A DNA stretch of 46,559 nt from Selenomonadaceae bacterium (GTDB taxonomy: Bacteria > Bacillota > Negativicutes > Selenomonadales > Selenomonadaceae): positions 1 through 46,559 of the forward strand of contig JAFUTY010000024.1 of the NCBI GenBank assembly GCA_017484005.1, in the 5' to 3' direction. The notes beneath the pieces are model-generated. The model had not been told where the DNA came from. It did no database searches and was given only the letters and a program-made list of their open reading frames with translations. Below are positions 1-46,559 of the stretch, one piece after another; the first letter of the stretch is position 1; every line of letters begins with the position of its first letter. The translations under genes were made by a program, and so were the position numbers.

Positions 1-275
1 GCTCGATTTTCCGGCGTGCCAATCACCAGCGGAACGATATCGACTTCATCATTTCGAAGCCGCTCGAGCTGATCCGGAAAATATGTTGGCATGAATTCAT
101 ACTGCCAATCGACGTAAGCCTGGATGTCTGCCAGATAATCGTAAGCATAGCCTCCAGATTTTCCGTCGACTGTGAAAAGGTTTGTGATTCCGAGCGTACC
201 AATTCGAACATCTTTCGCTTCGACGCTTGAAAACATCGAGAGCATTATGCAAATTGCAAGTATCAATCGGAACAT
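1..275 (-). CDS. periplasmic solute-binding protein family 3, N-terminal part (runs off left edge)
   Basis: The reading frame stays open to the window edge, so only about 91 N-terminal residues are visible. A signal peptide is clear (MFRLILAICIMLSMFSSVEA), so the product is exported. The mature start, KDVRIGTLGITNLF followed by GGYAYDYLADIQAYVDWQYE, is the opening beta strand and first lobe of family 3 periplasmic binding domains. In diderm Firmicutes such domains often form the sensor part of histidine kinases or diguanylate cyclases, but the C-terminus lies outside the window, so a free binding protein is equally possible. The ATG at 273-275 has a strong GAGGAGG site 8 nt upstream. The gene diverges from serA. 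Confidence 0.75.
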   Translation of the reverse strand, partial: MFRLILAICIMLSMFSSVEAKDVRIGTLGITNLFTVDGKSGGYAYDYLADIQAYVDWQYEFMPTYFPDQLERLRNDEVDIVPLVIGTPENR

Positions 276-393
276 GTCAGTCGCCTCCTCATGAAAATTG
301 ATCGACGGATAACGAAAGCCGTCCTCCACGACGTGAATCCATTCCCGATAATTTTCATCTCGAGGAGAAATTTTCTGAAAGATTTGTTGAGAT

Positions 394-421
394 ATTTTAA
401 AATCCTTTGGAAATTTTTCAA
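394..421 (-). promoter_or_regulatory. candidate sigma-70-type promoter for the left-edge binding protein
   Basis: On the minus strand TTGAAA (416-421) and TAAAAT (394-399) are separated by 16 nt. They face the binding-protein gene, giving a leader of roughly 110 nt. The call rests on consensus match only; the region is AT-rich, so chance matches are common. Confidence 0.35.
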
Positions 422-456
422 CCTAATTTTTTATCGGATAAAATTCCTCGGAAATG

Positions 457-496
457 AAAAAAGATCCCACATTAATTTTCTGCAGGATCTTTTTTT
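457..496 (+). terminator. hairpin with A-run and T-run upstream of serA
   Basis: GATCC and GGATC arms (463-467, 485-489), extended by a flanking A-run and a seven-T run, form the A-GATCC...GGATC-T terminator type seen repeatedly in this window. It lies in the 292-nt gap between divergent genes, about 70 nt before serA, where no complete gene ends. It may therefore be a leader attenuator for serA or the end of a small RNA. The rest of 276-567 shows nothing else I can support. Confidence 0.5.
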
Positions 497-567
497 GATC
501 GCGACGAAATTTTTTGTTGTAAAATCTCAAATCAAAATCCAAATCAAAATTTAGGAGACGATCAATC

Positions 568-2148
568 TTGAAAATTTTAGCTGCCGATGGAATTTCAGCA
601 CAGGGAATCGAAATTCTGAAACCGGATTTCGAAGTTGATATTCGCGACAAAATTTCTCACGAAGAACTTCTCGAGATTATTCCGCAATTCGATGCGCTGA
701 TGGTTAGATCTGCGTCGAAAGTCACGGCGGATGTTATCGAGCGCGCTGAAAATTTAAAAATCATTGGACGCGCTGGAGTTGGAGTTGATAACATCGATGT
801 TCAAGCGGCAACATCGAAAGGAATTCTAGTTATCAACTCGCCGGGCGGAAATACAATCGCAGCGACTGAACATACTTGCGCAATGATGTTAGCTCTCGCG
901 CGAAAAATTCCAATCGCAAATCAGACAATGCAGGCTGGAGAATGGAATCGAAAAAAATACGTCGGCGTCGAATTGAATGGAAAAACTCTCGGCGTTATTG
1001 GAATGGGAAGAATCGGTGCTGGAGTTGCAAAACGCGCTATCGCTTTTGGAATGGAAGTTCTCGGTTATGATCCCTACATTAATGAGGAGCGTGCGAATTC
1101 TATCGGTGTGAAAATCGCGACGCTCGATGAATTGATCGAGAAATCTGATTTCATCACTGTCCATATGCCTTTGACTGATGAAACTCGCGGAATGATTTCG
1201 ATGCCGCAAATGAAACGCATGAAAAATTCCGTTCGATTGATCAATTGCGCTCGCGGCGGAATTATCAATGAGCAGGATTTGGCTCAAGCGGTCAAAGAGG
1301 GAATCGTTGCAGGAGCGGCGATCGATGTTTTCACTGAAGAACCGATGCCTCAAGATCATCCATTGCGAAACGTTGATAATATCATTTTGACTCCACATCT
1401 CGGCGCGTCGACTGTTGAAGCTCAAATTGGAGTTTCAGTTGACGTTGCGGAGGGAATTCGAGCGGCTCTCAATGGAGAACCTGTCGCAGCGATTAACATG
1501 CCCTCGATTTCACAGCAAGCGATGAGAGTTATCTCGCCATATTTAACGCTCGCGGAAAATCTTGGACATACTGTCGCAAGTCTTGCGGAAGGCGCGATCA
1601 AAAATCTCAAAGTCACTTTCAACGGTGAAATTACGAAAGTCAATACAAAACTTCTCACGACTGCAGTTGTCAAAGGCATGCTCAATCCTGTCATGGAAAA
1701 GGAAGTCAATTATGTCAATGCTCCAGGTATCGCGAAGGAACGGAATATCAAAATCACTGAGACGAATGATAATTCAGTGGAAGATTTTTCGAATTTGATC
1801 ACTGTCGAAGTTTCTACAGGCGATAAAATTTTCTCGGCTCAAGGAACTTTGTTCGGAAGTGAAGGAAGAATCGTCGAAATCGATGGATTCCGCGTCGATG
1901 TTGATCCTCGCGCGAGAATTTTGATCTGTCCTCACGTCAATCGTCCAGGAATCATTGGAAAAGTTGGAACTCTTCTCGGCGGGAATAAGATCAATATTTC
2001 TGGAATGCAGGTTGGAAAAACTGAAGTCGAGGGTAGAAGTTTGATGGTTTTGACTATCGATAATCCAATTCCGAATGAAGTTTTGAAAGAATTCAAATCG
2101 ATCGATGGAATTTTCGATGCAAAACTCGTAGATTTTTCTTCAAACTGA
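568..2148 (+). CDS. serA: D-3-phosphoglycerate dehydrogenase
   Basis: Catalyses NAD-dependent oxidation of 3-phosphoglycerate to 3-phosphohydroxypyruvate, the first step of cytosolic serine synthesis. The 526 residues match the long SerA type. Visible parts are the N-terminal substrate half; the Rossmann motif GVIGMGRIG (about 142-150); NCARGGIIN with the catalytic Arg near 229; DVFTEEP with the Glu near 257; LTPHLGAST with the catalytic His near 277; an intervening allosteric-substrate-binding domain; and a C-terminal ACT domain from about residue 455 (RPGIIGKVGTLLG), which usually gives serine feedback control. The start is TTG at 568 with AGGAG 10 nt upstream. The gene overlaps the converging TetR-type gene by 9 bp. 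Confidence 0.95.
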   Translation: MKILAADGISAQGIEILKPDFEVDIRDKISHEELLEIIPQFDALMVRSASKVTADVIERAENLKIIGRAGVGVDNIDVQAATSKGILVINSPGGNTIAATEHTCAMMLALARKIPIANQTMQAGEWNRKKYVGVELNGKTLGVIGMGRIGAGVAKRAIAFGMEVLGYDPYINEERANSIGVKIATLDELIEKSDFITVHMPLTDETRGMISMPQMKRMKNSVRLINCARGGIINEQDLAQAVKEGIVAGAAIDVFTEEPMPQDHPLRNVDNIILTPHLGASTVEAQIGVSVDVAEGIRAALNGEPVAAINMPSISQQAMRVISPYLTLAENLGHTVASLAEGAIKNLKVTFNGEITKVNTKLLTTAVVKGMLNPVMEKEVNYVNAPGIAKERNIKITETNDNSVEDFSNLITVEVSTGDKIFSAQGTLFGSEGRIVEIDGFRVDVDPRARILICPHVNRPGIIGKVGTLLGGNKINISGMQVGKTEVEGRSLMVLTIDNPIPNEVLKEFKSIDGIFDAKLVDFSSN

Positions 2149-2688
2149 AATCGCTGAATCGATCGCTGGTTCGGAAATTGCACGATAAAGATCGATTAAC
2201 CATTGCGGATCTTCCAAACATCCATTCTCGAGATAATGAATGTAAGTCTCCACATATCCCGAGGAGATGAAATCCACGATGAAATTTTTTCGCGCGGGAT
2301 CGATCGATTTTCCCTCGAGCTGCCCATCGATGTAAATTTCAGTTGTCTTTCGAGTCGCGTCATACAAAAATTTTCTGAGATTGTTGTATGAATCCATTGC
2401 GATAATCTGTTTGTAAAATTCGCGGCAATTTTTGAACGTCTCGAGCAAATTTCTCACGTTTGAAATCCAACCGCCATTTGTCGGCGATATAAATGTTTTG
2501 ACAATATCAGTTTTGAAAATCCATTCGACGAGATCCGCTTTATCTTTGAAGTGATAATAAAAAGTCGATCGATTGATCTCCGCCGCAATTGCAATTTCGC
2601 GAATAGAGATTTTCTCGATCGACTTTTTTTGACTCAAATTTTTAAAAATCTCGGCAATATGTTTTTTGATCAAAATATCACTTTTCAA
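2140..2688 (-). CDS. TetR/AcrR-family transcriptional regulator
   Basis: A 182-residue protein whose N-terminus is a TetR helix-turn-helix: ISIREIAIAAEINRSTFYYHF (about 27-47) followed by KDKADLVEWIF. The C-terminal half is the ligand-sensing helical domain, resembling the TetR_C_8/DhaS-like branch, with FVDFISSGYVETYIHYLENG near the end. The start is TTG at 2686-2688, chosen because AAAGGAG lies 7 nt upstream and no ATG fits. It is divergent from the enoyl-CoA hydratase-like gene, with an inverted repeat in the gap, so it probably controls that gene and itself. Ligand unknown. Confidence 0.85.
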   Translation of the reverse strand: MKSDILIKKHIAEIFKNLSQKKSIEKISIREIAIAAEINRSTFYYHFKDKADLVEWIFKTDIVKTFISPTNGGWISNVRNLLETFKNCREFYKQIIAMDSYNNLRKFLYDATRKTTEIYIDGQLEGKSIDPARKNFIVDFISSGYVETYIHYLENGCLEDPQWLIDLYRAISEPAIDSAISV

Positions 2689-2719
2689 ATCGTCACTCCT
2701 TTCGACAATCGAATCGATC

Positions 2720-2736
2720 TGTTGGAAATTTCAACA
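2720..2736. promoter_or_regulatory. candidate operator (inverted repeat) for the TetR-type regulator
   Basis: TGTTGGAAATTTCAACA is a near-perfect 17-bp palindrome in the divergent gap between the regulator and the enoyl-CoA hydratase-like gene. Size and placement suit a TetR-family operator. No binding data; inferred from symmetry and position. Confidence 0.45.
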
Positions 2737-2820
2737 ATCTCGAATCACTGACGCGCGATAAATTTTTCGGCGAATGATATCCTTTTTATGGTTGGAAAAT
2801 CAATTGAAAGGATGATTTGC

Positions 2821-3618
2821 ATGGAAAATCGTTTGAAAATTGTCAAAGAATCGAAGGGATATTGGCGCGTCGTTATCAGCAATCCTCCGGTGAATCTGTT
2901 TGATCCTTGGATGTTTGCGGAGCTCAATGTTTTGATGGATCAAACGGAACGTGACGAGGATCTTCGAGTTGTAGTTTTCGAGAGTGCTGATGAAAACTTT
3001 TTCATGGATCACCATGACGTCGAGCATCGTTTGCAAGTTCCGGAGCAGGATGGAGGTCGAGCATTTTTCTTCGAGTGGTCAAATTGGGTTTCGAGATTGG
3101 CAAATTCGCGAGTCATCAGCATTGCGAAAGTCAGAGGTCGGGCATGGGCTCAAGGATTCGAATTCATCCTCGCCTGCGATCTTGTTTATGCATCGGAGAA
3201 AGCTCAATTCTCGCTCGTCGAAGTTGGCGGTGGAGTGATTCCTGGCGGCGGAGGAGTTGAATGGCTAGCTCGACTTGTCGGAAGATCTCGCGCAATTGAA
3301 ATCGTCTGCAGTTCTGAATCTTACAACGCGGAGCTCGGTGAAAAATATGGATTTGTGACTCGCGCGATTCCAGATTCTGAACTCGATGAATTTGTAGATC
3401 GCATGGCAAATCGACTCGGCAGATTTTCAACTCGTGCGCTTGCGATTGGAAAACGCATGGTCAATTCGCGGGCGGGAATTCCATCGACGGCAGATCTTTT
3501 CATGTCTCAATATGTTCTTCGAAGTTCAGATTTGTGGGAAGGTGCTGATGCAGATCTTCCAGTGGATCAAATGAATATTGTGAGTGATTATGAACTTAAT
3601 ATGCCCTCGAAACTTTGA
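2821..3618 (+). CDS. enoyl-CoA hydratase/isomerase (crotonase) family protein
   Basis: A 265-residue crotonase-fold protein. Family features are NPPVNLF near residue 20, VVVFESADENFFMDHHDV (the acyl-CoA loop), an oxyanion-hole segment AKVRGRAWAQGFEFILACDLVYAS around 105-125, and FSLVEVGGGVIPGGGGVEWLARLVGR (about 130-155), which replaces the usual FGLPEVxLGLxPGxGG. The Glu of VEVGGG matches one catalytic position. HHDVEHR in place of the common AGxDL suggests a divergent member, so the substrate is not assigned. The ATG at 2821 is preferred over an upstream in-frame ATG because AAAGGATG precedes it by about 7 nt. It is probably controlled by the divergent TetR-type gene. The 3' end overlaps the converging methyltransferase by 31 bp. 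Confidence 0.8.
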   Translation: MENRLKIVKESKGYWRVVISNPPVNLFDPWMFAELNVLMDQTERDEDLRVVVFESADENFFMDHHDVEHRLQVPEQDGGRAFFFEWSNWVSRLANSRVISIAKVRGRAWAQGFEFILACDLVYASEKAQFSLVEVGGGVIPGGGGVEWLARLVGRSRAIEIVCSSESYNAELGEKYGFVTRAIPDSELDEFVDRMANRLGRFSTRALAIGKRMVNSRAGIPSTADLFMSQYVLRSSDLWEGADADLPVDQMNIVSDYELNMPSKL

Positions 3619-4301
3619 AGTCTCTCGAGAATTTTTTTGTAGAAGTTCGGATCGATCTCGCAGCCGATGAAATTTCTTCCGAGATTTTTCGATGCTATTG
3701 CAGTTGTCCCACTTCCAAGGAAACAATCGAGAATCAAATCTCCAGCGTTCGAATGTTTTCGAATCAATTCTTCAATCAGCTCGAGCGGTTTTTGAGTGGG
3801 ATGAAATCTATCCTTCGAGTGACAAATGGGAAACCGATAGACTCCAGAATCATATTCGGAGTTGAATGTCGGCTTCCCATTTTTTGTTCCCGTGACAGCG
3901 ATTTCTCGAGCATTCGTCAGATAATTTCGTTTTGAATTCAGCGGAACTGGATTCGTTTTGAGCCACTCAATAAATCGAATCTGCTTGAATCCCGCCCGAT
4001 CAAAATATTCTTTGAGCGTCGAAATTTTCCACAGATCATAAAAACAGATCATCGAGCCGCCAGATCTCAAAATTCTAAAACATTCCGCGACAACTAGATC
4101 GAGATTTTGAAATTGAGAATCCCAATCTCCAAATTCCATCGAAACTCGAAATCGATCTGTATCTCTTCCAGTCAAATCGCCGTGATTGAATCCAGTCTCT
4201 CGCGAAATTTCATATGGCGGATCGATCAAAACGAGATCGATTGAACTGTCCTCGATTGTCGGGAGAAAATCGAAACAGCTTTCACAACGAATTTCAATCA
4301 T
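3588..4301 (-). CDS. site-specific DNA methyltransferase, beta class (N4-cytosine/N6-adenine)
   Basis: A 237-residue DNA methyltransferase using S-adenosylmethionine. Motif IV DPPY (residues 27-30) comes before motif I (LILDCFLGSGTTAIA, near 190-205), the order of the beta class. HPTQKP just before motif I is the usual beta-class linker. DPPY fits either N6-adenine or N4-cytosine methylation. There is no restriction endonuclease nearby. Its ATG overlaps the stop of the last glycosyltransferase (TAATG), so it is translationally coupled to the tail of the long minus-strand cluster, an unusual place for an orphan methyltransferase. Target sequence unknown. Confidence 0.88.
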   Translation of the reverse strand: MIEIRCESCFDFLPTIEDSSIDLVLIDPPYEISRETGFNHGDLTGRDTDRFRVSMEFGDWDSQFQNLDLVVAECFRILRSGGSMICFYDLWKISTLKEYFDRAGFKQIRFIEWLKTNPVPLNSKRNYLTNAREIAVTGTKNGKPTFNSEYDSGVYRFPICHSKDRFHPTQKPLELIEELIRKHSNAGDLILDCFLGSGTTAIASKNLGRNFIGCEIDPNFYKKILERLQSFEGILSS

Positions 4302-5314
4302 TACATTCGCAACTTTGATAAAAAATTTCGAAAGATCTGCTTGAATTTCCGAGGCTTTTTTTCTGACTGAATCATTTTTGCTACGAGAGTGTGAATGAGA
4401 ATTCGAGTCAAATTTGTCAATTCGAGCTCGCGTAAAATTTGATCGATCGTTTCGATTTTCAATTCGCCGCGGCGATATGAACGCAGTACAAAAACATCAA
4501 GCACATGCATAATCTGCCGCTCTTCAGCCGCAAGTCTCAATTCAGTTGAAATTGTCAGCTTGTCGAATACATTTTCCATAAATTCAAGCATTAAAGGCAT
4601 TGAATTTATTGTTTGTCGTAGATGTTTCTCAGCTGATGAAGCCATCGTTTGAGTTGGAGTTAGTCGGTATAAATAGCAACACGCATCGATTACTTGAATT
4701 TTTTTTGCAAAACAGATTTCTGCAAGATTGAACATTCCATCGCCATCGCGCGTTATCAGTGGAAATCGAATCTGCTTATCGATTAAAAAATCACGCCGCT
4801 GAATTTTTATCCACGGCTCAACTGTCACATCACGATGCATAAATTCAAATTTGATTCGCTCCGTCAAATCTGAACTCATAATTCGTGGCTTTGGATTAGT
4901 ACAATGAATCTGCTCCAGTTGCCCAGTCAAATCCTCACCGCGAAAATAGGAATTCATATAAACGAGTTCCGCTTGAGATTCTTCCGCTACGTTGATAAAT
5001 GTTTCCAAAGTTTCTGGGAGAATCATATCATCGTGATCCATGAAATAGATATATTTTCCATTTGCAACTTTGATTCCAAGATTTCTTGATGAACTCTCGC
5101 CGGAATTTTTGATTTGATGAATGATTTTGATTCGAGGATCGTCATATTTCGAAACAATTTCCAGTGTTCGATCTGTCGAGCAGTCATCGACGAGAATTAG
5201 CTCGAAGTCTTTAAAAGTCTGATTCAACACAGATTCAATTGCAGTCTCGATGAATTTTTCGGAATTATAAAGCGGCATGACTATAGAAATTTTTGGATTC
5301 GAAAAATTTTCCAT
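4301..5314 (-). CDS. GT2-family glycosyltransferase, array member 1 (most promoter-distal)
   Basis: A cytosolic GT-A-fold glycosyltransferase, 337 residues, no membrane segment. N-terminal motifs are NPKISIVMPLYNSEKFIETA, DDCSTDRTLE, NSGESSSRNLGIKVA and the nucleotide-sugar/metal motif MDHDDMI. The conserved second half carries WIKIQRRDFL, FNLAEICFAKKIQVIDACCYLYR and a basic tail. Probably adds one sugar to a surface glycan; donor and acceptor cannot be read. The ATG at 5312-5314 is chosen because GAGAGG lies 7 nt upstream; a longer TTG-initiated frame to 5335 would overlap the preceding gene. No homopolymer tract, so constitutively in frame. Confidence 0.9.
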   Translation of the reverse strand: MENFSNPKISIVMPLYNSEKFIETAIESVLNQTFKDFELILVDDCSTDRTLEIVSKYDDPRIKIIHQIKNSGESSSRNLGIKVANGKYIYFMDHDDMILPETLETFINVAEESQAELVYMNSYFRGEDLTGQLEQIHCTNPKPRIMSSDLTERIKFEFMHRDVTVEPWIKIQRRDFLIDKQIRFPLITRDGDGMFNLAEICFAKKIQVIDACCYLYRLTPTQTMASSAEKHLRQTINSMPLMLEFMENVFDKLTISTELRLAAEERQIMHVLDVFVLRSYRRGELKIETIDQILRELELTNLTRILIHTLVAKMIQSEKKPRKFKQIFRNFLSKLRM

Positions 5315-5324
5315 GTTCAACCTC

Positions 5325-6308
5325 TCATTTACCAAATTTTTTCACGAATCGTGCCTCATATGCATTAACCAATACTCGAGTCAAATCTGAATCTGCACTT
5401 GAACACTCACTCAAAATTGAATCAATTTTTTCAATCGGCAAATCGCCACTATATATTCGCTTCAGATAAATTCTAAAATATCTATCGAAAGCTTCCGATT
5501 CGATTTCGATTCTAAAACTCTCTGGAATTTGGATTTTGGAGATGACTTCGCGCAAATATTGAATCGCTGGCGACAGAGATTGAGCCACTTTTCGCAAGTG
5601 AGTCTCAGCTGGCGCATCCATTGTTCGATTTGGATGAATCCTTCGCACATAGCAACACGCATCGATTACTTGTAACTTTTTTCCGAACGCAAGTTCCGCA
5701 AAATGAAACAGCACATCGCCGTTGAGTGTTGTCAATGGGAAATAGATATCGTTATTTCTAAGAAAATCCAGTCGCTGAATTTTTAGCCAAGGAGTGACGT
5801 GAGTTTTTCGATCTATATAGTCAGTTCGTAAACGCTCGATAAGATTTTCAGATAGAAATCTCGGCGTGGGATCTGCAAAAGATTCTTGCTCGATTTTGAC
5901 AATAGATGGCAACTGAAAATCTGAATCGTGAGTATCATACCAATGATTCATAAATACAACTTCCGCTCCAGATTCTTCTGCCGCATTGTAAAAAATCTCA
6001 AGCGTATTTTCTAGCATTGCATCGTCGTGATCTGCAAAATAGATATATTTTCCACGAGCAGTTTTGATTCCGAGATTTCGCGATGCACTTTCACCGGAAT
6101 TTTTATCTTTTCGAACGAACTTGATTCGTGGATCGTCATATTTCGAGATAATTTCAATCGTTGAATCTGTCGAACAATCATCAATCAAAATCAACTCGAA
6201 GTCCTTGAATGTTTGTGTCAAAACTGATTCAACTGCAGTCTCGATGAATTTTTCCGAATTGTAAAGTGGCATAACGATAGAAATTTTTGGATTCGAAAAA
6301 TTTTCCAT
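5325..6308 (-). CDS. GT2-family glycosyltransferase, array member 2
   Basis: 327 residues, GT-A fold. Motifs NPKISIVMPLYNSEKF, DDCSTDSTIE, NSGESASRNLG and ADHDDAM (the Asp box, with Ala replacing the usual Met/Leu). The first 150 or so residues are nearly identical to the next upstream member, while the C-terminal half differs, a mosaic pattern expected from duplication plus recombination. The start is ATG at 6306-6308 with GAGG just upstream; it follows the stop of the preceding gene by 2 nt, indicating coupled translation. Sugar specificity unknown. Confidence 0.9.
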   Translation of the reverse strand: MENFSNPKISIVMPLYNSEKFIETAVESVLTQTFKDFELILIDDCSTDSTIEIISKYDDPRIKFVRKDKNSGESASRNLGIKTARGKYIYFADHDDAMLENTLEIFYNAAEESGAEVVFMNHWYDTHDSDFQLPSIVKIEQESFADPTPRFLSENLIERLRTDYIDRKTHVTPWLKIQRLDFLRNNDIYFPLTTLNGDVLFHFAELAFGKKLQVIDACCYVRRIHPNRTMDAPAETHLRKVAQSLSPAIQYLREVISKIQIPESFRIEIESEAFDRYFRIYLKRIYSGDLPIEKIDSILSECSSADSDLTRVLVNAYEARFVKKFGK

Positions 6309-6310
6309 GT

Positions 6311-7312
6311 TCAACCTCGTTTATTAGATTTCTTGAAAAATCGTGCTCCAAATGTATTGATTAACACTCGAGTTAGATTCGAATCTGCAACTGAATATTC
6401 TTTTAAAATCGCATCTATCTTCTCAATCGGTAACTCTCCACGATATGCTCGATCTATGTAAAGTCTGAAATATCTCTCAATCGCTTCATTTTCAATCTCG
6501 ATTCGGAATTTTTCGGGAATTTGAATTTTTGACATCACTTTGCGTAGATATTGAATCGCTGGCGATATTGACTGTATAGTTTTTCGCAAGTGAGATTCAG
6601 CTGGCGCAGACATCGTCATGGTGCGATGTAAACGATACACATATCCATAAGCATCGATAATCTGCAATTTTTTTCCAAACGCAAGCTGTGCGAAATAGAA
6701 CAATACATCGCCATTTAGAGTTGTCGCAGGAAAATAGATCTGATTTTCTCGTAAAAAATCGAGTCGTTGAATTTTGAGCCAAGGCATTACATTGACTTTA
6801 TATTGCATATATTCATATTTTATACGTTCGACGATATCTTCGGACATAATTCTCGGTGTTGGATCTGCAAATGATTTTGGTTCGACGTTGACAATAGACG
6901 GCAACTGAAAATCTGAATCGTGAGTATCATACCAATGATTCATAAATACAACTTCCGCCCCAGATTCTTCTGCCACGTTATAAAAGATCTCGAGCGTGTT
7001 TTCTAGCATTGCATCGTCATGATCTGCAAAATAGATATATTTTCCTCGAGCAGTTTTGATTCCGAGATTTCGCGATGCACTTTCACCGGAATTTTTGATC
7101 TGTTTAAAAAGTTTTATTCGAGAATCGTCATATTTCGAGATAATTTCAAGCGTTGAATCTGTCGAGCAGTCATCAATTAAAATCAACTCGAAGTCCTTGA
7201 ATGTTTGTGTCAAAACTGATTCAACTGCAGTCTCGATGAATTTTTCCGAATTGTAAAGTGGCATAACGATAGAAATTTTTGGATTCGAAGAAATTTCCAT
7301 GTCCAACTTCAT
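6311..7312 (-). CDS. GT2-family glycosyltransferase, array member 3
   Basis: 333 residues, GT-A fold: SSNPKISIVMPLYNSEKF, DDCSTDSTLE, NSGESASRNLG, ADHDDAM, then FYFAQLAFGKKLQIIDAYGYVYR. A 47-bp stretch (7086-7132), encoding the region before NSGES, is identical in DNA to part of the array gene at 14457-15479, although the surrounding sequence differs; this points to gene conversion. The ATG at 7310-7312 has AAGGAG 8 nt upstream. It follows a 79-nt gap, the largest inside this half of the array, in which I see no further feature. Confidence 0.9.
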   Translation of the reverse strand: MKLDMEISSNPKISIVMPLYNSEKFIETAVESVLTQTFKDFELILIDDCSTDSTLEIISKYDDSRIKLFKQIKNSGESASRNLGIKTARGKYIYFADHDDAMLENTLEIFYNVAEESGAEVVFMNHWYDTHDSDFQLPSIVNVEPKSFADPTPRIMSEDIVERIKYEYMQYKVNVMPWLKIQRLDFLRENQIYFPATTLNGDVLFYFAQLAFGKKLQIIDAYGYVYRLHRTMTMSAPAESHLRKTIQSISPAIQYLRKVMSKIQIPEKFRIEIENEAIERYFRLYIDRAYRGELPIEKIDAILKEYSVADSNLTRVLINTFGARFFKKSNKRG

Positions 7313-7391
7313 TTAAAAATCTCCTTCAAAATCGCAATATTAATCGGTAATTCATCGATTGACTGCAGTTTTGCTCAAAAATCCAATTGAA

Positions 7392-8415
7392 TCACTCTCT
7401 ATCTTGAGAAACCGCAACGTAATTGAATAAAACACGCATCAGATTCGGATCGAAAACTCTCGGATCGCAAAATAATTCCATAAGAAGTGAATTGATTTCT
7501 TCGCGAGTCATTTTGCTACGCAGAGCATTGTTGAAACATCCCTGTACAAATGCTCTAATCATTCGATGTTCCATCATGTTTCTCACGTCGTTTCGAATTG
7601 ACTCGGTGCAGTTTATGGATTGAATAACTTGACCAGTGAAACGAAGAGCCTCCGACAGTGATGAAGTTGCCATTCGAATTTTCTTTGCTGGATTTTGATT
7701 TGTCACGCTAGCACTGTTTTTCCGATAAAAATAGCAACAAGCATCGATCACTTGAATCTTTTCAATCAAACAAAGCTCAGCAAAATTGAAAAGTACATCC
7801 GCGCTCAAACTGGTTGTCGGAAAATAGATTTGATTTTTTATAAGCAAGTCGCGACGCTGGATTTTTATCCATGGCGTGACAAAAATATTGATAGGCAAAT
7901 ATTCTTGACGAATTCGTTCCTTGATATCCATTGATAGAAATCTCGGCGTGGGATTTTTGCAAATCAGTTTTGAAAAATCATTTTCATTCATAAACGCCCG
8001 ATCCTTTTCAAATGACAACTCAGGATCGTCGATTTTGTTTTGGAAACAGGAATTCATATACACAACGCCTGCCCCAGATTCATCCGCGGCATTCACAAAT
8101 ATTTCGAGAGTGTTTGGAACGATAGCATCATCGGAATCCATGAAGTAGACATATTCTCCGCTCGCTATTTTCAGACCAAAATTTCGAGAGTCACTTTCTC
8201 CGGAATTTTTGATCTGTCGAACAAGTTTGATTCGCAGATCAGTGTACTTCGAAACAATCTCGTAAGATCGATCTGTGGAACAATCGTCAACAACAATCAC
8301 TTCGAAATCAGTGAAAGTTTGCGCGAGGATCGAATCGATGCAAATCCCAATGTATTTTTCGACGTTAAACATCGGGATAACAACAGAAACTCGGGGGGGG
8401 GGGCAGTTTTGTCAT
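7392..8415 (-). CDS. phase-variable GT2 glycosyltransferase, array member 4 (out of frame here, C11)
   Basis: The start ATG (8413-8415), with its own upstream AAGGAGAAT site, reads MTKL and then enters a run of 11 C on the coding strand. With 11 the frame is lost and translation stops after about 16 residues, at a TAA that overlaps the internal ATG of MFNVEKYI. With 10 or 13 C the reading becomes MTKLPPP(P)RVSVVIPMFNVEKYIG, a complete GT2 of about 340 residues with DDCSTDRS, NSGESDSRN, MDSDDAI and WIKIQRRDLL. The gene is therefore OFF in this sequence unless the run length is a sequencing error. The overlap of the OFF-frame stop with an internal ATG might allow weak reinitiation of a truncated product. 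Confidence 0.85.
8393..8403. repeat. G11 homopolymer (phase-variation tract), array member 4
   Basis: Eleven consecutive G on the plus strand (C on the coding strand), five codons into the gene. Runs of this length are very unlikely by chance in DNA this AT-rich. It is directly followed by CAGTTTT. Ten or 13 would restore the frame. Confidence 0.9.
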
Positions 8416-8428
8416 ATAAATTCTCCTT

Positions 8429-9480
8429 CTATTTTACCAATTCTTTCGCAATGATATTGAACAGCGATCTAATCAAATCAGAATCGAGCATTTGCGATTC
8501 TTTGAATAATTCGTTGATGTGATTATCCCAATCGCCAAGTTTTTCTTGTCCGTGATAGCCACTACCAGCCGCCGCTTTAAAATATGATCGAATCGTTTGT
8601 CGCTCGATTTCGTCTTTCAAAGAATATTTGACATCTTCCGGCAAATTCGTTGATTGAATCATTTCATCCGCAAATTTAATAGCATGAGGGATTGCCAAAA
8701 TCTTTTTGCGAACTACTCTTTTTCGATAATCATACTCTCGGAGTGTTTTCGAGGATCTGCGACGCCAAATATAATTGCAAGCGTCAATCACTTGAATTTT
8801 TTCGATAAAACAAAGCTCCTCAAGATTGAAATATTTATCTTCAAGCCAATCTACATTCAAAGGAAAACAAATCGAATGTTTCATCAGGGATTCGCGACGC
8901 TGAATTTTTATCCAAGAGAAAACCGGAAGATCGCCTCGTAATGCTTGATTGATTCGCTCTTTGATGTCATTTGTCAAAAATCGCGGGTTAGTATTTCTAC
9001 ATTGTTGCTTTGTCAGATTTTTCTTTGAAACAATTGATTCTCCAGTTGGCAATTTGGAAATAGAATTCTCGTCATCCGTTGCAAACCATGAATTCATATA
9101 TACAACTCCAGCTCCAGATTCTTCCGCCGCATTGACAAGTGTTTCGAGAGTATTTGGAAGAATCGCATCGTCAGAATCTATGAAGTAAATGAATTCTCCA
9201 CGGGCAACTTGAATTCCAAAATTTCGGCTGAATGAACGTTCCGCATGTTTGATGTTTTGAAACAATCGAATTCTCGAATCGAATTTTGAACTCGATATGT
9301 CGCAAAATTTTTCTCGAACGATTTCATAACTTTGATCCTCGGAACGATCGTCGATAACAATTACTTCAAAATCAGTGAGTGTTTGAACAAGAATTGAATC
9401 AATGCAAGTCTCGATGTACTTTTCGACGTTAAACATCGGAATAACAATAGAAACTCGGGGGGGGGGGGCATCATTTTCAT
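8429..9480 (-). CDS. phase-variable GT2 glycosyltransferase, array member 5 (out of frame here, C12)
   Basis: The ATG at 9478-9480, with GGAGG 7 nt upstream, reads MKMM and then 12 C; the GT2 frame needs 10 or 13, so the gene is OFF in this sequence. When ON it gives about 350 residues: PRVSIVIPMFNVEKYIETC, DDRSEDQS, FSRNFGIQVA, IDSDDAI, WIKIQRRESL, FNLEELCFIEKIQVIDACNYIWR. It differs from its siblings by an insertion before FDSRIRLFQNI and by DDRS instead of DDCS. Cytosolic; sugar specificity unknown. Confidence 0.85.
9457..9468. repeat. G12 homopolymer (phase-variation tract), array member 5
   Basis: Twelve G on the plus strand immediately inside the coding start. Flanked by CATCATTTTCAT rather than the CAGTTTT seen at the other tracts. 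Thirteen or ten restores the frame. Confidence 0.9.
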
Positions 9481-9496
9481 GTAAATCCTCCTTAAC

Positions 9497-10276
9497 TTAA
9501 TTTTTGAGGAATCGCTTATAAATTTCGAGATCCATCGTTTTGAAGACGTTGAAAATAACTCGAATATTTCCAGCGAATTTTCTCACAGATCTAATCGCAA
9601 CTCGGGCGGCAGTTTCATTATCGAAATGGAAAACTCCCGTCGAAATGCAACAGAATGCAACACTCGACAGATTTTTTTCGTGAGCAAGATTCAAACTCGA
9701 TTCATAACATTTAGCAAGAAGATCGCATTCTTTTCGATGTGGAAGTCCGGCATGATCAATAATTGGTCCAACTGTATGAATCACGAATCGCGCAGGTAAA
9801 TTAAATCCTGGAGTGATAATTGCGTTGCCAGTCTCACATTGATTTCCATTCATGATTTCGTCGCAAGTATTTCGAAGTTGAATCCCAGCAGCAGAATGAA
9901 TTGCGTTATCAATACAGTTATGAAGTGGAATGAAACATCCCAACATCGCAGAATTTACCGCATTGACAATCGCATCAACTTTGAGCCTCGTGATATCTCC
10001 TTGCCATAGAAAAATTTTTCCAGAATCGAAAGAGAGCATCTCCTTATCACCGATTTCGATGATTCCCTTCCGATCGATCTCCTCACGAAGAATTTCATCT
10101 TGCAAATCGAGAAACTCTTGCGATATCGGTGCAGGATCTCTAACGTTCATTAACGCTCGAAGAAGTTGCAATTGATCTTTCTCAGTTTTTGGAACTTCTG
10201 ACGCTCGAGGATTTGGATTTTCTTTAAGCAGAATCGAATTGAGTTTCAAAATTTTTTCCAGTCGAGTCAATATCAA
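9497..10276 (-). CDS. zinc-dependent macrodomain protein, probable protein-ADP-ribose hydrolase
   Basis: About 259 residues. An N-terminal helical extension is followed by a macrodomain from about residue 85: IFLWQGDITRLKVDAIVNAVNS, GCFIPLHNCIDNAIHSAAG, GNAIITPGFNLPARFVIHTVGPI and SVAFCCISTGVFHF. The Cys/His/Cys in GCFIPLHNC match the zinc ligands of the SirTM-linked Zn-macrodomains of Staphylococcus and Streptococcus, which remove ADP-ribose that SirTM attaches to protein. Its partner SirTM lies 6 kb upstream in the same cluster, so a write/erase pair is likely; the usual GcvH-L and lipoate ligase partners are absent from the window. The start is uncertain: TTG at 10276 overlaps the preceding remnant's stop, and TTG at 10270 has better spacing from AGGAAG. 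Confidence 0.88.
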   Translation of the reverse strand: MILTRLEKILKLNSILLKENPNPRASEVPKTEKDQLQLLRALMNVRDPAPISQEFLDLQDEILREEIDRKGIIEIGDKEMLSFDSGKIFLWQGDITRLKVDAIVNAVNSAMLGCFIPLHNCIDNAIHSAAGIQLRNTCDEIMNGNQCETGNAIITPGFNLPARFVIHTVGPIIDHAGLPHRKECDLLAKCYESSLNLAHEKNLSSVAFCCISTGVFHFDNETAARVAIRSVRKFAGNIRVIFNVFKTMDLEIYKRFLKN

Positions 10277-10422
10277 TCACTTCCTATCTGTAGAAATTGC
10301 AACAAAGTCGAACAAAACACGTATTAATTTGGATCGTAGATTTTTGGATCATTTGTCGTCTCGATGTATTTTTCAACGTTAAACATCGGAATTACAATTG
10401 AAAATTGGGGACATTCTGTCAT
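10277..10422 (-). pseudogene. GT2 glycosyltransferase remnant (internally deleted)
   Basis: The ATG at 10420-10422 reads MTECPQFSIVIPMFNVEKYIE, the normal GT2 N-terminus, and then joins directly to a normal array C-terminus (DPKIYDPN, then LIRVLFDFVAISTDRK after a one-base deletion that creates a stop). About 870 nt of the middle is missing. This is the scar of a deletion between or within array genes. In place of a G-tract it has only CCCC, so it may descend from a non-variable member or one whose tract collapsed. The macrodomain start overlaps its old end. Confidence 0.85.
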
Positions 10423-10433
10423 ATACATTCCTT

Positions 10434-11455
10434 CTATTTAATCAATTCAGTTGCGATGAAATTAAACAAAATTCGCATTAAATTCGGATCGAAAATTTTC
10501 GGATTTCTAAACATCTCGAGCAAAACTGAATCAATTTCTTCTTGAGTCATATTGCTACGATATGCTCGGCAGAGAAAGACAGCAAAATAACTTCTGATTG
10601 TCTGTGGCTCGATTATGTTTTTGATTTTGAGTTTAAGTGATTCTGTTATGTGCATTTGCGAAATGATTTTATTGATGAAATTCATTGCCTCCGGAAGAGA
10701 CGAAATCGTTTCTCGAATTTGTTTTTCTGGATGCGCACGCAATGTATTGTTTTTCCTGTTTCGATAAATATAGCAACAGGCATCGATCACTTGAATTTTT
10801 TCAATCAAGCAAAGTTCCGCAAAATTGAATAGCACATCTTCGCGTCGATTGATCAATGGAAAATAAATTCGATTGTTGAAAAGACATTCGCGACGCTGAA
10901 TTTTAATCCATGGAACGACGGGAACTGTTTGTTTGATGAAATCCCAATGAATCCTTTTTTCAATATCTGTCGATAAAAATCGCGGTCTGGAGTCTTTGAT
11001 CACATGTTTTTCTAGATCATCTTTGGAAGGAATTGAAAAAGCATCGCCGGATTTGAACGAAACATTCTCATCTCTAGTTGAGAACCAAGAATTCATGAAA
11101 ATCACATCAGCACCAGATTCGTCCGCTGTGTTCATAAATGTTTCGAGAGCATCTGGCATCAAAGCATCATCAGAATCCATGAAAAATATAAATTCTCCCT
11201 GCGAACATTCCAATCCGACGTTTCGAGTGAATGATCGTTCAGAATTCTGGATGTTTTGCATGAGTCGAATTCGAGGATCAGTGTATTTCGAAACAATCTC
11301 GAAAGAACGATCTGTAGAACGGTCATCAATTACAATCACTTCGAAATTTTGAAAAGTTTGCGCAAGGATTGAATTAATACAAGTCTCGATATATTTTTCG
11401 ACGTTGTACATCGGGATGACAATAGAAACTCGGGGGGGGGGGGCAGTTTTGTCAC
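10434..11455 (-). CDS. phase-variable GT2 glycosyltransferase, array member 6 (out of frame here, C12)
   Basis: The start is most likely GTG at 11453-11455 (MTKL, same as array member 4), with GGAGGAGAATCATT upstream. Twelve C follow, where 10 or 13 are needed, so the gene is OFF in this sequence. When ON it encodes about 340 residues: PRVSIVIPMYNVEKYIETC, DDRSTDRSFE, FTRNVGLECSQGE, MDSDDAL, WIKIQRRECL, FNFAELCLIEKIQVIDACCYIYR and the conserved tail DPNLMRILFNF. The remnant just downstream has a closely similar C-terminus, suggesting a common origin. Confidence 0.85.
11432..11443. repeat. G12 homopolymer (phase-variation tract), array member 6
   Basis: Twelve G on the plus strand, directly followed by CAGTTTTGTCA, the same 11-bp flank as at array member 4. 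One added base (13) would switch the gene ON. Confidence 0.9.
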
Positions 11456-11468
11456 AATGATTCTCCTC

Positions 11469-12437
11469 CTATTTTATTAACCATTTCGCGATAACATTGA
11501 ATAGAACTCGCATCAGATTTGGATCTAAAATTTTATGATCTTGGAGAATTTCGCTGATAGTGGAATCAATCTCCTTTTGCGTCAATTCTCCACGATATGC
11601 CTCAAGAATGTTCGTTCCGAAATATGATACAACAGTTCTGCGCTCGATTTCGTCTTTGAACTCGAATTTAGTTTCATCAGGCAAATTCATTGACTCGACA
11701 ATTTTGTCCAGATAATTAATCGCCACTGGGAGAGATCCAATTGCGTCTTGAAATTGAATTTTTGGATTTGCTTTCGAAGTGTTCGTTGGATGCTGACGCC
11801 AAATATATCCACATTCATCGATTACTTGAATTTTATCGATCAAACACATTTCTGCCACATTGAACAGACAATCTTCCCGTCGAGTCACCAATGGGAAATA
11901 AATTCGATTCTTAGTCAACAATTCTCGACGCGAAATTCGAATCCATGGCATAACGAACACACCATATTTATAATATTCCTTGTGAACTCGTTGCGGAATA
12001 TCTTCGGACAAAAATCGCGGCGTTGGATCTTTGCAAGTGTAGTGCTCAAACGCTCCGTCATAATCGAAAAAATAAGAATTCATCAATACAACGCCAGCTC
12101 CAGATTCTTCCGCCGCTGAAACAAATGTATCTAGGCAATGTGGAAAAATTTCATCATCATGATCCATGAAATAGATGTATTCACCATGAGCAACGTCGAT
12201 TCCATGATTTCTCGATGCAGAGATTCCCGAGTTCGATTCATTTTGTACAACTCGAATTCTCACATCATTGAACTTTTCTCGAACGATATCAAATGTCGAA
12301 TCAGTTGAACAATCATCGACAAGAATCAACTCAAAATCTTTGAACGTTTGAGAGAGAACGGAATTGATACACGGCTCGATATATTTTTCATCATTAAACA
12401 CTGGAATCACGATCGAGACTTTTGGAGAAGTTGTCAT
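11469..12437 (-). CDS. GT2-family glycosyltransferase, array member 7
   Basis: 322 residues, GT-A fold. TSPKVSIVIPVFNDEKYIEPC, DDCSTDSTFD, NSGISASRNHGIDVA, MDHDDEI, WIRISRRELL, FNVAEMCLIDKIQVIDECGYIWR and DPNLMRVLFNVIA. No homopolymer tract, so stably expressed. The ATG at 12435-12437 lies 2 nt after the preceding gene's TGA (GTGAATATG); a GTG in the same frame 6 nt earlier is possible. AAAGGA serves either start. Sugar and acceptor unknown. Confidence 0.9.
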   Translation of the reverse strand: MTTSPKVSIVIPVFNDEKYIEPCINSVLSQTFKDFELILVDDCSTDSTFDIVREKFNDVRIRVVQNESNSGISASRNHGIDVAHGEYIYFMDHDDEIFPHCLDTFVSAAEESGAGVVLMNSYFFDYDGAFEHYTCKDPTPRFLSEDIPQRVHKEYYKYGVFVMPWIRISRRELLTKNRIYFPLVTRREDCLFNVAEMCLIDKIQVIDECGYIWRQHPTNTSKANPKIQFQDAIGSLPVAINYLDKIVESMNLPDETKFEFKDEIERRTVVSYFGTNILEAYRGELTQKEIDSTISEILQDHKILDPNLMRVLFNVIAKWLIK

Positions 12438-12439
12438 AT

Positions 12440-13441
12440 TCACAAAATCCTTTCAACTTCAAGCATTTTATAAGACAATGAATTGATTATGACACGCATG
12501 AGATCCGGATTAAACATTTGTTCTTGCATTAGTATATCGCGCAAAATGGAATTAATTTCATCGATTGTTAGCTCGTCGCGATATGACTTGAGAACTAGCG
12601 AATGAAAATAGTTATAAATGATCTTAGTTTCCCAAAAATTTATTGATTCGCTCGAAGACATGAATTCTTGCGATGTGCGATTGAGAATATCGCGGACAAA
12701 ATCTAACGCTGTCGGCAATGACAAAATTGCTTTTCGAAAATGATTTCCAGCTGAGAGTTTCATTGTCTGTTCTGGATGCTTTCGATAGATATATCCACAA
12801 CCGTTAATCACTTGAATTTTCGACGCTAGACACAATTCCGCAAAATGAAATAACACATCTCCACGCATTTCCACTTCCGGAAAGTAAATCTGATTTTCAA
12901 AAAGAAATTCGCGCCGCTGAATTCGAATCCATGGATAAACATGAATTCCGAAATCGATATACTCTTTCTGCAATCTCACCCCGAGATCTTCCGGTAAAAT
13001 TCTCGGCTTGGGATTCTTGAATGAATTTTTACTGATTTGAATCTCGTCACTCAAAGAAAAATTTTCATCATGAGTATCATACCAATAACTCATTAAAACA
13101 ACTTCCGCTCCAGATTCTTCCGCCGCGTTGTAAAAAACTTCAAGCGTATCACTGAGAATTACATCATCATGATCCATGAAGTAGATATATTTTCCCTTCG
13201 CGATTTTCAAACCGAGATTTCGAGAATCACTTTCGCCAGAATTTTGAATCTGTTGAAAAATTTTCACGCGTGGATCTGAATATCTTTGAACGATTTCCAA
13301 ACTTCCATCGGTCGAGCGGTCGTCAATTACAATCAATTCAAAATCAGTGAAAGTTTGTGCAAGAATTGAATCAATACATGTTGCGATATATTTTCGAGTA
13401 TTATACAGAGGAATCACGATCGAAATTTTTGGCTGAATCAT
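12440..13441 (-). CDS. GT2-family glycosyltransferase, array member 8
   Basis: 333 residues: QPKISIVIPLYNTRKYIATC, DDRSTDGSLE, NSGESDSRNLGLKIA, MDHDDVI, WIRIQRREFL, FHFAELCLASKIQVINGCGYIYR. The tail FNPDLMRVIINSLS is the family signature. The ATG overlaps the upstream gene's TGA (ATGA), and GGAGG lies 6 nt before it, so translation is coupled. No tract. Function inferred from the family only. Confidence 0.9.
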   Translation of the reverse strand: MIQPKISIVIPLYNTRKYIATCIDSILAQTFTDFELIVIDDRSTDGSLEIVQRYSDPRVKIFQQIQNSGESDSRNLGLKIAKGKYIYFMDHDDVILSDTLEVFYNAAEESGAEVVLMSYWYDTHDENFSLSDEIQISKNSFKNPKPRILPEDLGVRLQKEYIDFGIHVYPWIRIQRREFLFENQIYFPEVEMRGDVLFHFAELCLASKIQVINGCGYIYRKHPEQTMKLSAGNHFRKAILSLPTALDFVRDILNRTSQEFMSSSESINFWETKIIYNYFHSLVLKSYRDELTIDEINSILRDILMQEQMFNPDLMRVIINSLSYKMLEVERIL

Positions 13442-14457
13442 GACGTTCCTCCTTGAAACTTCAGTTGAATCATAGCTGTTGATAGAGTGTTAATCAAGAC
13501 TCGCATTAATCCCGGCGAAAACATCTGTGATTTATGAACTATTTGATCGATTAGTTCATTTATTTTTTCTGAATCGATTTCGCCATCGAGAGATTTGATA
13601 ATGTATTCATTGAAAAATCTTGAGATACATTCCGATTCGAGTTGAATTTTTATTTGAGGATCGAAGACTGAATTGACGCGAGAATTTTTGAAAATCGAGT
13701 CGAGAAATTTTAGCGCGATTGGCATCGATGTTAGAGCTTTTTGGAGTCGTTTTTCAAATGGAGAATTCATTGTGCGCGATGAATGGACTCGATGAATATA
13801 TCCGCAAGCATCGATTACTTGAATTTTTCGAGCGAGACACAATTCCGCAAAATGAAATAACACATCGCCATTGAGTGTCGTCTTTGGAAAATAGATCTGA
13901 TTCTCAAAAAGAAAATCGCGCCGCTGAATTCGAATCCATGGCGTGACATATGTTCCCCATTCGATATATTCCTGCTGAATTCTCTCGGAAAGATCTGCGG
14001 ATAAAAATCGAGGCGTTGGATTTTCAAAAAATCTTTGATAGACGTCAATTTCATCTGTCAAAGTGAATTCAGAATCATTGCTGTAGAAGTATGAATTCAT
14101 CAAAACAACTTCAGATTGAGATTCTTCTGCCGCATTATAAAAAATCTCGAGCGTGTCTGGAAGAATCGCATCATCGTGATCCATGAAGTAGATATATTTT
14201 CCCTGCGCAATTTTCAAACCGAGATTTCGAGAATCACTTTCACCAGAATTTTTGATCTGTCGATAGAGTTCAATTCGAGAATCATCATAACTCTCAACGA
14301 TTTCAGACGATCGATCAGTCGAGCAATCATCAATCACGATAATCTCGAAATCTTGAAATGTTTGTTGCAAAATCGAATCGAGACAAGTTGCAATATATTT
14401 TTCTGAATTGAAAGTTGGAATAACAATCGAAATTTTGGGAGAAGAAATTTTTGACAT
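13438..14457 (-). CDS. GT2-family glycosyltransferase, array member 9
   Basis: 339 residues: SPKISIVIPTFNSEKYIATC, DDCSTDRSSE, NSGESDSRNLGLKIAQGKY, MDHDDAI, WIRIQRRDFL, FHFAELCLARKIQVIDACGYIHR. The C-terminal region is slightly longer than in its siblings and ends FSPGLMRVLINTLSTAMIQL. The ATG at 14455-14457 overlaps the preceding stop (TGATG), with GAGGAG upstream. No tract. Closest within the array to member 8 in its N-terminal half. Confidence 0.9.
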   Translation of the reverse strand: MSKISSPKISIVIPTFNSEKYIATCLDSILQQTFQDFEIIVIDDCSTDRSSEIVESYDDSRIELYRQIKNSGESDSRNLGLKIAQGKYIYFMDHDDAILPDTLEIFYNAAEESQSEVVLMNSYFYSNDSEFTLTDEIDVYQRFFENPTPRFLSADLSERIQQEYIEWGTYVTPWIRIQRRDFLFENQIYFPKTTLNGDVLFHFAELCLARKIQVIDACGYIHRVHSSRTMNSPFEKRLQKALTSMPIALKFLDSIFKNSRVNSVFDPQIKIQLESECISRFFNEYIIKSLDGEIDSEKINELIDQIVHKSQMFSPGLMRVLINTLSTAMIQLKFQGGTS

Positions 14458-15479
14458 CAAATCTCCTCACCTTTCAAAATTGTTGTCAATTGAAACAGAT
14501 AAACAGATAGCGCATCGGTTAAAAATCGAACGAGTTCAGGATTCGATGGAACTATGCTCGCAATGCTTTCATCGAGTATTTGATCGAGTTCAGCCAGCTC
14601 TAGTTCTCCAAAATATGCAGGCACTATAAATGTAGAGAAAAAATGTCTGATTTGATATGCTTCGACGCGAATTCTCATTGATTCTGGAAGATATGATATT
14701 AAATTTTTCGATGAAAATATCCATTTGATGTATTTCGCCGCTACTGGTAATGACAGAATTGATTCTCGAAGATGTTTCTGCGTCTTGGCATGCATTGTAT
14801 TGTCTTGATGTGCTCGATAAACATATCCGCAAGCATCGATCACTCGGAATTTTTTAGCGAAACATAATTCCGCAAGATAGAATAATACATCGCCTTCACG
14901 TGTTGTCTTTGAAAACAGGATTTCATTTCTAACCAAAAAATCGCGGCGATGAAGTTTCATCCATGGCGTCACCGAACAATGATTATTGATAAATTCATTT
15001 TGCAAACGTTCAGACAAATCTGCACTGAAAAATCTCGGCGTTGCATTCAATATATGCATTTGCGAAACATCAACCGGATTATCGAAAGAGAAATCTGGAG
15101 AATGTGTTTCATATAAAGCATTCATACAGACAACTTCCGATTGAGACTCTTCCGCCGCATTGTACAAAATCTCGAGCGTGTCTGGAATAATCGCATCATC
15201 GTGATCCATGAAATAGACATATTTTCCTGATGCAACTTTCAAACCAAAATTTCGAGAGTCACTTTCTCCGGAATTTTTGATCTGTTTAAAAAGTTTTATT
15301 CGAGAATCGTCATAACGCTGAACAATTTCGATAGTCCTATCAGTTGAACAATCATCAATCAAGATCAATTCGAAATCTTGAAGTGTTTGTCGCAATATTG
15401 ATTCGATGCAAGTCTCGATGTATTTTTCTACATTAAACATCGGGACAATGATTGAAACTCGAGGCGAAATTCTTTTCAT
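14457..15479 (-). CDS. GT2-family glycosyltransferase, array member 10
   Basis: 340 residues: SPRVSIIVPMFNVEKYIETC, DDCSTDRTIE, NSGESDSRNFGLKVASGKY, MDHDDAI, WMKLHRRDFL, FYLAELCFAKKFRVIDACGYVYR. It has the RVS N-terminus of the variable members but no C-tract (MKRISPRVS), so it could be a fixed-ON relative. A 47-bp stretch (15268-15314) is identical to one in array member 3. The ATG at 15477-15479 is 3 nt after the upstream TAG, with AAAGGA serving as ribosome site. Confidence 0.9.
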   Translation of the reverse strand: MKRISPRVSIIVPMFNVEKYIETCIESILRQTLQDFELILIDDCSTDRTIEIVQRYDDSRIKLFKQIKNSGESDSRNFGLKVASGKYVYFMDHDDAIIPDTLEILYNAAEESQSEVVCMNALYETHSPDFSFDNPVDVSQMHILNATPRFFSADLSERLQNEFINNHCSVTPWMKLHRRDFLVRNEILFSKTTREGDVLFYLAELCFAKKFRVIDACGYVYRAHQDNTMHAKTQKHLRESILSLPVAAKYIKWIFSSKNLISYLPESMRIRVEAYQIRHFFSTFIVPAYFGELELAELDQILDESIASIVPSNPELVRFLTDALSVYLFQLTTILKGEEI

Positions 15480-15482
15480 TGA

Positions 15483-16541
15483 CTATTTTCCTTTCAATTG
15501 TTGAATTGTCTTTTGCAGTTGATTCACGATAGCTGTTTTATGATTTTTCTCAACGATTTGCAACATCAGTGATTGAATCAAAACGCGGATGAAATTGAGA
15601 TCTAGGATGTTTGAATTATGAACGATATCCTCTACAATCATATCGATTCTGTCGAGAGATAGTTCCGAGCTGTAAATTGGAGATGTGATATATGCAAAAT
15701 GTTGCGCAATCAATCCATTTTCCAAAATGACTCTTAGCTGTCGTGGAAAATTTTGCATAGCGGGCGACTCAAAAACTTCGCTCATAAATTTCATCGCGAC
15801 TGGAATTGATTCTATGGACTGCCGAAGACGTTTTTCAACTGGAGAATTTGTCGTATTTCCATGACGCATTCGATATATGTAACGACACGCATCAATAACC
15901 TGGAATTTTTGAGCAAAGCACATTTCTGCAAAATGAAACATGATATCGCCACAACGCGCAATATTCGGAAAATAAATTTGATTCTCAAGAAGGAAATCGC
16001 GCCGTTGCATTCGCATCCAAGGGACAACAGACACGCCCATCACTTGAAAATCATTCTGCAGACATTCAACCAAATTCGTGGATAAAAATCGCGGAGTTGG
16101 ATTAATTGTCAATCGTTTATTGATTTTTATCTTTGACGGGAATTGAAATTCTTCATCATGCGTTTCAAAATATGAATTCATAATGACAACTTCAGCCTGA
16201 GACTCTTCTGATGAATTTACAAGCGTTGCAATTGTGTTAGGCATCAGCGCGTCATCATCATCCATGATGTAAATATATTTTCCCTGCGATAAAGATATTC
16301 CCAAATTTCTAGAAACACTTTCGCCGAAATTTTTGAACTGCCTAAATAATTTGATTCGTGGATCATTATAACTCGCGACGATCTCGGCACTTCGATCTGT
16401 CGAACAGTCATCAATTACAATCACTTCGAAATCTTGAAAAGTTTGTGAGAGAATTGAATCGAGACAAGTTTTTATAAATTTTTCGACGTTAAACATCGGG
16501 ATAACAATAGAAACTCGGGGGGGGGGGGCAGTTTTCAACAT
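15483..16541 (-). CDS. phase-variable GT2 glycosyltransferase, array member 11 (in frame here, C12)
   Basis: 352 residues, the longest of the array. The ATG at 16539-16541 overlaps the sirtuin's TGA (TGATG). The product begins MLKTAPPPRVSIVIPMFNVEKFIKTC, where the 12 C encode the end of Ala, three Pro and the first base of Arg; the frame holds only at 12 plus or minus multiples of 3, so this gene is ON in this sequence. Further motifs are DDCSTDRSAE, GESVSRNLGISLS, MDDDDAL, WMRMQRRDFL and FHFAEMCFAQKFQVIDACRYIYR. A basic tail (EKNHKTAIVNQLQKTIQQLKGK) follows the family signature. First glycosyltransferase in transcription order. Confidence 0.9.
   Translation of the reverse strand: MLKTAPPPRVSIVIPMFNVEKFIKTCLDSILSQTFQDFEVIVIDDCSTDRSAEIVASYNDPRIKLFRQFKNFGESVSRNLGISLSQGKYIYIMDDDDALMPNTIATLVNSSEESQAEVVIMNSYFETHDEEFQFPSKIKINKRLTINPTPRFLSTNLVECLQNDFQVMGVSVVPWMRMQRRDFLLENQIYFPNIARCGDIMFHFAEMCFAQKFQVIDACRYIYRMRHGNTTNSPVEKRLRQSIESIPVAMKFMSEVFESPAMQNFPRQLRVILENGLIAQHFAYITSPIYSSELSLDRIDMIVEDIVHNSNILDLNFIRVLIQSLMLQIVEKNHKTAIVNQLQKTIQQLKGK
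16517..16528. repeat. G12 homopolymer (phase-variation tract), array member 11
   Basis: Twelve G on the plus strand, followed by CAGTTTT. The only one of the four coding tracts whose length keeps the reading frame. Gain or loss of one base would stop translation within a few codons. Confidence 0.9.
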
Positions 16542-17377
16542 CAACTTTCTCCTCTCAACTGTTCCAATACTTCCGCAATATTTTCATTGATAACGATCGA
16601 TTTTTTGCGAATATCCTTCGGGACAAATGCTTCACCAAAATTGATCGTCGCGAGAGTTGTTTCATCGAATTCGCGAGTAAATTCCCAGAATGGATATTTG
16701 ATAATTCCTGGAGTATTCGATCCAACTCCCAATTCAAGCAGCAACATCGATTTGCCAAGATTTCTTTGCAAAAATTCTCGATATCTTTCAGCCGCCTCAT
16801 GCCAGCCATCATCTTCGACGAATAGATCATCGGATCTCAAATTCAGAGTCATTTCTTCACCGCATCGAGGACATTTCGGAATCAATTCCGTCGGGATTTT
16901 CATGTCACGCTGTTCAGAAACCATGCGACGAATTTGATCCTCATTGTCATAAGTTTTCTGGTGACATGGAGTCGAGCATTGAAACAATCCATAATCTCCT
17001 TGAGTGTAAAACAATCGCGATTTGTCAAATCCATTCGATTGAAACAAATGATCGAGGTTCGTCGTGATAACAAAATAATTTTTAGATTTGACAAGTTCAA
17101 AGAGATTTCGATGAACTTCGCTCGCTAGCTGATCATATCGATTGCAGAAAATGTATCGACTCCAATACGCCCAGAATTCTTCGCGCGTCGGAAATGGATA
17201 AAATCCTCCTGAATACATGTCATGAAATCCATATTTTTCTTCAAAGTCAGAGAAAATCGATCTGAATCGCTCGCCAGAATAGGTATATCCCGCAGCAGTT
17301 GATAATCCCGCGCCAGCACCAATCAAAATCGTTTCGGAATTTTGAATTGCATCTTTCAATTTTTCAATTTCAGTCAT
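16541..17377 (-). CDS. class M sirtuin (SirTM), probable protein ADP-ribosyltransferase
   Basis: 278 residues of the Sir2 fold. GAGAGLSTAAGYTYSG (about 21-36) is the NAD-binding loop. FVITTNLDHLFQSNGFD carries the conserved Asn and Asp. TQGDYGLFQCSTPCH has Gln where deacetylating sirtuins have the catalytic His, a mark of class M enzymes. CSTPC and CPRCGEEM form the zinc site. Known SirTM proteins of Staphylococcus and Streptococcus ADP-ribosylate lipoylated GcvH-L and are reversed by a Zn-macrodomain; here the macrodomain is in the same cluster but GcvH-L is not, so the target may differ. ATG at 17375-17377 with AAAGGGG upstream; the stop overlaps the next gene's ATG. Confidence 0.9.
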   Translation of the reverse strand: MTEIEKLKDAIQNSETILIGAGAGLSTAAGYTYSGERFRSIFSDFEEKYGFHDMYSGGFYPFPTREEFWAYWSRYIFCNRYDQLASEVHRNLFELVKSKNYFVITTNLDHLFQSNGFDKSRLFYTQGDYGLFQCSTPCHQKTYDNEDQIRRMVSEQRDMKIPTELIPKCPRCGEEMTLNLRSDDLFVEDDGWHEAAERYREFLQRNLGKSMLLLELGVGSNTPGIIKYPFWEFTREFDETTLATINFGEAFVPKDIRKKSIVINENIAEVLEQLRGES

Positions 17378-17409
17378 AACGTTCCCCTTTCAAAATTATT
17401 AATCAGCGT

Positions 17410-17931
17410 TCATCTCAACCGACTTAGATCATTGAGATAATTTTTTAGCGACTCCAAAATTTTCCTAAGCTCGGCACAATCATATTGATTCAACAGCAAA
17501 ACTGAATAATTGTTATATCGCTCGTCATACATCGAATATCGCAAGCTGTTATTCAGAAATCTGAAATTCAAATTTTTAATCACATGAACTTGCAATTGCT
17601 GATTCATTTGCTCAAAAAGAGTTTTATTGTTTCCGGAATACACTTTGAGCAATAATTCAAGCGATCTATTCAGTGAATGTCCCATCGTTTTTCCAATTTC
17701 ATCGGCAAAATATTTGTTAAGTACATTGATTTTTGTTGCGATGTGAGACTTAACATATTTCTCCATAGCTTGAATCAAAAAATATGCGGCTTGATTATAC
17801 AATTTTTGGCTTTCCAAAATGCTCGCAGTTCTCTCGTCATTCTGTGCAATTTGAAAGTAATTTTCCGAAACTTCAATTCTGCTATTTAGAAAGATTTTTT
17901 TGCCAACTCTCAATTTTTGAATTTCAGTCAT
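17410..17931 (-). CDS. HEPN-domain-like protein, first gene of the cluster
   Basis: 173 residues, all helical in appearance. The segment NQAAYFLIQAMEKYVKSHI, then GHSLNRSLELLLK, then LRYSMYDERYNNYS matches the HEPN pattern (A..EK..K, GH.L, RY-motif near the C-terminus). HEPN proteins are often RNases or partners of nucleotidyltransferases. I do not see a clear catalytic R-x4-6-H, so it may be a binding or regulatory HEPN. Its N-terminus MTEIQKLR resembles the MTEIEKLK of the sirtuin downstream. ATG at 17929-17931 with GAGGGGG upstream; it sits directly behind the cluster promoter. Confidence 0.65.
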   Translation of the reverse strand: MTEIQKLRVGKKIFLNSRIEVSENYFQIAQNDERTASILESQKLYNQAAYFLIQAMEKYVKSHIATKINVLNKYFADEIGKTMGHSLNRSLELLLKVYSGNNKTLFEQMNQQLQVHVIKNLNFRFLNNSLRYSMYDERYNNYSVLLLNQYDCAELRKILESLKNYLNDLSRLR

Positions 17932-17950
17932 AAAAAATCCCCCTCACGCA

Positions 17951-17980
17951 ATTTTAATCTCGATTTGCTTGCGAAATCAA
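17951..17980 (-). promoter_or_regulatory. candidate promoter of the HEPN-SirTM-GT2 cluster
   Basis: Minus-strand TTGATT (17975-17980) and TAAAAT (17951-17956) with an 18-nt spacer, about 20 nt before the HEPN ATG. Its -35 box abuts that of the divergent tmRNA promoter, so the two may compete for polymerase. Consensus-based. Confidence 0.5.
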
Positions 17981-17997
17981 TCAGTCGAGGTTAAAAT
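17969..17997 (+). promoter_or_regulatory. candidate promoter of ssrA
   Basis: TTGCGA (17969-17974), a 17-nt spacer and TAAAAT (17992-17997), ending 10 nt before the first tmRNA base. Correct spacing and position support the call. Interleaved with the opposite-strand promoter of the cluster. Confidence 0.6.
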
Positions 17998-18007
17998 TCA
18001 TCGCAAA

Positions 18008-18361
18008 GGGGATGTAATGGTTTCGACGGGTGCAGATGAATCTGCAATAGCGAGCACCGGGGGCATCGAACCGGTTCAGTAAGGTGCAACTTCTTCTAAC
18101 ATAAACGCAGAAGAATACGATTACGCTCTCGCGGCTTAATCGCGGGCATCTATCACTTGACCGTCTGCTAGAGTGAATAGATGTAGCAGCAGACTCATCC
18201 GGCGGCAATTTCTCTAACCGCTGGAAAAATTTTTAGAGGATCGATCGATTTGAGTTTGTCCGTGGACTCATTGAGATTTAAATTCGACCACGAGACTGCG
18301 CTCGGAGAATTTGCAGGGGCAATGTGTTCGGACAGGAGTTCGATTCTCCTCATCTCCACCA
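18008..18361 (+). ncRNA. ssrA: transfer-messenger RNA (tmRNA)
   Basis: The one-piece tmRNA starts GGGGATGTAATGGTTTCGACGGG and ends with the tRNA-like T-arm GTTCGATTCTCC, acceptor CATCTCC and encoded ACCA; the first and last 7 nt pair as an acceptor stem. The tag frame near 18104-18139 reads NAEEYDYALAA then TAA, a normal ALAA degradation tag. It releases ribosomes stalled on broken messages and marks the products for proteolysis. Length about 354 nt. The exact resume codon just before the AAC is not certain. Confidence 0.95.
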
Positions 18362-18376
18362 ATTTTGAAAATCGAG

Positions 18377-18414
18377 ATCGCGTTTCGAGGATTAACTTGA
18401 GACGCGATTTTTAA
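18377..18414 (+). terminator. rho-independent terminator of ssrA
   Basis: ATCGCGT (18377-18383) pairs with ACGCGAT (18402-18408), followed by a T-run. It lies 16 nt after the tmRNA end and before the converging membrane-protein genes. Confidence 0.8.
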
Positions 18415-18431
18415 TTTCCGCCCGAATTGAA

Positions 18432-18761
18432 TCAACTTCGATTCTTTCCCAACCATGAAAATATTCGCGCGAATTGATGTTTCATGTTTCGACGACAAAT
18501 CTTTCGATATTTCCACGCCATTCTAGATCTTTCAATTCCACGATACAAAATCGCACTTCCAAAAATCATGCAAACAAAAATTTCGAGTGCGCCAATCGAT
18601 TCGAATTTCACGGCAAGCATCAATCCAAATCCAACCATGCAGAGTATGACAAATTGCAAGTTCAAATCGGTGCGCCATCGAATCACAGATAAAAGTATTA
18701 AACCGATGAATGATACAAATGCTAGAACTTGAGCGATGAATTGCAAATTTTCCATTGTCAT
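18432..18761 (-). CDS. small membrane protein of a tandem paralog family, copy 5 (last in order)
   Basis: 109 residues, family not recognised. Three hydrophobic segments: IAQVLAFVSFIGLILLSVI; LQFVILCMVGFGLMLAVKF; and LEIFVCMIFGSAILYRGI, followed by a basic tail (MAWKYRKICRRNMKHQFARI). The layout TM - charged R-x-D loop with D.N.L.F - TM - ES - TM - basic tail is shared with the four genes upstream. ATG at 18759-18761, overlapping the preceding stop (ATGA). The most diverged of the five. Inner-membrane location inferred. Confidence 0.75.
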   Translation of the reverse strand: MTMENLQFIAQVLAFVSFIGLILLSVIRWRTDLNLQFVILCMVGFGLMLAVKFESIGALEIFVCMIFGSAILYRGIERSRMAWKYRKICRRNMKHQFARIFSWLGKNRS

Positions 18762-19081
18762 TTCTCAATCGCTCCTCTGCGTGAAAATGTTTTTGAGATT
18801 CGATATTTCAAATAGCGTCGATATGCTTTTCGATGTTTCCAAATTTTGTAAGTTCGATTGGCAGTCTGTTCAAGGATTATCACAACAAACATCCAGCAGA
18901 AAATTTTATCGAGTGTATCCATTGATTCCAAATTTCGCGTCGCAATAAAAATCGAGCCGATCAATAGATTCCACAGAAAATCGAGAGTTGGATCTTTTTT
19001 GTCGCGATTGATTATAAGAATGAACAATCCTAAAAATGATAAACCAAATCCAGCCTTCGCAATAAAATTCCAAATTTCCAT
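18758..19081 (-). CDS. small membrane protein of a tandem paralog family, copy 4
   Basis: 107 residues: MEIWNFIAKAGFGLSFLGLFILII, the loop NRDKKDPTLDFLWNLLIGSIFIATRNLESMDTL, then FCWMFVVIILEQTANRTYKIW and a basic tail. Same three-segment plan as its neighbours. The ATG at 19079-19081 is chosen over an upstream TTG because CGAGG precedes it and it follows the preceding stop by 2 nt. No known domain recognised. Confidence 0.75.
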   Translation of the reverse strand: MEIWNFIAKAGFGLSFLGLFILIINRDKKDPTLDFLWNLLIGSIFIATRNLESMDTLDKIFCWMFVVIILEQTANRTYKIWKHRKAYRRYLKYRISKTFSRRGAIEK

Positions 19082-19083
19082 AA

Positions 19084-19350
19084 TCAGCCTCGATTCTTTC
19101 TCCAACTTCGAAACGCAATAATTCTATCGATAATTCCAAAAACAGCTGTCAAAATCACCAGCACCAAAGTCACCATGTCGATTATGCTCATCGATTCCCA
19201 TTCGATATTTCTGACAAGATCATAGCCAATGACGAACATCGCGCAGAATCTCAAACTTGGATCTTTGTCGCCGCGTTTGAACATCAGAATAATCAAACTG
19301 AGAATCGCTATGAAAAGCATGAATTCCGCAAATACCTGCAAGCCATCCAT
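19084..19350 (-). CDS. small membrane protein of a tandem paralog family, copy 3
   Basis: 88 residues: MDGLQVFAEFMLFIAILSLIILMF (TM1), KRGDKDPSLRFCAMFVIGYDLV (loop and TM2), NIEWESMSIIDMVTLVLVILTAVFGII (TM3), DRIIAFRSWRKNRG (basic end). The first 60 or so residues are nearly identical to copy 2, and the genes repeat with an exact 306-bp period, so the duplication is recent. ATG at 19348-19350 after GGAGGTGA; the frame extends upstream but without a better start. Function unknown. Confidence 0.8.
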   Translation of the reverse strand: MDGLQVFAEFMLFIAILSLIILMFKRGDKDPSLRFCAMFVIGYDLVRNIEWESMSIIDMVTLVLVILTAVFGIIDRIIAFRSWRKNRG

Positions 19351-19389
19351 GAATCTCACCTCCAATGACAATATTTCAAACTTCTATGA

Positions 19390-19656
19390 TCAACTGCGAT
19401 TCTTTTTCCATTTCCAAAACGCATGAATTCTTTCGATACTCTCGCCAATCACTATCAGAATTACAAGAATCAAATCCACCGTATCGAATATGCTCATTGA
19501 TTCCCATTCGATATTCCTAATGAGATTATATCCAATGACAAACATCGCGCAGAATCTCAAACTTGGATCTTTGTCGCCACGTTTGAACATCAGAATAATC
19601 AAACTGAGAATCGCTATGAAAAGCATGAATTCCGCAAATACATGCAAGCCATCCAT
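19390..19656 (-). CDS. small membrane protein of a tandem paralog family, copy 2
   Basis: 88 residues: MDGLHVFAEFMLFIAILSLIILMF, KRGDKDPSLRFCAMFVIGYNLI, RNIEWESMSIFDTVDLILVILIVIGES, then IERIHAFWKWKKNRS. Nearly identical in DNA to copy 3 over its first two thirds and diverged in the third segment and tail, suggesting selection or recombination acts on the C-terminal part. ATG at 19654-19656 with GGAGGTGA upstream. Confidence 0.8.
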   Translation of the reverse strand: MDGLHVFAEFMLFIAILSLIILMFKRGDKDPSLRFCAMFVIGYNLIRNIEWESMSIFDTVDLILVILIVIGESIERIHAFWKWKKNRS

Positions 19657-19695
19657 GAACCTCACCTCCAATGACAATATTTCAAATTTCCATGA

Positions 19696-19962
19696 TCAAC
19701 AGCGATTCTTTCTCCAATCCCGTAGCGCAAGAATTCTATCAATGACTGCGGCCATCATGAAAATTGATACCAATCCAATCAGAATCCAATCGACAATCCC
19801 GAGCGATTCCCACTCCATTCGATTAATGACATCGAATCCCAATAGAAAAGTTAGACAGAATCTCAAATTGGGATCTTTGTTGCCGCGCTTGATAGACATC
19901 GCAACCAAACCGCCAAATGCAATCAAAAATAAAAATTGCGCGAATGCATGCAAGCCATCCAT
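19696..19962 (-). CDS. small membrane protein of a tandem paralog family, copy 1 (first in order)
   Basis: 88 residues: MDGLHAFAQFLFLIAFGGLVAMSI, KRGNKDPNLRFCLTFLLGFDVI, NRMEWESLGIVDWILIGLVSIFMMAAVI, DRILALRDWRKNRC. Same start context (GGAGGTGA then ATTCATG) and 306-bp phase as copies 2 and 3 but more diverged. Divergent from the TPR protein gene, whose start is 50 bp away, so the two share a very short control region. No family recognised. Confidence 0.8.
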   Translation of the reverse strand: MDGLHAFAQFLFLIAFGGLVAMSIKRGNKDPNLRFCLTFLLGFDVINRMEWESLGIVDWILIGLVSIFMMAAVIDRILALRDWRKNRC

Positions 19963-20012
19963 GAATTTCACCTCCCATGACAATATTACTCGCAATGAAA
20001 GGATGAATCAAC

Positions 20013-21323
20013 ATGTTAAAAAAATTATTGATCGGAACACTTTTATTCACGACATCGATTTTTTCAACAGTTTCAGCGGAGCAGCGGACAATCGAAGCTG
20101 ATGGCGAATATATCGTCGGCGAGGGAATGGGCGAGGATATTTCGACAGCCAAGGAACGCGCTCGAACTTTTGCACTTCGAAATGCAAGCCGGCAGGCTGG
20201 AGTTTTTGTCGAAAGCATCTCTGAAGTCAAAAATTTAATGCTCACGGAAGATGAAGTTCGAACAATCTCGGCGAATGTTTTGCAAGTTTTGGGCGAGCCA
20301 ACATTCAAAATCGTTCCAATCGATGACAAAGCGATTTCGTTCAAATGTTATTTGGTTGTAGTTGTCGATGACGATAACATTTCCGAACAATTGATGAAGG
20401 ATCGCGGCGATTTAATCGAGGCAACTCGTCGAAATAGAGAACTCGAGGCGGAACGAGATCGACTTCAAGCAGAGCTCGATGAATTGAAATCGAGATATGA
20501 ATCGGCGACTTCTGAACATGAGCGTCAAGAAATTCGTGAGCAAGTCAAGCGCAATGATGATCATTTCACTGCGAGTCAATATTTCGAGCAGGGAAATCGC
20601 GATTATGATGATGAAAATTACAATTCAGCCGTCGCGAATTATTCGAAGGCGATTGAATTGAATCCAAATTATGAGGATGCATACAACAATCGCGGCAATT
20701 CATACAAGGCACTCGGAAATTATCAGCAGGCGATTTCTGATCATACAAAGGCGATTGAGATCAATCCACAAGATTCGCTTGCATACTATAATCGCGCCAA
20801 TGAATATTCCGATCTCGGCGACAATGAAATTGCGATCGATGATTACAATCGCTCAATCGAATTGAATCCGACTTACACGAATGCATATTACAATCGCGGA
20901 ATTGCATATTACAATCTCGGCAACATGCAGGCGGCAATCGAGAGTTACACCAAAGTTCTCGAGCTAGATCCTTATTATGTGTCGGCATACAACAATCGCG
21001 GAAATTGCTACTACAATCTCAACGAATATGACTTGGCGATTGAGGATTATACTGGTGCAGTCAATATCGATCCAAATCACGCGCTGGCATTTTGCAATCG
21101 TGGAAACACTTATCGAATTTTGAAGGAATATGATCTCGCGATTCAAGATTACAATCGAGCACTGTCAATCAATCCAGGTTATGCTGATGCATACAACAAT
21201 CGCGGAGTGGCTTATGAGAATCTCGGAGATATCGATCGTGCAATCGCTGATTACAAACGTGCGCTCGTTGCAGATCCAGAAAATAAATATGCACGACAAA
21301 ATCTCGATCGTCTTTCGAATTAG
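20013..21323 (+). CDS. secreted protein with LPP20/FlgT-N-like domain, coiled coil and TPR repeats
   Basis: 436 residues. The signal peptide ends near VSA-EQ. Residues about 24-120 (ARTFALRNASRQAGVFVES, LTEDEVRTISANVLQVL) match the N-terminal domain shared by LPP20 and FlgT-type envelope proteins. A coiled coil (about 130-180, RNRELEAERDRLQAELDELK) follows, then about seven 34-residue TPR units from residue 190, each with the NNRG or YNRG signature and a regular A-I-x-D-Y/N-P pattern. The product is probably a periplasmic or outer-membrane-associated scaffold; no partner can be named. ATG at 20013 with AAAGGATG upstream. A paralog follows directly downstream. Confidence 0.85.
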   Translation: MLKKLLIGTLLFTTSIFSTVSAEQRTIEADGEYIVGEGMGEDISTAKERARTFALRNASRQAGVFVESISEVKNLMLTEDEVRTISANVLQVLGEPTFKIVPIDDKAISFKCYLVVVVDDDNISEQLMKDRGDLIEATRRNRELEAERDRLQAELDELKSRYESATSEHERQEIREQVKRNDDHFTASQYFEQGNRDYDDENYNSAVANYSKAIELNPNYEDAYNNRGNSYKALGNYQQAISDHTKAIEINPQDSLAYYNRANEYSDLGDNEIAIDDYNRSIELNPTYTNAYYNRGIAYYNLGNMQAAIESYTKVLELDPYYVSAYNNRGNCYYNLNEYDLAIEDYTGAVNIDPNHALAFCNRGNTYRILKEYDLAIQDYNRALSINPGYADAYNNRGVAYENLGDIDRAIADYKRALVADPENKYARQNLDRLSN

Positions 21324-21399
21324 AATCAGTTGATTCAGACGTGACGAAAGGATATAATGAATGAAAACCTGAATATTTTTGAGGAAAGGAGGAATTTCG

Positions 21400-22434
21400 A
21401 TGCTCAAAAATTTTTTGATTGGAGGATTGATTCTCGCAGCTTCAATCTTCTCGAGTGTCTCGGCGGAACGTCGACAGATTGAAGCAAGTGGAGAATATGT
21501 CTTCGGTGATAGTGAAGAGAGTCCAGCAGTTGCAAAGGAACGAGCGAGAGTTTATGCGCTGAAAAATGCAAGTCAACAGGCTGGAGTTTTTGTCGAAAGC
21601 ATCGTCAAAGTGAAAAACATGATGTTGACTGAAGATGAAATTCAAACAATCTCCTCGAATGTTTTGCAAGTTGTTGGTGAGCCTCAATTCAAAAACGAAG
21701 TTACTGCAGACGGCAAAGGATTTATCATTCGATGCAAACTCGTTGCGATTGTGGATGATGATAATATCAGTGCGGAACTCATGAAGGATCGACAGTCTCT
21801 CGATGAAGCGGTGAGAATGAATCGAGAATATGAAAATCGAATTCGAGAGTTGACTGATGAAATTGAAAAATTGAAACGCGATCGTGCAAATGCTAAAACT
21901 GAGTCTGAGATCCGACTAATTAATTCACAAATACAGAGAAGTGACAAAAAATTCAATGCTACACGATACCTTGATCTTGGGAAAAATGCTTTTAATGCAG
22001 GAAATTATTCCATAGCGATTTCCTACTACAGGATGGCGGCTCTTTTAGATCCAAATCTAGACCGGGTAGTGCATACAAATATTACCTTGGCATATTCTTT
22101 GAATAAAATGAATTACGGTAACATCACTGAAAAATATATTCCTACGACTATGGGTAATAATATCATTGTACAGCCTTCCCATCTGGATCATTTAGTTCGT
22201 GCATGGAGATATGTGAATCAGAAAGAATATGATCTTGCAATTGACGAGTGCAACCAAGTTATTAAGCTCGATACTGATGCGAGTAATGTATCTTCTGCAT
22301 ACTGTATTCGAGGATATATATACGAGCTAAAAGGCAACATTGAACAAGCCATTTCAGATCAGAAAGGCGCACTAGGTTGGAATCCCGAAAATACCACTGC
22401 ACGTGATTATCTCAATCGACTTCAATCGAGATAA
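21400..22434 (+). CDS. secreted protein with LPP20/FlgT-N-like domain, paralog of the upstream gene
   Basis: 344 residues. The N-terminal half mirrors the upstream gene: signal peptide MLKNFLIGGLILAASIFSSVSA, ARVYALKNASQQAGVFVES, LTEDEIQTISSNVLQVVGEP, DDDNISAELMKDR and a coiled coil to about residue 185. The second half has two or three weak TPR-like units (YNSIA-type and YDLAIDECNQVIKLD). From about 21900 codon use changes (AGA/AGG/CGG arginines, fewer TCGA words), suggesting that the C-terminal half came from elsewhere by recombination. The ATG at 21400 is preferred to a GTG/ATG frame 21 nt earlier because AAAGGAGG is 7 nt upstream. Confidence 0.85.
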   Translation: MLKNFLIGGLILAASIFSSVSAERRQIEASGEYVFGDSEESPAVAKERARVYALKNASQQAGVFVESIVKVKNMMLTEDEIQTISSNVLQVVGEPQFKNEVTADGKGFIIRCKLVAIVDDDNISAELMKDRQSLDEAVRMNREYENRIRELTDEIEKLKRDRANAKTESEIRLINSQIQRSDKKFNATRYLDLGKNAFNAGNYSIAISYYRMAALLDPNLDRVVHTNITLAYSLNKMNYGNITEKYIPTTMGNNIIVQPSHLDHLVRAWRYVNQKEYDLAIDECNQVIKLDTDASNVSSAYCIRGYIYELKGNIEQAISDQKGALGWNPENTTARDYLNRLQSR

Positions 22435-22440
22435 TTTTAT

Positions 22441-22495
22441 CAAGCGTGATGTTCGATCCGAAAAAAATTTGGATCAAATACCGCGCTTGTTTTTT
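22441..22495 (+). terminator. rho-independent terminator after the LPP20/TPR gene pair
   Basis: CAAGCG ... CGCTTG outer arms with an inner GATCC/GGATC stem and a following run of seven T. Placed directly after the stop of the second paralog. Confidence 0.8.
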
Positions 22496-22512
22496 TATTT
22501 CCGATAGAGTGA

Positions 22513-22545
22513 TAAAATCCCAACAGACTTTGAAAATTTGTTGGG
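22513..22545 (+). promoter_or_regulatory. -10 box and inverted repeat overlapping the purB ribosome site
   Basis: TAAAAT (22513-22518) is followed at once by CCCAACA (22519-22525) and its exact complement TGTTGGG (22539-22545), which runs into the GGGAGG ribosome site. It could be a repressor operator at the start point or an RNA hairpin hiding the ribosome site; the sequence does not decide. Confidence 0.4.
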
Positions 22546-22554
22546 AGGATTCAA

Positions 22555-23847
22555 ATGATAGAAAGATACACTCGAAAGCAAATGGGAGATCTTTGGTCGC
22601 TGCAGAATGAATGGCAGACGATTCTCGAGGTGGAAATGGCGGCTTGCGATGCAATGGCAGAGCTCGGCGAAATTCCAGTCGAATCGGCAAAAAACATTCG
22701 AGCAAAGGCAACATTCAACATCGATCGAATCAAGGAAATCGAATCAGTCACTCACCACGATATCATTGCATTCTTGACAAACGTCGCGGAATCAGTGGGC
22801 GAGGATTCAAAATTCATTCACAAAGGACTCACTTCGAGCGATGTGAAGGACACTGCAATTTGTCTGATGTTGAAAAAATCTGCGGAAATAATCCTCGATG
22901 ATCTTAAAAATTTTCGCGAGATTTTGAGACGCCGCGCAGTCGAATTCAAACACACTGCATGCATTGGAAGAACTCACGGAATCCATGCCGAGCCGATGAC
23001 TTTTGGATTGAAACTTCTGTTGTGGAGCGATGAAATCGAGCGAGATATCGAGCGAGTTGAGCATGCGAAAAAGATTGTCAGCGTTGGAAAGTTGTCTGGA
23101 GCTGTCGGAACATATTCAAATATCGATCCGCGAATCGAGGAGATTGTTTGCGATAAATTGGGATTGACTCCCGCTCGACTTGCAACTCAAGTGATTCAGC
23201 GAGACAGACATGCGGAATATATGACGATGCTCGCGATTGTTGCATCGACGTTAGAAAAAATCGCGACGGAAGTTCAAAATCTCCAGAGAACTGATATTCG
23301 TGAAGCCGAGGAATATTTTTCACCAGGTCAAAAGGGATCTTCGGCGATGCCTCACAAGCGAAATCCAATCAATTGCGAGCGAGTTGCAGGGATGGCTAGA
23401 CTGGTTCGCGGAAATGCTATCGCGGCAATGGAAAACATCACGCTGTGGCATGAACGTGACATCTCACATTCATCTGTCGAGCGAGTTATTCTTCCGGATT
23501 CAACAATCAACGTCGATTATTGCATTGCAAAGCTCGCGAATATTGTCGACAAATTGCTAGTCTATCCTGACGCGATGCTGCATAATATGAATCGGACGGG
23601 AGGATTGATCTACAGTCAGCGAATCCTTCTCGCGATTGTCAATAAAGGAATTCTTCGTGAGGATGCGTATAAATGGGTGCAGCGAAATGCGATGAAACGT
23701 TGGATGGAGCACGAGGATTTCAAGACGAATGTTGAAAATGATCCGGATATCTCGAAAGTCTTGTCGCGGGAGGAAATCGATGAATGCTTCGATTATCAAT
23801 TCTTCCTTCGCAATGTTGATTTGATTTTTGCGCGGTTTGGTTTGTAA
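22555..23847 (+). CDS. purB: adenylosuccinate lyase
   Basis: 430 residues, the typical length of the bacterial short form. It cleaves SAICAR to AICAR and adenylosuccinate to AMP in cytosolic purine synthesis. Visible marks of the fumarase/aspartase superfamily are THHDIIAF (about 66-73), TSSDVKDTA (near 93-101), GRTHGIHAEPMTFG (catalytic His near 141) and the signature loop GSSAMPHKRNP (about 260-270) with the catalytic Ser. ATG at 22555 with GGGAGG 7 nt upstream. Followed by a repeat of its own last 300 bp and then purA, so the pair for AMP synthesis is adjacent. Confidence 0.97.
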   Translation: MIERYTRKQMGDLWSLQNEWQTILEVEMAACDAMAELGEIPVESAKNIRAKATFNIDRIKEIESVTHHDIIAFLTNVAESVGEDSKFIHKGLTSSDVKDTAICLMLKKSAEIILDDLKNFREILRRRAVEFKHTACIGRTHGIHAEPMTFGLKLLLWSDEIERDIERVEHAKKIVSVGKLSGAVGTYSNIDPRIEEIVCDKLGLTPARLATQVIQRDRHAEYMTMLAIVASTLEKIATEVQNLQRTDIREAEEYFSPGQKGSSAMPHKRNPINCERVAGMARLVRGNAIAAMENITLWHERDISHSSVERVILPDSTINVDYCIAKLANIVDKLLVYPDAMLHNMNRTGGLIYSQRILLAIVNKGILREDAYKWVQRNAMKRWMEHEDFKTNVENDPDISKVLSREEIDECFDYQFFLRNVDLIFARFGL

Positions 23848-23861
23848 GAAGATAACCAAAC

Positions 23862-24164
23862 GTCGATAAATTGCTAGTCTATCCTGACGCAATGCTGCAT
23901 AATATGAATCGAACGGGAGGATTGATTTACAGTCAGCGAATCCTTCTCGCGATTGTCAATAAAGGAATTCTTCGTGAAGATGCGTATAAATGGGTTCAGA
24001 GAAACGCGATGAAACGCTGGATGGAGCACGAGGATTTCAAGACGAATGTTGAAAATGATCCGGATATCTCGAAAGTCTTGTCGCGGGAGGAAATTGATGA
24101 ATGTTTCGATTATCAATTCTTCCTCCGCAATGTTGATTTGATTTTTGCGCGATTTGGTTTATAA
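23862..24164 (+). pseudogene. duplicated 3' end of purB
   Basis: This segment repeats the last 300 bp of purB, starting in the middle of the VDKLLVYPDAM codons. All 96 residues after the start position match the intact copy, yet about 14 bases differ, every one synonymous. It lacks the catalytic regions and has no clear ribosome site before its internal TTG/CTA region, so it is a non-functional tail. The pattern suggests a scar of homologous replacement by a related purB rather than a simple tandem duplication. Confidence 0.85.
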
Positions 24165-24176
24165 GGAGCTGGGAAA

Positions 24177-25463
24177 ATGTCAAGTGTTGTAATCACTGGA
24201 ACGCAATGGGGCGATGAGGGTAAAGGGAAAATCGTTGATTATCTCGCGTCGCAGGCTGATACCGTCGTGAGATATCAAGGCGGCTCGAATGCTGGTCATA
24301 CTGTCGTTGTGAATGGAGAGGAGTTCAAACTTCGACTTCTGCCGTCTGGAATCATTCACGAGGGCGCGGAATGTGTCATTGCGAATGGAGTTGTATTTGA
24401 TCCGCAAACTTTTTTGGAAGAAATTGATTCGATGTCGCAGCGTGGAATCGATGTCTCGCGAATCAAAATCTCGAATCGTGCGCATGTTGTCATGCCGTAT
24501 CATCGAATTATGGATGGCGCGTTTGAAAATCGATTGGGCGATCGAAAAATCGGAACGACTAAGCGTGGAATTGGTCCTTGCTACGCTGATAAAATGGATA
24601 GAATTGGAATTCGAGTCTGCGATTTGATTGATCCGGAAGAATTTCGATCGAAGTTGAAAGTGAATCTCGAGTTCAAAAATGAAATTCTCACGAAAATTTA
24701 TGGAGAATCTCCTCTCGATTTCGACAAAATTTTAGCGGAATATGAATCTTATGCTGAGAGAATTCGTCCATTTGTAACCGATACAATCTCGCTTTTGAAT
24801 AGAGAAATCGCCGAAAATCGAAAAATTTTATTCGAGGGAGCACAGGCGACAATGCTCGATATCGATTATGGAACTTATCCATATGTCACGGCGAGCCATC
24901 CAGTATCGGGCGGAGTTGGAGTTGGAGCTGGAGTTGCACCTCGAAAAATCGATCGAGTAGTTGGAGTTGTAAAAGCATATTGCACCAGAGTCGGCGAAGG
25001 TCCATTCCCAACTGAGCAGTTGAATGAAATCGGAGATCGAATTCGCGAGGCGGGACATGAATTTGGAACGGTGACTGGAAGACCTCGACGCACTGGCTGG
25101 CTCGATGCTTGCGTTGTGAAATATGCAGGACAGCTTTCCGGAATCGATTACATGGCTGTCACGCGTCTCGATATTCTTGACAGTTTCGACGAAATCAAAA
25201 TGTGCGTGGGATATAAACTCAATGGAAAAATTCTCGATGAAATTCCAGCGAGCTTAAAAATTCTTGCGAAAGTTGAGCCGGTTTATGAAACTTTCGAGGG
25301 CTGGAAATCTGACATCAGCGGAATTCGAAAATATGACGATCTTCCATTAAACGCGAAAAAATATCTCGAGAGAATGAGTGAAGTGACTGGAATTTCCTTA
25401 GGAATTATTTCAGTTGGTGCAAATCGAGATCAGACGATCGTCGTCGCTGAGAATATTTTCTGA
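24177..25463 (+). CDS. purA: adenylosuccinate synthetase
   Basis: 428 residues, full length. It joins IMP and aspartate with GTP to form adenylosuccinate, which PurB then converts to AMP. Motifs: GTQWGDEGKGKIVDYLA with the phosphate loop and catalytic Asp/His (about 8-24), GGSNAGHTVV (about 36-45), IGTTKRGIGPCYADK (about 122-136), FEGAQATMLDIDYGTYPYVT (about 220-239) and GRPRRTGWLD (about 301-310). ATG at 24177, 12 nt after the purB tail stop, with AAGGAG upstream. A strong terminator follows. Confidence 0.97.
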   Translation: MSSVVITGTQWGDEGKGKIVDYLASQADTVVRYQGGSNAGHTVVVNGEEFKLRLLPSGIIHEGAECVIANGVVFDPQTFLEEIDSMSQRGIDVSRIKISNRAHVVMPYHRIMDGAFENRLGDRKIGTTKRGIGPCYADKMDRIGIRVCDLIDPEEFRSKLKVNLEFKNEILTKIYGESPLDFDKILAEYESYAERIRPFVTDTISLLNREIAENRKILFEGAQATMLDIDYGTYPYVTASHPVSGGVGVGAGVAPRKIDRVVGVVKAYCTRVGEGPFPTEQLNEIGDRIREAGHEFGTVTGRPRRTGWLDACVVKYAGQLSGIDYMAVTRLDILDSFDEIKMCVGYKLNGKILDEIPASLKILAKVEPVYETFEGWKSDISGIRKYDDLPLNAKKYLERMSEVTGISLGIISVGANRDQTIVVAENIF

Positions 25464-25485
25464 AAAAATTCTTCGGAAATAAAAA

Positions 25486-25527
25486 GAGATCCCCGATAGA
25501 TCGGAAATGATCTGTCGGGGATCTTTT
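25486..25527 (+). terminator. rho-independent terminator of purA
   Basis: GATCCCCGATAGATC pairs with GATCTGTCGGGGATC around a short loop, with A-run before and T-run after. It is 24 nt past the purA stop. Confidence 0.9.
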
Positions 25528-25621
25528 TCATTCGGAAATCTTTTTTCTGAAATTTGAAAAGGATATCAATCAAACAAATTGAATTCTGCAATTATCAAAT
25601 TTATTGAGAGGAGGCTTTGAA

Positions 25622-26548
25622 ATGTTTTCAATCAGATCGGTTTTCATTTTTCTAATTGCTTCCATGATCATGGCGGCAGGCTGTGGATCGAAAGATCTAA
25701 CGCTTGCAACAGGAAATCAAGTCAGTTCATTTCACAGATTTGGAGTTGCAATTGCCGAGATTCTCAGTCAATCAGGAATTCCAGTCGTCGCACAAACTAC
25801 TGAAGGATCAGTCAACAATGTTCAACTTTTAAGGGATAAGCAGGTCGATCTCGCGCTGGTTCAAAATGACATTGCATTTTATGCAGAGAATGGAATCGAA
25901 ATGTTCGAGGGAGATCCAGTTACAAATCTTCGTGGAATTGCGACGCTGTATCCTCTATCATGTCATTTTGTAACGCTGGCATCTTCCGAAATCAATGATA
26001 TCGAATCTCTCCGCGGAAAAAAAGTTTCTGTCGGTGGAATTGGAAGAGCTGATATCACGAATTCACGACAGATTCTCGATATTTACGGAATCAGTTTCGA
26101 CGATATCGAAGTTTTCAATTTGTCACAGCAGGAATCTCTAGAATCGCTGAAAAATGGAGAAATCGATGCGGCTTTTATCACGACAGTCGCGCCGGCTGGT
26201 TTTATCACAGAATTCGCAAATCAAACTCCGATTAAAATGCTGCCTTTGAGCGACGAGCAGATTGGAAATCTCACGACGAAATATCCATATTATACAAAGA
26301 CAGTTCTGCCGTCGCAAATTTATCCAGGGATTCAGAATGAAATTCCAACTGTTTCAGTCAAAGCAATGCTTGTCGCGACGAATCGATTGTATGACGATGA
26401 TGCTTACAAAATCACCGAGACTCTATTCACCAATACAGATCGATTCATTTCAGTTCATCCAATTGGCAAAACGATCAAACGAGATTCCGCTCGATCTGGA
26501 ATGTCGATTCAAATGCATGAAGGCGCAAATCGATTTTTCAATGAATGA
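25622..26548 (+). CDS. TAXI-family TRAP transporter solute receptor (lipoprotein), divergent copy
   Basis: 308 residues. The lipoprotein signal MFSIRSVFIFLIASMIMAAGC places it in the envelope. The TAXI fold is clear from VNNVQLLRDKQVDLALVQNDIAFYA, LRGIATLYPLSCHFVTLASS, LRGKKVSVGG and KYPYYTKTVLP. The usual GGTAGTYYPVGG ligand motif is replaced by ATGNQVSSFHRFG, so the ligand may differ from that of the downstream paralog. No TRAP permease is in the window. The ATG at 25622 follows GAGAGGAGG by 7 nt, preferred over an ATG 18 nt earlier. Its 3' end founds the repeat array downstream. Confidence 0.85.
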   Translation: MFSIRSVFIFLIASMIMAAGCGSKDLTLATGNQVSSFHRFGVAIAEILSQSGIPVVAQTTEGSVNNVQLLRDKQVDLALVQNDIAFYAENGIEMFEGDPVTNLRGIATLYPLSCHFVTLASSEINDIESLRGKKVSVGGIGRADITNSRQILDIYGISFDDIEVFNLSQQESLESLKNGEIDAAFITTVAPAGFITEFANQTPIKMLPLSDEQIGNLTTKYPYYTKTVLPSQIYPGIQNEIPTVSVKAMLVATNRLYDDDAYKITETLFTNTDRFISVHPIGKTIKRDSARSGMSIQMHEGANRFFNE

Positions 26549-27115
26549 TTCAGATTTCTCGAGACAGTTGATTCGAAGAAATTCTCTCAATTTAAGAAGG
26601 ATTTTAATTGAGTAAATCGGAAATCTCACGATGAAATATCCATGGAACTCTATTCACAAATACAGATCGATTCAATTCACTTTATTAAATCGGCGAATTG
26701 ATTTCTCAATGAATGATTCAGATTTCTTGAGACAGTTGATTCGAAAAAATTCCCTCAATTTTAGAAGGATTTCAATCGAGTAAATCGGAAATCTCACGAT
26801 GAAATATCCATGGAACTCTATTCACAAATATAGATCGATTCAATTCACTTTATTAAATCGGCGAATTGATTTCTCAATGAATGATTCAGATTTCTTGAGA
26901 CAGTTGATTCGAAAAAATTCCCTCAATTTAAGAGGGATTTCACTCGAGTAAATCGGAAATCTCACGATGAAATATCCATGAAACTCAATTCACCAATACA
27001 GATCGATTCAATTCACTTCATTAAATCGGTGAATTGATTTCTCAATGAATGATTCAGATTTCTTGAGACAGTTGATTCGAAAAAATTCCCTCAATTTTAG
27101 AAGGAATTCACTCGC
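26541..27115. repeat. 168-bp tandem repeat, three full copies plus a partial fourth
   Basis: Units begin at 26541, 26709, 26877 and 27045, each with ATGAATGATTCAGATTTCT, an exact 168-bp period. The first unit overlaps the stop of the TAXI gene. Within the unit, words such as GGAAATCTCACGA..AAATATCCAT and CTATTCACnAATACAGATCG match that gene's own 3' part, in order but with the sequence between removed, so the unit is a collapsed copy of the gene end. Start and stop codons are scattered and no gene is supported here. The array fills the 650-bp gap before the second TAXI gene. Confidence 0.9.
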
Positions 27116-27195
27116 ACAAATTGAATTTCTCGGGTCGAGAATGGATTATCGCCCGCTCGCTTTTATCAGAAATTTTTGCAGCGGGAGGAATCACA

Positions 27196-28164
27196 ATGTT
27201 TTCATTCAAGTCTTTCACCAAATTTTTCACTGCGGCTGTCACGATGTTTGCAGTCACAGCGATGGTCACTGGCTGCGGCAATCAAGATGAACAGGGCAAA
27301 CGATTCATCAATATCGCAACCGGCGGAACTGCTGGCACTTATTATCCAGTTGGAGGCGCAATTGCTGAGATTATCAACAAAAATATGCCCGATGTGAATG
27401 CTTCGGCGCAATCGACGAGCGCATCTGTTGCAAATATCAATATGCTCAAAGATGGACAGGTCGAGCTTGCGATTATCCAAAATGATATCGCTTTCTATGC
27501 ATCGAACGGCACAGAGATGTTTGCGAATAATCGAGTTCAAGATCTCCGCGGACTTGCAACACTTTATCCCGAGACTTGCCAATTCGTGACGCTTGCATCT
27601 TCCGGAATCACTGATATTTCCGCTCTCAAGGGAAAGAAAGTTGCTGTTGGTGCGGCTGGATCTGGAGCTGAAGCGAACGCTCGACAGATTCTCGAATCAT
27701 ATGGAATCACTTATGACGATGTCGAAGAGCAATATCTTTCATTCGCGGAAGGCGCAGCAGCTCTCAAAGATGGAGTTGTCGATGCAGCATTTGTAACGGC
27801 TGGAGCTCCAACTGCGTCGATTCAAGACGTTGCGACTCAAAATCCAATTCGAATTCTTTCAATCGGTGACGAACAAATCTCCATTTTGACTTCCAAATAT
27901 CCATATTATACCAAGACAGTTATCGATGCAGGAACTTACACTGGATTCGATGAAAGTGCTCAATCGGTTTCAGTCATGGCAATGCTCGTCGCGACAAATC
28001 GCATGTCAGATGACGATGGATACAACATCACCAAAGCTCTGTTCTCGAATACCGATCGTCTCGAAGCCGCGCATGCAGTCGGCAAATTTATCAAGAAAGA
28101 AACTGCTCGCGATGGAATGCCTATCGGTATGAATGAAGGCGCATCCAAATTCTTCAACGAATAA
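27196..28164 (+). CDS. TAXI-family TRAP transporter solute receptor (lipoprotein), canonical copy
   Basis: 322 residues. Signal with lipobox VTAMVTGC. The canonical TAXI ligand motif IATGGTAGTYYPVGGAIAEII lies at about 37-57; QVELAIIQNDIAFYA, LYPETCQFVTLASSG, GAAGSGAEANARQILESYG and SKYPYYTKTVI follow. The receptor would bind a small carboxylate or amino-acid-like ligand and hand it to a TRAP permease, which is not in the window. The ATG at 27196 has GGGAGGA 6 nt upstream; the open frame reaches further back but through repeat-derived sequence. Confidence 0.9.
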   Translation: MFSFKSFTKFFTAAVTMFAVTAMVTGCGNQDEQGKRFINIATGGTAGTYYPVGGAIAEIINKNMPDVNASAQSTSASVANINMLKDGQVELAIIQNDIAFYASNGTEMFANNRVQDLRGLATLYPETCQFVTLASSGITDISALKGKKVAVGAAGSGAEANARQILESYGITYDDVEEQYLSFAEGAAALKDGVVDAAFVTAGAPTASIQDVATQNPIRILSIGDEQISILTSKYPYYTKTVIDAGTYTGFDESAQSVSVMAMLVATNRMSDDDGYNITKALFSNTDRLEAAHAVGKFIKKETARDGMPIGMNEGASKFFNE

Positions 28165-28184
28165 TTCAATCAATAATTCAATCC

Positions 28185-28682
28185 ATGTCCCTCTTGCGGG
28201 CGAAATCCAATTCGACTTTGAAAAAATTTCTGATACTCGCAATCTCAATTTCACTCGCGATCGCCGATATTTTTTCAACTGAAACTTTTGCAATTGTTTC
28301 AAACGGAAAAATTTTGGGCGGATCTCCAATGAAAGATGAAATTCCCTTCACGATCAAATTTATCCATTCCGTTCAAAAAACTCCAGTCTATGAAGATCTA
28401 ATCGCAACGCGGGATCATTTTGAACTCAAGCGGACGCGATATCAATCTTTTGGCGTTGGACTTCCATTTCTCGAATCGGAAGGAATTTTTCATCGTGAGG
28501 GGGATTTTTTCATTTTCGACAACATGAATCGACGATTTGAAAATTTATCACTTCGAACTGGAGTTGGAACTCAATTGACAATCTTTTTAGATAGACGTCA
28601 GATAAATTTATACCAACTCGTTCCAAATGGTACAAAAATCGATCTGATTGTCGATCCACTTTGGAAAATTTTGTGGAGGTGA
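28185..28682 (+). CDS. DUF1850-domain protein, TAXI-associated
   Basis: 165 residues with an N-terminal membrane/export segment (FLILAISISLAIADIFS). The body, PFTIKFIHSVQKTPVYEDL ... FELKRTRYQSFGVGLPF, matches DUF1850, small proteins typically encoded between TAXI receptors and fused TRAP permeases. This supports a TRAP-related role, but the permease is missing here. The ATG at 28185 has no clear Shine-Dalgarno site, so it may depend on coupling with the gene 20 nt upstream, or start at the TTG a few codons later. Confidence 0.8.
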   Translation: MSLLRAKSNSTLKKFLILAISISLAIADIFSTETFAIVSNGKILGGSPMKDEIPFTIKFIHSVQKTPVYEDLIATRDHFELKRTRYQSFGVGLPFLESEGIFHREGDFFIFDNMNRRFENLSLRTGVGTQLTIFLDRRQINLYQLVPNGTKIDLIVDPLWKILWR

Positions 28683-28685
28683 TTT

Positions 28686-29489
28686 TTGGTGAAATTGTTT
28701 CTCGGGAAAAAAGTTGGTGTGAGTCTCGAAGAAAAATCTCTTCCATATTTCAAATTTTATGAGCAGCCGATGGCTGAAATTCCTCAAGAAAAAATCGCGT
28801 TGATCGATCAACCGTCGAAAATTCAAGCAGTTCCATTCGATAAAAAGGATCTATTTCTCGCTGGAAATGATTCAGATTTCTGTCAATTGGGATATGGAAT
28901 TGCGGAAGATGGAACTGGATTTGTTGCGAATGAAACTTACATGCCTGGAATTTCCGGCGAAATGCTCGATTGGTGGTTTCCATGGCACAGCGTGGGATCT
29001 GATCTTCGATACAAAATTTGGGATGCGGAGGATCATTATTTCGCGCGAGCTGACAAGGCTGATTATGTTTGCGATCCAAAAATTCCAGTGAATCAGAAAA
29101 CTTGGGGAGTTTATCATCACATTCTCGAGGATGTTGGGGCTGGAGCAAGTCCGCTGGTGATCCATTTCATGAGCCCGAGCGATTTTGGATTCGATGCAAA
29201 GATTGTCGGAACTGAGAAATGTCAATCGCTCGTTGCAGGAATCGGTGCGGGAGATTGTGCCGCTGCAATGACTCATAAATGGTATCCATACAAAGATGGA
29301 GTCATGTTCTGCTCGAGATTTTGGATTGGCTTGGCGGAAGTCGATGGAAAAATCGTCAAAACTTTGCCGAATGGTGTAAAACTTCCAATTGAAATTCCTC
29401 GAGGACTGTTTGCTCATAACATCAAAGAATTTTCGAATCTCGCCAAAATTCTCCCTGAAGTTTATTCCGAGAATCGCGACAACTTCTAA
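28686..29489 (+). CDS. DAPG hydrolase / phloretin hydrolase family protein
   Basis: 267 residues, soluble. The features YMPGISGEMLDWWFPWHSVGSDLRYKIWDAEDHY (about 94-127), VVIHFMSPSDFGFD and ALGAGDCAAAMTHKWYPYKDGVMFCSRFWIG-like segments fit the DAPG hydrolase (PhlG-type) family, zinc enzymes that cleave carbon-carbon bonds in acylated phenols. Candidate metal ligands are the His in PWH, EDH and HHILE plus the conserved Glu residues. The true substrate is unknown. The start is TTG 28686 or GTG 28689; both follow GGAGGTGA, which overlaps the DUF1850 stop, so it is coupled to that gene. Confidence 0.75.
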   Translation: MVKLFLGKKVGVSLEEKSLPYFKFYEQPMAEIPQEKIALIDQPSKIQAVPFDKKDLFLAGNDSDFCQLGYGIAEDGTGFVANETYMPGISGEMLDWWFPWHSVGSDLRYKIWDAEDHYFARADKADYVCDPKIPVNQKTWGVYHHILEDVGAGASPLVIHFMSPSDFGFDAKIVGTEKCQSLVAGIGAGDCAAAMTHKWYPYKDGVMFCSRFWIGLAEVDGKIVKTLPNGVKLPIEIPRGLFAHNIKEFSNLAKILPEVYSENRDNF

Positions 29490-29499
29490 TAATAAAGCA

Positions 29500-29541
29500 A
29501 AAGATCCCGGGGATCGAAAATGATTCTCGGGATCTTTTTTT
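29500..29541 (+). terminator. rho-independent terminator after the DAPG-hydrolase-like gene
   Basis: AAAGATCCCG and CGGGATCTTT arms around a short loop with a seven-T run. Same A-GATCC type as the other terminators in the window. Confidence 0.9.
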
Positions 29542-29557
29542 GATCGGGAGTGATTTT

Positions 29558-30319
29558 TTGAGATATCTGAATCTGGTTTTGATTGGAATTTTGAACACTG
29601 AGCCGGAGGATTCAATCGATTATCGAATCGCGAAATTTCTGCTGGAGCACATCACGGAATTTGAAAAATTCAATGCAACTCGAATCGCGACGGAGTGCAA
29701 TGTTTCAAAGGCAGCGATCACTAGATTTTGTAAACACATCGGGCTCGAGGATTTTTTGGATCTGCAAATCATGTATCGAGTCTCTAACAATTCAACTCGA
29801 CGAACAAAATTTCAATTCGAAGGACGAGGAGATTCACAAAATATCGGGCTCGATTTTTTAGAATCCTCGAAGCGAGTCATTGAAACTCTCGAATCGCGAA
29901 TCGATTGGAAAATTCTCGATGAACTGGTCGAGGATATTCGAAAATTTGATCGAGTTGCGACTTTTGGACATATGCATTCTGGAAACATCGCGATGAATCT
30001 GCAGCATGATATTTTCATCGCCGGCAAATATCTATTCAGCTCGCATCGATTTGGAGTTCAGCGAGATTTTATTTTGAACGCCGATTCAAAGACTTTGATC
30101 ATAATTTTCAGTGCGACGGGAGATTATCTCGATCGAACATTTCCAATGGAATTCAAAACTTCCGCGCGAATTTATCTAATCACAGTTTCAAAAATTGATC
30201 CGAAGCCGAATGTGTATCGAACAATCGATCTCTGTTCGCGATTCGATTATGCAACGTCAATTCTCGCGATGCAGGAATATGCAAATTTGATCGCGTTGAA
30301 ATTCAATTCCCTCGAATGA
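29558..30319 (+). CDS. RpiR/MurR-family transcriptional regulator
   Basis: 253 residues. The N-terminal HTH_6 domain is NATRIATECNVSKAAITRFCKHIGLEDFLDLQ (about 43-75). The C-terminal SIS domain (about 120-245) includes VATFGHMHSGNIAMNL and TLIIIFSATGDYLDRT, which in this family binds a phosphosugar. The TTG at 29558 is chosen because GGGAGTGA precedes it; the longer frame would start inside the upstream terminator's T-run. The gene precedes a 6-phospho-beta-glucosidase, and a palindrome lies between them, so local control of that gene in response to a phosphosugar is likely. Confidence 0.85.
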   Translation: MRYLNLVLIGILNTEPEDSIDYRIAKFLLEHITEFEKFNATRIATECNVSKAAITRFCKHIGLEDFLDLQIMYRVSNNSTRRTKFQFEGRGDSQNIGLDFLESSKRVIETLESRIDWKILDELVEDIRKFDRVATFGHMHSGNIAMNLQHDIFIAGKYLFSSHRFGVQRDFILNADSKTLIIIFSATGDYLDRTFPMEFKTSARIYLITVSKIDPKPNVYRTIDLCSRFDYATSILAMQEYANLIALKFNSLE

Positions 30320-30340
30320 ATCGGGGGATTTTTTATTTGG

Positions 30341-31902
<1,562 letters not shown>

Positions 31903-31907
31903 AATCC

Positions 31908-32000
31908 TCGACGTAAAAATTGTTCAATGGTAAACTTCACTTCATAGGTAATTCAACGAAAAGAAAGCCTATAGATCCGCGATGGATTTATAGGCTTTTT
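31908..32000 (+). promoter_or_regulatory. promoter and attenuator-like leader 1 (upstream of Sbp-like paralog)
   Basis: TCGACG (31908-31913), 17 nt, TAAACT (31931-31936) form a plausible promoter. The leader then holds ATAGG (31944-31948), able to pair with CCTAT (31968-31972), while GCCTATA (31967-31973) can instead pair with TATAGGC (31989-31995), followed by five T. The two structures exclude each other, the layout of a transcription attenuator or small riboswitch. The same plan and words (ATAGGT-ATTC-GAAAGCCT) recur before the next gene. I could not match it to a known riboswitch class. Confidence 0.55.
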
Positions 32001-32015
32001 GTATTGTCAAATTCT

Positions 32016-32028
32016 GGGGGGGGGGGGG
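32016..32028 (+). repeat. G13 homopolymer at the ribosome site of the Sbp-like paralog
   Basis: Thirteen G end 8 nt before the ATG at 32037, exactly where a Shine-Dalgarno site belongs, and no other site is visible. It is followed by CAGTTTTT, the same flank as three of the GT2 tracts. Length changes could alter translation or the leader. Confidence 0.85.
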
Positions 32029-32036
32029 CAGTTTTT

Positions 32037-33053
32037 ATGTGTAGACTTGAAAAATTTTTGGGATTGATCTTTCTGCTATTCATGACGCTCACTGTTGAAG
32101 GCTGTGGAGATAAATCCGATGACAAGGCAAAGGAATTTCTCAACGTGTCATACGATCCAACGCGCGAACTTTTTGCGACTTACAACGATCGATTTGGTTT
32201 GCATTGGCATGAACTCACCGGCGAATATATCTTGTTTTTGAATTCGCATGGCGGTTCATGGAATCAAGCGCAGGAAGTCATTGAGGGACGCCAGGCTGAT
32301 GTTGTATCGCTCGCGCTCGCGTCAGATGTTGATAAAATTTGTCGGGCTGGATTGATTAAGCCGGATTGGATCAAGCAATTTCCATATAATTCCGCGCCAT
32401 ATACATCGACAATTGTCTTTTTAGTTCGAAAGGGAAATCCAAAGAATATACAGGATTGGGATGATTTGACTCGCGAGGATGTCTCGATTGTCATGCCTAA
32501 TCCAAAAAATTCCGGCGGCTCAAGATTGGGATATTTGTCAGCTTGGGAATTTGCTCGGCGAAAATTCAATGGCGATCAAGAGCAAATTCTGAATTTCATG
32601 CATGACATTTTTGCAAATGTTGTCGCGCTTGATATTGGTCCTCGAAATTCAGTTCAATTGTTTGTCGAACGGCAGCAGGGCGATGTGTTTATTGCGTGGG
32701 AAAATGAGGCTCTAATGACGATGAAAAAGCGCGGTGGATATTTTGATCTTATTAGACCGAGCATTTCGATTTTAGCCGAGCCATCTGTCGCGATTGTTGA
32801 TCAAGTTGTCGATAATCGGGGCACTCGAAAAGTCGCAGAGGAATATATTCGATATCTATATTCACCGGAAGGACAGGAGATTATCGCGCGAAATTTCTAT
32901 CGTCCGCGAGATCCAGAAATCGCTCAAAAATATTCAGAAATCTTTAAGCCGATCAATTTTTTCACGATCGAAGAAGCATTTGGAAGCTGGGAAAAAGCTC
33001 AGCAGGATCATTTTTCGACGGGCGGAACTTTCGATCAAATCTACCATAACTAA
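32037..33053 (+). CDS. sulfate/thiosulfate-binding-protein-like lipoprotein, diverged paralog
   Basis: 338 residues. Lipoprotein signal [23 protein letters not shown]. The body keeps the Sbp frame: [69 protein letters not shown]. But oxyanion-site segments are altered relative to the next gene: [10 protein letters not shown] for [23 protein letters not shown] for [13 protein letters not shown], and GPRNSVQLF for GARGATTSF. It may bind a different oxyanion or a sulfonate. A frame open to 31920 reads through the terminator and G-tract and is rejected as the start. The tract at its ribosome site could make its expression variable. Confidence 0.85.
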
Positions 33054-33060
33054 AAAATTC

Positions 33061-33175
33061 TTGACTTCGATTCAAATTCAAAGTAAATTTCGCAAATCGA
33101 TAGGTCATTCGAAAACGAAAGCCTGCGAGTTCCTTGGACAGATTCCGAGGATCTTGCAGGCTTTTTATTTTTTTT
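33061..33175 (+). promoter_or_regulatory. promoter and attenuator-like leader 2 (upstream of sbp)
   Basis: TTGACT (33061-33066), 17 nt, TAAATT (33084-33089) is a good promoter. The leader repeats the plan of leader 1: ATAGGTCATTC, GAAAGCCT, then GCCTGC (33121-33126) pairing with GCAGGC (33156-33161) before two T-runs. The AGGT arm (33102-33105) can compete for the AGCCT strand. Probably senses sulfur supply for the sulfate uptake genes, by inference from position. Confidence 0.6.
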
Positions 33176-33204
33176 CCGATTCAAATTTGAGAGGAGAGTT
33201 TTCC

Positions 33205-34230
33205 ATGTTCAATTTCAAAAATGCAGTCAAAATTTCATTGTTGGGATCGATTTCCGCGGTTGCAATTCTGTTCGCATCAGGATGCGGCGATGAATCTCAA
33301 GCATCCAACGAATTTTTGAACGTCTCGTATGATCCAACTCGCGAGCTTTTCGCAGCATATAATGACAAATTTGCGCCTCATTGGAAGGAAGTATCGGGCG
33401 AGGATATCACGTTCAATCAATCTCACGGCGGATCTGGAAAACAGGCTCGATCCGTTGTCGAGGGATTGGAAGCAGATGTCGTAACTCTCGCATTGGCTTA
33501 TGATGTTGACGAGATTCAGCAAGCTGGATTGATTCACGAGGGCTGGATAAATAAATTTCCAAACAATTCCGCTCCATACACATCGACAATCGTTTTTCTA
33601 GTTCGAAAAGGAAATCCCAAGAATATTCACGACTGGGATGATTTGATTCGCGATGACGTGTCGATTATCACGCCAAATCCCAAAACGTCCGGCGGAGCTC
33701 GATGGAATTATTTGGCGGCTTGGGAATATGCGCGGCAGAAATTCAACGGCGATGAAAATCAAGTTCGCGATTTCATCAAAAAATTGTTCTCGAATGTTGC
33801 AGTTTTGGATTCTGGAGCTCGCGGAGCTACAACTTCATTCGTTCAACGCGGACAGGGAGATGTCTTGATCGCATGGGAAAACGAGGCTCTGTTATCACTT
33901 CGAGACACGCCGGATGATTATGAAATTGTCACACCGAGTCTCTCGATTCTAGCTGAGCCGTCAGTTGCAGTTGTCGATGAAGTTGTCGATCGCAAGGGAA
34001 CTCGAAAAGTTGCGGAAGAATATATCAATTATCTCTACTCGCCAGTTGGTCAAGAAGTCGCGGCAGAAAATTATTATCGTCCGAGAAATCCTGAAATCGC
34101 GAAAAAATATGAATCGACTTTCAAGCCGTTAAATCTCGTGACAATTGACGAGGCATTCGGCGGCTGGACTAAAGCGCAGGCTGAACATTTTTCCGATGGA
34201 GGAACTTTCGATCAAATTTACCAGAAATGA
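33205..34230 (+). CDS. sulfate ABC transporter substrate-binding lipoprotein
   Basis: 341 residues. Lipobox FASGC after a typical signal. It captures sulfate (or thiosulfate) outside the inner membrane for CysTWA. Canonical Sbp/CysP features: [67 protein letters not shown] with the sulfate-binding Ser-Gly-Gly, GARGATTSF and [14 protein letters not shown] at 33205 with GAGAGGAG upstream; the open frame continues far upstream but through the leader hairpin. First gene of an operon with the permeases, 12 nt before cysT. Confidence 0.93.
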
Positions 34231-34242
34231 TGGTGGCTTAAT

Positions 34243-35073
34243 ATGCAAACTCGACGAATAATTCCAGGCTATCATTTGACGCTCGGAATCACGATGTTTT
34301 TCGTGTCGCTATTTCTATTCATACCGCTAGCCGCATTCTTACTCTATTCGAGCGGAATGGGATTCGATAAATTTTTGCAAGCCGTGACAGATTATCGCAA
34401 CGTTCATGCGTATGGAGTGAGCTTTTTCTGTGCATTGGCAGCGGCGATTATCAACTGCATTTTTGGATTGATTCTTGCATGGGTTTTGACTCGATACGAT
34501 TTTCGCGGCAAGCGATTCATGGATGCATTGATAGATCTTCCATTTGCACTTCCAACCGCTGTCGCAGGAATCGCATTGACAACTTTATACGCTGAAAATG
34601 GATGGATTGGACAATTTTTCTATGCAGTTGGAATTCCAAGTGCATTTTCTCCAGTTGGAATAACAATTGCATTGACTTTCGTCGGAATTCCATTCGTCGC
34701 AAGATCAATTCAACCGGTTTTGAAAGATCTTGATCCTCAACTCGAAGAAGCGGCAAATCTATTCGGTGCGAGCGATTTTCTCACATTTCGTCGAGTCATT
34801 TTTCCAGAATTGATATCGCCGCTGCTAACTGGATTTGCATTAGCATTTTCGCGGGGAATCGGTGAATATGGATCGGTCGTTTTCATCGCGGGAAATATGC
34901 CGTTCGAAACTGAAATCGCGCCGTTGATGATTATGACAAAACTCGAACAGTTTGATTATCAATCTGCCGCGGCAATTGCAATTGTCATGATGGTTCTATC
35001 GCTCGCAATTCTGCTAGTGATTCATGGATATCAAGGACGTCGACTCAAATTGATTGGAGGTGTCTCGGCATGA
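34243..35073 (+). CDS. cysT: sulfate ABC transporter permease subunit CysT
   Basis: 276 residues with six predicted membrane segments and the binding-protein-dependent permease (EAA) loop EEAANLFGASDFLTFRRVIFPELISPLLTG (about 168-197), which contacts the ATPase CysA. The lead segment LTRYDFRGKRFMDALIDLPFALPTAVAGIAL is typical of CysT/CysU. It forms the inner-membrane channel with CysW. ATG at 34243; the stop overlaps the cysW ATG (ATGA). Confidence 0.93.
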   Translation: MQTRRIIPGYHLTLGITMFFVSLFLFIPLAAFLLYSSGMGFDKFLQAVTDYRNVHAYGVSFFCALAAAIINCIFGLILAWVLTRYDFRGKRFMDALIDLPFALPTAVAGIALTTLYAENGWIGQFFYAVGIPSAFSPVGITIALTFVGIPFVARSIQPVLKDLDPQLEEAANLFGASDFLTFRRVIFPELISPLLTGFALAFSRGIGEYGSVVFIAGNMPFETEIAPLMIMTKLEQFDYQSAAAIAIVMMVLSLAILLVIHGYQGRRLKLIGGVSA

Positions 35074-35936
35074 ATTCAATCGCTATCGATCAATCTCAAA
35101 TTCCCGATGAATCTCCGAGCATCTCGAATCGAAATCGGAATCGAAAAATCATTGAATATTTGTTGATTTTCATCGCGGGAGCATTTCTATTTTTGATGTT
35201 GATTCTTCCACTGATTCTTGTCGGAGTTGAAGCATTGTCAAAGGGATGGAATGCATATCTCAAAGCGTTGACTGAACCATTTGCGATTAAAGCATTCTAT
35301 TTGACAATCGAGGCAACAATTCTCGCCGTGATTCTCAATACAATTTTCGGAATCAGTTCGGCCTGGCTTCTGACAAAATTCGATTTTCGCGGCAAAACAT
35401 TTTTAGGATCATTGATCGATCTTCCATTCGCAATTTCTCCAGTTGTCGCTGGATTATTTTTCATCATGCTTTTTGGAAGAATGAGCCCACTCTATTCACT
35501 TTTGCAATCAAATCATGTTGCGATAGTATTTGCAGTTCCTGGAATTATCCTCGCAACAGTCTTTGTAACTTTTCCATTCATAACTCGCGAATTGATTCCG
35601 GTGATGGAAAATCAAGGACGCGAGGAGGAGGAAGCTGCTGCAACGATGGGAGCAAGTGGATTTACAATTTTTCGAAAAGTCACTCTGCCGAATATCAAAT
35701 GGGCGTTGAGCTATGGAATCATTCTCTGCTCCGCGCGAGCGATGGGAGAATTCGGTGCAGTTTCAGTTGTCTCGGGACATATTCGTGGAAAGACTAACAC
35801 TCTCCCGCTCCACATCGAAATTCTTTATAACGAATACAATTTTACAGCAGCATTTGCAGTTGCATCGGTGCTGGTGATTATGGCGGTTGTCATTTTGATT
35901 CTAAGAAACATTCTTGAAAGAGAGATTGAGCGATGA
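35070..35936 (+). CDS. cysW: sulfate ABC transporter permease subunit CysW
   Basis: 288 residues, six predicted membrane segments after a 30-residue polar N-terminus that is longer than usual. LTKFDFRGKTFLGSLIDLPFAISPVVAGL and the EAA loop EEEAAATMGASGFTIFRKVTLPNIKWAL are diagnostic; SARAMGEFGAVSVVSGHIRGKTNTLPLHIE is the CysW C-terminal signature. Partner of CysT in the sulfate channel. Starts with ATGA overlapping cysT and ends with ATGA overlapping cysA. Confidence 0.93.
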   Translation: MNSIAIDQSQIPDESPSISNRNRNRKIIEYLLIFIAGAFLFLMLILPLILVGVEALSKGWNAYLKALTEPFAIKAFYLTIEATILAVILNTIFGISSAWLLTKFDFRGKTFLGSLIDLPFAISPVVAGLFFIMLFGRMSPLYSLLQSNHVAIVFAVPGIILATVFVTFPFITRELIPVMENQGREEEEAAATMGASGFTIFRKVTLPNIKWALSYGIILCSARAMGEFGAVSVVSGHIRGKTNTLPLHIEILYNEYNFTAAFAVASVLVIMAVVILILRNILEREIER

Positions 35937-37000
35937 TTTATGAAGTTGAATTGCGAAATATCAATAAGACATTTGGAGATTTTCAAGCGTCGAAGGATGT
36001 CAGTTTTGGAATTGAGCGCGGGAAATTGATCGGTCTGCTTGGATCTTCTGGAAGTGGAAAGACGACGATTCTTCGAATGATTGCAGGGCTTGAGACTCCA
36101 GATTCCGGAGATATTTTCATCGGTGGACGTCGCGTCAATGATGTTGATCCTGGCAAGCGTGGAATTGGATTTTTGTTTCAGAGTTATGCATTGTTTCGAC
36201 ACATGACGGTCTTCGATAACATCGCTTTCGGATTGGAAGTTCAGAAAAAATCGAAATCTGAAATCAAGGATCGAGTTGAATATTTGGCGGAATTGATTGG
36301 ATTGAAAGATTTCACGGATCGATTTCCAATGCAGTTGTCAGGCGGACAGCGTCAAAGAGTTGCATTCGCTCGAGCTTTAGCACCGAATCCAGAACTTTTA
36401 CTCCTCGATGAACCGTTCGCGGCAATCGATGCGAAAGTTCGTCAAGAGCTGCGTCAATGGTTGAAACATACAATTCACAAGCTCGGAATCACTTCGATTT
36501 TTGTCACGCACGATCAAGATGAAGCGGTCGAAGTTGCCGATGAAATCATTATCACGAATGCAGGTCGAGTTGAGCAGACTGGATCGCCAATCGAAATTTA
36601 TCAGTCGCCAAAAACTCCATTCGTCGCAAAATTCATCGGCGAATCAGTTCACGTGCCGGATTATACAATTTTCAAAGGATTCAATTCGATCGATGGAAAA
36701 TCTCACGAGGGAATATTGCGTCCAGAATTTCTCGAAATCGGTGCGAGTGAAAAAGAAATGTTAATGCCGCTCGCATCGGAACATGGAATCGTTCGCGGAA
36801 CATTTTTTCATGGGAGCAACATTCAAATCGATGTTGAAGTCAAGGGACAGATTCTTCGCGGCTTTCGAAATTTGGAAAAATCTCCGCTGCATGAAGGTGA
36901 TGAAGCATTCGTGTTTATTCATCGAATCTATGGATTCAAAGACAATCGCGCACTTGTCATTGAGAATTCTGAAAAACGTCGCGAGTCGGTGATTATCTGA
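35933..37000 (+). CDS. cysA: sulfate/thiosulfate import ATP-binding protein CysA
   Basis: 355 residues. ABC ATPase domain with Walker A GSSGSGKTT (about 36-44), signature LSGGQRQRVAFARALA (about 133-148), Walker B LLLLDEPFAAID and H-loop VTHDQDEA. A C-terminal TOBE-like domain follows (about 235-355), as in CysA and MalK. It powers sulfate import through CysTW on the cytosolic face. Its stop overlaps the start of the AprA-like gene, tying uptake and reduction together in one operon. Confidence 0.93.
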   Translation: MIYEVELRNINKTFGDFQASKDVSFGIERGKLIGLLGSSGSGKTTILRMIAGLETPDSGDIFIGGRRVNDVDPGKRGIGFLFQSYALFRHMTVFDNIAFGLEVQKKSKSEIKDRVEYLAELIGLKDFTDRFPMQLSGGQRQRVAFARALAPNPELLLLDEPFAAIDAKVRQELRQWLKHTIHKLGITSIFVTHDQDEAVEVADEIIITNAGRVEQTGSPIEIYQSPKTPFVAKFIGESVHVPDYTIFKGFNSIDGKSHEGILRPEFLEIGASEKEMLMPLASEHGIVRGTFFHGSNIQIDVEVKGQILRGFRNLEKSPLHEGDEAFVFIHRIYGFKDNRALVIENSEKRRESVII

Positions 37001-38631
37001 TGAAAGTTTCGGAAAAATTTTCAGACGTCTTGATAATTGGAGGAGGAGCGGCTGGATTATTCGCGGCGATTCGACTTTCGGAATTGAATCCAAATCGAAA
37101 AATCATAGTCGCTGAAAAGGCAAATATCGATCGAAGCGGATGTTTGGCGGCTGGAGTTAATGCATTAAATGCATACATCACGCCAGGAAAAACTCCTCGA
37201 GATTATGCAGATTATGCAATTCGAGACGCTCATGGAATTGCACGCTATGATCTTTTGTTATCGATGTCGGAACGTCTCAACGAAGTCACTCGAAAAATTG
37301 AATCGATGGGACTTGTGATTCAAAAAGATTCCGATGGAAATTATGTCGCGCGAGGAAATCGAAATATAAAAATCAACGGCGAAAATATTAAACCGATCCT
37401 CGCTCGAGCTGTTAAAAATTTTTCAAACGTTGAGATTCTCAATCATGTCAACATTGTCGATTTGATTCAAGCTGAAGAAAATCAAGTCGCAGGGGCATGG
37501 GGATTCCATATTAATGAAGAAAAAATTTTCGTGATTCGATCTCAAGCAGTTTTGATTTCGACGGGCGGAGCGGCTGGATTGTATCGCCCCAATCATACCA
37601 ATTCATCGCGTCACAAGATGTGGTATTCTCCATTCAACACTGGCGCGGGATTTGCGATGGGAATTCGAGCTGGCGCAGAAATGACAAGTTTCGAAATGCG
37701 ATTCATCGCTCTTCGATGCAAAGATACAATCGCACCGACTGGAACTATCGCGCAGGGAATTGGAGCGGCTCAAATCAATTCGCGCGGAGAAAAATTGCAA
37801 TTCAAAAATACAACTTCCGAGCGAGTTTTTGCTGTCACGAATGAAAAATCGTCCTGCTATCTTGAGACAATTGGAATTTCCAAAGAGCAGGAAGAATCGC
37901 TCGAGCGGGCATATTTCAACATGAATCCGGCGCAATCGATGAAATGGCTTGAATCTGGATTGCCGCCGTCAGTCGCAAATGTCGAAATCGAAGGAACTGA
38001 GCCGTATGTGGTTGGAGGTCACACGGCGAGCGGATTTTGGATTGACGCGAATCGAAAAACGACAATCGAAAATCTTTTTGCAGCGGGAGATGCTGCGGGA
38101 GGCTGTCCTCAGAAATATGTGACAGGATCATTTGCGGAAGGAGAAATTTCGGCGGAATCAATTGAAAAACTTTTGACCGAACAAAAAAATCCTCGAACCA
38201 ATTTTGATCCGAGAAAAATTTTGAACGATCTCAACAAATTCTTCACGAATGAATCTCTATTTACAATTGACGAACTCGAAGAAGCGATGCAGTCCGCGAT
38301 GGATGATTATGCAGGTGGAATTAAAACTAAATATCGATTCAGTGAAATTGGACTCGGAATCGCGTTGAAAAATATCGAGCGAATCGAGAATCTGTCTGAA
38401 AATCTGCGAGCTGAATCGATGTATGATCTTTTAAAAATTTTTGAACTGCGCGAGCGATTGTTAGTCTGTCGAGTTTTGATCGAGCATATGAAATCGCGGC
38501 GTGAAACTCGATGGCGTGGATTTGGTCAGAATCTCGATTTTCCACGGCATGATTCAGATTTCGATCTATTTGTAAATTCGCGAATGGAGAATGGAAAGAT
38601 CAAAATCCATTTTCGAAAAATGGTAGAATGA
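37000..38631 (+). CDS. aprA: adenylylsulfate reductase alpha subunit-like flavoprotein
   Basis: 543 residues. The N-terminal FAD motif is VLIIGGGAAGLFAAIRL (about 10-26), then RSGCLAAGVNALNAYITPGKTPRDYADYAI, characteristic of AprA. HTASGFWIDANRKTTIENLFAAGDAAGG and GSFAEGEISAESI close the fumarate-reductase-type flavin fold. It would reduce APS to sulfite with electrons from the AprB-like ferredoxin encoded 3.4 kb downstream. It is shorter than dissimilatory AprA (over 600 residues), which fits an assimilatory role beside cysDN. ATG at 37000 overlaps the cysA TGA. A general succinate dehydrogenase-like function is less likely in this context. Confidence 0.88.
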   Translation: MKVSEKFSDVLIIGGGAAGLFAAIRLSELNPNRKIIVAEKANIDRSGCLAAGVNALNAYITPGKTPRDYADYAIRDAHGIARYDLLLSMSERLNEVTRKIESMGLVIQKDSDGNYVARGNRNIKINGENIKPILARAVKNFSNVEILNHVNIVDLIQAEENQVAGAWGFHINEEKIFVIRSQAVLISTGGAAGLYRPNHTNSSRHKMWYSPFNTGAGFAMGIRAGAEMTSFEMRFIALRCKDTIAPTGTIAQGIGAAQINSRGEKLQFKNTTSERVFAVTNEKSSCYLETIGISKEQEESLERAYFNMNPAQSMKWLESGLPPSVANVEIEGTEPYVVGGHTASGFWIDANRKTTIENLFAAGDAAGGCPQKYVTGSFAEGEISAESIEKLLTEQKNPRTNFDPRKILNDLNKFFTNESLFTIDELEEAMQSAMDDYAGGIKTKYRFSEIGLGIALKNIERIENLSENLRAESMYDLLKIFELRERLLVCRVLIEHMKSRRETRWRGFGQNLDFPRHDSDFDLFVNSRMENGKIKIHFRKMVE

Positions 38632-38667
38632 CATCGGCTCTCAAAAAATTTTTAGGAGTGGATGTTC

Positions 38668-39747
38668 ATGAAGAAAAAATTGTTATCACTGATGCTCGCT
38701 GGAGTCATGTCGATCGGCTTGATTTCTGAAACTCAAGCGGCAACTCGAGATGAAATTGCGGCTGTCAAAGTTTCAAAATCCGGCAAATTCAATTATTGGA
38801 ATTCTGATTCTCAAGCGAAGGAAAAACTCGTCAGCTACATTAAAAATATCACGAACAAAAAGAGTTCAAATTTCATCCCGATTGAAGATCGAATCGCGGT
38901 GTTTGATCTCGATGGAACTTTGCTCTGTGAAACTGCACCGTGTTATTTCGAATGGATGATGTATCTCGACCGCGCGCTGTATGATTCGAGTTATACGCCG
39001 TCGAAAGAGGATCGAGATATCGCGACGCTTGTTGAATCAGAAATTCGAGCGGGACATTTTGCATCGAATCAATTTCCAAAGAGTCTCGACAATCAAGAGG
39101 CGATCTCTCAAGAATCAGTTTTCGCAGGGATGAGCGTCGAGGATTATGATTCATACGTCGATCGATTTTTGCAGAAGAATGTTGAGGGCTTGACGAATCT
39201 GAAATGGGGCGAGGCGTTTTATCTGCCGATGGTTGAAGTGATTCGATATCTGCAGGCGAATGATTTCAAGGTTTACATCGTCTCCGGAAGCGAGCGATCT
39301 GCTCTTCGAGTTTTGGCGAGCGATGTGTTGAAAATTCCAGTGAATCAAATCATTGGAACTGACGCGGCGATTCTTGCAAGTCATCAAGGCGATAAGGATG
39401 GCGGCGATTATGTTTATCAATCTAACGATTCATTGATTCGCGGAAAACTTCTCACGAAAAATTTGAAGATGAATAAAGTTTCGATAATCGCGCAGGAAAT
39501 TGGTAAGCAGCCAGTTTTAGCATTTGGAAACAGCGGCGGCGATGCGAGCATGTTGAATTATGCGATTTCGAACAATAAATATAGAAGTGCATCGTTCATG
39601 ATTCTTTGCGACGATGTTGATCGCGAATTTGGAAGTCTGATTAAAGCTGAAAATTGCAAAAATCTCTCTGAATCGAATGGATGGATTGCTGTCTCGATGC
39701 GCGATGAATTCAAAACAATCTACGGCGACGATGTGACTCGCGAATGA
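38668..39747 (+). CDS. secreted HAD-superfamily phosphatase
   Basis: 359 residues with the signal peptide MKKKLLSLMLAGVMSIGLISETQA. HAD motif I FDLDGTLL (about 80-87), motif II VYIVSGS (near 212) and motif III/IV LAFGNSGGDASML (about 290-302) are in order, with a helical cap between I and II. It resembles the phosphoserine-phosphatase (HAD-IB) branch but is exported, so it probably dephosphorylates an extracytoplasmic substrate. The ATG at 38668 is better placed behind AGGAG than the ATG 6 nt earlier. First of four envelope genes between aprA-like and aprB-like. Confidence 0.85.
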   Translation: MKKKLLSLMLAGVMSIGLISETQAATRDEIAAVKVSKSGKFNYWNSDSQAKEKLVSYIKNITNKKSSNFIPIEDRIAVFDLDGTLLCETAPCYFEWMMYLDRALYDSSYTPSKEDRDIATLVESEIRAGHFASNQFPKSLDNQEAISQESVFAGMSVEDYDSYVDRFLQKNVEGLTNLKWGEAFYLPMVEVIRYLQANDFKVYIVSGSERSALRVLASDVLKIPVNQIIGTDAAILASHQGDKDGGDYVYQSNDSLIRGKLLTKNLKMNKVSIIAQEIGKQPVLAFGNSGGDASMLNYAISNNKYRSASFMILCDDVDREFGSLIKAENCKNLSESNGWIAVSMRDEFKTIYGDDVTRE

Positions 39748-39763
39748 TCGAGGAGGATTTGAA

Positions 39764-40465
39764 ATGAAATTTATTTTTTTGATCCTCACAATGATTTTGA
39801 GTTTTTCGATGATGTTCGAAACTGCTTCCGCTGAAGAATCTCCGCAGTGGATAAAGGATCTCAAATCATCGAAGAAGGCTGATCAAATTTTCATCGTTGC
39901 AGGAATTGGAAAAACAACGGCATGGATTTCGATGCATGAAAAAGATTCGAATGGAAATTGGCAGGAAATCATGTCAACGCCGGGATTTATTGGCAAGAAT
40001 GGACTCGGTAAAACTCGCGAGGGCGATGGCATGACTCCAATCGGGATTTTCAAATTCAATCGAGCGTTTGGAATTGCCGAAGATCCTGGATGCAAGGCTT
40101 TCGATTATTTGCAGGTTGACGAGAATCATTACTGGTCTGGAGATCAAAATTTGAAATACAATCAAATGATAGATATTCGCGATTTTCCAAATCTCAACAA
40201 AGATGATTCCGAACATATCGCGGATTATGATCCTCAATACACTTACGCGCTCAACATCAATTACAACGAGAAGGGAATTTCTGGAAAGGGATCGGCGATT
40301 TTTCTTCACTGCTTTGGAAATGTCAAGCCGTATACAGGTGGATGCGTCGCGATTCCTGCCGATAAAATGAAATTCGTTATGCAGAATGTGAAATCTGATT
40401 GCGTCGTTGTGATTGATTATCTGAAAAATCTCGCGCCGGAATTTTATAAATCTCTGAAACTCTGA
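39764..40465 (+). CDS. secreted L,D-transpeptidase (YkuD-like) catalytic domain protein
   Basis: 233 residues with the signal peptide MKFIFLILTMILSFSMMFETASA. The core TPIGIFKFNRAFGI (about 102-115), IFLHCFG and TGGCVAIP (about 195-215) match the HxxG...SxGC-type active site of YkuD proteins, with the catalytic Cys in GGC and the His in LHC. It probably cross-links or edits peptidoglycan, or acts on a related peptide. ATG at 39764 with GAGGAGG upstream, 16 nt after the HAD gene. Followed by a VanX-like peptidase, consistent with a wall-processing group. Confidence 0.85.
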   Translation: MKFIFLILTMILSFSMMFETASAEESPQWIKDLKSSKKADQIFIVAGIGKTTAWISMHEKDSNGNWQEIMSTPGFIGKNGLGKTREGDGMTPIGIFKFNRAFGIAEDPGCKAFDYLQVDENHYWSGDQNLKYNQMIDIRDFPNLNKDDSEHIADYDPQYTYALNINYNEKGISGKGSAIFLHCFGNVKPYTGGCVAIPADKMKFVMQNVKSDCVVVIDYLKNLAPEFYKSLKL

Positions 40466-40490
40466 CTCAAAATCGAGAGGAGTGTTTATC

Positions 40491-41129
40491 GTGAAATTTT
40501 TAAAATGGATCGCATGCCTGTTGACTGCGATGATTCTGACAATCGCTCCAGTCTCCGCTGAAAGATCGAATTCGCCGGATGATCCAGCTGGATTTGTTTT
40601 GTTGTCTGATGTTGTGCCGGATATCATTCAAGAGATTCGATATTTTTCAACGTACAATTTCGTCGGTGACAGAATCGATGGATATCAAGCCCCATGCGCA
40701 CTGATGACAATCGAGGCGGCTGAAGCTCTCAAAAAAGTTTCTGATGAAGTCAAGTCGCAAGGCTATCGATTGAAAATTTATGACGCGTATCGTCCGCAAA
40801 TGGCGGTGGATCATTTTGTCCGCTGGGCTGAGGATCTCAACGATTCGCGCATGAAATCTTACTTCTATCCTAAAGTCGACAAAACAAAACTCTTCGACGA
40901 GGGATATATCGATGCAAAGTCAGGACACAGTCGAGGTTCAACAGTCGATTTGACGCTCTTCGATATGAAAACCGGCAAAGAAGTTGACATGGGAGGCACA
41001 TTCGATTATTTCGGCGAGCTTTCACATCCAGATTTCAAAGGCAAACTCACGAAGAAGCAGATCAAAAATCGTCAATATCTTCGCGACGTCATGATTAAGC
41101 ATGGATTCAAACCGCTCGCGACGGAATGA
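40491..41129 (+). CDS. D-alanyl-D-alanine dipeptidase (VanX-like), interrupted by an in-frame TGA
   Basis: Signal peptide, then an M15D fold. YDAYRPQMAVDHFVRWA, SGHSRGSTVDLTL (zinc His and Asp) and GGTFDYFGELSHPD are present. The protein stops at GFKPLATE, but the same frame continues TGA-WHFTLKDEPYPDTYFTFPVSAEVVR and ends at a TGA (41205-41207) overlapping the next gene's ATG. Family members read EWWHF there, so the stop replaces the first Trp and removes the last zinc-ligand His. It is a recent nonsense mutation, a sequence error or readthrough. GTG at 40491 is chosen for its spacing from GAGAGGAG. Confidence 0.85.
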   Translation: MKFLKWIACLLTAMILTIAPVSAERSNSPDDPAGFVLLSDVVPDIIQEIRYFSTYNFVGDRIDGYQAPCALMTIEAAEALKKVSDEVKSQGYRLKIYDAYRPQMAVDHFVRWAEDLNDSRMKSYFYPKVDKTKLFDEGYIDAKSGHSRGSTVDLTLFDMKTGKEVDMGGTFDYFGELSHPDFKGKLTKKQIKNRQYLRDVMIKHGFKPLATE

Positions 41130-41203
41130 TGGCATTTCACATTGAAAGATGAGCCGTATCCAGATACATATTTCACCTTTCCAGTTAGCGCGGAGGTTGT
41201 CAG

Positions 41204-41974
41204 ATGAAAAAATTTCTTGTCACGATGTTGATGTTCATAATTTCATTGAACATCGCGGAAGCCGGACATCTTGAAGAAATCGCGGAACGAGGATCGATTC
41301 GAATTGGAACAACTGGAGATTATCGTCCGATGTCATATTACAACGTCGAAACTGGATCTTACGAGGGAATCGATGCGGAACTCTCCAAATTGATCGCCGA
41401 TTCTCTCAACGTCAAAATCGAATATGTTCCGACGACTTGGTCAACTTTGACTGCAGACACTCTCGCCGGCAAATTCGATATCGCGCTCTGCGGAATTTCG
41501 AGAACATATGCGCGCGCTCAATCGATGGCGATGTCTGATGGTTATGGAATCGGAATGTTTGGCAAGACGATCCTCTGTCGAAAATCCGATGCACAAAAAT
41601 TCAAATCGCTCGCTGATATCGATAAGTCGAGCGTTCGCGTCATGATTAATCCGGGCGGGACGAATCAGAAATTCGCGAATGAAAATCTCAAAAATGCGCA
41701 AATCATTATCTTCAATGAAAATGCAGAAATTCCAAGTCAAATCGCGGAAGGAAATGCAGATATCATGATAACTGAAATCGTTGAAGCGTTGAGTTACATT
41801 CGATCGAATCCAAAACTCGCCGCGCCGCTTATCAATAAACCTTTCACAAGTCATTCTTGCGGAATTTTAATGCAGAAAGGCGATCAAGAATTTTTGAATT
41901 ATATCAACTTCGTCTTGGCTGAATTGCGAAATGATGGGACGCTTGAATCGCTCGAAAATAAATATTTGAAGTGA
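41204..41974 (+). CDS. periplasmic substrate-binding protein family 3 (cyclohexadienyl-dehydratase-like)
   Basis: 256 residues. Signal peptide MKKFLVTMLMFIISLNIAEA. RGSIRIGTTGDYRPMSYYN, YEGIDAELSKLIADSL, FDIALCGISRTYARAQSMAMSDGY and VMINPGGTNQKFANENL are the two-lobe family 3 pattern. The PGGTNQKFA and ADIMITEIVEA segments are closer to the PheC cyclohexadienyl dehydratase branch than to ordinary amino-acid receptors. It could bind an amino acid or act as a periplasmic prephenate/arogenate dehydratase; no permease is adjacent. ATG at 41204 overlaps the readthrough stop of the VanX-like gene, with GGAGG upstream. Confidence 0.82.
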   Translation: MKKFLVTMLMFIISLNIAEAGHLEEIAERGSIRIGTTGDYRPMSYYNVETGSYEGIDAELSKLIADSLNVKIEYVPTTWSTLTADTLAGKFDIALCGISRTYARAQSMAMSDGYGIGMFGKTILCRKSDAQKFKSLADIDKSSVRVMINPGGTNQKFANENLKNAQIIIFNENAEIPSQIAEGNADIMITEIVEALSYIRSNPKLAAPLINKPFTSHSCGILMQKGDQEFLNYINFVLAELRNDGTLESLENKYLK

Positions 41975-41989
41975 ATTCGAGGTAAAAGT

Positions 41990-42301
41990 ATGAGTGTGAG
42001 AATCGATCGCGACAGGTGTATCGGCTGCAGAAAATGCGTCGAAGTCTGTCCTGGAAATCTGTTGATCTGCAAAAATTCGAAGGCTGAAATTCGCGATGTG
42101 AGGGACTGCTGGGGATGTACTGCATGCGTCAAGATTTGTCCACGCGACGCGATTCATTTTTATCTTGCCGCGGATCTCGGTGGATCTGGCGGAAAACTTT
42201 TCGCGAGAGATTCTCAAGATACTTTGACTTGGATTCTCAAACTTCCAAATGGAATCGAGAAACAAATTGTCGTCGATAAAAATCAATCGAATCAATATTG
42301 A
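41990..42301 (+). CDS. aprB: adenylylsulfate reductase beta subunit-like ferredoxin
   Basis: 103 residues. Two [4Fe-4S] motifs: [12 protein letters not shown] (about 11-22) and [12 protein letters not shown] (about 40-51), followed by an AprB-type tail ([21 protein letters not shown]). It would pass electrons to the AprA-like flavoprotein. AprA and AprB are normally adjacent; here four envelope genes separate them. The ATG lies behind GAGGTAAAAGT. The gene ends 10 nt before cysD. Confidence 0.88.
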
Positions 42302-42311
42302 GGTGAAAAAT

Positions 42312-43118
42312 GTGAACGATGATCGTTTGTCGCAATTGGAATCTGACAGCATTTTTATAATTCGCGAAGCATATAAAAAACTCGGCAAGCTCGGAATGCT
42401 CTGGTCAATCGGTAAAGATTCGACGGTATTGCTCTGGCTTGCAAAAAAAGCATTCTTCGGTCATGTTCCATTTCCGTTTATTCACGTTGATACAAAGCGA
42501 AAAATTCCCGCGATGATCGAATATCGAGATCGAGTTGCGAAGGAATTGAATCTCGATTTGATTGTCCATACAAATTGGGACGCGATCAATGCAGGAATAA
42601 ATCCTCAATGTGGAAGATTGGCATGCTGCCGCGCGTTGAAAACTGAAGGATTGAAGCAGGTCGTTCAGAAATATGGATTCGATGGATTGATTGTCGGCGT
42701 TCGTCGAGATGAAGAGGGATCTAGATCCAAGGAACGAGTTTTCTCCGAGCGCAAAGAGGATGATGCTTGGGACTATACAAATCAACCGCCTGAGCTTTGG
42801 AATCAGTTCAAGACAGATTTTCCAAAGGGACATCATATTCGCGTGCATCCAATTCTTGCGTGGACTGAGCTTGACATCTGGGAATATATTCGACGCGAAA
42901 ATATTCCGATCATCGATTTGTATTTCGCCAAAAATGGAAAGCGATATCGAAGTCTCGGTTGTGAATGCTGCACTGGAATGATTGATTCGACGGCTGACAA
43001 TCTCGATAAAATCATTGAGGAGTTAAAACATACAAAAATCGGTGAGCGGGCTGGGCGGGCTCAAGATCAAGAGGATTCTTACGCGATGCAGAAACTTCGT
43101 CGCGAAGGATATATGTAA
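42312..43118 (+). CDS. cysD: sulfate adenylyltransferase subunit 2 (small subunit)
   Basis: 268 residues. It activates sulfate with ATP to APS together with the GTPase CysN. PP-loop motif [18 protein letters not shown] (about 31-48), [51 protein letters not shown] and [15 protein letters not shown] are all typical. The C-terminus [23 protein letters not shown] is the CysD signature. GTG at 42312 is preferred, with GAGGTGA 5 nt upstream; the ORF open to 42249 overlaps aprB and lacks a site. CysN follows after 12 nt. Confidence 0.95.
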
Positions 43119-43130
43119 GGAGGCGGCGAG

Positions 43131-44828
43131 ATGAATATTCTGAAGATCGTCGTCGTGGGGCATGTCGATCATGGCAAATCGACAATCATCGGGAGACTTT
43201 TGTTCGATACAAATTCACTTCCGGAGGGAGTTATCAAGAAAGTCGAAAAAATTGCGCATGAGACAGGCAAGCCGTTCGAGTATGCATACCTCCTCGATGC
43301 ATTCGAAGAAGAGCAGCAGCAGGGAATTACAATCGATACAACGCAAATTCAATTTTCAACGTCGAAGCGCGATTATCTGATTATCGATGCGCCAGGGCAC
43401 AAAGAATTTTTGAAAAACATGATTTCTGGCGCGGGAAATGCAAATGCAGCTCTGCTAGTCATCGATGCAAAGCAAGGAGTTCAAGAGCAATCAAAGCGTC
43501 ATGCTTATATGTTGAGTCTGCTCGGAATCAAAAAAGTTTATGTGTTGATAAACAAAATGGATCTGGTTTCGTATGATGAATCGCGATTCAATTTTGTCGA
43601 GCGGGAGATTCGAGAATTTTTGAAACCGCTCGGAATTGAGCCGTTGAAATGCATTCCAGTATCTGGACTTCAAGGCGACAATATCGCTCAAAAATCTGAA
43701 TCGATGAAGTGGTATCAAGGCGAAACTGTCATTGACGCGCTCGATTTAATCGACAGCGAAGACGGAATCGAGCAAAAATCTCTTCGATTTCCGATTCAAG
43801 ACGTTTATAAATTTGACGATCGAAGAATCATTGCGGGGCGAATTGAATCTGGAAAAATTTCCGTGGGCGATCGAATCAAGATTTTTCCGAGCGGGCGAGA
43901 GACTCAAGTGGTCGAGCTCTCATATTGGTTGGAGAAGGATCGAAAAACTTCCGCGCAGGCTGGAGAATCGATCGGGATTCAAGTTTCCGATGAATTTTTC
44001 AATCAACGCGGCGAGATAATTACTCACGTCGAGGATTCAATCAAAGTCTCGAATCGATGCCGCGCGTCAATTTTTTGGATGGGCAAAAATCCTCTGACTC
44101 TCAACAAAAAATACAAATTGAAATTGGCGACGCAGGAAGTCGAGGCTCAAGTTGAAAAAATTCTCAAGACAATCGATGCGTCGAATCTCGAATCGCGTCA
44201 AAATTCTATCGAGCTCAAACTTAACGATGTTGCGGAAGTGGTTTTGAAATTCAAAACAGAAATCGCGTTCGATCTATTCGATGAATTTCAGGCGACAGGT
44301 CGATTTGTCTTAGTCGATGGATTTGATGTTGCGGGCGGCGGAATAATTGTCGCGGATGAAAAATCGGAATCGCAAATTCCAGCGTTCATCGGTGAAAATG
44401 TCACGGCACATGGAGAAATTTTCGACGAGTTTTATTATGAAATCGAGCGTCGCGAAATAATCCATGTTTCCGAGCCGCTGAAAAAATCTTATCGAGTGGG
44501 CGATGAAATTCCGACGCAGGGAATCAGTTATGATTATCCGGACAACTTCGATATTCTATTGCTCCGCGATGATGCATTCGTTTCGATTCGAGATAAAAAA
44601 ATCACGGCGATCGATCGTCTCGAAAATTTTTACTATGATCATGTTCCGCTCGTCAATGGCAGAGGTTTTGGAATCAAGCTTAACGATTCTGAGGGCGTTG
44701 CAAATATGATTGAGGAATTTCGAAACATTTCTGGGGATGATTCGAAATCGATGGCTGCATTTTCAAATCGATACTTCCACTTCAATCAATATCGCACGCT
44801 CAAATTTTATTTCGATTATGTGATCTAG
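43131..44828 (+). CDS. cysN: sulfate adenylyltransferase subunit 1 (GTPase), with C-terminal extension
   Basis: 565 residues. EF-Tu-like GTPase: GHVDHGKST (about 9-17), DAPGHKEF (about 86-93), NKMD (about 140-143) and a switch region GITIDTTQ. Beta-barrel domains II and III run to about residue 420. The remaining 140 residues are not an APS kinase (no Walker A) and I do not recognise them; similar extensions occur in some anaerobe CysN proteins. It drives APS formation by GTP hydrolysis with CysD. ATG at 43131 with AAGGAGG upstream. Confidence 0.93.
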
Positions 44829-44836
44829 GTGATTAG

Positions 44837-45307
44837 ATGAAAATTTCCACGCGCGAGGCTTGCGAAATCGCTGTAATGTCTGCAGTAGTTTTCATCGCAA
44901 CATTTGTTCCAAAAATTCCAATTCCGCTTGGATATGCACATCTCGGTGACGCGGCAATTTTTCTGGTGATTTTGAAATTTGGAAGGCGAGCTGGAATTTT
45001 ATCGGCAGTCATTGGTTCAGCGTTGGCAGATTTGATAGGTGGATTCGCAATTTGGATTCTCCCGACAATATTGATAAAATCAGTGATGGCTGAAATTTTC
45101 TATCGGCTCGATAAAGTTCATTTCATCATGGCATTGAGCGTTTCATGTCTTTGGATGGCGATAGGATATACAATCTTCGGCGCGATTCTCTATGGAAGTT
45201 TGGAAGTTGGATTAACATCGCTCCCGGGACTTTTAATCGAGGGATTAGTGAATCTCGCCGCAACAATTTTCATTTCTTTCTCCGCATGGAAATTTTTCAA
45301 ACGCTAA
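44837..45307 (+). CDS. ECF transporter S component
   Basis: 156 residues with about five to six hydrophobic segments. EACEIAVMSAVVFIATFVP, IPLGYAHLGDAAIFLVILKFGRRAGILSAVIGSALADLIGGFAIWILPTILIK and the C-terminal FISFSAWKFFK match ECF S components (HmpT/ThiT-like group) that bind a vitamin or vitamin precursor in the membrane and recruit a shared ATPase module. The place between cysN and sulfite reductase hints at a cofactor for sulfur metabolism, but the ligand cannot be read. ATG at 44837, 8 nt after cysN. Confidence 0.82.
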   Translation: MKISTREACEIAVMSAVVFIATFVPKIPIPLGYAHLGDAAIFLVILKFGRRAGILSAVIGSALADLIGGFAIWILPTILIKSVMAEIFYRLDKVHFIMALSVSCLWMAIGYTIFGAILYGSLEVGLTSLPGLLIEGLVNLAATIFISFSAWKFFKR

Positions 45308-45330
45308 AAAATTTTTGGGAGTCTTTCACT

Positions 45331-46200
45331 ATGGAAAATCAAGCTATGCAAAATATTCTGAGCGATTTAAAAGCCAACGGATTTATGCAGCAGAAGCAAG
45401 AGGGATTTTTCTCGATGCGGTTGCATTCAGTCGGCGGGCATTTCACAGTTGAGCAGCTCGGCGCGATTCAAAAAGTCGCTGAACAATTTGGAAAAGGATA
45501 CATTCATTTAACATCGCGACAAGGAATCGAAATTCCATTCATTCATTTCAAAGATATCGATGCAGTCAAGAAAACTTTGGCGGAAGGAAATGCTCGAGTT
45601 GGAGTTTGCGGCGCGAGAGTTAGAACTATCACGGCGTGCCAAGGAAATGCTGTCTGTGCGTCGGGATTGATTGATACTGCTCAAATTGCGAATGAAATTG
45701 AAAAGCGAGTTGGAGGTCGAAATCTGCCTCACAAATTCAAAATTGGATTGACTGGATGTCGCAATAACTGTTTGAAGGCGGAGGAGAATGATCTCGGAAT
45801 CAAAGGCGCAGTCGTTCCAAATTGGAAATCGAGCTTCTGTATTTTCTGCGGGAAATGTGCTGCGAAATGCCCAGTTCATGCGATTAAAATCGATCGTAAA
45901 AATAAAACTTGGGAAATCGATCGCGATGTTTGTGTGAATTGCGGGAGATGTATTCGAGCTTGCGAATCGAATGCAATTGACGGCGAGCATGGATTTTCGC
46001 TTTCATTCGGCGGGAGATATGGAAATCAGATTCGAATCGGACAAAAATTTCCATCGATCGTTTTCGGTGAGGAAAATTTGTTTGAAATCATTGAACGGAC
46101 GCTGAAATTTTTCGAGACTCATGGAAAAAAAAAGGAGCGATTTAGTTCAACGCTGGAGCGAATCGGCTGGGAAAATTTCAAGCAGGAAATCACAAAATAA
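45331..46200 (+). CDS. small siroheme sulfite reductase with ferredoxin domain (assimilatory type)
   Basis: 289 residues. The N-terminal ferredoxin-like half (FSMRLHSVGGHFTVEQL, HLTSRQGIEIPF) is followed by the siroheme-[4Fe-4S] ligands TACQGNAVC (C-x5-C) and GCRNNC (C-x3-C), then two [4Fe-4S] motifs CIFCGKCAAKCP and CVNCGRCIRACE. This is the AsrC/alSir plan, a small enzyme that reduces sulfite to sulfide in the cytosol, completing the pathway from CysDN and AprAB. ATG at 45331 behind GGGAG. A run of nine A near 46126 lies in the C-terminal coding part. Confidence 0.9.
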   Translation: MENQAMQNILSDLKANGFMQQKQEGFFSMRLHSVGGHFTVEQLGAIQKVAEQFGKGYIHLTSRQGIEIPFIHFKDIDAVKKTLAEGNARVGVCGARVRTITACQGNAVCASGLIDTAQIANEIEKRVGGRNLPHKFKIGLTGCRNNCLKAEENDLGIKGAVVPNWKSSFCIFCGKCAAKCPVHAIKIDRKNKTWEIDRDVCVNCGRCIRACESNAIDGEHGFSLSFGGRYGNQIRIGQKFPSIVFGEENLFEIIERTLKFFETHGKKKERFSSTLERIGWENFKQEITK

Positions 46201-46243
46201 AAAGAGATCCGAATCTCAAAACGAGGTTCGGATCTCTTTTTTT
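46201..46243. terminator. bidirectional terminator between sulfite reductase and the kinase gene
   Basis: GAGATCCGAA and TTCGGATCTC arms with an A-run before and a seven-T run after, so it can act in both directions. It lies between two converging genes. Confidence 0.9.
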
Positions 46244-46252
46244 GTTTCCGGA

Positions 46253-46559
46253 TCAAGCTAACATTTTGACAAGCTCCTCTTGACTGACTGCATAAGTTCC
46301 AGCCTTCGAAACGACAATCGATGCCGCCAAATTCGCTAGATAAGCTCCATCCTCCGGAGCTCTTCCGCCCGCCAAAGTCATTCCAAAAACTGCCAAAATA
46401 GTATCGCCTGCGCCAGCTGGATCAAAAACTTCCTGCTCGATTGTTCGAATGTGAGTTGTCTTATTTTCTTCAGTTACCATCGTGACTCCATCGCCAGATC
46501 GAGTCGCCAAAACATTCGCGATATTGAATTTTCTCATTACATATTTCGCAGCGCGTTCA
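46253..46559 (-). CDS. PfkB-family kinase, RfaE1/HldE-like heptose kinase, C-terminal part (runs off right edge)
   Basis: About 101 C-terminal residues are visible and the frame is open to the window end; the internal ATG at 46535 is not the true start. NVLATRSGDGVTMV, the PfkB signature FDPAGAGDTILAVFGM with the catalytic Asp, and LANLAASIVVSKAGT match D-glycero-beta-D-manno-heptose-7-phosphate kinase (RfaE domain I). It acts in synthesis of ADP-heptose for LPS core, supporting a diderm host. Whether an adenylyltransferase domain is fused cannot be known, but the protein ends here without one. Confidence 0.8.
   Translation of the reverse strand, partial: ERAAKYVMRKFNIANVLATRSGDGVTMVTEENKTTHIRTIEQEVFDPAGAGDTILAVFGMTLAGGRAPEDGAYLANLAASIVVSKAGTYAVSQEELVKMLA

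Follow-up and report, generated by a model that had tools for sequence, protein, structure and literature searches.

Locus organization

The window, i.e., the whole stretch of DNA that was analysed (46,559 nt, positions 1–46,559 of contig JAFUTY010000024.1, Selenomonadaceae bacterium, GCA_017484005.1), contains a run of 15 genes on the minus strand, extending from 17931 to 3588 in the order HEPN-like protein, SirTM, six GT2-family glycosyltransferases (GTs), Zn-macrodomain, five GT2-family glycosyltransferases, and DNA methyltransferase. A previous sequence-only reading had described this same-strand arrangement, and all genes it named were recovered at their coordinates with matching domains, the HEPN assignment being weaker. 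The features of the run are the following:

17410..17931, minus strand: HEPN-like protein (173 aa) that opens the run (PF05168 below cut-off, fold search)
16541..17377, minus strand: SirTM, class M sirtuin, predicted protein ADP-ribosyltransferase (PDB match 5A3A, class residues)
16517..16528, minus strand: poly-C tract C12, start of GT1 (tract scan and shuffles)
15483..16544, minus strand: GT1, GT2-family, C12 tract at start, in frame (PF00535, 7.7e-36)
14457..15479, minus strand: GT2, GT2-family (PF00535, 3.2e-36)
13438..14460, minus strand: GT3, GT2-family (PF00535, 1.8e-38)
12440..13441, minus strand: GT4, GT2-family (PF00535, 4.2e-36)
11469..12443, minus strand: GT5, GT2-family (PF00535, 1.9e-37)
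11432..11443, minus strand: poly-C tract C12, start of GT6 (tract scan and shuffles)
10434..11455, minus strand: GT6, GT2-family, GTG start at 11455, C12 tract, out of frame in the assembly (PF00535, 5.4e-30)
10324..10422, minus strand: probable remnant of a twelfth GT2-family gene (translation of the gap between GT6 and the macrodomain gene, copy of repeat family D6)
9497..10276, minus strand: Zn-macrodomain, predicted protein ADP-ribosylhydrolase (PRK04143, 8RSI, 5KIV, zinc motif)
9457..9468, minus strand: poly-C tract C12, start of GT7 (tract scan and shuffles)
8429..9480, minus strand: GT7, GT2-family, ATG at 9480, C12 tract, out of frame in the assembly (PF00535, 4.3e-27)
8393..8403, minus strand: poly-C tract C11, start of GT8 (tract scan and shuffles)
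7392..8415, minus strand: GT8, GT2-family, ATG at 8415, C11 tract, out of frame in the assembly (PF00535, 3.4e-33)
6311..7312, minus strand: GT9, GT2-family (PF00535, 1.9e-33)
5325..6314, minus strand: GT10, GT2-family, 78% identical to GT9 (PF00535, 5.8e-35)
4301..5335, minus strand: GT11, GT2-family (PF00535, 1.3e-38)
3588..4301, minus strand: DNA methyltransferase, 237 aa (PF01555, 3.4e-38)

The intergenic gaps within the run range from -11 to +157 bp (ORFs as listed), the stop of the SirTM gene overlaps the start of GT1, and several further 4-bp overlaps are present. This tight packing suggests a single transcript, so that selection could make use of co-transcription. Neither promoters nor terminators were found above the level of shuffled sequences within the run (47 promoter-like matches vs. 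43.5 in shuffles, sd 5.5); one weak promoter-like match lies inside the 157-bp gap preceding the macrodomain gene. The SirTM and macrodomain matches are separated by 6,267 bp (~6.3 kb), with six GT2-family genes and the GT remnant in between. An ssrA gene is located on the opposite strand, 76 bp from the HEPN-like gene; its role as a conserved insertion site was rejected, as the ssrA flanks of the window and the loci of 17 relatives had no gene in common except SirTM in one genome (G087), and there SirTM sits on the opposite side of ssrA.

Identity of the writer and the eraser

The best PDB match of the sirtuin was SpySirTM (5A3A, E 3.5e-69). Its Q126 aligns to Q137 of SpySirTM, i.e., the His to Gln exchange in the HG motif (QG) that marks class M, N107 and R181 align to the class residues N118 and R192, and GVGSNTP fits the class motif GVGx[NT]TP. 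The protein scored 26.2 bits against PF02146 in hmmscan; since probing its own genome with PF02146 gave no SirTM match, the protein itself was taken as the query. It is 93–97% identical in close metagenomic relatives (proteins P0002–P0006 and P0008), whose contigs span 2.4–7.8 kb.

The macrodomain protein scored above the cut-off of the NCBIfam model PRK04143 (protein-ADP-ribose hydrolase; 312.9 bits, cut-off 272), and its closest solved chains were 8RSI (E 1.5e-70) and 5KIV (E 2.6e-60). Both the zinc motif Cx4HxC (CFIPLHNC) and Dx3H (DNAIH) are present. In place of NAAN, the motif of the MacroD-type catalytic macrodomains, to which the Zn-Macros belong, the protein reads NAVN, a variant found in 1/34 distinct macrodomain matches from the fetched loci, NAAN being found in the other 33. 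By its zinc motif and the curated model it is assigned to the Zn-Macros; in view of NAVN, its predicted hydrolase activity is putative. The identities proposed earlier for both enzymes thus held, as the class-specific catalytic and zinc residues are in place.

The GT2 array and its poly-C tracts

DD and DxDD form the GT2 glycosyltransferase motif, and all 11 GT2-family genes had these residues and scored above the PF00535 cut-off. The ORF list begins GT6, GT7, and GT8 at internal ATGs; their corrected starts precede the tract (11455, 9480, and 8415, respectively). Read out of frame, GT6 reaches a stop after 39 codons. Dinucleotide shuffles of the window gave an expectation of 0.00 for runs of 11 C. 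When poly-G/C tracts of at least 9 in or at the gene were used to define phase-variable SSR genes (threshold from PMC5953494), 4/11 GTs qualified (C11–C12). The array had been called phase-variable before, and the C12, C12, C12, and C11 tracts at the starts of GT1, GT6, GT7, and GT8 bear this out at the level of sequence: they would switch four GT2-family genes on and off. All of them are downstream of SirTM and two (GT1 and GT6) are upstream of the macrodomain gene, so slippage could alter the eraser to writer ratio.

Genome-wide, 282 overlapping poly-C 10-mers were counted. Further poly-C tracts of the genome are partly situated in genes with FkbM, GT8 (domain), and radical-SAM domains. A second GT2 array in the same genome (contig C66) comes without SirTM and encloses an unrelated Amidase_3 gene; poly-C of at least 9 was absent from the stretch of it that was read.

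In the GT tree, the 11 GTs of the window and 12 from the same genome (contigs C66, C54, and C39) formed one group (23 rows, 99/94), which reached 24 rows (94/89) with a long-branched copy from C34, while the copy from C53 fell outside. None of the 25 rows of relatives was placed within the genome's own group. This tree shows the GT2-family genes as an expansion observed for this genome. The probable GT remnant consists of a gene start fused to a C-terminal-like end via an internal deletion, with the D6 copy inside it (10344-10410, 82%), and its position between GT6 and the macrodomain gene suggests that copies were gained and lost at this border.

Genes at the ends of the run

The first protein of the run matched PF05168 with an E value of 9e-4 and 19.8 bits, beneath the cut-off of 22, and is therefore named HEPN-like only. 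At E 0.01, PF05168 was matched by 6/7 aligned members, the window protein among them. Its AF2 model (pLDDT 78) has a mostly helical predicted fold, and HEPN proteins took the first places in the Foldseek search, all at E 0.03 or higher (top match 4NQF, HEPN, probability 1.00, E 0.03). HEPN ribonucleases have a conserved Rx4-6H motif; the R at the Rx4H place occurred in 2/8 aligned sequences and is absent from that of the window. A homologue was found in 1/59 other genus genomes examined, where its neighbours are presumably flagellar. No nucleotidyltransferase partner was recognised for the HEPN-like protein. At the other end of the run, the DNA methyltransferase matched the PADLOC MTase_II model (1.1e-51), and no restriction gene was recognised beside it.

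The pair in related genomes and public loci

SirTM was present in 29 of the 66 genus genomes, 27 of which also had a Zn-Macro (E at most 1e-55), and the macrodomain was always accompanied by SirTM (27/27; Fisher p 1.7e-16 over 66 genomes, kinship ignored). Among the 28 SirTM-positive relatives, the macrodomain gene was at most 30 bp from SirTM in 17, i.e., adjacent in most relatives with both genes, 549–829 bp away in three, and on a different contig in six, the latter meaning that separation is not unique to this genome; it was not detected in the remaining two (G008 and G031, 83% and 85% complete). GcvH above the cut-off was found in 0/66 genus genomes vs. 10/14 controls. A GcvH encoded elsewhere in the genome as a hidden target was rejected, as none scored above the cut-off; G000 had a weak match with internal stops.

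Across 36 loci of the 28 relatives (several end at contig ends), no GT2 array, HEPN, or methyltransferase of this kind was found near SirTM or the macrodomain. A single GT2 gene is directly downstream of the macrodomain gene in two genomes (G015 and G084), a third (G027) has one 2.6 kb off on the other strand, and 26/28 have no GT2 next to the pair. The gene in G084 has a C11 tract at its start, downstream of both enzymes. The GT tree places the genes of G015 and G084 on a GT2 branch other than that of the window; they were thus rejected as ancestors of the array. A GT2 gene next to the macrodomain gene seems to have come about on more than one occasion. Among the best 80 of 584 public SirTM loci, a GT2 match was found at one and none at the other 79 (the locus of Selenomonas ruminantium S137 has SirTM and macrodomain genes side by side), and a general link between GT2 and SirTM was rejected on these loci and those of the relatives. 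The neighbourhood search in related genomes, which the sequence-only reading had put forward as the test of its proposal, went against it almost throughout, with G015, G084, and G027 as exceptions. A description of the whole combination was not found in the literature, as represented mostly by the beginnings of abstracts.

Interpretation

The best explanation, to which we give a probability of about three in four, is a SirTM/Zn-macrodomain pair split by a GT2 family expanded in this genome, with switch-like poly-C tracts in 4/11 of its GT2s. The ADP-ribosylation pair and the GT2 array probably lie side by side without forming one system, because SirTM-bearing related genomes lack the GT2 run. 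By analogy with biochemically studied pairs, SirTM would use NAD+ to modify a target other than GcvH and the Zn-macrodomain would reverse this modification, while slipped-strand errors at the tracts would change the set of GT2 enzymes and with it the surface glycan. The array probably grew through tandem duplication around the macrodomain gene. ADP-ribosylation and glycosyl transfer may have no more than a transcript in common and would not belong to one pathway.

Tighter coupling is conceivable if the writer and the eraser respond to phase, with a frameshifted GT lowering the downstream macrodomain by polarity and the ADP-ribosylation level being set cell by cell. The order and position of the tracts, with those of GT1 and GT6 upstream of the macrodomain gene, the early stop in out-of-frame GT6, the overlap of GT1 with the SirTM stop, and the poly-C of G084, also between macrodomain and next GT, are in line with it. 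However, the macrodomain gene has the 157-bp gap in front of it, its own start region, and a promoter-like match (barely above shuffles), and the tract of G084 follows both enzymes. We consider such a response unlikely, and equally so a phase-variable ADP-ribosylation switch in which eraser dose and modification of a non-GcvH target would vary randomly from one sister cell to the next, along with the surface glycan.

The sequence-only reading had gone further in proposing that ADP-ribosylation may act on a GT, the HEPN protein, or another target and tie redox/stress or phage sensing to surface variation. Taken as a system, SirTM would modify a GT or the HEPN protein and the macrodomain would reverse this. 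The short gaps on a common strand and the GT2 genes adjoining the macrodomain in G015 and G084 fit this proposal, but no GT2 stands next to the pair in 26/28 SirTM-positive relatives, or at 79 of the best 80 of 584 public loci, the GTs of G015 and G084 are of a different branch, and the HEPN homologue is confined to one of 59 other genus genomes examined; action on a glycosyltransferase or HEPN is not supported, and we hold the proposal to be quite improbable. More doubtful still is a defence island, in which HEPN, methyltransferase, and ADP-ribosylation enzymes would be directed against phage, surface variation adding a second layer: the HEPN-like and methyltransferase genes do flank the run, which starts close to ssrA, yet PADLOC at E 0.01 matched the methyltransferase only (none for SirTM, macrodomain, HEPN, and the one GT tested), neither restriction enzyme nor nucleotidyltransferase was seen among the window genes scanned, and the R-H arrangement of HEPN nucleases is not conserved.

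According to PMC11490716, it is not known what SirTM/Zn-Macro pairs outside the extended operon modify. A genus with both genes in 27/66 genomes and GcvH above the cut-off in none is a clean setting for finding another target, and genomes with and without the pair permit comparison. The locus also documents a Selenomonadales genome rich in poly-G/C tracts and illustrates that an expanding gene family can part a conserved pair and mimic a new system.

Comparison with known systems

The absence of GcvH-L and lipoate ligase, which had been noted before, was confirmed for the run; it is not special, as independent SirTM/Zn-Macro operons without GcvH-L/LplA are already described (PMC4518038 and PMC11490716). 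Compared with this minimal pair as outlined there, the window has the same-strand run, the lack of GcvH-L/LplA, and the class residues in common, but its two genes are kept apart by six GT2 genes plus a GT remnant, a HEPN-like gene is found in front and a methyltransferase behind, and the macrodomain has NAVN for NAAN. As the pair is not adjacent (6,267 bp), it is a split variant rather than a member of the minimal operon. The extended SirTM operon (GcvH-L, LplA2, OYE, and LLM; Lactobacillales and Staphylococcaceae, according to PMC4518038) is alike in its writer and eraser pair, whereas the run of the window is without carrier (GcvH-L), ligase (LplA2), and oxidoreductase. HEPN proteins of PF05168 resemble the HEPN-like protein in the mostly helical predicted fold and in the family match of 6/7 aligned members, but the window protein falls below the cut-off and a nucleotidyltransferase partner was not recognised. 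With the phase-variable lgt/pgl glycosyltransferases of Neisseria, as covered in PMC5953494, the array shares a G/C mononucleotide tract of at least 9 within the gene; here, in contrast, the tract occupies the same position in several neighbouring GT2 paralogues, and the host is a Selenomonadales bacterium. On the best reading, the ADP-ribosylation pair is of a known kind and has been interrupted by a GT2 family that is expanding and phase-variable.

Gene order and borders of the run

The contig (C23) belongs to a 2.44-Mb genome in 72 contigs. As the sequence-only reading had claimed for all parts but the GT remnant, one strand, here the minus strand, carries, in this order, a HEPN-like gene, SirTM (a class M sirtuin, predicted ADP-ribosyltransferase), the GT2-family glycosyltransferase genes GT1–GT6 (numbered along the run), a GT remnant, a Zn-macrodomain gene (predicted ADP-ribosylhydrolase), GT7–GT11 and a DNA methyltransferase gene. 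The start of this run lies 76 bp from ssrA, and its end overlaps an enoyl-CoA hydratase-like gene.

2788–3618, strand opposite to the run, enoyl-CoA hydratase-like gene
9497–10276, minus strand, Zn-macrodomain gene
16541–17377, minus strand, SirTM gene
18008–18361, plus strand, ssrA (tmRNA gene)

Downstream of ssrA, at 18432–19995, stand five small minus-strand ORFs, membrane-protein-like in appearance, three of which resemble one another and lie in a 306-bp tandem repeat. Further repeats were seen at 23545–24165, where the end of an adenylosuccinate lyase gene carries a tandem duplication of 317 bp, and at 26528–27114, where two NMT1-like solute-binding genes are separated by 3.5 copies of a 168-bp repeat. 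The SirTM gene of G087 (locus L069) is likewise a neighbour of ssrA, at a distance of about 1.3 kb and on the opposite side from that in the window, and in G016, G035 and G078 (L226, L227 and L228) a small macrodomain gene is located 1.4–2.2 kb from the ssrA start, on the 3' side. No second macrodomain gene was found in the window genome at E 1e-20.

Glycosyltransferase array and poly-C tracts

The 11 GT2 proteins share 39–78% pairwise identity (median 45%), and the DD and DxDD residues are present in all of them. A tree of 50 GT2 domains places them in one group of 23 rows (support 99/94) with 12 copies from contigs C66, C54 and C39 of the same genome, extended to 24 rows (94/89) by a long-branched copy from C34, while the C53 copy falls elsewhere. 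The 25 rows that represent relatives, chosen as strong or positionally interesting matches, all lie outside this group. The 11 of the window do not form a branch of their own, as one C54 and two C66 copies lie among them. The C66 array encloses an Amidase_3 gene, therefore such arrays can enclose unrelated genes. The remnant directly before the macrodomain gene is probably what is left of a twelfth GT2, which points to gain and loss of copies at this border.

The tracts of GT1, GT6, GT7 and GT8 (C12, C12, C12 and C11 in this one assembly) occupy equivalent positions, immediately ahead of the domain's first strand, and runs of 11 were absent from shuffled window sequence, so that the array's description as phase-variable is supported at the sequence level. 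At the assembled tract lengths GT1 is in frame, and GT6, GT7 and GT8 reach a stop after 39, 39 and 16 codons. Contig C54 breaks off within a run of C at the equivalent position of another family member, and 20.4 kb of C66 contained no G/C run ≥ 9. The window's pattern of tract plus strand had no match in the 65 other genus genomes, being narrow enough to miss the tract of G084. The own genome yielded 282 overlapping C10 matches, including 12 distinct tracts in 30 loci, eight of them inside open frames at least 100 codons long and four not; a Pfam scan of seven of these eight frames gave FkbM methyltransferase, radical SAM (two), GT8 and pyridine nucleotide oxidoreductase, and no family for the remaining two of the seven. 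Separately, a G13 tract (32016–32028) is found in an extracellular solute-binding-protein gene (31920–33053, SBP_bac_11), possibly another phase-variable gene, which adjoins a second such gene (32794–34230).

SirTM and Zn-macrodomain across the genus

The window SirTM shows a match of 3.5e-69 to the solved SpySirTM, and the Gln, Asn, Arg and GVGxNTP residues specific to its class are all present. The macrodomain exceeds the curated cut-off for protein-ADP-ribose hydrolase. Of solved chains, 8RSI and 5KIV are nearest to it, and both motifs that PMC11490716 names for Zn-macrodomains, Cx4HxC and Dx3H, occur in its sequence; its NAAN motif reads NAVN, with NAAN in 33 of 34 distinct matches from the fetched loci.

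Among 66 genus genomes (own included, many incomplete), SirTM (E ≤ 1e-30) was present in 29, full-length Zn-Macro (E ≤ 1e-55) in 27 and both in 27 (co-occurrence p = 1.7e-16, counting genomes without regard to relatedness). The macrodomain gene is ≤ 30 bp from SirTM in 17 of the 28 SirTM-positive relatives, at 549–829 bp in G015, G084 and G088, and on a separate contig in six, of which G064 and G066 have SirTM matches that reach, or nearly reach, a contig end; no macrodomain was found in two (G008 and G031, 83% and 85% complete). In G005 (L046, 9373–10193) SirTM spans two overlapping frames before an open macrodomain gene and is broken or misassembled.

GcvH (PF01597) exceeded its cut-off in none of the 66 genomes and in 10 of 14 control genomes; we thus infer that the window pair, if active, must act on some other target. 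In G081 (L067), G070 (L068) and G087 (L069), a gene belonging to one cluster precedes SirTM, and a divergent gene belongs to a second cluster; families were scanned in G070 alone, which identified the two as an NAD(P)-binding protein and an Rrf2-type regulator. This would fit a redox role, and the arrangement is a possible redox-controlled form of the pair.

One system or two functions

The sequence-only reading had raised the possibility that the pair, HEPN, GT2 array and methyltransferase make up a new system. The evidence argues against this: the surroundings of SirTM or the macrodomain gene in 28 relatives, 36 loci with 469 kb in all, had GT2 matches in three loci, and HEPN and methyltransferase genes in none. 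In G015 and G084 the GT2 gene directly follows the macrodomain gene, and that of G084 has a C11 tract at its start; in G027 the match is on the opposite strand at a distance of 2.6 kb. The gene of G015 and G084 falls in a different GT2 branch, yet with the tract in G084, so a GT2 beside the pair seems to have arisen on more than one occasion. In the best 80 of at least 584 public SirTM-encoding stretches (three being genus records already counted), the macrodomain was found in 61 and GT2 in one (L139, 2.2 kb away, other strand), an absence that counts less as many of these loci are short. Among 59 other genus genomes, a homologue of the HEPN-like protein was detected in one, G004 (L065, 1467–1961), at 50% identity; this genome is 60% complete and gave no SirTM match, and the genes beside the homologue look flagellar.

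Most likely the two functions are independent and share a probable single transcript: the pair would add ADP-ribose to a target protein and remove it again, and the array would vary surface glycan through tract slippage. The main alternative is polarity, by which tracts upstream of the macrodomain gene could link GT slippage to it; two tracts do lie upstream of this gene, and none upstream of SirTM.

SirTM/Zn-Macro pairs as independent operons are described in PMC4518038 and PMC11490716, and G/C-tract glycosyltransferases in PMC5953494. The literature searched gave no description joining SirTM with glycosyltransferases, and the arrangement counts as a new variant.
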